From positions 48,775,272 through 48,839,271 of the forward strand of contig NC_088714.1 in the NCBI RefSeq assembly GCF_963576615.1: 64,000 nucleotides of DNA, read 5' to 3'. The position numbers and the translations under genes are program-made. Source of the DNA: Watersipora subatra. Its lineage: Eukaryota; Bryozoa; Gymnolaemata; Cheilostomatida; Watersiporidae. Position 1 is the first letter of the stretch; each line of letters starts with the position of its first letter. Shown piece after piece: positions 1-64,000 of the stretch. The notes below the pieces were generated by a model that worked only from the letters and a program-made list of their open reading frames with translations, searched no databases and had not been told where the DNA came from.

Positions 1-1337
1 ATATTTAAAGATCTGGTAAAAATAAATCTACTCTAGCTTTAACTATGTTTGCTACTAATGCAAGGAGGTAGACATTTATTAGTTACAAAATAAAAGATTT
101 AAGCTGCTTTTTCATTTGTGAAAGTAAATTTAGACAAAACTAAACAATCAACATAAGAATCAGAGGGGGATTTTCTTATCTAGTGAAAAGATTATCTACC
201 TTGAAAATCCAATTTAATTGAACAAAAATATTCTTCTCTAATTTGTTTAAGTAGTTTAATATATTGCTCTAAATGTAACAGCACTTGTATTTAGTAAAAC
301 TTTATAAAGAATTGTTCATTTTCATTTGACTGAATGTTTATGGTGTTACTTTTATTATCTGTCATTTGTGGATAAGTAATAGAGGCCTTGTTCCTAGGTC
401 TATCGTTTTAAGGTAACTAGCATACTTTGCATGTTACTCTCAGCTTTTTATATGACACGCAAGAGAATTGGCATAAACGTATTTTGGTTTGTTATCACAT
501 GTTAACTACAGGTAAAGTATTATATATGCACTAGTATTTAAGAAGATTTTGTCAAATAAAATATACTAAAATTAGCTGCACAGTTTTAATTGTGGTTCAC
601 AATGAAATAGATTGGTTTGGTTTAAATAAATAGCAATAACGCTCTGATGGCTTTTATGAAACTGATGATACATGTGCATGTTAACTCTTAAATACTTTCG
701 TGAGTTATCTTCTCCTGCACTATAAGTTTTGCATTTGAGAGCTTGTACTTCTCTATATAGATGCAGTCAAGCTACTACTCATTCGATTTAATGAAGTTGA
801 ACTTTACAGTTTTTACTGCATTTGCTATTAAAACGAGTTTTCAAAATTCTGTCAAACTGTATAATAATACAGTAGCCACAAAGTAATAGTTGGTGAGCAG
901 TATAACTTATTCTCATTATGTTTTGTTTATCTTCTCTTTCTCAGATTTTCAATTTTCTAAAAATTATCTGTGGTTTGTAATATAGCAGTGTCTGTCCGAA
1001 AAATGACAAATTTGACCGATAGGTGAATCTGGTGACAGGCGACGCAATTGATGCATGTTGTGAGGTTCCTGCTAGAATGTTGGGTTGTAATGTTTATTTT
1101 TTATTATTACTGTTATTAATATTATAACCTTATAGTATTAATATATATATGTGACAATATGAATATTATACTGAACTCTACCGCACGTATACCCATATTT
1201 CACTTGCTCATGTATAATGTATATTCATATTTTACCATATTGCTATCCTAGGAGTATGTGTGCGAGACAGTATAGGTTGTTCAATGTATGGTACAGTATT
1301 CAAATTTAAATGTCCGAACTTTTTCAATGCCTGTAAA
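1..1337. other. AT-rich intergenic DNA, nothing recognised
   Basis: No open frame of interest, no repeat family that I can name. Short TA runs occur near 1135-1150. Confidence 0.5.
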
Positions 1338-2003
1338 TACCGTAAGTCCTTATGCTCAAGCCGCGCGACTTGTCGTTGAGCGCGGCTTCTGGTTCAAGGT
1401 AATAAGCCGCGGCTAAATCCAAGTTTTTAAAACTTACGTGAGGCTTAGGGCGGCTTCTCGATAAATGCGGTCTCTGCTCAGTTCCGTGCTATAACCATAG
1501 AACCGCAGTCATGATACACTTTTATGTACGGGATTTTGGCAACCTACTCGTTTATTTTCAGGGTCATGTTTATGGAATACTTTAGACTAACGAAGAATTT
1601 ATCGCTAATGTTTAACTCACCACAGTCGTAGGTCATTAAAACCGTTTCATTCCTGACCGCATATTTCCATAAACGTGAAGCCCTCTAACAGCGCAATAAA
1701 AATTTAGCTGGGACATGACAAAAAGTTGTTGATGCAAGGGTTTAGAAATTTTAATTCGAACTTGGAAGTAAAAGAAAATTCTTTTCACATGTACTGATGT
1801 AGCCTGTTTTCTTATTCAAGAGTACTGGGTATAACGAAACCCTTCTCAACACTCTCGCTCCTGAAGGGGTCAAGGACGACAAAACCTCAGTCATTAGCCG
1901 CGGTCTGTGGGCATACGCGGCTTGTTGGAGGATTATTTTTTCTTTCGTGAATCATCTGGTTTTGAGCACAAGCCGCGTGGCTTGAGCATGAGGACTTACG
2001 GTA
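1338..2003. mobile_element. GC-rich MITE with ~35-bp inverted ends and TA flanks
   Basis: The left end CCGTAAGTCCTTATGCTCAA is repeated inverted at the right end (CTTACGG at 1995-2001) with a few mismatches over about 35 bp. Both ends abut TA, as expected for a TA target-site duplication (Tc1/mariner or PIF type). Inside, AAGCCGCG-like words recur near both ends and the base composition is richer in G and C than the surroundings. There is no coding capacity, so it is non-autonomous. Confidence 0.7.
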
Positions 2004-3640
2004 GTCAAATATGGTCTAGTCTGTATTAGTCCAAACAAATAAGAGTTGTCTGCACTTAGATTTCACCTGCTTTCAATCCTAAAATAGGGTGAGACACAGA
2101 CACATGTAGCTAGTTTCATTATTGATCAAGTTGCAAATGTTTCATCAGCTGCTATTTCTTTTTAAGTGAGATAGTCAATACCTTGTCAGCGAATCAGCAT
2201 ATTCTGACTAACGCGTTTGTCATATTGTGTGTTCTCCCTTTTGCATAGGCATTCTCTCACACCTACCGATGTCACATCCAACCAGGAGATATTCTCTTCT
2301 CTAGTCCTAGCTTGGTGCTGACTCATGGCAGCATTGACTCGTGCATCATGCAATGGAAACTCCTATAAGCTTTTATGATTAGAGAGACTTGTGACAGTAG
2401 AATCACATCAAGTTAATTGTTCAATTCACCGTTATAATAATTATGGAAATTGTCTGTTTCTATTTTAACATTAGCAATTTTTATTTATAATATTGAATGC
2501 ATGTTTTAAAATCAAGTAAATTATACCCTTATGATACCCTTAACACAGGGGTAGGCAGCTCAGTTGGCATGCGGCCTGTGAGCCGTAGTTGGCCCACCCC
2601 TGCCTTAACATATGATTCTTTCAGGCTTGATGTGAAATTCTAGCAGCTATTTCACACTGCAATTTAGGTGATCTATACAATAATAAGAGCAGAGTTTGTC
2701 TGCCTGTATGTCTGCCTGTCTGCAGCCAGGGTTAGAGGTTAAGATAAAGGATCACTTTCAACAAGGTCCCAACTCGTGACATTCAGTTTGGTAGATCGAC
2801 ACTCTAACACTTGTACTAGTCAATCACCTTTAGGCATTTCTGAATAATTGTTTATATACTTATACTCTATGTTTTATCGTAAAAAAGGGAGCATAAATAA
2901 TATCAATAAAGTCTGAAAAAAGACCATTTATGGATAAGCTTTTATGGTATACTTCACTCCTAGGTTGCTAGTATATTTAATAAATAAAGTAAGTGGTTTC
3001 ACAAATATTGCAGTTTCACAGGTGAATATAGAATTCTGGTAAAAATTAACAATATAAATAAAATAAATGAATATTTTGCAATGCTGTACAATATATTATA
3101 TTACAATAAATAAACACATAAGTTAGTTGAAGCTTATGGTATTCTAAATTAAGTTGCGATGCCAACTTTCATCGCTGTTTCTACCTCTGAACCTTCTCAC
3201 AAAAAGACTTTTATTCACATTTCTTCGAAGCATGTAGAGGTTTGAATGTAAATTATTCTATCACAAGTATATGGTAAATTTTCAGCTGGTGCGTCAAAGG
3301 TGGTATTTAACTGGCCAACTAAATACTCAATTAGTTGTTGGTAATCACCAGAAAACAACGGGTAAAGACCTACAAACTATAATTTGGTAGAACATATGAC
3401 TTCAATGGTAAATAAGGCCAGTTCAATTTTCTTAGTTCTTTTTTTAATTTGGATGCTGTATAGTGAGCGTATTTCAACCTCTCACAGTGACATTACCACT
3501 GAGCTAAATTCTCATCTAAATTGGTAAAAAAAGGTGAGAACCAGGGGCAGTAATAAGCATTTTTCCTCATTTCCCCAGCTACATAAGTATATTTAAGAAA
3601 ATACTGAATACCACATTTTTTCATACCGTTCACATATTTG
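2004..3640. other. Intergenic stretch with a decayed SINE fragment
   Basis: At about 2685-2840, on the minus strand, lies a fragment resembling the 3' half of the tRNA-derived SINE family (TCTGCCTGTCTG-type tail beside TAATAAGAGC, as near 49860). The rest shows no genes or clear repeats. Confidence 0.35.
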
Positions 3641-3649
3641 TTTAGAACA

Positions 3650-5860
3650 GTAGATGTTCTCCCATAGCGAGATATTTTTACTTATTTTGCTAACAATGTT
3701 GGATTCTAAATATTGAATGGTCATTCATACTCCATAGATCACTGACATGTTTCAATTCTCAAGTACCAGATATCCACGGTGTGATGATTTTATTTTGTAC
3801 GTACCAAGAGATACACGCTACAATTGTATTGCTAAGTCTTTTAATTTTGTCAAAAGAAATAAATGTATACATAAACTTAGTTGTTTCAAACTTTTCATGT
3901 ATAAATTTCTGTTTTTGCATTTTTGACAACACATGACAATACCTTTTTATTAATTGATTTTTTGTGGCATCGTAAGTAAAACATTTTTTCCATAATAATG
4001 GTTCTGGACTGCTTAATAAAGGTTATAAATAAGTAATAATGAAGAACACATATTTTGCCTCAATGTTATTTAATGAAAGATATTCTATCAGAAAGACACT
4101 AAATAGAGATAATACTATGGCATTGGTTTGGTTTGGCTTCATTAAAGTATTTTACTTGAGATTGTTTTAATCTAACCTGAGTTGAATTAACACAAAGGCC
4201 AAACAATGGGAGACCTGATTAAAAGTGAGGGTCTTTTGTACTTTCTACCATTTAAAAAGTTTGTACACTTTTTTATCCCACGACCAAACGAGCGGAGCGA
4301 ATGTTTGAGTTTTATAATAAATGCATGTGCACACAACTCACGAAAATTATTCATCAACAACGTCGCAAATCCTTGTACCGAAATCTCATCAACAAATTTC
4401 ACCCTTTTTCTATGGAGTCGTTTAAGTATAATAACGATACAAAACACATATAAACCCATTTAAATGTATTACCAAGTCTTTGAAAAGTGTCGATAGTATC
4501 TTAAAACTTACTCATCTGATTGGATTATACACAAATAGACAGATTAGTTTGGCCGAAAATCGTTATTAAAACTTGCCAAGCCTTACTTTTATCAAAATTA
4601 AGACCGGCAAACGAAACGCCAAGCGACAGAGAAGAGACCCATTAAGTCATGCGCATTCCACAAAAAAATGATGTGCACATTTCACCAGTCTATAGCATTG
4701 TCGAATTGCCGAAGGTTTCTGTAATTAACGTAGAAGTACTGAAATATAATCGTTTCTTTTTTGTCGATTTCAAAGTAACTGACATTTTAAACACTTTTGA
4801 GTACTTTGGCTTTCTAATTGATGTCCAATGAAAGCAGTGAGAGTAAAAGAAATGACGATGATATTTTTTCTAATGATTCTTATGAGATTATTACAATATT
4901 TAATTATAAGTTTGGATGACTATTGAAGTGTTATAGTCACACTAACAACATCGATGATGGGCAATATGTTACTGTTATTATTTTTTTCTAAATAGTTTTG
5001 TTAAATATATTTTCTAAAAATCTATATAAATATCACAACTTCTTGATATTGTTAGCTATGACGTTTTGAAATGTAAAAAAAATTGTGCATTGGTTTTCTA
5101 TTATTACTATATTAATAATATTGGTTCTAATAATATCAGTGCATTTTACTTCTAATATTGCATTCCTCCTATTGCAGGGGGAGAGATATAAACATATAAT
5201 CTTTTTCTTTCATTATTGCTGTTTGCTGTACATAATGACACTCACACCCAGTACATTACAGCTACCATTGCAGTTATCCTATTGCGCTGCAGTGCCATTT
5301 GACTGCTAATATTGCATTTCTCAACCATCAGTACCCTTTCTTTTTTTCTAATATCACTTTGGTCATGGGCTGTATGACAGGGGAATTTTTAGTAGTTAGA
5401 AATAGATGACAGTCAGAGCAGTGAAGAAAGATCTCTTCAAGGGATATGGCTGATGAGCAAAGAAATCACTTTGTCCCTTTTTATTGGACAGTCCATAATA
5501 ACTTTTATTGAAAAAATGTTTCGCTCATGGTGCCACAAAAAAATAAATAAGTTAGTTAATAAAAGGTACTGCCATGTGCTGTCATAAATACAGAAATAGA
5601 AATTTATTTAAGGAAGATTGACACTATCAAACTTAGTTATACATCTTATCTCTTTTGACAAAAGATTAAAAGGCAGCAATAAAAATGTTGAGTTTATCTT
5701 TTGGGAAGTACAAAATAAAATCATCACACCGTGGATATCTGGTACATTAGAATTGAAACATGTCAGTGATGTATGAAGGAGTTAAACCATTCATTATTTT
5801 GGATCTAACAATGTTAGTAAAATAAGTTAACATATGTAACAGTGGGAGAACATTCACGGT
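3650..5860. repeat. Long inverted repeat (foldback) interrupted by a Helitron
   Basis: Segments at about 3650-4020 and 5485-5860 are inverted copies of each other, diverged by many substitutions and indels. Shared blocks include the sequence around the ATATCCACGGTGTGATGAT word (3771-3789, inverted near 5720) and the TTTTTTGTGGCA region (near 3960, inverted near 5540). The loop contains the Helitron copy at 4276-5392. The outer ends are not sharp, so the element type is unknown. Confidence 0.55.
4276..5392 (+). mobile_element. Non-autonomous Helitron, copy 1
   Basis: The 5' end TCCCACGACCAAACGAGCGG is shared with two other copies in this window, on the opposite strand (51846-53211 and 41624-43637). 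The 3' end reads GGGCTGTATGACAGGGGAA then TTTTTAG, where the other copies keep CTAG. The copy is flanked by A on the left and T on the right, the Helitron A|T target. A small CTGT/ACAG stem precedes the terminus. There is no coding sequence; open frames here are chance. Confidence 0.65.
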
Positions 5861-6296
5861 TTTAAAAAAGTTTAGCTGACACAAAACAGTTTGCTATCAT
5901 CTGTAAATTAAAAAATAAATAAAGAGTATCATCATTCATATCAGTCTTTTGTTGACATGCTTTGTGGTTTTTGAAACTTCCCCCTATCAAATGTATGTCA
6001 AAGCAAAATCAAGGGATGACTAGAATTCACACACTTTTTATTCTATGCTAACTTTTTGTTTAATCTCTGTACTGCTCTATAGTCATATAGGTTCTACATG
6101 ACAATATGTTTGATTGTAAAACGAGTCATGCCTGTGTGCATGATTATGCAACAACCATGTCAAGAGAAGTAGTTTTCCGTTGCAGTTATGACTAGGCTTC
6201 AGATTTCTAGTAGCAAAAGAAGACGCTCACAACATCTTGAAGCGCAGGAAGGAGAGGTGTACAACAGTATGGACTGTGCAAAGACAAATATCTAAC
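5861..6296. other. Intergenic, nothing recognised
   Basis: AT-rich unique-looking sequence between the foldback and the 16-bp satellite. No gene or repeat seen. Confidence 0.4.
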
Positions 6297-6692
6297 TCTG
6301 CATCAATCTATTGTTGCATCGATCTATTGTTGCATCGATCTATCGTTGCATCGATCTATCATTGCATCGATCTATCGTTGCATCGATTTATCGTTGCATC
6401 GATCTATCGTTGTATCGATCTATCGTGGCATCGATCTATCGTGGCATCGACCTATCATGGCATCGATCTATCGTTGCATCGATCTATCGTTGCATCGATC
6501 TATCGTTGCATCAGTCGGTCGTTGCATCGATCTATCGTTGCATCGATCTATCATTGCATCGATCTATCGTTGCATCGATCTATCGTTGCATCGATCTATC
6601 GTTGCATCAATTTATTGTTGCATTGATCTATTGTTGCATCAATCTATTGTTACATCAATCTATTGTTGCATCGATCTACTGTTGCATAAGTC
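6297..6692. repeat. Minisatellite, 16-bp unit (~24 copies)
   Basis: Unit CATCGATCTATCGTTG repeated head to tail with point variants (GTGG, ATTG, GTCGG). The unit length is not a multiple of three, so all three plus-strand frames read the same HRSIVAS-like peptide in rotation; none is a real protein. Confidence 0.9.
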
Positions 6693-7098
6693 ATCGCTTA
6701 GTTGTTTAGTAGTTTCGTCGTTGCTATAAGATAAACAGTTATTTACATTAGGCGTAAGATGTATATATAATTTGTTTACATCTGCTTGTTCTCTATGCAT
6801 TCTGAAACGATTGAATAAGTTTTGACCAAGCTTTTGCAGAGCAACTTTTATAGGTCTAGAGATGGTTTTAAGCTATATTATTCTAAAGGGCTGGACTAAA
6901 GGCTTCCTAATGACCAAATACAGTTAAACTATTAGAGTTTTCAGATATAAATAAATCTTTTGTAGTCAAACCTTTGTGGTTCTCAACATGGTCTTAAGAT
7001 GGTGATGTTCTGTGGAATTGAATTGGAAATTGGTACATTGAGGCAATCATAAGGAGATGATTGATTATATTTAAAAACATTGAAGAGTTTGAAACTGT
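6693..7098. other. Region 3' of gene A, nothing recognised
   Basis: Lies between the 16-bp satellite and gene A's candidate polyadenylation signal. No feature seen. Confidence 0.4.
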
Positions 7099-7104
7099 TT
7101 TATT
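7099..7104 (-). promoter_or_regulatory. Candidate polyadenylation signal of gene A
   Basis: AATAAA on the minus strand, about 95 bp downstream of gene A's stop codon. The position is normal for a short 3' UTR. In DNA this AT-rich the hexamer also occurs by chance, so its support comes from position only. Confidence 0.35.
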
Positions 7105-7198
7105 GAAATATAAACTGCATACATTTGCTTTTGTAAAAATAAAGGGAACAATCTAATTAGGTAGAAATCATAAAACATGTTATACTTTAGTAGCACTG

Positions 7199-7347
7199 TC
7201 AAGCTACACACGACATGTTATAATAAGGGCAATATTGGTCCGGAGTTGTCACATATATACATTTGTCAGCATCAAAATCAGCGCTAAAGGTATTCCATTG
7301 TTTTTTGGGTCTCTCATGGGCTAGCTGGCAGAAATAGCAGCTGTAAT
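7199..7347 (-). CDS. Fucosyltransferase gene A, exon 3 (C-terminal cysteine tail)
   Basis: This exon was found by comparison with gene B. It follows the acceptor CTTGTAG and starts in the phase left by exon 2, the joined codon being GAT (Asp). It encodes about 49 residues beginning DYSCYFCQLAHERP and ending CPYYNMSCVA, then TGA. The gene B tail shares the pattern DY-x-C-Y-x-C, AHERPK, W-x-TFS-x-DF, C, TPD-x-YCPYYN-x-SC. The match continues across the exon in the right frame, which is strong evidence for a real coding exon. A cysteine-rich C-terminus after the catalytic domain is typical of animal GT10 enzymes, where it forms disulfides. With exons 1 and 2 the protein is 413 aa. An AATAAA lies about 95 bp past the stop. 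Confidence 0.8.
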
Positions 7348-7677
7348 CTACAAGGATATAAAGGTAAAATAGTATAAAACTTAATAAGTGAGCATATGGC
7401 AGTTTGGTCTGTGTCTTTTCTGGTGCATTTGCACCAAGATAATTAACTGGAGTTGTGTTTCCGCCGAAAGCATTCTAGATAGAAAGGCTTCCAGTCTGTT
7501 TACAATTTGAAATAAGTTTTTGCACAGACTTCATACCAAACCAACTCAAAACTCTGACCATACAAAATAGGCCGCATTTTCAGCCAACAAAATACAACAT
7601 CGATATCCATTCCATTTGAACGCTTATTAGCATAAAGACAAAAGAGTGTCACTCCATTGCTGCTCACTATATACATA

Positions 7678-8064
7678 CTAGCCAAATGTCCAGAGTTGCA
7701 CGGGTATTAAAAAACAGTTTATGAACAGCGGCAGGTAATGTAGTTGTCTGCCACTCAACATTAGCCTTGCACAATGACAATGATTAATTTGAGTATGCTA
7801 CTATCCGTTTTGCTAAACTTACTACTAAGAGCCGTGAGAGCAAGCATTGGTGACATGACGTAATGCAAAGTTCTATGCGTATTTTAACCAAGATTGCCAA
7901 GATTAACTTATATTGCTTAATGAATCCATTGCATCTCCCATAACGTAATTGGTTAGCTTATTGCCTGGTGAACGGGAAGTTCCAAGGTCAAATCCAGCGC
8001 GATGCAGATGTTTTATTCCTAGATTTTAATAGCCATAGCTGAAAAGACTGCACAACAGACTTTA
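7678..8064 (+). mobile_element. tRNA-derived SINE, near full length
   Basis: Begins CTAGCC and TTGCACGGGTATT; it includes a tRNA-like part with an A box (ATTGGTTAGCTTATTGCC) and a B box (AGGTCAAATCC), then an ATAGCTG tail leading into an (AT)n tract. The copy on the minus strand at 54990-55386 matches along its length. It lies in intron 2 of gene A, opposite to the gene. Confidence 0.6.
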
Positions 8065-8100
8065 AGATATATATACATATATACATATATACATATATAC

Positions 8101-8150
<50 letters not shown>
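8064..8150. repeat. AT/ATAC microsatellite
   Basis: ATATAC repeats passing into pure (AT)n, directly after the SINE tail. Confidence 0.9.
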
Positions 8151-8692
8151 CATGTATGCATACTAATTATAGTATATATTTAGTAATTACTGATTAATAT
8201 TGGTTTTAAGTTGTTCTGGTATAAACAAACCTAATACTATTAATTAAATTTTTAGCTGGGAACAGAATACATCACCATTGTATTTCTGAAGCTATTGCAA
8301 AATATGATCGGTCATCGGTTGTACTCCATCAATGATGGTCATCAAAATCAGACAAACATATTAAGCAGAAGTTTACTGCTCTTGTGTTGGCGACGGAAAA
8401 AAAGTCATTTCTACAATCTTTTTTATACCAAACAGACTTGTCAGTGTGGAAGCAACTCTTATAGATTGTCCTGGTGTAAATGCATCATTTAGTGTCATTT
8501 CTCAACAAATATTGGGTGTTTGATAAACATGCAATATTTGCATAATTCTATGCTCAACTACACAATTATCAGCATTTGACAATTTTTTGAAAAAGGAAAA
8601 GCCGCTTTCAGTTTGGCCTGTATTAGTTTAAACCCTAGTCTAGATTAAACACTAATAGTTTTGTGCTACTATTCATATCAGATCTTATCAAG
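8151..8692. other. Gene A intron 2 sequence
   Basis: No repeat or exon seen; the 65-codon frame at 8295-8492 on the plus strand resembles nothing known to me. Confidence 0.35.
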
Positions 8693-9446
8693 AAGCCAGT
8701 GTCATTGTTGACAGTTTGGTGTAGGTGCTTTTCTAATTGTCATAGCCAGTGTCGTTGTTGACAGTTTGGTGTAGGTGCTGTTCTAATTGACATAGCCAAT
8801 GTCATTGTTGACAGTTCGGGGTAGGTGCTCTTCTAATTGACATAGCCAGTGTCGTTGTCGACAGTTTGGTGTAGGTGCTCTTCTAAGTGACAAGGCCAGT
8901 GTCGTTGTCGACAGTTCGGTGTAGGTGCTCTTCTAATTGACATAGCCAATGTCATTGTTGACAGTTTGGGGTAGGTGTTCTTCTAATTGGCATAGCCAAT
9001 GTCATTGTTGACAGTTTGGTGTAGGTGCTCTTCTAATTGACATTGCCAATGTCATTGTTGACAGTTTGGGGTAGGTGCTCTTCTAATTGACATAGCCAAT
9101 GTCATTGTTGACAGTTTGGTGTAGGTGCTCTTCTAATTGACATAGCCAATGTCATTGTTGACAGTTTGGTGTAGGTGCTCTTCTAATTGACATAGCCAGT
9201 GTCATTGTTGACAGTTTAGTGTAGGTGCTCTTCTAATTGACATAGCCAGTGTCATTGTTGACAGTTTAGTGTAGGTGCTCTTCTAATTGACATAGCCAGT
9301 GTCATTGTCGACAGTTTGGTGTAGGTGCTCTTCTAATTGACATAGCTAGTGTCATTGTCAACAGTTTGGTGTAGGTGCTCTTCTAATTGACATAGCCAGT
9401 GTCATTGTTGACAGTTTGGTGTAGGTACTCTTCTAATTGACATACA
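8693..9446. repeat. Satellite array, 50-bp unit, 15 copies
   Basis: Unit CATAGCCAGTGTCATTGTTG, ACAGTTTGGTGTAGGTGCTC, TTCTAATTGA (50 bp in all), repeated 15 times with low divergence. Variants (GTCG for GTTG, CCAAT for CCAGT) are spread among neighbouring units in a way that suggests unequal exchange. It lies in gene A intron 2. Confidence 0.92.
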
Positions 9447-9689
9447 AGTTGGCATTGGCTATGTTGTACAAATCCATCCCTGCATAGAGCCGAGGCTACC
9501 GATCAAGTTTGCTGAATGTTTCTTTCAGAATTCAACCGGGCATTAAAATTATACAGTGACATAAAATAGTCAGTTTGCATTCCTGTGTGTTATCAGTAGT
9601 ACGCTCTCAGTTATCCAGTGTTATCAGTTTCTGTAGAATCAGATCAAATTTATAATCATTATTTACAACGGTTTATGCATTACGTATGT

Positions 9690-10045
9690 GTAGAGCTCGA
9701 TGCACCTATATATAGAGCTCAATGCTGATATATAAAGCTCAATGCTGATATATAGAGCTCAATGCTTATATATAGAGCTCAATGCTTATATATAAAGCTC
9801 AATGCTTATACATAGAGCTCAATGCTTATATATAGAGCTCAATGCTTATATATAGAGCTTATTGCCGATTAATGCTGCCATGCTTGTAAATAGATCACAG
9901 GGCTTGTGAGCTCACTGCTTGTGAGTACAGCTCAATGCTTATATACAATAGCACCATGCTTACACGTATGGCACAATGCTTATATGCAAAGTGCAATGCA
10001 TATGTATAGAGTTTATTGTTTACCTCTAGAGCTCAATAAATATAA
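9690..10045. repeat. Minisatellite, ~20-bp unit, decaying
   Basis: Unit GAGCTCAATGCTTATATATA is clean between about 9690 and 9860, then degenerates (GCTCAATG words persist) to about 10045. In gene A intron 2. Confidence 0.8.
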
Positions 10046-10297
10046 TTAGAGCTTATGGCATGTTTAAAAGCTCATTGTTTAAAAATTTTCATAAATTAGC
10101 CCGAAAGGTGTCGGATAACAATATTAAATTAATCATAAGTTTTAATATCTCATTTACTCTGCAGAAAGCAAAGAGAATTTGCTGCTGCTCTATAGATCGG
10201 TACTACTCAGTGTCATTAAAGTTATGTACTATGTTTTAAAACGATTTAAAACCAGTAGCCGACAGTTTGAGTTCTAAAATTGGAAAACTCTACATAC

Positions 10298-11266
10298 CTC
10301 CTTCTATCCGATGTTTCGTTTTGTTAAGTTCATACCTATTTCTCCAGTTATGATAGTAATTAAAGGCCTTGTCATCATCTGCTACGTAGTTGAGATGTTT
10401 GGCCAAAGCTTTGGGTGAGGTAAAGTTTCTCACGTGTATAAAGCTATTTGGTGGAGCAACTTTTGTATATTCCTCTATTGACCTGCCTCCTAAAGCTACT
10501 GGAATCGTCTGTCCATTTTCTTTTAGAACTTTCCAAAACTTTTCAGAAATGTAGTCTGTGCAGAGGGTACTTTCAAATGACAAATAGAATGTATATTCTC
10601 CAAGAGCCGGCTCTGATTTGTTGGCTTCATTCTTTATCAAATCACCGAGTTGATCGAGACAGCCTTCGTATTTAGTGTACGCATCAACTCTTATATGTTT
10701 AGACAATTCCTGTACATACTCTGCTCGAGCACTCGTTACTCTGTGTTGCTTCCATAGATGCGAGCAGTGTGAGACAAACCACAGCGCTCTGGCTTCTCTA
10801 TGCTTATGCAATGCCGCAAAGTTTGTATGATTACTGTTTGGTCTTTTCAATACTTCAATAGCAAAGCTATACAAGCTTCCATCGCTGTCGGCAGCGTAAG
10901 TTACAGAATAGTTGAAGAGTCCATTCCATCTTTCTCGTTGTTTTCTGTTTAATAACAAGTGGTCATAAGGTTCCTTGGAATGAAATGCTGTCAACAAGGA
11001 GGCACCTTTCCACCTAGGAACTTTGTAATGTGTTACAGCGCGTTCGTTGAATATCACTAAGTCAGCACCGGAAATATTTGTGCCACCCATTTCTTGTATG
11101 CATTTGTATTTGCCACATGTTTGGTAAAACTTGTGGAATTTCACATTAAATCCATTCATGGTTCTTAAAACTCTTGTTTGCTCATCTTTTTTTTCATTCC
11201 TGCTTTTTTTAGGTTGTCCAACATTTGCTAAAAACTCTTTTTTACTGATGGCTTCTGCAGGATCTC
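10298..11266 (-). CDS. Fucosyltransferase gene A, exon 2 (GT10 catalytic domain)
   Basis: This exon carries the whole catalytic domain of an alpha-1,3/1,4-fucosyltransferase (CAZy GT10), which moves fucose from GDP-fucose to N-acetylglucosamine-containing glycans in the Golgi. With exon 1 attached, the family signatures are FNYSVTY followed by DSD (around residues 159-169), ALWFVSHC (202-209), the donor-site motif FYLSFESTLCTDYISEKFW (268-286), IPVALGG (296-302), SFIHVRNFTSP (about 316-326) and NYYHNWR (344-350). The exon starts after the acceptor TTGTTTATTTTAG and ends before the donor GTATGT. Both introns are phase 1 and the exon is 969 bp, a multiple of three. The usual FEN of the donor motif is FES here and in both paralogs. 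Reading past the donor gives a stop within three codons, so exon 3 is needed. Substrate specificity cannot be read from the sequence. Confidence 0.9.
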
Positions 11267-11617
11267 CTAAAATAAACAAAAAAGATGCTTACTGGTTAGC
11301 GGTGAAGTGGACATCAAACTGCTGGAGCTGCTCAGACAAAAATGTATATATGAACCATAAACATTATTGAAGAGTGATGGCTGTACAAGTTTGCTGCCAA
11401 CAATGAACTGGTTGAAAAACTACAGCATTGACCCACGAGGCAGTATTCAGGAAACAGCGAATCTGACAGATAGCTTAAGCTGAGCTCATGTCTCCATAAG
11501 CAAAGTTAGAAAAGATCAAGCACTCCAGCTCAGTCTTTTGGGCCAAAAACAGGATGATTCTGGAATATTCTTTTTATTGCTGGGATTTATGTAATTGTGT
11601 TAAACACAATATTTGCT

Positions 11618-11787
11618 TATCTATATATATAAATCACAATGTTTGTCTGTCTGTAAGTTCATCTGTATATCCGTCTGTCCAGCTATAGCAATGAAATTTT
11701 AACAATGAGAAATCCGCTACAAATTGGATTTGAACTCGCAACCTCCAGTTCTGCGGATATCCATTTATTCAATACACTATACTCAGA
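11618..11787 (-). mobile_element. tRNA-derived SINE, 3' part
   Basis: On the minus strand the segment reads GGTTGCGAGTTCAAATCC (tRNA B box region), then ATAGCTGGACAGACGGATAT and a tail of short TA repeats. The same tail follows the copy at 62212-62350. It sits at the broken 5' end of the Gypsy element. Confidence 0.55.
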
Positions 11788-12728
11788 GCAACTGGAGCAG
11801 CAAAGAGAGCAAATGAAACAGCAGAGACAGCAGCAGAGAGCAGTTGGAGCAGCAAAAAGAGCAGCTGGAGCAGCAGAAAGAAGAAAATAGATGGCTGATC
11901 AAACTTCTAACGCCGAAGAACAAAATTAAAGCAGGAAGAACTACTCCTAATTTTACTGTTTTGGACCCAAATACAGAGCTGCGACAGACTATTTACTGCG
12001 CTTCAGGACATTCATAGGAGCCAATTCTATTACTGAAAACAAAGTTCCACAAGTATTTCTAATCAATCAACCAAAATTTATTTACAAACAATTAACTGAT
12101 TGGTCAGATCAACAAACTCCCAGGAAATAAGTCAACAAACTGACAATGGAAGATATTGAGGACTACATTATGACTCAATATAACTCTAGAACTTTCATCG
12201 TTAGAGAAAGATATCATTACTGGAGCAATATAAAAAAATCCAAGAGAGACAATTCAAGAGTTAGCAGCAAGAATTAGACATGATTCTACAACTTGTGACT
12301 TTGCAAGCATTACCGATGCACAAGATGAAACTTTATGTACAAGATTCATCTGCTCTGTCGGGAATGAAGCAATACTTAAAGCACTATTCAAATTGAAAGA
12401 TGAAGACCTTACTTTTGCCAGGGCTATCGAAATTGCTATGGAAATGGAGGAAGCAGCAAAAGTAGCAAAGGAGACAGTCTATGGTGCAGCAGATCCTGTG
12501 AAGGTGGTAAACAAAAAGACGACAACTTCAAAACCGTCAACATCTGCAGATCAACAGAAATGTTACCGGTGTGGAAAATCTAACCACAAATCTACCGAAT
12601 TCAGATATAAAAAATCTACCTGCAATTACTATAAACTTACAAGACATCTAGAAGTTGTCTGCCGTAAAAAGCAGAAAGGTGCTAAGCCTCTGAACTCAGT
12701 GAAGGCCGTCACAACACTGGAACACTAA
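11788..12728 (+). pseudogene. Gypsy gag relic
   Basis: A glutamine-rich coiled-coil-like start (QREQMKQQRQQQ near 11806-11850) leads through several stops into a readable capsid-like part and a nucleocapsid end. The zinc knuckle CYRCGKSNHKSTEF is near 12560-12600; its last ligand has changed, since the usual final Cys is replaced by Phe-Arg. A second cysteine group follows (CNYYK, C). The last intact frame is 12393-12728. Confidence 0.75.
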
Positions 12729-12737
12729 TCCACAGCT

Positions 12738-14515
12738 ACATGTCAACCTTGATTTACAAGGTCACACAATGACCTTGGAAGTAGACACTGGAGCGGGAGA
12801 CAACTTTATATTTCTGGAGGAAACTGGGTAGCTCTACACTCAAAACGTCAAAAGCTCAATATGAGTCCGCAACAAAAGACAAGATCGACACACTAAGAAT
12901 CTGTCTCATCTAAACAAAGCTAGATTCATATCAACATGAGAAGCAATTACATTTTGTTGTAAGCAAAATACCAAGTCTCAACCTTCTAGAAAGAAATAGT
13001 ATTCGACAACTTGGAAGCTCAGTTGATGGATTAATCAACCAATGTCAATCGTAGAAGATTAAGCAAATCAAATCCGATGGAAATCTACGAGCAGCATGTG
13101 AAAGACTTACTTCGGAGTTTTCTGATCTTTTCAAGAAAAAATTGGGATGCTTGAAGGATTTTGAATTAAATATATGCATCAAAGAAAATGCACATCCTAT
13201 ATTCTGTAAAGCTAGACCAGTACCTTTTGCCATTCAAGAGGATCTATCTCAAGCCTATGATGCCGGAATTGCAAGAGGAATATGGGAACCTGTTCAATTC
13301 AACTCTTATGGGACACCAGTGGTACCAATTAAAAAAACATTGCTGCCTGAACAAACCAAAAGAAAACTTCCAGTATGTGGAGACTACTTTGTAAACGGTG
13401 AATCATCAGTTGGAAACACACAGACAACCTATTCCACTACCAGAAGATCTGATGAAAAAAACTGGGAGGAGGACATGGTTTCACTAAACTTGACTTGGCT
13501 GATGCGTATAATCAGATTACTCTGACACCTGAAATTCAAAGGAGATTAGCTCTCATCATGCACAGAGAAGTTCTACTACAGAAGAGATTATCATTTGGGA
13601 TTAGCTCTGCCCCAGGATACTGTCAAAAAATCATGGAGTAACTAACTCAGGGTCTTCAAGGAGTTGCTGATTATCTTGATGGCATTCCAGTAAGCGGAGA
13701 CACAGCTTAAGATCACCTGAGGAACCTTTGTAGAATTCTACAAAGACTTCAAGACAGAGGACTATGATGTAGACTGAAGAAATGCACATTTGCACAAGAA
13801 ACTGTGAAATACCTAGGACAGCAAATTTCTAACCAGGTAATAGCCAAGGGAACTGGAGCGGAAGCTTTAAAGAAGATGCCAGTACCTATCAATGTGGCTA
13901 CTCTCAAATCTTTCTTGGGATCATTTCAGTTTTACCACAAATTTCTACCAGATCTATCTACAATTACAGCACCTCTCCAAAGGTTACTCAAGAAAGGAGA
14001 ACAATGACACTGAAGTACGGAACAGCAGACTGCATATTTGAAGCTGAATGAGATGCTATGCAACAACTCAGTGTTGGCACACTTTGACCCTTCTCTGAAT
14101 ATCGGGATTTCTTGTGATGCATCAGACGTTGAGCTAGGAGCAGTACTTTTTCACCAATACAAAGAAGGCAGTGAAAGACCAATTTCTCATGCTAGCAAGA
14201 CACTGACCGATACTCAGAGAAGATGCAGTCAAATTTAAAAAGAAGCTCTATCTATCATCTATGCACTAAACAAGTTTCACCAGTTTATCTATGGGAGGAA
14301 GTTCATCTTGGTGACAGATCACAAACTTCTACTAGCGCTGTTTGGACCAACTAAAGCAACACCCGCTATGGCAGCAAACAGACTGGCAAGATGGGCTCTT
14401 ACTTTCAACCAATATGACTATACCATTGAATATAGAAAAACCTCTGAACATGGAAACGCAGATGCACTCAGTCGCTTACCCATTGCACATGATGACAAGT
14501 TTGATGGAGAGAAAA
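12738..14515 (+). pseudogene. Gypsy pol relic: protease, reverse transcriptase, RNase H
   Basis: The retropepsin core VDTGAGDN is at about 12783. The reverse transcriptase covers about 13070-13990, with ARPVPFAIQEDL, the GTPVVPIKK region, the LDLADAYNQI-like motif (broken by a frameshift) and LSFGISSAPGYCQ. The catalytic box reads YLDG near 13673 in place of YLDD, so an active-site Asp is lost besides the stops. RNase H at about 14080-14500 keeps ISCDASDVELGAVL and VTDHKLLLALFG, and ends HGNADALSRLP. Confidence 0.85.
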
Positions 14516-14799
14516 AAGGCACTGTCAAGATATTAACACTGTCTGCACAATCAACACATTGGAAGTCAGCTGAATCCATTAGATCCTGGTATTCTGAAGA
14601 AAGAGACTGCTAAGGATCCGGTACTCAGCACAGCAATGAAATATCTGAAAGATGGATGGTCTAAAGGGCATGATGGCAACCAAGCTAGAACCATGACTGA
14701 AGGCTATTCTGTAAAAGATTTCAAGATACTTGAGATGTCATTGTCAGCTGATAGCGGATGCTTGATGTTTGGAACAAGAGTTGTCATACCACTATCTCT

Positions 14800-15667
14800 A
14801 CAAAGACAAGTTCTTCAACTTTTACATCTTGGACACTTTGGCATGCAGAGAATGAAGCAACTTGCTAGAACTGCTGTTTACTAGCCCAGGATGGATCAAG
14901 ACATCACAGATACTGCACACCAATGTACTTCATGCAATGAGCATCAAAACAAGCCGGATCATCTACCAAATCACCCTTGGATGATGCCAGAAAAACCATG
15001 GAGCAGAGTACACATTGACCATGCAATTAACTTCATGGGAACCAACTGGTTGGTGTTAGTGGTTGCCTACACAAAGTATCCATGTATATATGCTACCAGT
15101 TCAGTAGCAACCGAAGCTGCTAGAGACTTACTCGAGAAGGACTTTGATCACTTTGGATATCCACATACCAAAGTGTCTGATAATGGAACTACATTTACTT
15201 CCGAAGAATTTCAAGAATGGTGCAGAAATCGAGGAATCATTCACCTGACAAGAGCACCATACTATCCAGCCATCAATGAAGCTGCAGAAAGTCTAGTTCA
15301 ATTCTTCAAACAAGCGCTCAAAAAGTCGGATCTCTCAGCTCAGTCTGCTTTGCAAGAATTTTTGATGTTGTATAGGAGAACGCCACTGTCTTATGGTTAC
15401 ACACCCAGTGAACTGCTGAATAGGAGAAAAATCAGAACAAAGAGCGATACATTACTGCCATCACCAGCTCACTTAGCTCAAAGCAAACAGATGCAGGATA
15501 ACCGATCAACTAAAGCAGTTCATCATTACACAGTTGGAACACCGTGCTATGCTTTATACTGTGGACCCAAAAAAGATAAACAGCCTAAATGGGTGGAAGC
15601 TGTTGTTATCAAAGTATTTGGCAGCAGAACAGTCAATGTTAGAGTACTACCCAAAGGACCAACCTAG
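14800..15667 (+). pseudogene. Gypsy integrase relic
   Basis: The zinc-binding HHCC part is split by a stop: HLGHFG near 14826, then CTSC near 14923. The catalytic core is open from 14891 and holds the three acidic residues in context: VHIDHA, VSDNGTTF and the Glu in NEAAESLVQF. The last two are spaced as in the DD35E family. The tail carries the usual small C-terminal domain (GTPCYAL, WVEAVVIKVF). Of all the parts of the element this is the best preserved. Confidence 0.88.
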
Positions 15668-15908
15668 AAGAGACATTTGGAACAGCTCTGTCGTAGACAT
15701 GCTTCACCAGAAGATGCCAAACCACCTGCCGAAATACCAACCACTCCAAGCAGTCTTCCACAATCACAACCATTGTCTGCAGCTACAGTACCAAAACCGA
15801 AATCCAAGATTGCCTGATGGCAATGAATACAACAGGGACAACCCCAGACGCTCAAAGAGATAATCTAATCACTGAAGTCACCCATACAACTTCAAGCTAG
15901 CAGGGAGG

Positions 15909-16158
15909 TGTTGGGACATTACATTGGACAATCACTGCATTACATTGTGAATGAAATTGACTATGTCATTATAGTATTATACATAGCTTTTTATTTATGG
16001 AATAATTACAGATTACTTTTACTTGCTTAATGTATAATTCCAGGATAATACTTTTGCTATAACAGCTCTCTATACATATATATATACTTGGGATGTCTTT
16101 TACCAATTCATGGTAAACTCAGTACTGGAATAAAGAACATTACAGTGAGAACACAACA
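15909..16158 (+). repeat. 3' LTR of the Gypsy element
   Basis: It begins TGTTGGGACATTACATTGG and ends GAGAACACAACA, so the ends form the short inverted repeat TGTTG/CAACA. A polypurine tract (AGGGAGG) lies directly in front. Length 250 bp. The boundary is inferred from these signals because no second LTR is present for comparison. Confidence 0.65.
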
Positions 16159-16529
16159 TATAATGTTTACAGAAATAAACGAACACCTTAATTTAAAAGT
16201 TAGACTGGTTAATGATTCTGTTGATTAAAAGTAAATTTCCTGTACAAAGCCCTTTTTTATCACTGCCGCAACGCCTGACATTCACCTAGTAAATGTATAA
16301 TAAAGAAGAAATCTTACTGTCATGTTTATATTACATGTATTAGTTAGCCAATGTATGATATTGATAGATTACCAATACTATTAAATTACCTGTATGTACT
16401 TTTAAAACACCTTTTTTAAATTCACTCAATAATTCCTGATTACTGTCTTTGCATTTTTTTGAGATGTAAAGGAAAATAGAATTTTTTTTGATAATTATTG
16501 ATGCCATTAGAAAGTTATAGTTCTATACA

Positions 16530-16880
16530 TACATGTGTATAGTTGCACACATACATGATTCATACATCCATACATGCATCCATACATATATCCGTACATA
16601 CATGGGCACATACATACATGCATGTATACACAGACACATCCAAACATACACATATATATTTATACACACATCTATACATACATCTATCCATACATATACA
16701 CATTATGTACTTTCATGCATACATACATCTATACATACATCCATGCAGACATTCATCCATACATGCATATATACTCGCATATATACATGTACTTCCATAT
16801 ATACATACATTCATATATATACACACGCGAGCCCGCGCGCACACACATACATTGATATATACATACATATGTATGTATAT
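16530..16880. repeat. CATA-rich microsatellite
   Basis: Imperfect TACATACA and TATATACA repeats with scattered CATC and CACG variants; open frames here (Thr, Tyr, His, Ile-rich) are by-products of the repeat. Confidence 0.9.
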
Positions 16881-16896
16881 ATGGATGGTTATTGTT

Positions 16897-17595
16897 TTGA
16901 CACGTAATGTTCTCTCGTGAATTAAAAGGTCAATAAAAGGCTCAATATAAAACTTCTCATAGCACTAGTTTATGACAAACACTTCGAGTTTTACCGAAGA
17001 GCCCCTACCAAATATGGATGCTCGCTAGTTTAGTTTTGTTTCAGCTTGGTCTAATCGTCTAGTCGTAATCTGATCATGTGACCCATACTTCCTGCCAAAC
17101 AGCGAGAATAATTTCTGCAGCATTTTTCGACTATCACAGGTGACCAACAGGCTCGTCATGTTTATCAAAGGAGGATATGCACTCCTTCGAGCCAAGGTTA
17201 AAAAATTGAACGATTTTTTACGGTAGGTTTTGAGATATCAGTGCTCAAAGTGACAGCATTACAATGATGATGAAATAGACGCGTAAGGACAACAGACATG
17301 GTTTTATTGAATGGGTGAAGTGCGTTTGTGAAAATATTTCGACGATTGAGGTTGCATGAAAGTGTAAACAGAAGCCATCTTGTTTAATTACGCCCCATTT
17401 GAGTCGTTTTGGAAAGGGATTCTAATCTACGACAGTTTTGAATTGGCGGCGATTAACTGTTCGTCTTTTTAGCTTTTAAGAGCTTTTAATTAAATTTTTA
17501 CATTTTTTGCACCTACAACACAGCAGAGTAAGACATGGTGAATCCTTTGATACCAAATAACATTAATGTGAATTTTGTTGCAAGTCAACCTTTAA
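16897..17595 (-). mobile_element. TTAA-flanked MITE, copy 1 (truncated)
   Basis: The right edge reads GCAAGTCAACCT then TTAA, the family terminus. The interior matches the inside of the 39628-40502 copy but reversed, so this copy is in the minus orientation. Its other end is missing where the CATA microsatellite begins. Confidence 0.75.
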
Positions 17596-17944
17596 TGAAA
17601 GTAAACTGTTGCATTTTTAAATTTTTTTTATTTAATTTTAATTTAAATTTTCTGTAATTTAGGTCACCATGTGCCTGTTAACACTTTAATGTTCAAAAAA
17701 AACTTTGGAAGACTAATTAGTAGTTTATCAGAAACAGACTTAACAAATGAAAGTCAAAGACAAATATATGCAGAATGCGCTGTAACTGATTTCTCTAATG
17801 AGCTAGATTATGTATTAGTCTCCGAAAACCCGGATGTCTCCTTGTCGTAAAACATCAAAGTGAAACTTTCCTATGTATTCTAACAGCTATTGAGTAACAC
17901 TAAACTATATACCAATATTTGATTCGAATGATTTGTTTAACTAC

Positions 17945-18552
17945 GGCTGGTTCAAATACAAATGGTCTAATAGACCCATTCGTCCAAAAACGTTTAGTCT
18001 AAAACTGATCTGTCCAATATACAATTTGATCTAATGATGATTAATCTAAAATGGATGTAAAGACAATAATAGAAATATGAAAACTTAAATCAGATATTCG
18101 TGTTTAGTACACACAGGTTAAAATAGCATTTATTTCATTGAATTAAATGTAAACTCAAGTCATTTTGTGTAGAAAAACCTTTACAATACAATAAGAAAAT
18201 GAAAATTTAACAAAAGAAACCGTGTTATAATTATACTGTTAGGTTAAGGTTTTAGATATGTGCCAGTGCTTGGAGAGGTTAAATATTGTTATTGTCCTTT
18301 TTGTTAAAAACAGTCAAGATTCTCTCCGCTCGTTCAATATCTTTTCTTTTGAGTTCTCTCTTATGTTCTCCTCAATAATGGGTTCATTCTGCTCTCTACC
18401 AATGTTTTGTTCTTTTTGTAGTTTGAATTAGACCAATTGTTTCGTTGGAGCAATCAACACCTTTAGACGAGTTGATTTTAGGTGAATTGGTTTTGAACCA
18501 ATTGAAATTAAAACGATCATCGTTAGATCAGTTGTTCAGGGCCAACCATGGG
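17945..18552. repeat. Possible inverted-repeat element with TGGTCTAAT-type words
   Basis: The left part (AAATGGTCTAATAGACC, TTCGTCCAAAAACG) and the right part read inverted (CTGATCTAACG, CAATTGGTCTAATTC) share a string of similar short words. The ends are not sharply defined. It lies in gene A intron 1. Confidence 0.35.
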
Positions 18553-19143
18553 AAGACTATAATAGTCAGAATTTTTCACAGCCTGTAGCTTTTTGAAGCC
18601 TTAGCTCTTACTGAAGAGTGTTTGAAGAGTGGTTAGCACTGTACCATCAAATCTTCTACCCGTTTGTTTCTAAAGCTGTCATAATCTACTGTCAGCATCT
18701 CAAAAAATAAAAACACGTAAAAATCAATCACAAATTTAATCTTTGCAGTAATTTCACAGTGTTTGGTTCGTAATATTTTCATGCTTTGTTTGAACCAAAC
18801 TTGTTATATACTAATTCTCTGTTTAATGATTCTTTTCTCAAAGCATTGTAGATTCAGTTGGTTTAAGATTTTTTGCTTTTTCTGATGTATGTTGCAGCAA
18901 TAATATGACCCTATTTCAATCATTTTCTTGTATACTTTTTCATCAATTTTTACGTTTTCCAATATGTTGATGTTTGATGTTTTTGAATAAACAACAGCTA
19001 ATACTAAAAACCAAATTACTGTAAACTTTCAGGTAAACAAACTAGATGTGTATTCAAAACAAAAATTATTTTCAGTTCTTAGACAAATAACATTTAATTG
19101 ATAGCTTTTTAAAATGAGAAATATTATATTTAAACTGTCTTAC
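18553..19143. other. Gene A intron 1, nothing recognised
   Basis: Sequence directly 3' of exon 1 on the minus strand. No repeat or coding potential seen. Confidence 0.4.
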
Positions 19144-19267
19144 CTGTCATAATCCATAGCAGAGTAATAGTAGTTAATATCAGGGCAAGTAAAACCATGG
19201 CTCGACGCCTCGTGTATATCATGGTTCTTCTGTGTATACCGCGAAAGCAAATGCTGTTGTGTTTCAT
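19144..19267 (-). CDS. Fucosyltransferase gene A, exon 1 (membrane anchor)
   Basis: This is the first coding exon of gene A. It opens with ATG at 19267 and encodes 41 codons plus one base. The product starts with a basic cytosolic tail (RR at residues 13-14, RRR at 20-22) followed by a hydrophobic run AMVLLALILTTITLLWIMT (residues 23-41). This is the expected type II signal anchor of a Golgi glycosyltransferase. The exon ends ACA G followed by GTAAGA, a strong donor in phase 1. That phase matches exon 2, which needs one base in front of it, and the joined codon is GGA. Met16 and Met24 are alternative starts. The other two genes have a first exon of the same type with the same phase. A 12-bp tandem repeat lies upstream, beginning about 135 bp before the ATG. 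The join to exon 2 across ~7.9 kb is inferred. Confidence 0.7.
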
Positions 19268-19401
19268 AATTGCTTAGCATTACACACAATCACTTTCCGT
19301 CTTACAATGGGTCGTATTATACAATGCTTTTCTCTTGTCTGGTTTTGTATGAACTAAGACTTTCGTTATGAAAACAACATAACTAATTTGTTTGGCCTGA
19401 A

Positions 19402-19722
19402 ATATTATAATCTTTACTATAATCTTTACTATAATCTCTACTGTAATCTTTATTATAATCTTTACTATAATCTTTACTATAATCTTTACTATAATCTTTA
19501 CTATAATCTTTACTATAATCTCTACTGTAATCTTTATTATAATCTTTACTATAATCTTTACTATAATCTTTACTATAATCTTTACTATAATCTTTACTAT
19601 AATCTTTACTATAATCTTTACTATAATCTTTACTATAATCTTTACTATAATCTTTACTATAATCTTTACTATAATCGTTACTATAATCTTTACTATAATC
19701 TTCACTATAATATTTATTATTA
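19402..19722. repeat. 12-bp tandem repeat upstream of gene A
   Basis: Unit TATAATCTTTAC, about 26 copies, with a few TCTACTG and CGTTAC variants. As 12 is a multiple of three, several frames stay open (Asp-Tyr-Ser-Lys repeats on the minus strand), but the codon pattern is simply the DNA repeat. It lies ~135 bp upstream of gene A's start codon, within the likely promoter or 5' UTR. Confidence 0.92.
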
Positions 19723-19772
19723 TAAAAGCTGCGTTCTTTTGTCATTTTAGAGCCAAAGGTAAATGTTAGAAA

Positions 19773-19850
19773 AAAGGTTGCGCTTTGCAGGATTTGAACT
19801 ATCAACTTCTAGTATGGTGGGCCGATCGACTGCCCACTGGGTTCACAGAA
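19773..19850 (-). repeat. tRNA-like sequence (SINE head or relic)
   Basis: On the minus strand, an A-box-like AGTGGGCAGTCGAT and a B-box-like ATAGTTCAAATCCTGC are spaced as in a tRNA. I could not draw a convincing acceptor stem, so I do not call a tRNA gene. Confidence 0.4.
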
Positions 19851-20251
19851 TAGTTGTACTTACAGTCATTACACCTGATAGTCTCTCACCGTACACTGGA
19901 ATGCCAAAATACAAGTAGCTTTAACAATTTGGCAGGTTACAATCGCTTCTAGTCTGTGGTATTTTACCAGATAAAGTCAAAGATAGTGATTGCATTTTGT
20001 GAGCTCCTTGCTATTCTATTGTTTCCCATATACTTAATTTGTTAGTAGATTACTACAGATTTGCAAATGATTTAGATTTTTTGGCAGATGTACATTTATT
20101 TTGACTGTTATGATGAAAATTTAGCTAGATTTAATTTTGGCTGTTTGAACTGACCAATCACTTTGCTACGCTGAATGCGTATTTTGCCAATATATATTGC
20201 GATATACTTTGTATATTTGATTTTGCAATATATATATATATATATAAATTT

Positions 20252-21282
20252 TTTCTTCACCCCGGTTAACCCGTATGGGGGGGTAATTTCTGCCCTAACT
20301 CGGGTCTCCTACCACAGACCTGGGAGTTTGAGCACTCGCCTCAAGATCTTAGCTGTTCCCAATAGCGTACTTTTCTGCAACTCACCTGAGTTGATTGCTG
20401 TCGGTATTTGGGCAAGCCACACTTTATGTGCCGATGTTATTGCACCCAGTGCCCCAATGATTACCGGGATTACAGTTGTTTTTACAACCCAGCATTTTTC
20501 ATTCTCTTCTCCAAGAGGGAGATATTTCTCTACCTTTTCTTTTTCTTTGCTGGCTATATATTGTAGTCATTGGGTACTGCTATATCTATTATAGTAGCCC
20601 TCTTGTTCTCCTTGTCCACCACCACTATATCCGGTTGGTTTGCTAGGATATGCTTGTCAGTCCAGATGTAGAAGTCCCAGAGGATCTTAGCGCGGTCATT
20701 TTCATTGACCTTACCAGGAGCTTCCCACCAGTGTTGTGGTTTATTAAGGCCATACTCATCACATAGACTTCTATTCACAACATCTGCGACATGATTATGC
20801 CGCTCAGTTTATGCGTTTCCTGCTAGCTGCTTGCATCCACTGATGATTTGTTGGATGGTTTCAGGTGCATCTTTGCACAGTCTGCATCTAGGATCGTCTC
20901 TAGTTTAACAGATTTTTGTTTGGAGTTGCCTTGTTGGGAGCACTTGCTTCTGGGCTGCCATGATTAGCGACTCTGTATTGGCCGTTAGGTTTCCTTTGTT
21001 CAGCCACATATATGTCTGGTGAAGATCACCAACCTTAGATATTTGTCGGTGGTATGCACCATGAAGAGGTTTCATGTGTCAGTCAATTTCCTCATCATCA
21101 GGGTGAAGCTCCATTGTCAGAGCAGCCGATTGAAATTCAGCTAGCAACTTATCCGAAGTGGCCATGAAGGCTGCATAGGCTTTGATGCTTTGCTCTTCCT
21201 CTTTCACTGTCTGCTGTACGCTTTTGAGTTTCCTACCGCCATCTTTCCTATCGAGATACAATCTAGTAGTATCAGATACATA
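20252..21282 (-). mobile_element. Inverted 3' fragment of an R2/R4-type non-LTR element
   Basis: Minus-strand copy of the last ~1 kb of the element at 21456-24897. It retains the endonuclease core (PDIVVVDKENKRATIIDIAVP at 20579-20641) and the stretch upstream of it (20554-20778 and 21079-21261 are open). At its upstream end it meets an opposite-strand fragment of the same element, making a palindrome. The region 3' of it (20131-20187) also matches the flank of the plus copy. Confidence 0.8.
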
Positions 21283-21345
21283 TATATATATCTGATACTA
21301 CAAGATTGTATCTCGATAGGAAAGATGGCGGTAGGGAACTCAAAA
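21232..21345. repeat. Palindrome at a head-to-head element junction
   Basis: About 50 bp around ACAATCTAGTAGTATCAGAT is repeated inverted after a short (AT)n centre at ~21279-21290. Both arms match 23887-23937 of the long copy. The arm identity is high, with only single-base differences. Confidence 0.85.
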
Positions 21346-21455
21346 CATTTTAGTACAAACGCATCTGATGAGTGCATCGCACGAAACAAAATTGTAGTGC
21401 TATGACTAAAAGTTTACTTTCTTCATAATATTTTTTTATACATGTATATATATAC

Positions 21456-21530
21456 AGGACAGATAGCACAGTTGGTAAGGTATTGGGACAGTGATTATTA
21501 GGTCCTCGGTTCAAACCCCAACAACTGCAC
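21456..21530 (+). repeat. tRNA-like A and B boxes at the element's 5' edge
   Basis: TAGCACAGTTGGTAAGG (A-box-like) and CGGTTCAAACCCC (B-box-like) are about 35 bp apart, as in a tRNA. This could be an internal polymerase III promoter, a SINE head fused to the element, or part of the insertion target. Confidence 0.5.
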
Positions 21531-21727
21531 TTTTCCGGTGGTCCTTAGACAAGACCCTTGCTTGTATAACGTCTACAACCTCTATGATGAATGCAATAAC
21601 CAAAGCCATGCCGGCTCGGACGTTGCCCGGTCAAACAAGGTCCGCGCTGTCTGTAGCTGAACCAAAACAAGGCAGTGAAAAATGGGCTACTGGTTCAAAA
21701 CGGATGAAATAGACTCGGACTGATAAC

Positions 21728-22378
21728 ATGGACCTCATGCAATGCTACTTTATGAGTGAACCTCAAAAGTGGGGCTATATGGGAAGGATCCGTCAACTGT
21801 GGATAAACATGTGCCCTGAATTGCCACTAACCGCTAAGCAACTTGTAGTTCAGAGGAGTAACATAATCAAGCGGCACCTCATATCGCAACTTGAGGTAGA
21901 TGAAATTATGGAACAGTTCACTCAGGTAACCTCAACCAACGAGGAGTGCATGTAAACACACACTATCACACATACACAATCGTGTGTTGACTGACGGGTT
22001 GAAGAAGACATGCACTTGGACCTTGACCCAAGGGTAAAAGAGCTTGCGGAAAATATCCTCAACAAGATGCCAGCTGCTAATGATTATGGAAGCAGGGTAC
22101 AACTACGAAGAGTTAGCAAAGCCATACCTAAGAAGCTGTTAGAAGACATTAACTTGGCACTGGAGTCGATCTCAACTGGATCGATCAGTGAGACTAATGC
22201 CCTAATCTACAGTACAGCAATCGTCATCTTGGGGGAGATGAGTATTAAGCCACTGCCAACAAGGCTTCAAGCCATTCCATCCTGGCAGCTGAGGCTACAA
22301 AATAAGATCAAGGACTTGCGCAAGAAAGTTAGTAGGCTCAGTAAAAGATCTAATCACAGTTTGGAGCGCCCAAAATAG
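21728..22378 (+). pseudogene. Non-LTR element N-terminal region relic
   Basis: Two open segments (21728-21955 and 22010-22378) encode the region in front of the reverse transcriptase. The words MGRIRQLWI, LTAKQLVVQRSNI and LRLQNKIKDLRKKVSRLS are typical of the N-terminal part of these elements in aquatic animals. A leucine- and lysine-rich helix that may form a coiled coil ends the segment. Confidence 0.65.
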
Positions 22379-22506
22379 GAAGCCACACTAGAAGCTCTAG
22401 AATCTGCCAAACAGCAGCTAGTAGCACTCTCGGCACGACTGAAGCGGTACACCAAAGAGCGGGATAACAAGAGAATGAACAAACTGTTCATCAATATCCA
22501 TCTAAA

Positions 22507-24018
22507 GTGTATTCCCAGTTCAAAGGTGAACTGCAGAGGAAAATGTCAGATCCTCCCCGATCTAGCACTTCAAAGTTCTGGAAGGACACCTGGGAGAAAG
22601 AGACGACTCATAACACCACTGCAAATTGGCTGAAGAGGCTTAAAGAGAGCCATCAACACACTGTGGCTCAGCAAGGACTCACCATCGGCGAAGTGGACAT
22701 CAAGTGCAGAGTGCAGCGTATGAAGAACTGGGCAGCACCTAGCCATAACATGATTCAAGCCTTCTGGTTAAAGAAATTGACATCACTTCACACTAGAATG
22801 GCTAAGCAGATGGAATGCCTAATAGAACAAGGGGATCATCCAGAATGGCTGACCAAAGGACGAACTGTACTTCTGATAAGAGATCCAAAGCAGGGGCCGA
22901 TTCCCAAAAACTATCGACCAATAACGTGCTTGCCCACCACCTAGAAACTGCTCTCAGGAATAGTTGCAGACAAACTGGAAGAGCACATGAGTCACTATAT
23001 GACCAGTGCTCAGAAAGGAATTGGGCGCAACACCCGAGGAGCCAAACATCCTTTACTGGTGGACCGGACGGTCTGTCAAGACAGCAAGAGAAGGCAAACC
23101 AATCTTGCCATGGCTTGGATTGACTACAAAAAGGCCTATGACTCAATTCCCCATAGTTGGATACTTGAGTGCCTCAGTATGTACAATGTTCACCCTGCTC
23201 TTGTGGCATTCATCAAGATGTCAATGACCAAATGGAAGGCGGAACTGGAGGCTAATGGCAAAAAGCTGGCGAGTGTAAAAATAAAGCGAGGCATCTATCA
23301 AGGTGACTCCTTATCACCGCTGCTCTTCTGCATATGCCTAAACCCTCTAAGCAATATGCTGGAGGAGACTCAATATGGGTACTAGTTTAAGAGTGGCACC
23401 AAGATAAACCACCTCTTCTACATGGATGACATCAAGCTGTACGCTAACAAAGAAAGGGACATTGATTCGCTAATACACCTCACTCAGGTATACAGCAAGG
23501 ACATCGAAATAACCTTCGGTATTGAGAAATGTGGTAGGCTAATTTTTAAGAAAGACCATTCTATGCTCACAGATGGCCTAAGAATGCCAAATGGTACCAT
23601 CAAAGATATAGAAGAAGGGTGCAACTACTTGGGGATTATGCAAAGCAACATCAACCACGAAGCCGAGGTACGTCACAAAGCCATTACTGAATACAAGAAA
23701 CGCCTTCTGCAGGTCCTACGGAGCCAGCTCAATGCCAAGAACCAAGTCATGGCAATAAATACCTATGCACTGCCAGTAATAAGATATCCAGCAGGCATAA
23801 TAAAGTGGACTGAGGAAGCCATCAAGGAAACAGATATAGCAACTCGTAAACTGCTGACCATGCATGGAGCACTCCACCCAAAATCTGATACTACTAGATT
23901 GTATCTCGATAGGAAAGATGGCGGTAGGGAACTCAAAAGTGTACAGCAGATAGTGAAAGAGGAGGAGCAAAACATAAAGCATATGCAGCCTCCATGGCCA
24001 TTTCAGATAAGTTGCTAG
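22507..24018 (+). pseudogene. Non-LTR reverse transcriptase relic
   Basis: One reading frame with stops at 22942-22944 and 23383-23385. It includes NYRPITCLPTT, AWIDYKKAYDSIPHSWI (the conserved Asp motif), KRGIYQGDSLSPLLFC and the catalytic box FYMDD at 23416-23430, which is intact. After ~23985 the frame shifts relative to the minus-strand copy. Confidence 0.85.
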
Positions 24019-24239
24019 CTGAATTTCAATCAGCTGCTCTTACAATGGACCTACACCCTGAAGATGAGGGAATTGACTGGCACACGAAACCTCTTCATGG
24101 TGCTTACCAACAACAAATATCTAAGGTTGGCGATCTTCACTAGACATATATGTGGCTGAACAAAGGAAACCTAATGGCCAATACAGAGTCGCTAATCATG
24201 ACAGCCTAGGAGCAAGTGCTCCCACAAGGCATCTCCAAA

Positions 24240-24847
24240 CAAAAATCTATTAAACTAGAGACGATCCTAGATGCAGACTGTGCAAAGATGCACCTGAAAC
24301 CATCCAACACATCATCAGTGGATGCAATCAGCTAGCAGGAAATGCATAAACTGAGCGGCATAATTATGTCGCAGGTGTTGTGTATAGAAGTCTATGTGAC
24401 GAGTACGGCCTTAATAAACCACAACACTGGTGGGAAGCTCCTGGTAAGGTCAATGAAAATGACCGCGCTAAGATCCTCTGGGACTTCTACATCCGGACTG
24501 ACAAGCATGTCCTAGCAAACCAACCAGATATAGTGGGGGTAGACAAGGAGAACAAGAGGGCTACTATAATAGATATAGCAGTACCCAATGACTACAATAT
24601 AACCAGCAAAGAAAAAGAAAAGGTAGAGAAATATCTCCCTCTTGGAGAAGAAATTGAAAAATGCTGGAATGTAAGAACAACTGTAATCCCAGTAGTCATT
24701 GGGACACTGGGCGCAATAACACCGCCGCATAAAATGTGGCTTGCCCAAATACCAACAGCAATCAACTCAGGTGAGTTGCAGAAAAGTACGCTATTGGGAA
24801 CAGCTAAGATCTTGAGGCGAGTGCTCAAACTCCCAGGTCTGTGGTAG
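24240..24847 (+). pseudogene. Restriction-like endonuclease relic of the non-LTR element
   Basis: A CCHC-type motif (CRLCKDAPETIQHIISGC, around 24275) precedes the endonuclease core: RTDKHVLANQPDI, then VDKENKRATIIDIAVPND, which is the PD...D motif of the restriction-like endonuclease. A conserved end follows (VVIGTLGAITPP, GTAKILRRVLKLPGLW). The reading frame is open from 24380 to 24847. Confidence 0.85.
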
Positions 24848-24907
24848 GAGACCCGAGTTAGAGCAGAAATTACCACCCATACGGGGTATCCGGGGTGAGG
24901 AAACAAT

Positions 24908-25005
24908 TTTATATATATATATAGTTATATTATATATATGTATATACACTATAATATATATAATAAAATTATATATATAGTTATATATATTATTATATAG
25001 TTACT
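24908..25005. repeat. TA microsatellite
   Basis: Tracts of (TA)n directly after the non-LTR element 3' end; a similar tract follows the inverted copy at 20226-20247. Confidence 0.85.
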
Positions 25006-25261
25006 ACATTTTTATTGTTAGATATGTAAACATGTGAAAACTTTGCAAAATAAGCATTCATCATAGCAAAGTGATTGGTCAGTTCAAACAGCCAAGATTA
25101 AGTCAAGCCCCTCCCCAATACGGCCACAATTGTTAGGCAAGTCGGTTTTGCATTCTTACTTCGGAGACAGACATTTGGATATGTTACTTTAATAAAATTG
25201 GTTTTTTGTTGGACAAAGATTATCCATTTCTTGTCTTCAGTTATATAACCGACAGCAAACT

Positions 25262-25785
25262 TGGGAATGTCGACCTATCATTTTTGTAAGTCTGCTAGGG
25301 AGGTTTTAATGATAGCTTTTTGTGTGAGGTAGACAGAATAACGGTGTAGTTGTATTGTGCCAAAACACTCATGATATTGATGTAACTTAAATGTTCATTT
25401 CTTATTTAACTAATGGTCGTACCTCTTGTATTATGTGTAGAGCCCGACCCAGCGATATCCCTTGTCCTTGCCATGAATATAGTTTGATGAATCTATGCCT
25501 CTCTCTGTAGCGAGTGTCTGTGTGGCTTGGAGGGCCACTACTGCATACAGTTAATGCCTTTTTTAATAATAGTGGTGGTTTCATGTGGCCAAGTGTCTGT
25601 CATTCTTGGAAGCTATCTTCTCCTAGCTCACTACTAGCTATCTCACTCTCCACTCCTTAACACTTCCCTCTATATAACTAGGGCAAGTGCTAATATTAGA
25701 TTAGTATACTATAGAATTACATGTTCCTGGTTGTCGTTAACAGTAAGTAAAGGTATAATGTTATCTGAGGTGTAGTGTTGATTAA
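25262..25785. repeat. Direct repeat, left copy (~0.52 kb)
   Basis: Nearly identical to 27245-27761. The shared part begins TTGGGAATG and ends GAGGTGTAGT. It contains CTATATAACTAGGG, a TATA-like element. It may be one of a pair of LTRs of a non-autonomous element, or a local duplication. Confidence 0.85.
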
Positions 25786-27244
25786 AACTAAAGAGTTATC
25801 ATTCCTACAAAGAGTTTAGTTCAATTCTGCTGGCTCTAGCAGGTTGTATTTTAAGAAGCTTTGAGTTAAGCTCACCCTGCTAGTTTCTGCTGAACCACAG
25901 CGGTCTCAAAATTGTAACTTACAGACGCCACATGTGAAGGTTATACACACCCACCCCCAAAATATTTTGCTTCAGTATTATGCATGTTGGGTGTGAAACA
26001 AAGGAGCATGACAAACCGGCATGACCAACTCACTGTACTAGTTTGCAGTGTGGTCCACTGATCACATGATAAGTAACTCGGGTTACAGAAGTTTAAAAGA
26101 TTTACAAAAAAACATATGGTGGTAATGAATTCTATATTGAATTAAATAGGAAAAAGCCTCTATTTGAAAGCAAGATAAAAGAGTGATATTAACAACATAG
26201 ATAATGTAGTCAAAACAAAAGAAATGCTGTTACAACATTTGGTATCCTCAAACTATGAATATATGACAAGATATAATAGAACTAGCTGTGCCCCCTGGCG
26301 TTGCCCAGGTATTAAAAATCAGCCTATAAACAATGAGAAGTGATGAGATTTGCTTACCAGCCACTTGAGTTGCCTGCCACTTGCTGGCAGGCAACTCTCC
26401 AGGAAGTGGCAGGCCATTGCCAAGTGGCCTGGCACATTGCCAATGGAAAATTCCACTAACTTAGTTAGTAAACTTCAAATGCTGGTAGGCAATGACGTTG
26501 CGTCAGCATTGTTGCTCATCTAGGCTATTCTAATAATAGCTATAGCTGGAATGCAGACAAACATACAACATACAGACATAAAACATACTTTGAGAAATAT
26601 ATAAATAGAATACGCCGTGTTTTCGAGGGCATGAAAAACACAAAATGATTGTTTGCTGATTGAGTGTCAGTGCAAGTATTGTATGATTCTGCAGAGCTGG
26701 TCTCGTCGTCTTCAGGAACAGCAGCCCTAGACACTGCAACACCAAAACTAAAGCACCAGGTTGTGACAGTTGCATCTAAATAATGATGCCAGCCATTTCC
26801 AGCCGTGGGCGAATAGTCGAGTAAGGCTGTGACAGCTCTGCACATGTTCGGCTACTGCCAAAATGTTGAGCTGGATTACATGCTCCCGGTTGAGTAACAT
26901 TGGGTGGGCTGTCTGTCCCATGACTTCATAATCTGGACAGTAGCATAGATGTCTCACCATTTGTCAAACGTAAGCAAGTTAGGGTTTAGGCCCTATTGAT
27001 ACAATGTTGAAACAGCTGAGGCCTACAATACCCCCATCAGGAAATTACTCAGGCGCTGAGAGAGGGTCTATTGTGTTGCAGTGGGATTGGGTGTTCATCA
27101 AGATGACTCATGGTGAGCTCTGAAAACAGTGCGTGTGAACAAGCACTCGGGCACAGTTGTACATACCATGTTCTTGACCACGCTCTTTGAATTGTATGGT
27201 TGGTTGCCTTTTTAGAAAGATGTTTGCGATTAACTTTGTTTAAT
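25786..27244. other. Spacer between the two direct repeats
   Basis: About 1.46 kb. It holds a SINE 5' part at 26280-26530 and, on the minus strand, short open frames without recognisable domains (26540-26845, 26748-26960, 27049-27264). If the repeats are LTRs this would be the internal region, but I see neither gag nor pol motifs. Confidence 0.4.
26280..26530 (+). mobile_element. SINE 5' part with a perfect palindrome
   Basis: It opens ACTAGCTGTG and GTTGCCCAGGTATT, like the SINE at 7678. At 26367-26397, GAGTTGCCTGCCA is followed after five bases by its exact inverse. A similar GGCAGGCAA palindrome is in the SINE at 55295-55340. Confidence 0.5.
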
Positions 27245-27761
27245 TGGGAATGCCGACCTATCATTTTTGTAAGTCTGCTAGGGAGGTTTTAATGATAGCT
27301 TTTTGTGTGAGGTAGACAGAATAACGGTGTAGTTGTATTGTGCCAAAACACTCATGATATTGATGTAACTTAAATGTTCATTTCTTATTTAACTAATGGT
27401 CGTACCTCTTGTATTATGTGTAGAGCCCGACCCAGCGATATCCTTTGTCCTTGCCATGAATATAGTTTGATGAATCTATGCCTCTCTCTGTAGCGAGTGT
27501 CTGTGTGGCTTGGAGGGCCACTACTGCATATAGTTAATGCCTTTTTTAATAATAGTAGTGGTTTCATGTGGCCAAGTGTCTGTCATTCTTGGAAGCTATC
27601 TTCTCCTAGCTCACCACTAGCTATCTCACTCTCCACTCCTTAACACTTCCCTCTATATAACTAGGGCAAGTGCTAATATTAGATTAGTATACTATAGAAT
27701 TACATGTTCCTGGTTGTCGTTAACAGTAAGTAAAGGTATAATGTTATCTGAGGTGTAGTCT
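27245..27761. repeat. Direct repeat, right copy (~0.52 kb)
   Basis: Second copy of the repeat at 25262-25785; only a few substitutions are visible, so the pair is young or has been homogenised. Confidence 0.85.
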
Positions 27762-28673
27762 GTTCAGTATCTCGGTATAGACTGACTAAGAAAAAGAAAT
27801 GCACTTGCTATTATACTGTCTTGTCAAGTGTGAGTTGTCTGTCACTAGGCCAACAATATAATCACGGAGCGGCAACTCCGAATCTCAATAATTATGTGAC
27901 AAGCAACCCGGCACTGCTGGAAATAGTAATGGCTAAATGAATATGAATTATTCTACTCATATCAATATGCAAAAGGCGTGTAGGGCACTTACTATCATTT
28001 TGTACAATATTATCATCATCTTAGTCATCTTTCTTTCAAAAATTAGGTGTAATTTATTTATTTTTTATATGTGCATTGAACAAAACTCTTTAAATGTATG
28101 CAAAATACTTGACTACATACTTGTACTAGTCATTTGAACTTATTTTGGGGAAAGTACAATCGACACCGTGCCCGAAACATTTAGAACTGCTTAATACATA
28201 ATAGGAGTTGTGGCGACATAGTTTACTCTATTCATATGTACGTATTTCACATAGCCAACATCGTGTTAGTAATAGTTTGTTGAAAAAGAACACAACTCAG
28301 GCGAGAAAAGCGTACCTGGCATAAGGTATACTGGCATGAGTTTGTTGAAGGCGTTTCTATAATTACGATGCCTTGGTTCTACAAATAGAAACAAAATCAA
28401 GGCTGTATCGCTTTATTTTCCAATAAGCCAACCGTCATTCGCTTTCCAGCTGAGAGCGTGTTTATAAGGAGATTTAGGGTAATGTAATTCTTTCTATTGT
28501 AAATTTACTTATCCTATTCAGTACTCGATGCACAATACGTCTGCCTTTGTATTCAATCAATAGGACTGGATGATCTGATGAGTTAGGAGCTTTTATTCAG
28601 AAGTATTCATACTGACTGTATAATTAGTAGGCTAGTAACAGCGACGTCAGTGCGCGTGCTAAATGAATCGAAT
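27762..28673. other. Region upstream of gene B
   Basis: This should hold gene B's promoter and 5' UTR. I see no clear TATA box with a start site, CpG-rich block or repeat. Confidence 0.35.
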
Positions 28674-28749
28674 ATGAAATCATGTCTCGTACTCTTTTTA
28701 TCTCTCATTTTGTTAGTGTTAGTCGGACATGTTTTATACATTCTATCAG
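28674..28749 (+). CDS. Fucosyltransferase gene B, exon 1 (membrane anchor)
   Basis: The exon starts at ATG 28674 and codes for 25 codons plus one base: MKSCLVLFLSLILLVLVG and a few more hydrophobic residues. It ends ATCAG followed by GTAAGA, a consensus donor in phase 1. The product is almost entirely a hydrophobic signal anchor with a very short cytosolic end, shorter than that of gene A. The upstream in-frame region has no better ATG; a nearby ATG 10 bp earlier is out of frame and closed by TGA. It joins exon 2 at 34740, giving GGT at the junction. The intron would be ~6.0 kb. The phase, donor and hydrophobic profile match the first exons of genes A and C. Confidence 0.65.
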
Positions 28750-28867
28750 GTAAGAGTGAGTGATTATGAAGATTAATCCTTGATTCTACCTTTTGCTTAA
28801 ACTTTTGAGAAAGGTTTAATAAAGAAGAAAGCAAATATAAATGTAACAGACTGGACAGTTGGTGTCA

Positions 28868-28914
28868 GACCTGCCAACCCAAGAGTGGGGCAATGCGTGA
28901 GAGTTGGCAGGTAT
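28868..28914. repeat. Small inverted repeat
   Basis: ACCTGCCAAC and its inverse GTTGGCAGGT are about 25 bases apart, in gene B intron 1. The arms resemble MITE ends but no longer element is visible. Confidence 0.5.
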
Positions 28915-31900
28915 GGTTGGTGTATAGAGATGAAGATTGCTAATGTGAATTAAAACTTATGGATATTTCGGCTAGGATGGCTTTTGGCATGAAATTTGAG
29001 CAAAAAGACAGGTTTTCCTTTTTATTTGATCACGATTTTCTATCTTCTGCATTATTAAGATGTATATTTCACTGGCTACCCATTCCCTTTTAGTATGACT
29101 TGCTTGGCAATAGTATTTTTCGTAGCATCCTGTAGACTGTTTATACTTGTCTGTTACGCCAAATAGACATGAAACCTTTTTTCCATAACCATAGTTCTTT
29201 TAAAATCCTCAAGAACTTGATGTTGAGTGATACCATCAAACCATCCTTTGCTAATATAGAGCATGAATCATAAATGGGAGTCCCTCCCATGTAGTTTCAT
29301 TTTTGCTACTTAACTTAAGAGAGTTAATGAATTTCTTTAAGTGGCTTCTAAGTTGTAGTAAAGTCGTTATTGCATCTATTGTGTATAGACCTGATTTAAC
29401 ATTAGTGCAATCAGACATGTATAGATTCAACCTCCGTAACAGCAAGTTTATAGTTCTTAAACTGAAAACCCTTAAATTTAAAAAAACATGTTCTATAACT
29501 TGCATAGACTCGATTTATCTTTCAAAGCCTCTCAATTGTCATCAAGTTTGAAAAATGTGCTTATATGTTCATTTTCCTTTTTATGCCTTTATTTAGATTT
29601 GTTATGAATGCTTGTTTTTGCATAACGATAGGCGGGCCTGAGCACCATTTCAAAGGCTACGCTACTTTTCATTCATTTAAATATTGATTAACATAAATAT
29701 ACGTATTTATTCTGTAAATAGTACATCAAACTACATGTACCATTTAGTTAGCTCTCAATTCAGATCTTATAGATTCAAGACTGACTAATACTCCCTCAGT
29801 TTTTCAAAAAGTGATAAATATACCAAACATGGTACACCCATCATATCACATTAAAGTATACTTAAAGGTATCAAGTGAATTAAGGTTGGGCTTTTAGGTT
29901 CGTTCATAAAAAAAATTATGTCTAGAACCTTTTAATATGGATGCATAAGCAATTTGATCAGACCTCTCCATGTTTTTCACCGAAACTGAAGTATTTAGTT
30001 TAAAGTCTAAGTTAAAGTCTAAAAATTTTAGAGATTTTAAAATTTTTAGATTTTAAAAAGTTTTTAGATTCTAAAATCTTTAGACTTAAGTCTAAAAATT
30101 TTAGACTTTAGTCTTTTATATTTCATTTAAGACTAAATAAATAGTATTGTAATTTTATACTCATCAGTGCGTTGAACCATCCACTGTTACATTAAGCATA
30201 TGTTGACATCAGCCCCAACATATGTAACAGTCCTAAGCATAGCATCATTTTGTTGTTTGTTACTAGAAAAACTAGCCTTCAGATAAAAGACGTGTTCATG
30301 TCTTTTACACGAGCTTTATTCCAGACTCCTAAGCAACTAAGACAACTAGAACATTTGTGACCACTCTTTGATAAATAGCCAACTCTAGACTTACACTCAA
30401 CACCCATATACGTTTTCTTCAAGATGATTTACATCAGTTAGATAAACTATGATACAAATAACAACAATAGCAAAGAATGCCTTTCTACTTGTGTTGTCAT
30501 ATTGTTTACATGCATTATTTTTGGCAACTTCTGTTCAATTTTAAATCATTATCATTTCTTGGTCTATTTTTGAACTGATCAGCTTTGATAGACACTACGT
30601 ACAAATCTATGTACTACTACCCTTCTAACATGGCAATATATTGCCAGAATTTCTTGGCCATAAACTTATTAGCCAAATGTTCTAAATTCAAATCAGTTTC
30701 TGCCTTTGCTGCTCATGCACTGGAGATGTCTAAAACTATCGTTAACTAGAGCAAGCGCTCTCATTGTACTATTGTTACTCCAAATTTAGCGTTTCTACAC
30801 ATTCTTTCATCCTAACAATTAACAACTAACTTAGAGTTAACAACTTAATTTAGTAAGTTAAGTTTAAGTAAGTTAACAACAGTTAACTTACTTAACTTAC
30901 AGTTAACAACTAACTTGTAGATTATTAGCCGATGGTAATTTACCTACACACATTTACCTACCTACACATTTTATTATCTACTGTAAACTTTGATTGAATG
31001 TTCTCCGGCCAGATTATTTGTTGAGTTAGTATTTGTCACATCCTAAAGCTTCCTTACCATCTTTACCAATCAATTGTCACTTTTGTCTATGTCTATGTAC
31101 ATCCATTTACACGTCTATTTACTCTAATATTTGATCGACCAATTAACAAGACTACATTGTACTTCAAAGAACCATTTGCAAAGGTGTAGATAGTGTTGAA
31201 CCTAACAAGATGTTTGCCCATTACGCGAGTGGCAGAAAGCTCTCACTTAATCGTTGCAAATTTATCGAACCATAGGTTGCAGAAGTGGTTCTGCAATTGA
31301 AATACTTTTCAATGTCACATGTCATGCTTGTCACACTCAGCATACACATATGTCAGCCGTGGAGAATATTAGTTACAAATAAAAACAAAAGATTATGGAC
31401 ACTCTGTAGCAGGTGTAATAGTTATGCTTGGAGATTTTTAGTTGCGTCGATACACAAGAACATAATTGAGGGCACTTTAGAGTACATTAATGGTATACAG
31501 CTTTGAAAAAGAGTTATTATTCTCTGATGCCCATATTTGTGTGATTTATTACTTTATCAGCTTGCGGCATCTTAGTACGTATTAATTATTAAGAAGTATT
31601 TGAGGAAAATCTTTTGTAACTCAAAGATATTCCCATATAATTTTTTACAATTGCCACACTTTTACAGCTGCTGAAGAACTTTTCGCAGATGTGCTTTTGA
31701 AAATACAACTGGTCCGTTTCAACAGTGTGCCAATTCTTTAAAAAGCTACCACTAGCTTCTAAAGGATTCTAAAGAGACTAAATGCAGACCTAGTTATCTC
31801 AGCTCAGCTATGTAACATAGAGTGACACACTATTCTTTAAACAACCAGGTCATGATTGTTTGGTCTACATAAGAGTGTATAACAAATTGTTATTTCCACA

Positions 31901-34185
31901 AACAACAATTTTTAAAAGATTCTTTCTAGTTATTGTAGAAAGAACAAAGCATAGGCAGACACCAAAAAGCGTTCTGTGTTTTTATACGGGTCTGCAGGTA
32001 GCCGCCCTAGGCACCAGTTTTTGCCTATCCTGACCTACAAAGTTTTACATTCGTGGCTTTTAAGACTAAGTTCTTCAGAGTGCAGGCTATTTTGTATCTA
32101 CACTCGATATTGACAGACTTTTAATAAACCCTTTGGGCCAACCATCATCATTACTTTAATTTTTTGTTTTTATAATATATATATGGATAACCAAAGTATC
32201 CTTCATTTTTTCGTGACGTCGTTTTATCGTTGTCTGTCATCTTTATGGACAAACTTTGTCGCTAAAAATACAAAGCTTCTGCAATTAATTATTGCAAACA
32301 ATGCTTTTGTTTGCAAAGCTTTTATTTTAGTATCAAAACAGCACCGAAAAATACTATTAATCAAGAAAATGACGATCGTTTTCTACAAAGATGGTGGCTT
32401 TTTCGCGGACGAGCATATGTGCAAATGGGGGTGATGACGTAAAAAAACGATGGTTGCTTTTTTTATTTAAACGTAATTTTCTGATAATTTTTTTTGCACA
32501 GTTGCGTGTACTCCATGAGCTGAAGAACTGCTAGGTTGTTCGCAAATGAAAATGAATGCTAGGTTGCGCCTCTTTTTGCCTGCAAATAGAGGCGCAAATA
32601 ATATTATATTTTATACTAATATTATTTCAATAAAGATTAACTAACTAATGAAAATAAGTTTTGCTCTTTTTGAAAGGTTCATAAACATTTTGGCCATTTA
32701 TGCAACAGTAACAGACAGAGCACACTACCAAGTTGTAAAAGGCTTTCTGCCCATAGATGTACCACATACTGAGCAATTATTTGACACTATCAACTATAGC
32801 TGTGGAAGTTATTTTATGGAAATCGACAATGCCAGGAGTATTTTGTAGACAAACTGAAGCAAATAAAAACATTCAACTGCTGGGCAATGAAATATGTGCC
32901 CTTTTCCTAAGTACTCCACATTCGATGAAACAATTGTGTTGGTTAGTCTACCACATTTCGTCACAATAGCCCACCTAGTTTGAGGGAGCAGCTGTAACTC
33001 TACAGCTTATGACTAATGGTTCTTTGACACTACTCTTCAAGCTGGTAAAAAATTCGGAGAAGATTAAGGTTACTTCACAAACATAATTAGCTAGAAGGTT
33101 AGACGTAATTAACATTGTGACAGCTAACCAAATGGTATCAGAATCATGGAGTGAAGTTTTACCTTAAAGGAGCAATTAGGATGTATTCAGTCATGGGTAC
33201 TTTGTGGTGAGTGCTTTTTTTATTGCTTGTATGGAAATGCTTCCAATTTTCGTACTTTAAAAAATATAGCATATTAATTAATCGAACTTTGGTCTTGCAA
33301 ACAATGTGAAGTAAGATCAGGTTTATTGCCTGTTCATCAATCAAGCAAAGCATGCCTTCATGAGTGACGTACTACTAAAAACTTAGTATTATTTTGTACT
33401 AAACAAGAACTTTTTCAAAGACAAGATTGTTTTAGTGTGATTGGGAAAGCAGTCTGTCGAGATATTATTAGTTTTCTTTATGCACTTGACCCCCGGGTTA
33501 CAGCATTGACAGCATTGACCCCGGGTTACAGCATTCCTGTCTCACGGTTTTTTGCTTTTCAATGTGGAACATGAAGTTTGCCAGCCCCTCGTTGCAGCGT
33601 TGTCTTCGGCATAACATCAACAAAAATTTCTTTCGAAATTTAAATTTAGCGATCAGTGCTCTGCATACGTCGGAGTCGCTAAAATGCTGGTATGTTACTC
33701 TCCGAAATCTCTCTCAAAAACGCCTTAAAGATGTATGATGCTCTCTCAGTTCTACATTATTTGTGTTTCGTAAGATGATTAATTGAGACGATGACATAAT
33801 TAAAGTTTAGTTTAGTAGAATACACACTAAAACTTAGCTGTAAATGCTCATGTAGTGAACTAAATTAATTAAAGTTGAATTCAAATTTTATGTTCTCCGT
33901 CTGTCTCTAAGGTAAAAACTTCATGCAGTACGTACTGTACATGGTAATGTTACATTTTATTGCAAATCCTAACCACTAAATAGGGAGTTATAGTTAATAA
34001 GGTTAATATACTATTTTGTTACTAATTTTTAATGTGCATTGCGTATATAAAATTTGGAATCTTTTCTTACAGGAAGGGGAGGAGTGTTTTTATTCGATAA
34101 TTACTATACCCCTCTATATGACATTTGCTAATAAGAAGGGCTGATAACTATATAACTTTATCACTGACTTCCTTGCAGCTCTCTT
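28915..34185. other. Gene B intron 1, mostly unique AT-rich DNA
   Basis: Within it, a diffuse inverted block rich in TAAAGTCTAAA words at about 30000-30115 and a hairpin at 30188-30230 (CATATGTTG...CAACATATG) are visible. No exon or transposon family was recognised. Confidence 0.4.
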
Positions 34186-34386
34186 TCCACTTTCTTTTGC
34201 CTTCTGTTCTGTCTAGTTCCTTCAACTTTATGTTACACTTCACTACATCTTTGTATCTCAGTCTGGGTCTGCATGAAAAGAGGAATCAGGGCAAAACCAG
34301 AGTCTAGACTGAGATACAAAGATGTAGCAAAGCGTAACATAAAGTCGAAGGAAGTAGACAAAACACACAAGAGAAAGTGAAAAATA
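34186..34386. repeat. Foldback hairpin with ~85-bp arms
   Basis: The left arm (34189-34268) and right arm (about 34303-34383) are inverted copies with some mismatches; the block ACTACATCTTTGTATCTCAG pairs closely with CTGAGATACAAAGATGTAGC. The loop is about 35 bases. It lies 350 bp upstream of gene B exon 2. Confidence 0.8.
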
Positions 34387-34739
34387 GAGCTTTATGTTTG
34401 TTCCTTATCACCTCAGCCACCATGTTCTTCTTTGTCTATCTTAATAAACTAACATAGAGAATGCTATTAGTGCTATGGTTGTAGTTAATCCTTTTTCATT
34501 TAAGATTGTGTTCTTTCTATTTAAACATTGGTTATGCACTTGACTTTTTTTAAACTAAAATAATAACGGCTGTTTTCTCCTTTTGTGTAGCGACAAGTTC
34601 ATTATAATTTGTAAAAATATGATGTTATTTGCACTGGTTAATGTCATACATATGACTCTCTCCAAAGTGTGTGCCTTGAGACGTACTAACAGCTTCTACT
34701 CATTCAAATGTTTTCTACTCCTTCATGCTTTTGTTAAAG

Positions 34740-35729
34740 GTCAAACAAATGTTGTCTACATTCGTGCTGTTCTTCAAAGGAGTCCAACATATGTGACCAT
34801 CTTGCCCAAAAATCACTCTACACATGAAAAGCCAACAATTCACCAAACTGCTGTTCGAATCGTCCGGCGAATGAATGGTTACAAAGCAAGGCGAGCCGCC
34901 TATCTTATCAATTGCGGGCAGTATAGGTGCCGAGTAGAATCGGGAACTTCTTCTAACGGAGCAGACATTGCATTTTTTAATGAACAGGATGTGGACTTTT
35001 ACAAAAAACCACCAAAAAAGAACCAACATGTGCTTTGGGCTTTCCAATCCAAAGAACCACAAAACCACATTTATGAAGCGATGAATGAGGAGTGGGATGG
35101 TCTTTTTAATTACTCTATTACATATGTTCGACAGAGTGATGGGGTCTTCTTTAATTTTAGAGATCGTGTTGTGGCAAAGTTACCGCCCGCCCAGATAAAC
35201 TTCGCAATGAGATATACAAATAAAAAGCCAAGAGCTCTGTGGTTTGTGTCACATTGCTTGAACCGATGGACGAAGCATCGCGTATGGAGTGCTCGAGTAG
35301 AATACGTTCAAGAACTGTTAAAATATATGCAAGTTGATGTTTTTACGAGGTCATCAACCTGCAGAACGCAATTGGGTAGTCTAATAAAAAGATTGCCTAC
35401 TGGGGGCCAACCTGCATTAACATCATATACGTTCTATTTATCATTTGAAAGCACCATATGCACAGATTATATTACCGAAAAGTTCTGGAAAGTTCTAGAA
35501 ACAAGTGGACAGACGATTCCCGTAGCTTTAGGAGGTAGGTCAATAGAGGAATACGAGAGAATTGCTCCACCAAATAGCTTTATACACGTGAGAAACTTTA
35601 CGTCACCAGAAGCTTTGGCCAAACATCTCAAGTACGTAGCAGAGAATGACGATGCTTTTAATTACTATCATGAGTGGAGAAACAACCATGTGATACAAAA
35701 GAAGTTGAAGACAATCAGATACATGGGAG
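34740..35729 (+). CDS. Fucosyltransferase gene B, exon 2 (GT10 catalytic domain)
   Basis: Catalytic exon of the second GT10 fucosyltransferase. In the spliced protein, FNYSITY lies near residue 148, ALWFVSHC at 191-198, the donor motif FYLSFESTICTDYITEKFW at about 257-275, then IPVALGG, SFIHVRNFTSP and NYYHEWR (333-339). The open frame runs further upstream to 34583, but I place the exon start after the acceptor at 34738-34739. It follows a pyrimidine-rich stretch and gives phase 1, as in genes A and C; the other acceptor at ~34589-34590 gives phase 2. The exon ends ATGGGAG before GTAAGA. The length is 990 bp, so it is a symmetric 1-1 exon. The N-terminal stem (roughly residues 26-70) is unlike the stems of A and C, while the C-terminal half is closely similar. 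Confidence 0.88.
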
Positions 35730-36159
35730 GTAAGAAAACGCTACAGTTTTCTTTTTCATAATTTTCTATCGATAGCCTTTTTTCCTTTTTCTTCTTTCTG
35801 AGTTTTCTTAACCTCTCTTTAAACCTCTCTCTGAGCCTTGTCTTTGTCTCTCAATTAGCGTTGTCTTTGATTCAATTGTTTTTTTACTAATAGGCTAATT
35901 AACCCTGTACATGAGTGTTTATTTGTTATTGTTTTAATTAATATTATAGAGTGCTGTTTCTTTACGGCTAACAGCAAACTTTAGTTTCTTCTGAAATGCT
36001 TCAATGATTTTAAAACTTCTGGCTTAACTAATTGTATCAGCTTATTAAGAACATCATGTAATAATACGCATCTACTATAGCAGTAATCAGGTGGATTAGT
36101 TGCACTATCATGCTATGATTTTGATGATAAATACATGTATGTTCATAAAATATACATAC
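35730..36159. other. Start of gene B intron 2
   Basis: Pyrimidine-rich near 35765-35830; otherwise nothing recognised. Confidence 0.4.
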
Positions 36160-37135
36160 CATGAATAATAGGCAGAGAACATCATGTTATAGCTTAAATG
36201 ATATACATATACATACCAGTAATCATGATAGGTGGAGTATCATAATATAGCTTAGATGATATACATATTTGTAATCATAGGTGGATATCATGTTATACCT
36301 TAGATGATATACATACTAGTAATCATAGGTAGAGTATCATGATATAGATTAGATGATATACATACCTGTAATTTTAGGTAGAGTATCATATTATACCTTG
36401 GATGATATACATACCTGCAATCATAAGTAGAATATCATGTTATACCTTAGATGATATACATACCTGTAATCATAGGTAGAGTATCATGTTATACGTTAGA
36501 TCATATACATACTAGTAATCATAGATAGAGTATCATGTTATACCTTAGATGATAAACATACCTGTAATCATAGGTAGAGTATCATGTTATACCTTAGATG
36601 ATATACATACCTGTAATTATAGGTAGAGTATCATGTTATACGTTAGATCATATACATACTAGTAATCATAGATAGAGTATCATGTTATACCTTAGATGAT
36701 ATACATACCTGTAATCATAGGTAGAGTATCATGTTATACCTTAGATGATATACATATCTGTAATCATAGGTAGAGTATCATGTTATACCTTAGATGATAT
36801 ACATACCTGTAATCATAGGTAGAGTATCATGTTATACCTTAGATTATATGCATACCTGTAATCATAGGTATAGAGTATCATGTTATACCTTAGATGATAT
36901 ACATACCAGTAATCATAGGTAGAGTATCATGTTATACCTTAGATGATATACATACCAGTAATCATAGGTAGACTATCATGTTATAGATTAGATGATATAC
37001 ATACCTGTAATCATAGGTATAGAGTATCATGTTATACCTTAGATGATATGCATACCTGTAATCATAGGTATAGAGTATCATGTTATACCTTAGATGATAT
37101 ACATACCAGTAATCATAGGTAGAGTATCATGATAT
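36160..37135. repeat. Satellite array, 49-51-bp unit, ~20 copies
   Basis: Unit of the form GTATCATGTTATACCTTAGA, TGATATACATACCTGTAATC, ATAGGTAGA, with a two-base longer variant (TATAGAG) among the last copies. Some copies share a TACGTTAGATCATATAC variant at a spacing of several units, which suggests higher-order duplication. In gene B intron 2. Confidence 0.92.
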
Positions 37136-38184
37136 GGCTTACTGTCGGTAGGTTTGGCAGACTACAGCTGCTTTGACATTTTGTTCTATCTTAAGGTCAA
37201 GGTTGGCTAACATCTGCTTTAAGTTACTACCGTCAAGGTCAATTTGGTTTGTTCTGGCTGTTTGATGTCCAGCATGGCTGTCAACTGTCCTGATCATTAC
37301 GATGACACCTCACTCCATATCACCTCACCCCTCTTTTACTGGGTTTCCATGCTTCAAATGGATTCGGAGTTGACCTCTACCGACGAATTCTCACCTTACC
37401 GTTTCAACAATTCGGATTTGCACTCTATCAGTTTTTCCAAGGCTAGCGAAGTACTTTTCAAAATAGAATTTGTTAAGTAGACTTGATTTTGGGTACACAG
37501 TCAATTTTCAATTTACGTATCGTAAACTTGTTGCACTAACTCAGCCAGGATGCCCGATCAGAATTTGTTCTTTCATTTTTGCTGCCCTCTAACTTAAAAA
37601 AATACAACCAAATTCCCTACTTGTTGTACAGTTGTTACTTCAAAGGTTGCATGGATGACAGTCACTTGTAGTAAAAAAACATTTAAATCCTAGAAGTTAA
37701 GCCTAGGAAGAGGTCAGCACTAGTGCAACGGGAATCTGTATAATCGGTAGGTTCAGCTATTAATAAGGTAATAAAATAAATAAAAAGGTAATTATTTCAT
37801 CATCATCGTACGAGCAACCCTCATTGGCAATAGTAGTTAGAAAATACCCACTTTGTGGTATGATGAAAATGCTCTGAATTTCTTACCTTTTTTGGGGAGA
37901 GCTTTGCCAGGTATCAATTCGAGTTCATCAGCGGTGAACGTTTATGTCACATTAAATAGTAGTCTCACTGCGAATGCCTTTGCACAAAATTAGTGAAATG
38001 AAATGACGTCGATTCCATTGGGATTTTACTGGTTCTATGATTCAGAGGGAAAGAAACTCCGAAACCATTCGAAGAATGGAAACCCATTAAAATCTCAGAG
38101 TGCCTCACTTCTCAATAGCTAAATATTAATCGTGATACAGGCGGGGTTTAACATAAATTTTACAACAATTTATACAAAGACTAG
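37136..38184. other. Gene B intron 2, nothing recognised
   Basis: No repeat or exon recognised. An open frame at 37244-37480 has no family features known to me. Confidence 0.35.
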
Positions 38185-38520
38185 GGAAATGCCTGGCATT
38201 GCACAGGTAATAAAATAATTACCTAATGCATATGAGTAACCTACCTGGAAAGCTAGATCTTTACTAAAATCTTTACTAAAACAATACCTGCATTTTGGGC
38301 CAGCTTAACAATCGTTACGCGTAACAATCAACGTGATAGTTATTAACCCCAGTCAAGCGCTTCAAGTTTGAGTTGTCTTAAATCTTAACCAATGTAATAA
38401 CTAATTGCTTAATGAATCCGCTGTACACCACGTAACTTAACTTGATGACAAGCGGATCTTTTATCAATAGATTTTAATCGCTATAACTGGACGTAGGGTT
38501 TAATAAAAAGTCAAGACAAA
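38185..38520 (+). mobile_element. Decayed SINE copy
   Basis: It opens GACTAGGGAAATGCC and GCATTGCACAGGTAATAAAA and ends near GATTTTAATCGCTATAACTG, matching the ends of the SINE at 7678-8064 with many changes. Confidence 0.45.
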
Positions 38521-38949
38521 CACTGATCTGTATATATACGGTATAGAAGTAACCTATTAGCCTATGATCCTCTTAGATTAAGAACTAGATCTGCGAAATA
38601 AACATAACTGGACTAAGTTGTTTTTGTTCGAAGGTGACACGGTTGAAAGTGATTCAGAAAAAATGTTTTGTTTGCATGATGTCACCACAACAGTTTCTCT
38701 TCCATTACGACCTCAACAGACTGCTTTTTTCAGGTAACCTGAAAATTGCTTTTAGGTGAAGCAATACCAGGTAACCTGGTATGGCTTTTCCTAAAAAGTA
38801 AGAAGTTGCTTTGCCTGTATGTAAGAAATGGGAGGGTGTTAGAAAATAACCTGCAGTTTTTTAATTTTTGTAATATTTTATTGTAGTGTTAAGGTCAAGG
38901 ATATTTATTCTGTTTTGTTGAGGTCAAGAGTAATTGATACATTTTGTAG

Positions 38950-39107
38950 ATTACTATTGCTACTACTGCGTGCGAGCCCATGAGCGGCCAAAGAATGTCT
39001 GGCAGACGTTCAGCACAGATTTTAGTGCCGAACAGTGTCTTGATGTCTCTACACCTGATCTCTACTGTCCCTATTACAATATCTCATGCGAGAGCCAGAA
39101 TCTGTGA
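38950..39107 (+). CDS. Fucosyltransferase gene B, exon 3 (C-terminal cysteine tail)
   Basis: The exon follows the acceptor ATTTTGTAG, continues the phase of exon 2 (joined codon GAT) and encodes about 52 residues to TGA. It begins DYYCYYCVRAHERPKNVW and ends near YCPYYNISCESQNL. The match to gene A's exon 3 in order, spacing and frame identifies both. Five cysteines are conserved between the two tails. The intron (~3.2 kb) contains the 49-bp satellite and a decayed SINE. The spliced protein is 407 aa. Confidence 0.8.
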
Positions 39108-39627
39108 TATATCGCTTTTTTTCAATTGGTAAAATCTCTTTCATAGTTAGTATGCAGGCCTCAATGCTTTTTGGTAACTTAATGCTTTTCTATTTTAATT
39201 TTGTTTCATGTTTATTTCTGTTAGTATTTTCTAATTTGTTAAAAAATTTTGTCAATCAGGGATAGATATGCTTAAACGACATGTAATAAGTATATTACTT
39301 TTGAGGCAACTGAAAGCACCAAATGCTATTTATGTATATTATAGCTTGATGGCCAAACAATATATAATTTGTTAACATATTATTAAGAAGAATTAGGTCC
39401 CAAGGTGTAAATATCATGGCCGCAAGTTCAAAGGTACCTTGCTAGCAAGGAGGATAACAGAATTATAAAAAAACAGTACCTCATGAATAGTTGTTTTTTT
39501 TTCTTTATGCAAGGGAAGCTGGAGAAGAAAGCAAAAATATGCATTTTATAAGAAAAGCTGTTAGTGGGGCAAACCACTTCATTTTAATCCTTAGCAATCG
39601 CATTACAGAATAAGTTTCAGCCATTTA
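39108..39627. other. 3' side of gene B
   Basis: Expected 3' UTR and intergenic DNA; no convincing polyadenylation signal was found close to the stop. Confidence 0.35.
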
Positions 39628-40502
39628 TTAAAGGTTGACTTGCAACAAAGTTCACATTACCGTTATTTGATATGAAAAGATTCACCATGTCTTACTCTCC
39701 TGTGTTGTAGGTGCAAAATATGTGGAAAGGTGATTACAAGCTCTTAAAAGCTCAAAAACGAACAGAAAATCGCAGCCACACGAGACCGCTGTAGTTTAGA
39801 ATCCCTTTCCAAAACGGCTCAAATGTGATGTAGTTGTGAAAGATGGTTTCTGTTTACACTTTCTTGCAACCTTATTCGTCGAAATATTTTCACAAATACA
39901 CTTCACGCATTCAATAAAACTATGTCTATTGTTCTTACGCGTCTGTTTTATCGTCACCGTAATGCTGTCACTTTTAGCAGGATATCTTATAACTTACCGT
40001 AGAAATTCATTAAACTTTTTAACCTTAGCTCGAAGGAGTACATATCATTGTCTGATAATCATGACGAGCCTGTTGGTCACCTGTGATAATCGAAAAGTGC
40101 TGCAAAAACTATTTGCGAAGTATTGGGTCACATGATCAAATTACGGCTTGCCAATTAGACCAGGCCGAAACAAAACTGTAAAGTAGCGAGCATCTATATT
40201 TGATACGGGGTCTTCGGTAAAACCCGAAGTGTTTGTCATAAACTAGTACAACGATAAGTTTTATATTGAGCTTTATATTGGCCTTTCAATTCATGTGAGA
40301 ACATACGTGACAAGACGATAACCAAAATAATAAATCAAAATAAAGAGATTCCAATCTACGGCGGCTTTTCGTTTTTGAGCTTTTAAGAGCTTGTAATCAC
40401 ATTTCCACATATTTGGCACCTACAACACAACAGAGTAAGACATGGTGAATCTTTTGATACCAAATAACTGTAATGTGAATTTTGTTGCAAGTCAACCTTT
40501 AA
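39628..40502 (+). mobile_element. TTAA-flanked MITE, copy 2 (long form)
   Basis: Left end TTAA then AGGTTGACTTGCAACAAA; right end TTGTTGCAAGTCAACCT then TTAA. The inverted ends extend over about 85 bp or more, up to the word TTGTAGGTGC. About 875 bp with no recognisable protein; the 99-aa open frame inside is not conserved in form. Confidence 0.85.
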
Positions 40503-41623
40503 GGTAGGTTCAAGAAGTAGCTGAAACATGTAAAGAAATAGTGGTGTAGAAATACCTTGTGGCTCAGTCTTCTAAAACCAAGGTTCTGAATAAGTAACCC
40601 TTGATTATTGTAATTATTCTGTGATATAATTGTGGTTGCGTTGTTATCAAACCCAACTTTTTCCAAGTAAGATTCTATTTCATTTTTGGCTGTTGCCTGT
40701 CATTGGGATCCTTTGAAAGTTCGCAAAATTGATTTTACAATCTTTATCTTTCCAATCGAGCAAGTGTAAATCACGGGCTAGCCGGGTCACGCAAGATTTT
40801 CGCCACGCATATACAAAACAAAAACAACAGGGTAGACACACTTTTCGCGGTCTTCCGCACGAATATTCAAAAATACTAACAGATGTCAATTCTATCGGCT
40901 AAACACAACCTACTAATGGATGAGCAACCTATTAATGTATCCGAATACCTCATATAAAATAAGCCAACCATGTTACATAATGGTTAATACCCACTTTTTC
41001 TCTGGAAATATGCCTGCCCGCAGTTTTTGGCCAAGAATAACCAGGGTTCATTATACACCAAAATGTTTCTCACGGGTTCCGGAGGTAGCCCGTACTGTAA
41101 ATACTAGGACAAAGATAATTTCAATACTGTTCTGTTTTTAGCTGCACTACCAAATGTGAAAACTTTCTAAATTTTCACAACATTTTTACACCTATATAGA
41201 TTATTACGTAGTCCAAAGACAAGTCCGTTGAGGTAGAGTATTGCCCCTATGGCATCACTTGAATACTAGAAAGCTTGAAAAGCACAGCGCCAGACTTTCT
41301 GGTGTGGTTCTCATATCAAGGTTTGCGTCAGATGAAGGTGAGGACACCTGTGACAATTAAAAATTTCAGCTGATAGTAGGAGAAAGTTCCAGAAAGGGAT
41401 GTGAGAATGCTTAAAAACGAATTTAGCATTAGCAGCTGACAAGAGAAGTGCCTGAAGCAGGGTGCTGATAATCTACCATGTCTCCTTAATATGCTCGGTG
41501 TTTGTTGGATATTAAAAGTCACAAACACAGCCTATCATCACTATTTACATATAGATCCAACTTTGTAATTGAAAAGCTCTAAAAAAATCTTAACTTCTGT
41601 CAGTTAACTTTAGTCAAATTTAA
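40503..41623. other. Intergenic, nothing recognised
   Basis: Unique-looking sequence between the MITE and the Helitron. No gene or repeat seen. Confidence 0.35.
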
Positions 41624-43637
41624 CTAGAGATTCCACTGTCAAACAGCCCATGACCAAAGTGATAATGGAAAAAAGAAAGGGTACTGCTAAAGACGAACTG
41701 TAAAGAGATTGGCTGGCAAGGCAGGTTGGTCAACGCGTCGACGAAGGACAATGATGTCATTGTGTTGTAGTTGGCGAGGTAAATTTATAACAAAGTCATT
41801 TAAGTTCTGAGGGAAATTGGTGATATGACCTCTGAACCCAAATTGGCCACTATGCGGCATATTGATATTGTAGGATTAAACTTAGCAATGAGTTACTGTT
41901 TTATAAGTGTAAGAGTAGATAACAATTCAACTGATGGACCTGGGTCCATATTGTTGGCTGCACTGAATTTATTAACAGTGTCAGGTCTAACTTGTTGGCA
42001 CGCATGACATACTTGTATTTGAGCATTGTATGTAATGAAATGTTTCTCATTACATCCAGTACATGTGAGCTGTGATATGTTGTTGTCAAGTCTGCCTAGA
42101 AAGTTGTTAGCAGTTCTTGAAAATCAAGACAATCTAAAGATTGAAAGTGAGGAGTGTGATGGAGGGGGCAGCATTGGGAGGAAAAATATTGTTTTGTGCA
42201 ATATTTTCATGGTCAATGATGTCCATAAAATCATGATCATCATCTGGAAACAAAGGGGCTGCCAAGTCCATGTCATTTACATCGCCTGCAACATCTAAGG
42301 AGTTCTTTGAATCAGATGAGTTGTTGTTATTAATTTGAGTAGCGTGTTGTTGAACATTAGCATTTGATGTTGATGGTTGCTGTGAGGACCTTCTATTTAT
42401 TCTCCTATTGAGCTTTAGTAATTGAAAGACACGTGGACGGCCACTGCGTTGGCCACGACGTGGTGTTCTGGGAAATTGTATGTCCATGATAGTTGTCAAG
42501 TTGTTTTGAAATTAAATTCAAAAAGTCAATTATGCAAAACAAAAGGTTTTATAAAAATTACACCTAATCTACTACTTTCTCAAACCTATGTTTTACAACA
42601 ATAAAATAAATATTAATTAAAGCTGTCGGCCTAATCTACTGTACTGTATGTAATTTAACAACAGCAATAATGAAATATGTTTATTATATTTCTGAAATGC
42701 AATATTAGAAGTTAACTGGCAAGCTGCCGTGTAATATACACAGTTTGAATGTTGGTTGTGTTGAATGTAGAATGGTTTTGATAGCGATCTGTAACAAAAA
42801 GCGAGCATCAGCATTCACGCGTCTGGAAGTTTTCCGCAAACTGGAGCAAAATAAAAAAATGTTCTCGTCATTAAGGGGCATTGTAGTTCAGCCCTAGCTT
42901 GTACATAAGATGTAAAGAATTTTGGCTAATGTTCTAAATAATTTAATAAAACCTTCGGTAATTGGAAAAAAAAAAAACATAGGCTGATAAACTGTGTACC
43001 ACAATTTCGCACCTGTAAATCGATCTACGCCTCAAACGGTCTACGCTTAATACAGAAACCTTCGGATAAATAAATTCGAATTATTATTCTTATAATTAAA
43101 TCTTATATTAATTTTATAAAATTGAATATTTATCCTTATAATTAAATATTTTTGCAAGATATTAAAACGGAAAGACATTAGAAACCTTTGGCAATTGGAC
43201 AATGCCACAGACTGGTGAAATGTGCACGTTTTTCTTGTGAAATGCGCACAACCTAATGGTTCTACTCTCTGTTACACGGCCTTATCGGCCTTTCGTTGGC
43301 CGGTCTTAATTTTGATTAAAAAAGGCTTGTCATGGTTTTAATGGCAATTTTAGGCCAAATTAATCTGCCTATTCATGTATAATCTGATCAGATGGGTTAG
43401 TTTTAGGATATGTCTACAAATTTAAAAGACTCGGTAACATATTTAAATAGGTTTATATGTGTTATGTATCGTTATTATAATTAAACGATTCCATAGAAAA
43501 ATAGTTAAATTTGTGGATGAGATTTCGGTACAAGGGTTTGCGAAGGCCTTTCATGAATAATTTTTGTGAGTTGTGTGCATATGTGCATTTATCATAAAGC
43601 TCTCAAACAATTGCTTCGCTCGTGTTTGGTCGTGGGA
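41624..43637 (-). mobile_element. Helitron copy 3, carrying a replicase fragment
   Basis: On the minus strand it starts TCCCACGACCAAAC (43637) and ends GGCTGTTTGACAGTGGAATCT then CTAG (41624-41627), followed by host T. The ends match copies 1 and 2. It is about 2 kb, longer than the others because of an internal replicase-like segment. The base before the 5' TC is not A, unlike copy 1. Confidence 0.7.
41700..42499 (-). pseudogene. Helitron replicase N-terminal relic
   Basis: The open frame from 42499 encodes a basic start (RTPRRGQRSGRPRVF) and an acidic, Asn/Ser-rich segment. After a frame change, a zinc-finger pair follows: TCTGCNEKHF near 42065-42036 and CHACQQ near 42012. The next words are NKFSAANNMDPG and LLSTLTLIKQ, a stop, then LIAKFNPTISI. 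These match the region in front of the Rep domain in Helitron replicases (F-S-x2-N-x-M-x-PG, LT-x-IEE-x-LIA). The Rep HUH motif and helicase are absent. Confidence 0.7.
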
Positions 43638-44010
43638 CGAAGAAGTCTTGAACACAATAATGATCCATTGATGTACCATAATTCATCAAATAAATACTTA
43701 ACAAACTATGAAATAATAACAAATAGCGTTTATAGTTTAAGCTGTCTCATAATTATGATCTCCACTGTAAAGCAGAAAATTTTTTCAACACTTATTAACA
43801 CTTTTCATTACAAATAGAAGTGTGTATTTGCATAAAATCGGAAACTTTATTGACCATACAGAATCTATTCATAACCGAAGAACAAAAGACCTATTGAAAT
43901 TCTTTAGAATTGTGGCTAGCTATACAGAGGCGCTTTTATCAATCGTTAGACCAACAACGAGTAATGCAGACAGACTGTTTCAGTATCTTCTATGCTTTAA
44001 GCTACGGAGC
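43638..44010. other. Upstream of gene C exon 1
   Basis: The stretch 43655-43775 resembles 53655-53765, just upstream of gene C exon 2. This suggests a small local duplication. The likely promoter or 5' UTR of gene C lies here. Confidence 0.4.
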
Positions 44011-44095
44011 ATGAGCACTCCGTGTAAGATATGGAAACGTACACTCACTATATGTTTAATAGTAATTGGATCAGCGATAGCATTTCAACTAGCAG
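44011..44095 (+). CDS. Fucosyltransferase gene C, exon 1 (membrane anchor)
   Basis: The exon runs from ATG at 44011 for 28 codons plus one base: MSTPCKIWKRTLTICLIVIG, then SAIAFQLA. A short tail with Lys and Arg precedes a hydrophobic anchor (about residues 11-28). The donor is AGCAG followed by GTAAGG, phase 1, and joining to exon 2 gives GTC (Val). The frame is open upstream of this ATG but holds no earlier ATG. It is the only such exon I found between gene B's end and gene C's catalytic exon. The implied intron of ~9.7 kb is the longest of the set, so the link is less certain than in gene B. Confidence 0.6.
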
Positions 44096-44692
44096 GTAAG
44101 GTTCTGTATTATACTTGTTCATTCAACTGACCAGTTAGTTTCTTCTACTAGCCAGTAGAATGACTGCAAGTAATACAAATAGATTATTTCAATACCTGTG
44201 TCACCAAGGCAGAACAACGAGTAACGTTACATGAGATCGGTTTTGAAAAAAGCGATTCTAGTTTGGTGACTGAATCGCTGGCAACATGCGCTGAGAAACC
44301 CCAAGTGTAAGCAAGCCCTCGAAGATCGAGTATGACGTCTGCTTAGCTTACTGCGAACAGAGACTGTGCGTGTTGTTAAGAGCATTATTACACAAGCTAT
44401 GGCTCTGTGATCTTGTCTGAACATGTCTGAGTCCCGTAGCAAGGAAGTCTCAATGGCTGGAGACATGCCCAGTTACCGAGAGCAATATAAGGTCGAATGT
44501 CATTCGGTGGCCATTTTGGGAATTAGGCCCCAACTAGTGTTTGCAAGGCGAGCATTTCAGACCCCTAGGCTACAGTTGCTCTCTCATCCCCTTGACTGGT
44601 AAAACCTGAATAATAAACTAAAATAGCGTCACTGCATTTTTGTCATGACAGAGTTTGGACAGTGTTTTAGCGTAAGCATGACACTACCGGCC
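44096..44692. other. Gene C intron 1, first part
   Basis: A block at about 44225-44600 is richer in G and C than its surroundings, with partly open frames on both strands but no recognised domain. Words near 43955-43985 recur at 44165-44195. Confidence 0.3.
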
Positions 44693-45054
44693 TTAAAGGT
44701 TGACTTGCAATAAAATTCACATGACAGTTATCAAAAGATTCACCAAGTCTTACTCTGCTGTGTTGTAGGTGCAAAATATGTGGAAATGTGAGCTTTGTAT
44801 TGGCCTTTAATATCACATGATAACATCGCGTGTCAAAAAAATAACCACAATGTTTGAGTACGTCATCGAAGTAAAAAGATTCTAAACTACGGCGTTTTCG
44901 TGATGGCGGCGATTAACTGTTTGTTTTTGAGCTTTTAAGAGCTGGTAATCACATTTCCACCTATTTGGCACCTACAACACAACAGAGTAAGACATGGTGA
45001 ATCTTTTGATACCAAATAACTGCAATGTGAATTTTGTTGCAAGTCAACCTTTAA
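44693..45054 (+). mobile_element. TTAA-flanked MITE, copy 3 (short form)
   Basis: TTAA at both edges, AGGTTGACTTGCAATAAA at the left and GCAAGTCAACCT at the right. About 362 bp; relative to copy 2 most of the interior is deleted. Confidence 0.85.
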
Positions 45055-46680
45055 GGTGAATAGAACTTAGCTCACCTACACATCTGCTATGACAATGTGA
45101 CGGCCGATTTCTGTATGCTTTTGCTTCTGTGATATTTGTTAACCAAGTTCTTGGCATCATATTATTTGACTGCTGCTTTGTAGCTGTTAACATAACAGAA
45201 AAACCAGCTGTGCGTAGCTACTTTGAGGCGTCAGCTATCTACTTCTACTCTGCATATTAGATAATAACCTTTTCATATAGACAACAGAAAACAACAGTTA
45301 AACACTTCTACAATTAATGTTACTGACTCTTACAATTAATGCTATGATGTCATTACTGTGTTAGAGAGTGCTCTTAAAAGCACCTTCACTATCATCGCTG
45401 ACCTAGTCAGGAGTATTTATGTTTAAATAATCACATTATTTCTGTTAAACAATAACAACTGTAAACATTTTGACAAATTATATTCTAATAAATCATAAAG
45501 TTAAAATTAAAAAAGGCAAATAAACAAATAACTTCATTTAATTGAATTTTAAGTGAAAATACAAAAATAAAAAAGCAAAAGATAAAAATTTTCATTAAGT
45601 AAAGAAATAATATGTATATACATAATATTGTATTATATCTATTGTGTATACACAAATCATGTATTATTATTAATACATAATAACACACGATGTAATACAT
45701 AATATATATAATACATGATAGTATGTAGTATATAAACACTATTGTGTGCTTAGTTTTTATTGAGCAATATCAAAACAATTTTTTTTTCACAAATCCATGA
45801 ACAAAGTAAAAACTATAATTAATTTTGTAACAATAAAATGGTTTGAACAATAGCATTGCGCAGGTATAACGTTGTGTAGGTTTTATCAAACTCTGTATAC
45901 TCCATTACACTATTCAGTACGCACTTGAGGAAAAAAGCTTCTCAAATTATGTTCATGGTTAAAAGAATTTATTTGGTTATCTGAGTCAACCAACTTTTTG
46001 CATTAAGGATCAACTTAAAGCTGATCTCTAAAACTCTTGAATGTTGTGTAAACTTTAGTATTAACTCAACAACTGATGGCTGTCTTATGCATTTGAGAAT
46101 AACTAAACGCTTCCAACCATAGAGAGTAAATAGCTGCAACTATTATTATAATAAATATTTATTATAATAATAAACATATTTTTATTTTATTAATAAAAAA
46201 ACAAACGGTTTTAGTATAAAGCTTGTGTAGCTAGCAGAAGAAGCTTTCTAGCTTTGTCTATTTTTGATATTAATATATATACTAATATATATATATATAT
46301 ATTTTTTCATTACCAAGAATTTCAATCAGTATGTCATTGAAAACTATGTAATGTGCTGCCAGCATTCATTTTTAATTTACTGATCGGTTGTAATATTTTG
46401 GTATTTTTGGCGATTTCTCAAGAAGCCTTAGTCCAATTGACTTGGAACTTTAGAACTACACTAAAGACATCTAACGCACGAAGTGACCAAAATTTCGTCA
46501 TTCCATTTGAACTGTTTTCCGAAAAATAAAACACACCTGCAGCCGAGTTTACTGGGGTGTAGGATCGGGTAGGAAAACATTTTTCTGATGTGCCAAGGCT
46601 TCAAAATGTTAATCATTGGATGATTTCATTCAATAATATCACAACTTCGTACTAGCTAAATATTATGAGCGCAATCGAAC
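45055..46680. other. Gene C intron 1, AT-rich
   Basis: Very AT-rich, with TA tracts near 45600-45740 and 46250-46305. No exon or element recognised. Confidence 0.4.
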
Positions 46681-47162
46681 TCATTAGCAATCATGTTTAC
46701 GCCTACGACCAGAGGACATTTTCTGGGTTTGGCTGGTGTGCCACCGAGGAGTATTTAAAAGCTCTAACTAGATGCAATGACCGCTTTCCATTGTCCTCAT
46801 TAGTCTCCCTTGTTTCATCATCCATATTTTCACCACTACCAGTTACATGTATATCCTAATCAATGCGCGTATCCCATGACATAGGACGCAAAGGAAACTG
46901 TAAGTCATCAACTTGTCTATCCATAGCATCGACTTTACCTGCTTCATTAAATACTAGAGTTATTCCATCTGTACATTTAAGAAATGACCGACCTAGTACA
47001 GATATGCCATATCACAGCTCTTTTATTACAACTCGAATGCATGCAATTAGGCCTATACAATCAATATTTAGCTATGGTATGGCGCAGTCATATGCAAGTG
47101 AAATATTTTGTGCTGATCTGCTTGACTTGTTTATAACTAAGACGACAGCGTCTAAAAGGTAG
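46681..47162 (-). pseudogene. Retroelement pol relic (protease-like region)
   Basis: A minus-strand frame with four stops reads YGISVLGRSFLKCTDGITL, which resembles the C-terminal part of a retropepsin (the I-LG-x-x-FL motif). It continues as LVFNEAGKVDAMDRQ and later KRSLHLVRAFKYSSV. No reverse transcriptase follows. The exact family is unclear. Confidence 0.35.
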
Positions 47163-47564
47163 ACAGACAAGCTAATCAGCGTAACTATCGACTTAGGCTA
47201 CACAAGAAAAAAGCGTTTCAGTGAACAAAAGTTTGGTTTGATTATTAGCAATGGTATCCAGTCAAAGGTCAACCAGTGATTATAATTGACTTTCAAATAA
47301 CCAACTGATAGGAAATATGTTCCAATGTTCCACTGCACTGTTCCACAGAATGCTTGAGCCTTGCCAACTAGCAGGTTAACACATGCGACACAAGCCACTG
47401 CTAAAACTAAACTTCATAATAATAGTAGACATTGTCAATCGGTCTGATCGCAATGCAGTAGCATGCTTTTGCTTTCTCTGTTTTCATTTTTACTATTAAT
47501 CAAAAATGTTTTTTCACTGACAAACCAGAGAAACATTTTCATATATGGCTCACATAGGTTTTTT

Positions 47565-48080
47565 CTTATAGGTCTACTCACATTGATCTACTCACATAGA
47601 TCTACTCACATAGATTTACTTGCATAGATCTACTCACATAGATCTACTCACATAGATTTACTTGCACAGATCTACTCACATAAATTTAGTTGCATAGATC
47701 TATTTTTATAGATTTACTCACATAGATTTACTTGCATAGATTTACTCACATAGATCTACTCACATAGATTTACTTGCATAGATTTACTCACATAGATTTA
47801 CTCACAGATTTATTCACATAGATTTACTCACATAAATTTACTATCATAGATTTACTATCATAGAGTTACTCAACTGAATTTACTCGCATAGATTTACTCA
47901 CAGAGATTTAGTTGCCTAGATCTACTCACATAAATTTATTCACATAGATTTACTTGTATAGATTTACTATCATAGAGTTACTCAACTGAATTTACTCGCA
48001 TAGATTTACTCACAGAGATTTACTCGCCTAGATCTACTCACATAGATTTATTCACATAGATTTACTTGTATAGATTTATT
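47565..48080. repeat. Tandem repeat, ~14-bp unit
   Basis: Unit CATAGATTTACTCA with variants (CTACTCA, TTGCATAG, ACTATCA), about 36 units. A longer block (near 47860-47930) is repeated at 47965-48040, showing second-order duplication. In gene C intron 1. Confidence 0.88.
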
Positions 48081-49720
48081 GAAATCTCGGGGAGGGTATC
48101 CGACACTCTCCTGTACCCCAGTCAAGGCAACAACTTTCTTAACTGTACAAATGTGAAGATTATGCAACTGAAATATAAGCACCTCTAGTGTACCACAATC
48201 TAGTGTACACAATCTAGTACACACTCTGTGTATAGAGTCCCTTAGTTTTACACTCTGCTATGTATATAGTTAGTGAAATCGCATCATGTTCAACTGTATA
48301 TCACCTCTCTATACTGAGTATAAAATCAGTAATATAGTCAATCATTGACTTGTGAGCATTTCAACAGACGAACTTTTTGACGAGGTGTAAAATTTCAGCA
48401 ATAATTTGACTCGAAAAAGTAAAAAAATGACCAAAAATATATAAACTAACTTGACTTTGAATTTGTCTAGTTAGTTTAGATTAGAGTAAGTTATACCTCG
48501 TATATCTGAACCTTCTCATCGCCTAGCTTACGCTTTCGCACCTCAATAAAACAACAACTACAGCGGGCTTTATTGATTATCATTACTTCATTAATTTATT
48601 TGTTTTTGAGATTTGTTTTACAAATTTTTTCAGTTTCAACTTCAATTTTAAATTTCAATTCACATTTAACTTTGTTTTAATAGCATGAGTATTTCTTCGG
48701 AGTATTAATTGTTAAACTTTTGTGCTCTAAAACACATGAAATAAAATACACTGCGTTCTTATAAAAATTTTACTACAACAGTTACGAAGCTGGTTTAGAA
48801 ATAAATAAACTTTGAATGTAAAGGCTTGCTTTATTAACAAGACGCACAGCCGTTAAAACTTGCGCATGTTACAGTAAACACACAGGGCAAGCGCCCATAG
48901 CATAAGAATAAGTATTAGTGTCAGTGGCTTTCGACTTTGTGTGAAAGGAAAACACGCTTTATTTGCTGGTAAAATTGCAATGTCGTTTGGCTTATAATTA
49001 AATCTACTCATTGTTGGTTCACTGTTGGTTAGAATAAAGCCTGCTTATAATTTGAACAGTAGTTTAATTTTGTAAGGCGAGATCTCAATCCATTGTATTA
49101 TGTTGTGTGGCTTTAATGCTTGTGCATAAAATTAATAAGGATCTTCAGAATTAAACTCTGGCTTACATCGCTGACACGCATTAATGTAAAGATTTCTAGC
49201 GCTGCCTGCGAGTTAAACCAAAACGTTTCATTAGCACTGTCCATGCAGTGAAGCTGACCCCGCTGTTTCAGCCATTGTATTTAATTAAATAATTAGAAGT
49301 GTTTGCTCGTAACTTGGGAAACTTGTAAACAATTAATATGACTATAACATCATACGTTTATAAGTGTTTGAGATAATAAAAGCTTTGTAAATAACGATCC
49401 AACATACACATACATTTTAGAGAGGTGCCAAAAGATCTGTGTTAAATGGCTTGAACTCGCATGGCTATACATAAAAGACCGCTGCATTAAATGACCAATT
49501 GAACAGGCTTCAAGAATGTCTTTAAAGAGAGAACAGGGGCGCAAGAAAAGGGTGGATAGCTCCAGTCTATATGGGCTAACAAAATCATAGAAGTTGTGAG
49601 CTAGTCAATTATGAAGATGCAATTTAAACACTTGTATAAAATATACTATATTAAATAGAATCTGTTGAGTGGGTTTTTATGATTCTAAATGCAGAAAGGA
49701 AACGCGCAAGCAATATTTTG
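48081..49720. other. Gene C intron 1, nothing recognised
   Basis: No clear exon or repeat. An isolated 18-bp MITE end (GTTGCAAGTCAACCTTTAA) is at 49725-49743, just past this stretch. Confidence 0.4.
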
Positions 49721-49859
49721 CACCGTTGCAAGTCAACCTTTAATAAAACATGTCAAGTTTAATCGGCTTAAAGCTGATCTAGTATTTTAAGAGCCGTGGC
49801 TTAGGTAAAAATTAGCCTACATGATCTCATGTTTTTTAGCCTCCTGAAGCCAAATATTT

Positions 49860-50075
49860 ACTATAATAAGAGCCGTGTTTGTCCATCTGTGCGTCCGAGG
49901 CCACACTAACATTGCCGAGCCACACTAACAGCATTAGAAAGAACATTGCCTCGCATGGTAATCAAACCCATGATTTAAAATTAAGTACACTACTACTAGA
50001 CCACCCAGTCACCATACCACTTCACTTGATAAGTGCGCAAATACTGATTACCCATGACGATCTCTCACTGAATTG
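49860..50075 (-). mobile_element. SINE fragment (tRNA-derived)
   Basis: On the minus strand a tRNA-like part (GGGTGGTCTAGTAGTAG, GGGTTTGATTACC) is followed by a tail (GGACGCACAGATGGAC and GGCTCTTATTAT), similar to the fragment at 2685-2840. Confidence 0.45.
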
Positions 50076-51092
50076 AGACTGAGAAGCATACTAGTGATCA
50101 TATAAAGTCTAGCACTCAGGTCCCTCGCCAAAAAAGATACTAAACTCAACACAATGATGTAACATCACATATTATACTTAGTATTAAATCAGTTAAACTT
50201 GATTAAGAAGTATTCTATGAACCTTTGTGCTGCTAATAGTGTTTACCAATCTTGAGAATGGATAACTTGAAGCTTAATAAAATTAGTATTTACTCTTAGA
50301 GTTCAGTACTCCTGCTCTTTTATTGTCAATGCAAAGCTTTTTTTCCAGTTTTAGCCTCAGTTCCAACTATTGGACTGCACTTAGTGACCTGTCAACAGAC
50401 CAGTGACCTTATTTTGGGAGCCCACTATAGAAAGACACTAGTTTTGCTTTCCACTTGTCATATAGCTTTATTTAGCTTTGTTCTTATCTTGAAAGGAATC
50501 TGGTAGTACTCAAGCTATTTTTAGCAGTTCTAAAACCAGAGAGTTTTGTGCTCATTTAAGCTGAGCAGCAGAGTCTCGAAAAGCTCTTTCAGCAATCACA
50601 TTTTGTTTTTAAAACAAACAATATACGAGTATAAAAACCCTTGTACATACGACGGTTTATGTACTGTATATATGTTTACATGTGTATACGGTGTACACTT
50701 CTCATATATATAGAAGACTCGCCTTTTTAAAAAAAATCTAAAAGTTCAGCAACCAGGCTTAAGTAACAAATAAAATAAAGAAAAATAAAATGTTTCTGTT
50801 CATGGTTTATACAAGTAAGTTTTGCTAGAATCTATAAAAAAATATTTTTAATGTTGCTTTGGTACAAAGGCTAACACTTAAACATGTTAGTTAATAATAA
50901 TAAGCTAATAAGTATACATGTATCATGTCAACAATTTTGTATAGAAAATTATGTTATGTTGCGCATGTTTGTGCTATTAACTATTACCTAAAACATTCAA
51001 TAAGTTTAAAATAGCAAAGTACAAGCTTTTAAGAATTATTTTGTAAACATATAGTTACTTCGATAAAGATATGATTTTACTACGTCGTACCT
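50076..51092. other. Gene C intron 1, nothing recognised
   Basis: AT-rich DNA without a recognised feature. Confidence 0.4.
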
Positions 51093-51390
51093 TTAAAGGT
51101 TGGCTTGCAACAAAATTCACATTACAGTTATTTTATATCAAAAGATTCACCATGTCTTACTCTGTTGTGTTGTAGGTGCCAAATATGTGGAAATGTGATT
51201 ATAAGCTTTTAAAAGCTCAAAAACGAAAAGCCGCCGTGCAGCTGCGATTAACTGTTCATTTTTGAGCGTTTAAGAACTTGTAATCACATTCCCACATATT
51301 TGGCACCTACAACACAACAGAGTAAGACATGGTGAATCTTTTGATACCAAATAAACTGTAATGTGAATTTTATTGCAAGTCAATCTTTAA
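51093..51390 (+). mobile_element. TTAA-flanked MITE, copy 4 (shortest form)
   Basis: TTAA at both edges. It is little more than the two inverted ends back to back, 298 bp. Confidence 0.85.
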
Positions 51391-51589
51391 GGAAATACAC
51401 TTTGAAGTTGCGATGGTGATTGTAATTATGGTACCACCAAGTGAATTTGTTAGTGTTCTTTGACATTTATGGCATAAAATCACTATAGGCTATTTATCAT
51501 CTCAGATCATACATAACATACATATTTGAGAAGCTAGTTTTGTAGGCATGTTGTCTGCTACCAAAGGTATTCTCAAGAAATATTGGCAA

Positions 51590-53360
51590 CAGTGCATCTT
51601 AGGTCAGTACAACGCGTATACAACGCATATACAAGGCACTTACAACGCACAAACATTGTGGATACAACGCGCATACACTAGCATCACAACACACATACAA
51701 CGGTCATTAGAAAATAAATAGAATACTTTATGTGATGTTTTAGACCTGTTTTATTAACAGACTATAAATATAAATAAAGTATTGAATAATAATAACATAA
51801 TATTATTACTATTATTATTATTAAACATTAATATCATTAATAATACTAGAAATTCCCCTGTCATACAGCCCATGACCAAAGTAATATCGGAAAAAAAGGG
51901 TACTGATGGTTGAGAAATGCAATATTAGCAGTTAAATGGCACTGCAGTGCAATAGGATAACTGCAATGGTAGCTGTAATGTACTGGGTGCGGGTGTTATT
52001 ATATACAACAAACAGCAATAACGAAAAGAAAAGAATATATATCTTCCCCTGCAGTAGGAGAACTGCAATATTGGCCAATATTAGAAGTAGAATGCACTAA
52101 TATTATTAGTATAATCAATATTATTAATATAGTAATAATAGAAAACCAATGCACAATTTTGTTTACATTTCAAACTTCATAGCTAACAATATCAAGAAGT
52201 TGTGATATTTATATAGATTTTTAGAAAATCTATTTAAAAAAGTGTTTGGTCATGACAAACAGCAATAATGAAAGAAAAGGAATATATGTTTATATCTTTC
52301 CCTTGCAATAAGAGAAATGCAATATTAGAAGTAAAATTCACTGATATTATTAGAATAACCAATATTATTAATATAGTAATACAGTAATAATAGAAAACCA
52401 ATGCACAATTTTGTTTACATTTCAAAACGTCATAGCTAACAATATCAAAAAGTTGTGATATTTATATAGATTTTTGGAAAATCTATTTAACAAAACTATT
52501 TAGAAAAAATAATAACAGTAACATATTGCCCATCATCGATGTTGTTTGTGTGACTATAACACTTCAATAGTCATCCAAACTTATAATTAAATATTGTAAT
52601 AATCTCATAAGAATCGTTAGAAAAAAATATCATCATCATTTCCTTTACTTTCACTGCTATGGACATCAGTTATAATATTAAAGTACTCAAATTTTCCAAA
52701 ATGTCAGTTTGTTTGAAATCGGCAAAAAAGAAACGATTCAGTATTCCTACGTTAATTACAGAAACCTTCAGCAATTCGTCAATGCTATAGACTGGTGAAA
52801 TGTGCACGTTATTTTTTCGTGAAATGCTCACAACTTAATAGTTCTATTCTCTGTCGCTTGGCGTTTCAATTGCCGGTCTTAATTTTGATAAAAGTAAGAC
52901 TTACCAAGTTGTAATCAATCACGGTTTTTAAGCCAAATAAATCTGTCTATTTGTGTATAATCCGTTCAGATGGGTAAGTTTAAGAATATGTCGACACTTT
53001 TCAAAGACTTGGTAATATATTTAAATAGGTTTATATGTGTTTTGTATCGTTATTATACTTAAACGACTCCACAAAAAAATGGTTAAATTTGTTTATGAGA
53101 TTTCGATACAATGGTTTGCGACGTTGTTGATGAATAATTTTCGTGAGTTGTGTGCACATGCATTTATCATAAAAACTCTCAAACATTCGCTCCGCTCGTT
53201 TGGTCGTGGGAATAATATATTAACAGTGTCACGTTGTGCCGCATGCATTGTTAATTACTTGTGTCGGTGTTGTATTCGCAATGTTTGCGCGTTGCAAGTG
53301 CCTTGTATGTCCGTTGCGCATGCGTTGTATGAGCGTTGTACCGACCTAAGATGCATCGTT
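51590..53360. repeat. Inverted repeat arms around Helitron copy 2
   Basis: About 75 bp at 51590-51665 (TACAACGCATATACAAGGCA and similar CAACGC words) recurs inverted at 53275-53350 with mismatches. Helitron copy 2 occupies the space between. Confidence 0.6.
51846..53211 (-). mobile_element. Non-autonomous Helitron, copy 2
   Basis: On the minus strand it starts TCCCACGACCAAACGAGCGG (53211) and ends GCTGTATGACAGGGGAATTT then CTAG (51846-51849), with T outside. Most of it matches copy 1 inverted. A segment of about 240 bp is duplicated in tandem inside (51998-52246 and 52253-52495). Confidence 0.7.
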
Positions 53361-53814
53361 ACCGAAATATTAAATCAATTCATTAATCACCCATTTTATC
53401 CTATTCTGTGATTAACAATAAGGGCTGACTAGTGAAATAGTACGGTACTAGCAAGACTCCGAAGGTCTCAATTTACTTACATATATTTACACTCATGCGC
53501 ATGTTCAAAAACCATGTTAATTGTAGCCAGTTTTGTTGACGAGTAGAAACATAGCTTTTTTTAAATTATTTGTCAAATGTGCAGGTGTTGCACCAAAGCC
53601 AAGCTAAAAGGCAATTATTAGTTAACATTTACTAATATTTTTATGTAGAAAATCCTTAGATTTCTATTGATGTACCATAAATCATAAAATAAATACTTAA
53701 TAAATTATGATTTAATGACAAATAACACATTTATTTTAAGCGTTCCCATAATTGCGATCACTGCAGCAACTAGGTGAAACGGCGTAACACTAAATTGGTA
53801 CGTTCTTGTTGCAG
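53361..53814. other. End of gene C intron 1
   Basis: Contains 53655-53765, similar to 43655-43775. The last bases form the pyrimidine tract and acceptor for exon 2. Confidence 0.4.
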
Positions 53815-54729
53815 TCTGGCTGTGGAACTTGTTCATGAATGCCGAGCCCATGGTAACGCTTAGACGTCTAGATGGCTATCAGACAGGTCTCTCGTCTCGT
53901 GTCATCCACTGTGGAAAACAAAAATGCCTTCTGCAGTGTGGTCGGAATACCACTTATGGCGCTGATCTTATTTTTTTCAATGAGAAGGACGTCAACTATT
54001 ACGTAAAGCCGCCTTCTCTGAATGAACAGACTTTAAAAGCCTTCCTCACCAAAGAACCACAGAACCATTTGTACACAGCCAACCATGAATCATGGGACGG
54101 CTTTTTTAACTATTCCGTAACCTACTCTGAGGACAGTGAAGAAGGTCGATACTTTAATTTTCCGAGAAAACTAGTTCGTAAGTCTTTGAGCGATCGACGA
54201 AACTTTGCTCTAAATTACAGCACTCGACATCCTCGAGCGCTGTGGTTTGTTTCGCATTGCTTACACAGATGGAAACATCACAGCGTGCAAAGTGGAAGGG
54301 TTGAGTATGTTCAGGAGTTGTCTAAACATTTTCCTATAGATGCGTATACACAGCACAGTGTGTGCAAAGAACAACTCGGTGATTTGATCAAGAATGAAGC
54401 CAACAAATCAGAGCCGGCTCTTGGAGAATATACATTCTACTTGTCATTTGAAAGTACCCTCTGCACAGACTACATTTCTGAAAAGTTTTGGAAAGTTTTA
54501 GAAACAAATGGGCAGACGATCCCAGTAGCTTTAGGAGGCAGTTCAATAGAGGAATATGAGAAAGTTGCCCCACCGAATAGCTTTATACACGTAAAAAACT
54601 TTAGCTCACCAAAAGCTCTGGCCAAACATCTCAAATATGTAGCAAAGAATGACTGGGCCTTTAATTACTACCATGAGTGGAGAAATTACTACCTCCTGCC
54701 CAAACGGATAATGACCCGGTCAATTGGAA
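53815..54729 (+). CDS. Fucosyltransferase gene C, exon 2 (GT10 catalytic domain)
   Basis: Catalytic exon of the third GT10 fucosyltransferase. It follows the acceptor TTCTTGTTGCAG and ends ATTGGAA before GTAAGT; both introns are phase 1 and the length of 915 bp is a multiple of three. In the spliced protein FNYSVTY is near residue 126, ALWFVSHC at 170-177 and the donor motif FYLSFESTLCTDYISEKFW at about 236-254, followed by IPVALGG, SFIHVKNFSSP and NYYHEWR. The stem is shorter than in A and B. A 126-bp stretch around the donor motif is nearly identical to gene A although the first half of the domain is much more diverged, suggesting gene conversion. The open frame past 54729 ends after 17 codons and is unlike the paralogs' tails, so I treat it as intron. 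Confidence 0.9.
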
Positions 54730-54989
54730 GTAAGTTACGATACACTTTTCAGGGTCTCTATTTTGATCAAGAAAACCTATAAAGCTATTGTAAGGGTTGA
54801 CTGAGTTCAGTCAACTTGAAGCTTAAAAATATGTTGCTTTGTGCTACTAGTAAAGCAGACAATAGCTTCTTAAAGTCACTTCAGAGTGTAACAGAAAAAC
54901 AGAATATATATATATATACTGGTATATATATACTGTATATGTATATGATGTACATATACATACATAATACTTCAATATATAATATCTAT

Positions 54990-55386
54990 ATGTATATATA
55001 AATCTCAAAGTCATCATTCAGTGTGTCCAGCTATAACTATTAGAGTCTAGAATTGCAAGATTTGCTTCATGCTGGATTTGATCTTGGAACCTCCCAATTC
55101 ATCAGGCAATAAACTAACCAGTTATGCTACGCGAGATGCAATGAATTCATCAGGCAATATGAGCCATTATCTCACTTAAAATATGCTTAGAACTCTGCGT
55201 CACCCAACGACACTAAAGCTTGCTCTCATGGCTCTTATTAGTAAATTTAGCAGTACGGATAGTAGCTTACTCAAACTAGTCATTGGTGATGAGCCAGGCT
55301 AATGGCAAGTGGCAGGCAACTACATTGCCTGCCACTGTTCATAAGCCGTTTTTCAATACCCGTACAATGCTGGACAGTCGGCTAGT
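54990..55386 (-). mobile_element. tRNA-derived SINE, near full length
   Basis: The minus strand reads ACTAGCCGACTGTCCAGCAT at the 5' end, GGCAGGCAA and its inverse near 55295-55340, a tRNA-like part (AACTGGTTAGTTTATTGCC, AAGATCAAATCCAGC) and an ATAGCTGGACAC tail with (TA)n. It matches 7678-8064. A TA microsatellite adjoins at 54902-54998. Confidence 0.6.
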
Positions 55387-55515
55387 ATAAATATAAATAT
55401 ACAAACAACATAAATAATATACTAACATTCCAGCTTTTAATATAAGCTTGCAGTAAGCCTGGTACTGCCTGAGAGTTCTTCAATTTCAATTAGATAGCCA
55501 GCAGCACACATGTAG

Positions 55516-55562
55516 ATTTTCAATGCAAATTGCTACACTGCTTTCACAACAACATTCCATGA
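55516..55562 (+). CDS. Probable gene C exon 3 (short divergent tail)
   Basis: Candidate last exon. It follows an acceptor ending TGTAG and starts AT in the phase required by exon 2, giving AAT (Asn) at the join. The product is NFQCKLLHCFHNNIP then TGA. Its beginning lines up with the other genes: G-DYSC in A, G-DYYC in B and G-NFQC in C, with the first Cys codon at the same place and the same TGTAG|ATT junction. After that it diverges and stops early, lacking AHERP and the CPYYN block. It may be a truncated functional tail, or a chance match with the real exon lying elsewhere or beyond the window. The spliced protein would be 348 aa. Confidence 0.4.
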
Positions 55563-55635
55563 ATGCATTCATTGAAGTTAAATGTCTTTCATGCACACGA
55601 AGGGACATTTTTGAGTTTCTAATCAGATGGGTGTT

Positions 55636-55983
55636 TAAAGCCTGGTTCCCATATACGTCGGAAAGCGCCGGCGACAGCGCTGGAGGCTATTAGCGGTGTA
55701 ATGGGAATCTACGCGCCGAAGACCGCTGGTAGTTGCCGGCGGTCAACGCAAGAGTTCAGCACTGTTCAAATTTCGTGAAAAGCCGCAGGCCAAATTCTTT
55801 CTGAAATGCACTGTACAGGCGAAGGTCAGCATTATCGAAACGGCATGGCGAGCGAACATTTTTATGCCGTTATTAGCGATGCATCTTTATGTGAACATAA
55901 CGCCGCCAAGCCTAGCGCTGCAAGTGTTTTGCTGCGCAATATTACCGCCGGTGTTTCGCAATCGATATGGGAACCAGGCTTTA
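55636..55983. mobile_element. GC-rich MITE with inverted ends AAGCCTGGTTCCCATAT
   Basis: Left AAGCCTGGTTCCCATAT and right ATATGGGAACCAGGCTT are exact inverses, each next to TA. The interior is rich in CGCCGGCG-type words, very different from the surrounding AT-rich DNA. No transposase. Confidence 0.75.
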
Positions 55984-56107
55984 GAGACTGGCTCTCAGAA
56001 ACCAGACGGAATTTTGAAAATGAGTATTTTTGGTGACTTTTTGGTGAAAAGCTTGGAGCACATGCGTGCAAAATTTGGAAAAATTTACAAAACAAGTAAA
56101 AATACAA

Positions 56108-56757
56108 ATAAATAAACAATAATAAAATACATAGTGTTTATGTAGACACACGCACGAACAATAATAAAATACATAGTGTTTACGTAGACACACGCACAAA
56201 CAATAATAAAATACATAGTGTTTACGTAGACACACGCACAAACAATAATAAAATACATAGTGTTTACGTAGACACACGCACGAACAATAATAAAATACAT
56301 AGTGTTTACGTAGACACACGCACAAACAATAATAAAATACATAGTGTTTACGTAGACACACGCACAAACAATAATAAAATACATAGTGTTTACGTAGACA
56401 CACGCACAAACAATAATAAAATACATAGTGTTTCCGTAGACACACGCACAAACAATAATAAAATACATAGTGTTTACGTAGACACACGCACGAACAATAA
56501 TAAAATACATAGTGTTTACGTAGACACACGCACAAACAATAATAAAATACATAGTGTTTACGTAGACACACGCACAAACAATAATAAAATACATAGTGTT
56601 TCCGTAGACACACGCACAAACAATAATAAAATACATAGTGTTTACGTAGACACACGCACAAACAATAATCAAATACATAGTGTTTACGTAGACACACGCA
56701 CAAACAGTAATAAAATACATAGTGTTCACGTAGACACACGCACAAACAATAATAAAA
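56108..56757. repeat. Satellite array, 42-bp unit, ~15 copies
   Basis: Unit AATAATAAAATACATAGTGT, TTACGTAGACACACGCACAA, AC. Copies differ by single bases (CGAAC or CAAAC; TTACG or TTCCG). As 42 is a multiple of three, long frames of 14-residue repeats appear on the minus strand; they are not proteins. Confidence 0.93.
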
Positions 56758-56979
56758 TGGTACTTTTTAGTTTAGATTTGACCATAACTATAACTGAGCA
56801 GTACATACTTTAAAAAGACTGTTCAGTAATTACATTTTATTTTAACGCTTAGGATACATAATATCTCTGTCTATATGTCTATGCAGAATAGGAAATGAAA
56901 ATATCTAAAACTTTCATGGACTCTTGTGAATACAGCAAGTAAAACCCAACATATTTGAGCTTGTTAGAAAGCCTATAGT

Positions 56980-57873
56980 TTAAAGGTTGACTTGCAACAA
57001 AATTCACATTACAGTTATTTGATATCAAAAGATTCACCGTGTCTTACTCTCCTGTGTTGTAGGTGCAAAATATGTGGAAATGTGATTACAAGCTCTTAAA
57101 AGCTAAAAAAACGAACAGCTAATTGCAGCCACACGAGACCGCCGTAGTTTGGATTCTCTTTCCAAAATGGCTCAAATGGGACGTAGTTGTTACAGGATGG
57201 TTTCTGTTTTCACTTTCATTCAACCTCATTCGTCGAAATATTTTCACAAATATAGTTCACACTTTCAATAAAACCATGTCTATTGTTCTTACGCGTCTAT
57301 TTTATCGTCATCGTAATTCTGTCACTTTTAGCAGTGATATCTTATAACTTACCGTAAAAATTCGTTTAATTTTTTAACCTTAGCTCGAAAGAGTACATAT
57401 CATTGTCTGATAATCATGACGAGCCTGTTGGTCACCTGTGATACTCGAAAAGTGCTGCAGAAATTATTTGTGAAGTATTGGGTCACATGATCAGATTACG
57501 ACTTGCCAATTAGATCAAGCCGAAACAAAACTGTAAAGTAGCGAGCATCTACAGTATATTTGATACGGGGTCTTCGGTAAAACCCGAAGTGTTTGTCATA
57601 AACTAATGCTATGATAGGTTTTATATTGAGCTTTTTATTGGCCTTTCAATTCTCGTGAGAACATCACGTGACAAGACAATAACCAAATTGTAATGACAAC
57701 GTCAGAGAAATAAAAAGATTCCAATCTACGGCGGCTTTTCATTTTTGAGCTTTTAAGAGCTTGTAATCACATCTCCACATATTTGGCACCTACAACGCAA
57801 CAGAGTAAGACATGGTGGAATCTTTTGATACCCAATGACTGTAATGTGAAATTTGTTGCAAGTCAACCTTTGA
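56980..57873 (+). mobile_element. TTAA-flanked MITE, copy 5 (long form)
   Basis: Left TTAA then AGGTTGACTTGCAACAAAAT; right GCAAGTCAACCT then TTGA, one base off TTAA. The interior matches copy 2 along its length in the same orientation. Confidence 0.85.
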
Positions 57874-58477
57874 GGATTGTATTTTTATGCAGACTAATAC
57901 TATGTAGCCCAATGAAGCTCCTTCACTAAAACCAAGATGTTGTGAAAGTGTTCAGCAACCAGGCTTAGTTTTTTATACGCAGTTTGAATAAAGGGTAAAC
58001 ATGTATGACGGCTTCACAAGTGCTGCCGTTCACAAGTGCTGCCGCTCCAGCTGCTATCAGTTATCATACAGTGATAACCATCTTGTATATCCATCAATAT
58101 GCATATGAGCTTGTGGATCTGTATCGAACAAGTACCAAAGTCAACCTTAGTGCAGTCTGAGTATTAACCTTGAAATTCCTAACAACAATAATCAAAGAAA
58201 GTAACATTTTTCACTTCAAAAAGTAGCCTGTTGAATGTATATATATATAGTACATTATTGGCAATAATTTCATACCACAAATAGAAATGTAGAGTTGCGT
58301 TTAATGCAGGCAGATACAAAATATTTTTATTTTCAAAGAAAATGCGTCTTCACAAGTTGTCAAACTCAAAGTAAAATCTTTAAAAAAATGCACATAATAA
58401 ATGTGTACGTAAATCAAGGTTGAACAGAGAAACAATAAACTTTGTTATTTGTTAACTCACTGAGTTTAACTCTTTCT
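57874..58477. other. Intergenic, nothing recognised
   Basis: A short direct repeat (CACAAGTGCTGCCG) at 58014-58040. No other feature seen. Confidence 0.4.
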
Positions 58478-58808
58478 ATATGTTAACAACTACATTCTGT
58501 TTGATCATTAACTATTGTGTTGTTATATGTTAACAACTACATTCTGTTTGACCATTAACTATTGTGTTGTTATATGTTAACAACTACATTCTGTTTGACC
58601 GTTAACTATTGTGTTGTTATATGTTAACAACTACATTCTGTTTGATCATTAACTATTGTGTTGTTATATGTTAACAACTACATTCTGTTTGACCATTAAC
58701 TATTGTGTTGTTATATGTTAACAACTACATTCTGTTTGACCGTTAACTATTGTGTTGTTATATGTTAACAACTACATTCTGTTTAACCATTAACTATTGT
58801 GTTGTTAT
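58478..58808. repeat. Satellite array, 47-bp unit, 7 copies
   Basis: Unit ATATGTTAACAACTACATTC, TGTTTGACCATTAACTATTG, TGTTGTT. Variants GACC/GATC and CCA/CCG alternate in the order 1-2-3-1-2-3, suggesting duplication of a three-unit block. Confidence 0.92.
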
Positions 58809-59384
58809 CAATACAACTAGAGTTCTCTTTATGCTTTTGTTTCTAAGCATGCCAAATTTCTCTGAAAGTTTTCTCATCATAAAACTAGGGGCAACATGAT
58901 AGTGATTATTTGCCTAAGGCAGCAAAGCGCTGAATCAATTAAAAAAGACAGCATGCTCTTTGGAACAACTTGAAATAACATAGTTACCGAACAAATTCCA
59001 CATTGTTTTTTTTAAGTTTTTCCTTTGATGATAGCTTTCAAAATGCCCACAGCTAGTTGAGCCTTTCCCTTCTTTGACCTTTTTGGATCGGTTGAAGATT
59101 TTTTTGGTAAAATCATGACTGCATCATTTAAAAGGCTTTATTTACTCCAACATTGAAGGACGCAGGCACTACTGTAATTAAATACCACTATAAACATCTT
59201 AACTATCTTAAATTTAAATCATCTTAACATACTAAACTGTTCAGCCCGCTAAATTGAACTTCATGGTCCAACAGAGAAACATGGTAAAAGGCATTTCGGA
59301 GCAAAAAAACAATCATTTAAGGTTGGATTGCTGCTTTTAGACAGGCTTTACCTTTTTTTAATTTATTTTTTATGTTGCAGCGCC
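58809..59384. other. Intergenic, nothing recognised
   Basis: No exon or repeat recognised. Confidence 0.4.
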
Positions 59385-59562
59385 ATACAGGTTTGTAACA
59401 GCGTCATACAGGTTTGTGGCAGCGCCATACTTATTTGTGGCAGCGTCATACATGTTTGTGGCAGCGCCATACAGGTTTGTGGCCACGTCATACAGGTTTG
59501 TGGCAGCGCCATACAGGTTTGTGGCAGTGCCATACAGGTTTGTGGCAGCGCCATACAGGTTT
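59385..59562. repeat. Minisatellite, 21-bp unit, ~8-9 copies
   Basis: Unit GCAGCGCCATACAGGTTTGTG with a few variants. The length is a multiple of three, so both strands carry open frames. Confidence 0.9.
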
Positions 59563-59954
59563 TAGGTTTTCTTAAAAGCAGAAAAAAACTGTAGAAGTTA
59601 CTAATTAATAAGTAATAGTCGTGTCAAACAAGTTTTCGAGTCAATGGTAAGGCCTTGAAGTAAACGCAGACAGAATAAAACCTATTTTAGTCAAAGTGCA
59701 CTACTCCAGCAAATACCCGTTTTATCTTCACCTCAGGCGTGGGTCAAGGAACTCAACATTACGTTTGTAGCGCAGCACGAACATTACCTGGCTGCTGAGG
59801 TTGACTACTAGTGATTGTTATGCTCAACAGACTCCACTCAAATTCACCGTTATTGGCACTGAGCTCTACTAGAATCGATGGCTATAGGCACTGAGCTCTA
59901 TTTACATTAGTGGTTACAAGCAATGAATCCTGCATATTTTAATGGTTGAGCGCA

Positions 59955-60072
59955 ATGAGCTCTATTCACAATTCTCATCAAATTTGTCAAGACTATTGTC
60001 TTTTTGCTTTTTTCTGGCTCTTTCCCCTTTCGTTCTCCTCTTCCTCTCTTTGTATCATGAAACATAGCAAAG
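59955..60072 (+). CDS. Possible first exon of a fourth fucosyltransferase (gene D)
   Basis: ATG at 59955 opens 39 codons plus one base. The encoded segment has a hydrophobic stretch YCLFAFFWLFPLSF near residues 14-27, then serine-rich residues and ends MKHSK with AAAG before GTGAGA, a good donor in phase 1. The anchor type, phase and strand fit the first exons of genes A-C, and it lies where the next tandem gene would begin. No catalytic exon follows within the remaining 4 kb; it would have to be past the window end. A chance hydrophobic open frame is the main alternative. Confidence 0.3.
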
Positions 60073-60241
60073 GTGAGAATTTTTCAACACTCTACCCTTT
60101 AATAGCGTACATTTCGAAAAAGTACTTATTTCCATACGTAAACCCAAGCCCGTATTCCTTGGGGCGACTAGCCGGCTGAGCCGCCCCAACTTTTTAGTGA
60201 TTTTTGGTGGGCAAGTACTCAGAATTGCAGTCTAAGCTCAT

Positions 60242-60499
60242 TCACTGGGAATTGTCAACAACTAATTTACTAGCAATTAGCGTGCTATATTGTCTCCGTG
60301 GTGATGTCGTGATCTCGTCAAATGAGTGATCTTGTAGGACTTTGTAAAAACGTGGAAACTGAACTTTATTGCTTATAGTAGGAGTGTGAATAAGACCCCC
60401 CAAACTTGCATTTTCTTTATCATAAAATAACCGAATCAAAACATCAATGAGGAGCACTATAGGACAGGCTCGTGTAAATAATCTTCTAATATTACACAT
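60242..60499 (-). other. 85-codon open frame, unknown
   Basis: Starts at ATG (60499) and ends TGA. The N-terminus MCNIRRLFTRACPIVLL has arginines followed by a moderately hydrophobic stretch. I do not recognise a family and see no conserved neighbour; it may be chance. Confidence 0.15.
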
Positions 60500-60535
60500 A
60501 TATAAAGATGTTGAAATAGATACAGAATCAGTTGT

Positions 60536-60634
60536 AAAAGATTTCTGTCATATACACATTGACAGAAAAAGAGCTATTACAATAAAAAAGTAATAGCTCT
60601 TGTTCTGTCAATGTCCTTTACAAAAATCTGTAGT
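60536..60634. repeat. Hairpin with near-perfect 25-bp core, miRNA-precursor-like
   Basis: ACATTGACAGAAAAAGAGCT (from 60556) through 60580 pairs with 60590-60614 with a single mismatch around a 9-base AT-rich loop. Weaker pairing continues outward (AGATTTCTGT with ACAAAAATCT). A small foldback transposon would look the same. Confidence 0.65.
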
Positions 60635-62211
60635 GTCATGAGTTATAAATCGCAATTTTATTATCGTTTGTTGAATAAAGAAAAAGTTTTGCCTTCCATG
60701 AACCATAAACAATATATTTATGTAGATTTTGATGCTTACAATTGATTGCGTTTATGCCTACGTTGAGGGTTGTTTATGCTTAAAAGGTCCAGCGCTTCGG
60801 AGCGCTGTTCCAAACCCCGTTGGGGGCTTACACCGCCCCCCAAACCCCCAGGTGTTCATAACTAGTTGCCTAACATTTGCCGCCGCAACCTGCAACCAGG
60901 AAATACAGGCCTGCGTAAACCTAATTTATTAGCGCATACTGTTTTCTGATCTTTCAGTAGATTGTATAGAAAACACCACAAAAACCCTCAACTTGGTGTA
61001 CTGCGCTCTCAATGGCTGATCATATTTCACGAAGCGAAAAGGTTTTCGCTGATTGACTGCATTGTTCCCCTAACAAAATGTCCGAGAAAATGAGCCTCAC
61101 AGCTAAATGATCAATTGTTTTCCAACAAATAAAGTACATTATATTTAATTTGGAAATGCATCAATAGCTATGAGAGACTGCTTGATAACTGATCAATTCA
61201 ACCCACCCATACACTCTGAATGGCACCCTGTATCTCGGTGTTGTTCTAGTGGTAATCACTTCACATATAACTTCATCATTTTCACTTCATCTTTGCGGCA
61301 CAGGTATACTGTTAGAATGTTATGACCTATGTTATAATATAAATATATATATATATATAAATGTATAGATAGATCTATAAAACTATAGATATACATGTAC
61401 CTATAGATATAAGATGTCATATAGAGAGGTATAGAAATTGTCAGTAATTATCCAATACAAAGTAATTATCCAATACAAATAGAAATAAATCATGATGGTA
61501 AAAACCATCAAGATTTTTTATACATAATGTACATATTAAAAGCTAGTAACAACATATTATGTTAACCTTTGTACCTATAGTTACTTACAGTAACTTCAGT
61601 GTATTTAATTGTTGTGATCTGCAATATAGCGTAACATTACAATGTACTACATGTAGTACATACCGTAGAGAGTTCTTACCTTCGGGACAGACATTTAAAA
61701 TAAACGTTGAATTTAACTTAAATGAATTTAGCCTACTAAACACAGCTAAGTTTTTGTATGTATTTCACTAAAGTAACTTCAACTTTGTCATAGCCTAAAA
61801 TTTTATCACCTATCTGTTTTCGATTTTGTTTTCCTTATAACTTATAACAAATAACACTGATCTGAGGAAGAGACTGAGCGAGCATTATATCTCTTTCAAG
61901 CGTTGTGACTGGGATTTCGGCAATTATCATATCGGCATTTTCGTTATTTTGACGTAATCAGCACATCGACTGCCAAATTTTAATTTCAATAGAATTTTTT
62001 GTTAATGTTGTATGGCGGAAAAAAGTCGAAAAGACTTTCATCCTCTTTTGGCGAGGACAAAAAACCATCGTGTTTGACTTTGTATGGCAAAAGTATCAAG
62101 GGTAATAATAACAAGGGTATCTGTATCCCGAGGCCACACTGTAATAATTAATAATACAATATTTGATATGAAAAAAGGATATTCAGTATATCGTAAGGAC
62201 ACTAGGTGTGA
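60635..62211. other. Intergenic; small GC hairpin, otherwise nothing recognised
   Basis: CAGCGCTTCGGAGCGCTG at 60790-60807 is a perfect stem around TCGG, followed by a C- and G-run block to ~60850. A (TA)n tract is at 61340-61365. Confidence 0.4.
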
Positions 62212-62350
62212 TAAGAATGGCTTAGCCTTGTGGTTAGGCGCGCTTGATATTTGATATTTGCTTTGAATGTCATGAGATCCAATCCAGTACAAAGGTGATT
62301 TTTTGTACCTAAAACTTTGTCACTATAGCTGGACAGACGAATGACAGAAA
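62212..62350 (+). mobile_element. SINE fragment (tRNA-derived)
   Basis: A-box-like TAGCCTTGTGGTTAGGC and B-box-like GAGATCCAATCC, then the family tail CACTATAGCTGGACAGACGA. Confidence 0.55.
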
Positions 62351-62494
62351 ACAGTGAGATATGTAAATGTATCTCCTATCTATCAACATAGTGATTTAAA
62401 TCTAGCAATAAAAAGCACTGGAATTGAGCTCATTGCAATTGCAAGTTTGCGCACATGCACAACTAATCGCACGAACAAGGAGTTCGTATCATTC

Positions 62495-62614
62495 TTAAAG
62501 GTTGACTTGCAACAAAATTCACATTACAGTTATTTGATATGAAACGATTCATCATGTCTTACTCTGCTGTGTTGTAAGTGCCAACTATGTGGAAAAGTGA
62601 TTACAAGCTTTTAA
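62495..62614 (+). mobile_element. TTAA MITE, left end only (copy 6)
   Basis: TTAA then AGGTTGACTTGCAACAAAAT and the first ~115 bp of the family, ending in AGCTTTTAA. The right end is missing. Confidence 0.8.
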
Positions 62615-62864
62615 CCCTCTGAGGCCCATACACAGAAGCTTTGCTCTAAAAATTTTCAAACTTTTTGGATAGTTTCCAGATGTATGTTTGAGCGTTTTTC
62701 TAATTTTTTAATTTTCTAAAACGACCCTGACCTGAGATATTAAATGTTGCACTCACGCAACATTGGGCTTTAATGCTACCTATATACATTACGCATTAGA
62801 CAATAGTGGTATGAAGTATTTGAGCCAGTAAAATAACTTTATTTGAATAAATAAATGGTAAATG

Positions 62865-63068
62865 TACTTATATACATATACATGTATACAGATACATACA
62901 TATATATAGCACATATATTGTATATATATACATTCAGTATATATATATTGTATATATACGTACATATACGCATACATATATATATATGTATATATTGTAT
63001 ATATGCATACATATATGCACACATATATATATATATATATACATATATAAATATATATATATATAAAT

Positions 63069-63101
<33 letters not shown>

Positions 63102-63105
63102 ACAC
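62865..63105. repeat. TA/ATAC microsatellite
   Basis: TATATACATAC words passing into pure (AT)n; the Tyr/Ile-rich open frames on both strands are by-products. Confidence 0.9.
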
Positions 63106-63334
63106 AAGCATATAAGTTTACATCACTGTTTGAAATAAATAGACTAAATCCTATATCAATATCAACTGCTCCAAAGTAACTATAGCTCTCCATTCGCTTG
63201 CAGTGATAGGTACGAAAATAATTTTGTTCATCAAGAAAGCAGAGACTATTTCACATTTTGTAGTAGTTATTTTCTTGAACAGCTTGCCGTGACTTCGCTT
63301 TGGAGCCTTTATTGACCAATGAGCAAAATTGTCA

Positions 63335-63825
63335 TAGTGAACATTGCATGGACCTCTTCCAATTTCTTAGCTGGTGTAAGGCATAGACTAGCATCACCTG
63401 CTGCAGCTGGTCGTCCTTGTTTGGCAGCACCATTGACTTGGATGAGACTGTCGGCAACTTCAGCTTGAAATTCTTTTCTATTTAGTACTTTATTTATGGT
63501 AGCTTGAGAAGGCGACTATCACTTCTGTAGATATTCCAAGTGTTGATTTCGGCTACCATTACAAATGTCGTTACAGGTAGAGATATCATCACCGGCTCTT
63601 CATGGCAAAACGATACTCTGCTAAAAATAAATCTTACAAATCACTGCCTCCCATATTTTTATGTGGTTGTATAACAGCAGGCATGTTATAGAAACGATGC
63701 TCTTTTGATGACTTGTCCCACCGTTTGGCTTGAGCAAGGGGCTGTACACCAGTCAATGAGGAGAGAACGGTGATATCTTTGTTGTCACACTATTTGACAG
63801 CAACCTATGGAGTGCCATTTGTAAA
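63335..63825 (-). pseudogene. piggyBac-type transposase relic (C-terminal part)
   Basis: The minus strand reads CDNKDITVLSSLTGVQPLAQ, AKRWDKSSKEH, then NMPAVIQPHKNMGGSDL before a stop. This is the conserved C-terminal half of a piggyBac transposase (W-x-DNK-x-V-x-x-LS, RW, MGGVDL-x-D). After a frame change, INTWNIYRSD and EVADSLIQVNGAAKQGRP follow, also typical. At least six stops or frame changes make it a pseudogene. The DDE catalytic core further upstream is not seen. Confidence 0.75.
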
Positions 63826-63844
63826 ATTTTGTGATATCCACAAT

Positions 63845-64000
63845 ATAAAAACTTTTTTAGTATATAAGTTCACATGTTTAATATGTGAAGATTCATGTTT
63901 AGTATGCTAACTTACATATTTAGTATGCCAACTTACATGTTTAGTATGTGAAAATTCGTGTTTAGTATGTCAGTTCACATGTTTTATATGGCAAGATTCA
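63845..64000. repeat. Minisatellite, ~21-bp unit, running off the window
   Basis: Unit of the form TTTAGTATGCCAACTTACATG, alternating with TGTGAAAATTC variants; continues to the window end. Confidence 0.8.

Follow-up and report, generated by a model that had tools for sequence, protein, structure and literature searches.

Our analyses confirm the presence of three neighbouring GT10 (alpha1,3-fucosyltransferase-type) genes in the window, a 64,000-nucleotide stretch of the Watersipora subatra genome, and a plan of anchor, catalytic and tail exon in each. We refer to these genes as A, on the minus strand, and B and C, on the plus strand (Table 1). A PF00852 profile search placed GT10 catalytic exons at all three sites proposed by the initial annotation (E-values of 4.2e-41 for A, 7.6e-42 for B and 9.2e-40 for C), with scores of 136.7-143.5 bits against a curated cut-off of 23.9. 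As had been claimed, these second exons are 969 (A), 990 (B) and 915 bp (C) long and in phase 1 on both sides, which the profile matches and our reading of the junctions bear out; their exact acceptors are provisional, and that of gene B is ambiguous, with a second phase-1 acceptor at 34668. All three genes have reading frames that stay open through the anchor, catalytic and tail exons, and their splice phases are intact. The best PDB match is human FUT9 (gene B, E = 3.8e-19; gene A, E = 6.5e-19), followed by a FucTA, and the FUT9 alignments of B and A cross the exon 2/3 junction and reach the C-terminal CxxC. The GT10 N-terminal domain PF17039 scored 16.5, 19.8 and 17.9 bits in A, B and C (17.7 bits for gene C with its own tail at 68186), below the cut-off of 28.7. 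Gene B exon 2 had no match in NCBIfam, a prokaryotic library, and the window contained no tRNAs and no RNA families at gathering threshold. The introns are long and carry transposon pieces, including an integrase fragment in intron 1 of gene A.

Table 1. Exons and low-divergence tracts of the three GT10 genes (positions in the window)
Feature	Position	Strand	Evidence or remark
Gene A exon 1: start codon, short cytoplasmic part, membrane anchor	19144..19267	-	phase-1 donor CAG/GTAAGA
Gene A exon 2: stem and most of GT10 domain	10298..11266	-	PF00852; donor GAG/GTATGT
Gene A exon 3: C-terminal tail, CxxC, stop	7199..7347	-	homology to B tail
Gene B exon 1: membrane anchor	28674..28749	+	phase-1 donor CAG/GTAAGA
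Gene B exon 2	34740..35729	+	PF00852, junction contexts; alternative phase-1 acceptor 34668 possible
Gene B exon 3: tail, CxxC, stop	38950..39107	+	tail homology, PF00852 extension, FUT9 alignment
Gene C exon 1: membrane anchor	44011..44095	+	phase-1 donor CAG/GTAAGG
Gene C exon 2	53815..54729	+	PF00852 E 9.2e-40
Gene C tail (supported)	window-equivalent 68186-68418, contig G000:C7, beyond window		13.5 kb downstream of exon 2
Low-divergence donor-motif tract, A (A-C comparison)	10338..10652	-	coordinates checked
Low-divergence donor-motif tract, C (A-C comparison)	54372..54686	+	coordinates checked
Low-divergence donor-motif tract, B (A-B, B-C comparisons)	35426..35680	+	coordinates checked
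Rejected tail exon proposal, gene C	55516..55559	+	no match to A or B tail

The anchor exons are 124, 76 and 85 bp long in A, B and C, and end in phase 1 before GTAAGA, GTAAGA and GTAAGG. A scan of both window strands for an ATG, a hydrophobic helix and a strong phase-1 donor, with criteria devised once the three exons were already known, returned exactly three sites, which are the anchors that had been proposed; gene A exon 1 is the sole candidate of this type on the minus strand. Applied to 13 upstream regions (127 kb), the scan found nine phase-1 sites in sense and none in antisense orientation, compared with four phase-1 sites in total across 20 shuffle sets, while the other phases gave one sense and two antisense sites. 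For 3 of the 13 genes read, no anchor exon was found within 9.5 kb upstream. Anchor exons are conserved among the C10/C11 paralogues and similar in two C9 genes. In A, B and C, exon 1 reaches a hydropathy of 2.29-2.95 over 17 residues, and each gene encodes a short N-terminal part and a single membrane anchor preceding the catalytic domain, a layout that suggests type II membrane enzymes of the Golgi.

A C-terminal CxxC that closes the domain is a defining trait of the GT10 family, and it is found in the tails of all three genes. The A and B tails are homologous (66% identity, E = 2.6e-19) and move the end of the PF00852 match from 148/147 to 172/171 of the profile. Five of the six splice junctions originally proposed are supported (both in A, both in B, and exon 1/2 in C); the sixth, 54729/55516, gave way to a homologous tail farther downstream. 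The proposed exon at 55516 (encoding FQCKLLHCFHNNIP) has no tblastn match to the A or B tail, and it lengthens the gene C match from 144 to 166 for a gain of just 1.5 bits (136.7 to 138.2). The exon at 68186, homologous to both other tails, takes the match to 171 with 141.9 bits. This comparison supports 68186-68418, and not 55516, as the true tail of gene C.

In human FUTs, a disulfide bridge joins the cysteines corresponding to exon 2 and exon 3. In all 11 tabulated genes for which both of these exons are available, as well as in L020, the first cysteine of exon 2 occurs or is missing together with the first cysteine of the tail, a pattern that may reflect a single evolutionary loss. The available portion of PMC8433944 holds no statement on GT10 disulfides.

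A possible fourth GT10 gene, suggested without exon coordinates in a region whose end, 60072, fits a donor, was discarded. The residues M-K-H-S-K, all that is encoded between the ATG at 60057 and that donor, include no hydrophobic segment, and the sequence after 60072 contains no GT10 catalytic exon as far as 20 kb past the window end.

The shared three-exon plan claimed for this locus recurs genome-wide. A survey of the 784 Mb genome yielded 207 GT10 candidates, 150 of which were scored, with 32 partial matches set aside. Among the scored matches, 34 end at the exon 2/3 border (split-type) and 84 continue through it (full-type). Every split-type match (34/34) is followed, on the same strand and less than 20 kb downstream, by a distinct tail match, compared with none of the 84 full-type matches. 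The genome thus holds two structural classes of GT10 domain match, together at least 118 near-complete ones, some of them with stops; this count and that of the 34 catalytic/tail pairs are lower bounds. In the genes read, with junctions picked by eye, the donor was in phase 1 in 13 of 13 and the tail acceptor in 11 of 11. Stops within the matched stretch occur in 3/34 split-type and 3/84 full-type catalytic matches and in 7/34 paired tails, and at least one stop in the GT10 matches falls beyond the exon end. Altogether, these sequence comparisons support the anchor/catalytic/tail plan as the structure of a genome-wide subfamily.

Divergence among A, B and C is a mosaic. A stretch of about 85-105 codons in exon 2, which carries the conserved GT10 donor motif, is nearly homogenised among the three genes, while four-fold sites elsewhere in exon 2 and in the tail exon are close to saturated. 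Nucleotide differences number 29/315 inside the tract and 284/591 outside for A-C, 33/255 and 341/681 for A-B, and 37/255 and 315/651 for B-C. Only four-fold sites discriminate conversion from constraint, the donor tract being also the most amino-acid-conserved part. These sites are few (26-33 per cell), and they differ more often in the N-terminal part than in the tract in A-B (20/30 vs 8/29, p = 0.0028), A-C (17/26 vs 5/33, p = 9e-5) and B-C (24/28 vs 10/28, p = 1.4e-4). In the tail exons, with just 3-9 such sites, differences are high again (8/9, 3/3 and 4/6). The trees of the two parts conflict: B groups with C in the N-terminal part, and A with C in the donor tract. In permutations of the longest identical run, A-B (16/2000) and A-C (14/2000) were unusual, and B-C (1243/2000) was not.

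The same low-divergence island is present in two further groups of genes and absent from a fourth. The N-terminal versus tract contrast at four-fold sites reached p = 0.002, 1.7e-4 and 9e-4 in the C7:42 trio and p = 0.019 and 0.0034 in C9 pairs; two close C9 genes show the reverse, with 97% identity in the N-terminal part and 92% in the tract. In total, 8 of 15 within-group pairs show the contrast, including none of the six C10/C11 pairs, while p < 0.05 was obtained for 2 of 63 between-group pairs. The island limits are nearly alike in the three groups, from about YTFYL/FEN to YYxxWRN, with the A-C tract beginning 19 codons earlier.

We consider it highly probable that A, B and C form a paralogous three-gene GT10 cluster of a three-exon subfamily, and that the donor part of these three genes has been homogenised via gene conversion or ectopic recombination. 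In this model, each gene would encode a type II membrane enzyme of Golgi type, its coding sequence divided into an anchor exon, a single large catalytic exon and a short tail exon with the CxxC closing the GT10 domain. In each of three groups, the roughly 85-105 GDP-fucose donor codons of exon 2 would be held alike by conversion or ectopic recombination, and the tail exon, like the N-terminal acceptor part, would be left free to diverge.

The same gene structure could also be combined with strong selection on the donor motif, at the protein or nucleotide level, in place of recombination. This would fit a tract that is the most conserved region of the protein, and the same limits do appear in two of four between-group comparisons (B-g9_38.63 and C-g7_42.147, 30% inside vs 55-56% outside), as they would because the tract is most conserved in amino acids. 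Tract codons nevertheless differ at 48-78% of four-fold sites between groups, compared with 15-36% in the eight contrasting within-group pairs, and nucleotide constraint is therefore weak; the disagreement between the N-terminal and donor-tract trees likewise counts against selection, which we regard as quite improbable. Slightly less remote, though still unlikely, is a history in which recent whole duplicates had their N-terminal halves and tails swapped in from divergent members, since the mosaic looks alike for either direction of transfer. However, the tail exons have diverged as well, both flanks of the tract would need to be hit in every gene, and in a self-comparison of the gene regions the only similarities listed are those in exon 2, between the tails of A and B, and in dispersed repeats.

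One or more of the three genes might instead be unexpressed pseudogenes whose frames are still open, as the transposon-bearing long introns (the integrase fragment in A being one example) and the stops in some other GT10 matches could suggest. The open frames and intact splice phases of all three genes argue against this, as does the co-occurrence of the conserved cysteines of exon 2 and the tail, and we judge it improbable.

Among known systems, the vertebrate alpha1,3-fucosyltransferases (FUT3-7 and 9; GT10) are among the closest to these genes, with human FUT9 and its relatives sharing the GT10 domain and C-terminal CxxC with A, B and C. An N-terminal anchor is typical of the fucosyltransferase family, according to the available text of PMC3655985, which also describes vertebrate FUTs 1-6 and FUT9 as single-exon genes; in contrast, A, B and C have anchor and tail on separate exons. 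That text further reports six alpha3-FucTs in Schistosoma mansoni, FucTA-F, with 6-10 exons and conserved exon junctions. As described there, this is likewise an invertebrate GT10 multigene family with conserved junctions, whereas the bryozoan genes are much more numerous and have three coding exons each. Lineage-specific growth of alpha1,3-fucosyltransferases, as seen here, is also reported in the accessible parts of PMC7210998, with 29 FucTC genes in ~820 kb in a horseshoe crab, and of PMC4223053, in which PF00852 sequences of three molluscs cluster by species. Relative to these expansions as described, the present one differs in its at least 118 near-complete matches and two structural classes; those same parts do not mention donor-half conversion. 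The accessible part of PMC1940262 names fucosyltransferases in its reference list only.

The vertebrate UGT1 cluster combines a variable acceptor half with a common donor half (PMC1885805, available portion), and in this respect may be seen as working alike. As described there, UGT1 has one set of constant exons and no prevalent gene conversion, whereas each GT10 gene here has a complete exon 2 of its own, with the donor half inside that one exon, and its own tail. We tentatively propose, with slightly more doubt than confidence, a "constant donor, variable acceptor" diversification of a very large alpha1,3-fucosyltransferase repertoire through domain-restricted gene conversion in three genomic groups. 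Varied acceptors would then be served with a common donor, and ectopic recombination, in a parallel that we hold no more firmly, would supply what UGT1 gets from shared exons.

Judged by their sequences, A, B and C are themselves ordinary GT10 fucosyltransferases, probably active as such; what appears new is the donor-tract island, nearly homogenised while the remaining exon 2 and the tail diverge. The analysis provides a firm gene model for a GT10 subfamily whose tail exon is distant and can lie as far as 17 kb away. This exon completes the catalytic domain, and single-exon models would therefore leave out the end of the enzyme. The analysis also reveals that the fucosyltransferase repertoire of one animal comprises 118 or more near-complete domain matches, and that in more than one group of neighbouring genes it is the donor half of the enzyme alone that is held alike. 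If the proposed diversification is true, sugar-transfer specificity can diversify with catalysis intact, and the acceptor halves would be a natural library for discovering new fucosylation specificities.

Reading the window from stop to stop (positions 48775272-48839271 of contig C7 in the whole assembly, which comprises 784 Mb in 239 contigs) revealed three long frames, each carrying a GT10 domain, the catalytic exons of the neighbouring genes A, B, and C. Re-reading confirmed the exon 2 lengths and phases in the initial annotation, and five of its six junctions, which join each catalytic exon to an anchor exon (exon 1) and a tail exon (exon 3), were borne out. Because the PF00852 match ends at profile position 144-148 of 182, the domain is incomplete in exon 2; the tails extend it to position 172 in A and 171 in B. 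Among solved structures, human FUT9 lies nearest (E 6.5e-19 for A, 3.8e-19 for B), followed by a FucTA, and both FUT9 alignments span the exon 2/3 junction and reach the CxxC motif.

Gene features, repeats, and mobile elements in and beside the window (window positions unless marked C7)
Feature	Position	Strand	Details
Gene A exon 2	11266-10298	-	PF00852 E 4.2e-41
Gene A tail exon	7347-7199	-	66% identity with B tail, E 2.6e-19
Gene B exon 2	34740-35729	+	PF00852 E 7.6e-42
Gene B tail exon	38950-39107	+	66% identity with A tail, E 2.6e-19
Gene C exon 2	53815-54729	+	PF00852 E 9.2e-40
Gene C tail	at C7:48843456, 4.2 kb past window; stop at window-equivalent 68418	+	54% identity with B tail
Retrotransposon remains, intron 1 of A	12234-15667	+	zinc-knuckle-like frame; integrase core PF00665 E 1.8e-12; separate frames
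Reverse-transcriptase-like frame	within 20124-25108		PF00078 E 0.001, below cut-off
Inverted repeat, 1.05 kb, flanking that frame	20227-21277 and 24931-23883		93% identity
Direct repeat, 516 bp	25261-25776 and 27244-27759		99% identity, 2 kb apart
Inverted dispersed repeat, ~0.95 kb	4276-5225 and 52256-53211, partly 43180-43646		89% identity
Minisatellite, 50-bp unit	8694-9444		intron 2 of A
Minisatellite, 49-bp unit	36207-37135		intron 2 of B
Minisatellite, 42-bp unit	56114-56758		intron 2 of C
Minisatellite, 47-bp unit	58477-58808		intron 2 of C

The tail originally placed at 55516 for gene C was rejected: it extended the PF00852 match to position 166 for only 1.5 bits (136.7 to 138.2), versus position 171 and a gain of 5.2 bits (141.9) with a homologous tail downstream. 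This tail opens at a phase-1 acceptor, TTTTGTCAG/ATTACC, and no further GT10 catalytic exon was found between it and 54729; thus, gene C has 410 residues and a second intron of 13.5 kb. The four intron 2 minisatellites show 90-97% matches, and the two copies of the 516-bp direct repeat may be the terminal repeats of a recent insertion.

The proposed anchor exons were recovered by a scan, designed with these three already known, for sites combining a start codon (ATG), a 17-residue hydrophobic segment, and a strong phase-1 donor: both window strands yielded only 19144 (-), 28749 (+), and 44095 (+). Across 13 upstream regions (127 kb), the scan found nine sense sites in nine genes and no antisense sites, compared with four sites in total across 20 sets of dinucleotide shuffles; phases 0 and 2 combined gave one sense and two antisense sites. 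Homology added an anchor for a tenth gene, g10_15.57 (77% identity to its neighbour's anchor), and scan and homology together found none in the upstream regions of three of the 13 genes. A possible fourth gene, suggested earlier with no exons listed, is supported by neither the anchor scan nor the GT10 search. The end of the cluster as first annotated, 60072, fits a donor (G/GTGAGA) behind an ATG at 60057; the frame from this ATG codes for five residues (M-K-H-S-K) and lacks an anchor. The candidate was rejected: past C exon 2, the scan found no plus-strand anchor in the window, and no GT10 catalytic exon turned up beyond 60072 as far as 20 kb past the window end.

The three-exon plan extends well beyond the window. 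The assembly holds at least 150 PF00852 matches (those scored among 207 candidates), the largest groups being on C8, C2, and C5. With class limits fixed after the list had been viewed, 84 are full-type (match ending at position 165 or more), 34 are three-exon-type (ending at 143-162), and 32 are partial and were excluded. A whole-genome search with the B tail, in which all 46 candidates were scored, returned 41 matches. All 34 three-exon-type matches have their own distinct tail match on the same strand within 20 kb downstream (median distance 2.0 kb, longest 17 kb), versus 0 of 84 full-type matches. Eight of the 84 full-type loci were read by eye (L001-L008), and each shows a start, hydrophobic stretch, catalytic domain, and CxxC end in one open frame. 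Based on the pairing and these frames, the genome holds a single-exon-looking GT10 class and a three-exon class. Stops indicate that some matches are remnants: they lie within the matched part of seven of the 34 paired tails, inside five of the seven unpaired tails, and within the catalytic match in 3/34 three-exon-type and 3/84 full-type loci. At C9:38636167 and C9:39028788, a second tail-like match with stops lies ~1.07 kb past the intact tail, a tail duplication; the C9:39.63 gene (L043) carries a partial second GT10 stretch ~400-670 bases 3' of exon 2.

Splice phase was read in A, B, C, and 10 of the 31 other three-exon genes, with junctions chosen by eye among other GT/AG sites and two tail starts shifted to the nearest AG, by 6 and 9 bases. 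All 13 genes have a phase-1 donor after the WRN motif, and a phase-1 acceptor opens the tail in all 11 whose tail was included; this common phase reflects shared descent, not 13 independent events. In human FUTs, the CxxC is bonded to N-terminal cysteines. Here, in 11/11 tabled genes having both exons and in locus L020, the leading cysteines of the C-x4-C pair in exon 2 and of the CxxC in the tail occur together or are missing together. The genes without either form one clade in the tree of the N part (exon 2 upstream of its donor-motif tract), so the joint absence may be a single loss.

Divergence within exon 2 is mosaic. About half of the bases differ among A, B, and C outside the tract (A-B 341/681, A-C 284/591, B-C 315/651), compared with 9-15% inside it (33/255, 29/315, and 37/255), from YTFYL (QLGDL for A-C) to YYHxWR(N). 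Four-fold degenerate sites are almost saturated with differences in the N part but not in the tract: 20/30 versus 8/29 for A-B, 17/26 versus 5/33 for A-C, and 24/28 versus 10/28 for B-C (one-sided Fisher p 0.0028, 9e-5, and 1.4e-4; all Fisher p-values here are nominal, ignoring multiple testing and relatedness). The tail exon 3' of the tract is again diverged at these sites (8/9, 3/3, and 4/6, few sites). A trio at C7:42 Mb shows a like contrast (p 0.002, 1.7e-4, and 9e-4). Of the three pairs at C9:38.6-39.6 Mb, two show it as well (p 0.019 and 0.0034), and the third, a recent duplicate, has identities of 97% (N part) and 92% (tract). None of the six pairs among four C10/C11 genes, which are close throughout, shows such a pattern. 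In all, the contrast appears in 8/15 within-group versus 2/63 between-group pairs, the latter being B-g7_42.147 (p 0.038) and B-g9_39.03 (p 0.048). Seven of the eight contrast pairs place the tract between codon columns 248-254 and 332-335, and A-C between 229 and 333. The trees disagree: the N part groups B with C (support 0.895 protein, 0.937 DNA), whereas the tract groups A with C (0.80 and 0.97). A longest-run permutation favours A-B (16/2000) and A-C (14/2000) and leaves B-C unsupported (1243/2000). In the full-type pair L001/L002, the N part is divergent and the remainder near-identical.

We conclude that the donor-motif part of exon 2 is probably kept uniform by recombination between neighbouring genes. 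The tract limits are those of strong protein conservation, as expected if conversion is restricted to similar stretches. In excerpts of work on alpha3-FucTs, GDP-fucose binding is attributed to motifs of the well-conserved C-terminal part, and the choice of acceptor to a motif that varies more (PMC3655985); alignment and family knowledge suggest the placement of these motifs on A, B, and C. The UGT1 locus has a similar donor/acceptor split but, as excerpted, differs in its shared exons and in lacking prevalent gene conversion (PMC1885805). The same alpha3-FucT source calls invertebrate genes all multi-exonic and notes that a schistosome gene with a single exon has been reported (PMC3655985); the eight full-type genes read in this assembly look single-exon.

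Clustered or lineage-specific GT10 expansions are already known, as excerpts on the 29 FucTC genes of a horseshoe crab (PMC7210998) and on species-wise PF00852 diversification in molluscs (PMC4223053) illustrate, and the three-exon plan is a normal subfamily structure in a known enzyme family. Conversion confined to the GT10 donor half appeared in none of the open-licence titles and abstract beginnings listed, a set that leaves most subscription journals outside. What was not expected is the repertoire size together with the replicated homogenisation of the donor half.
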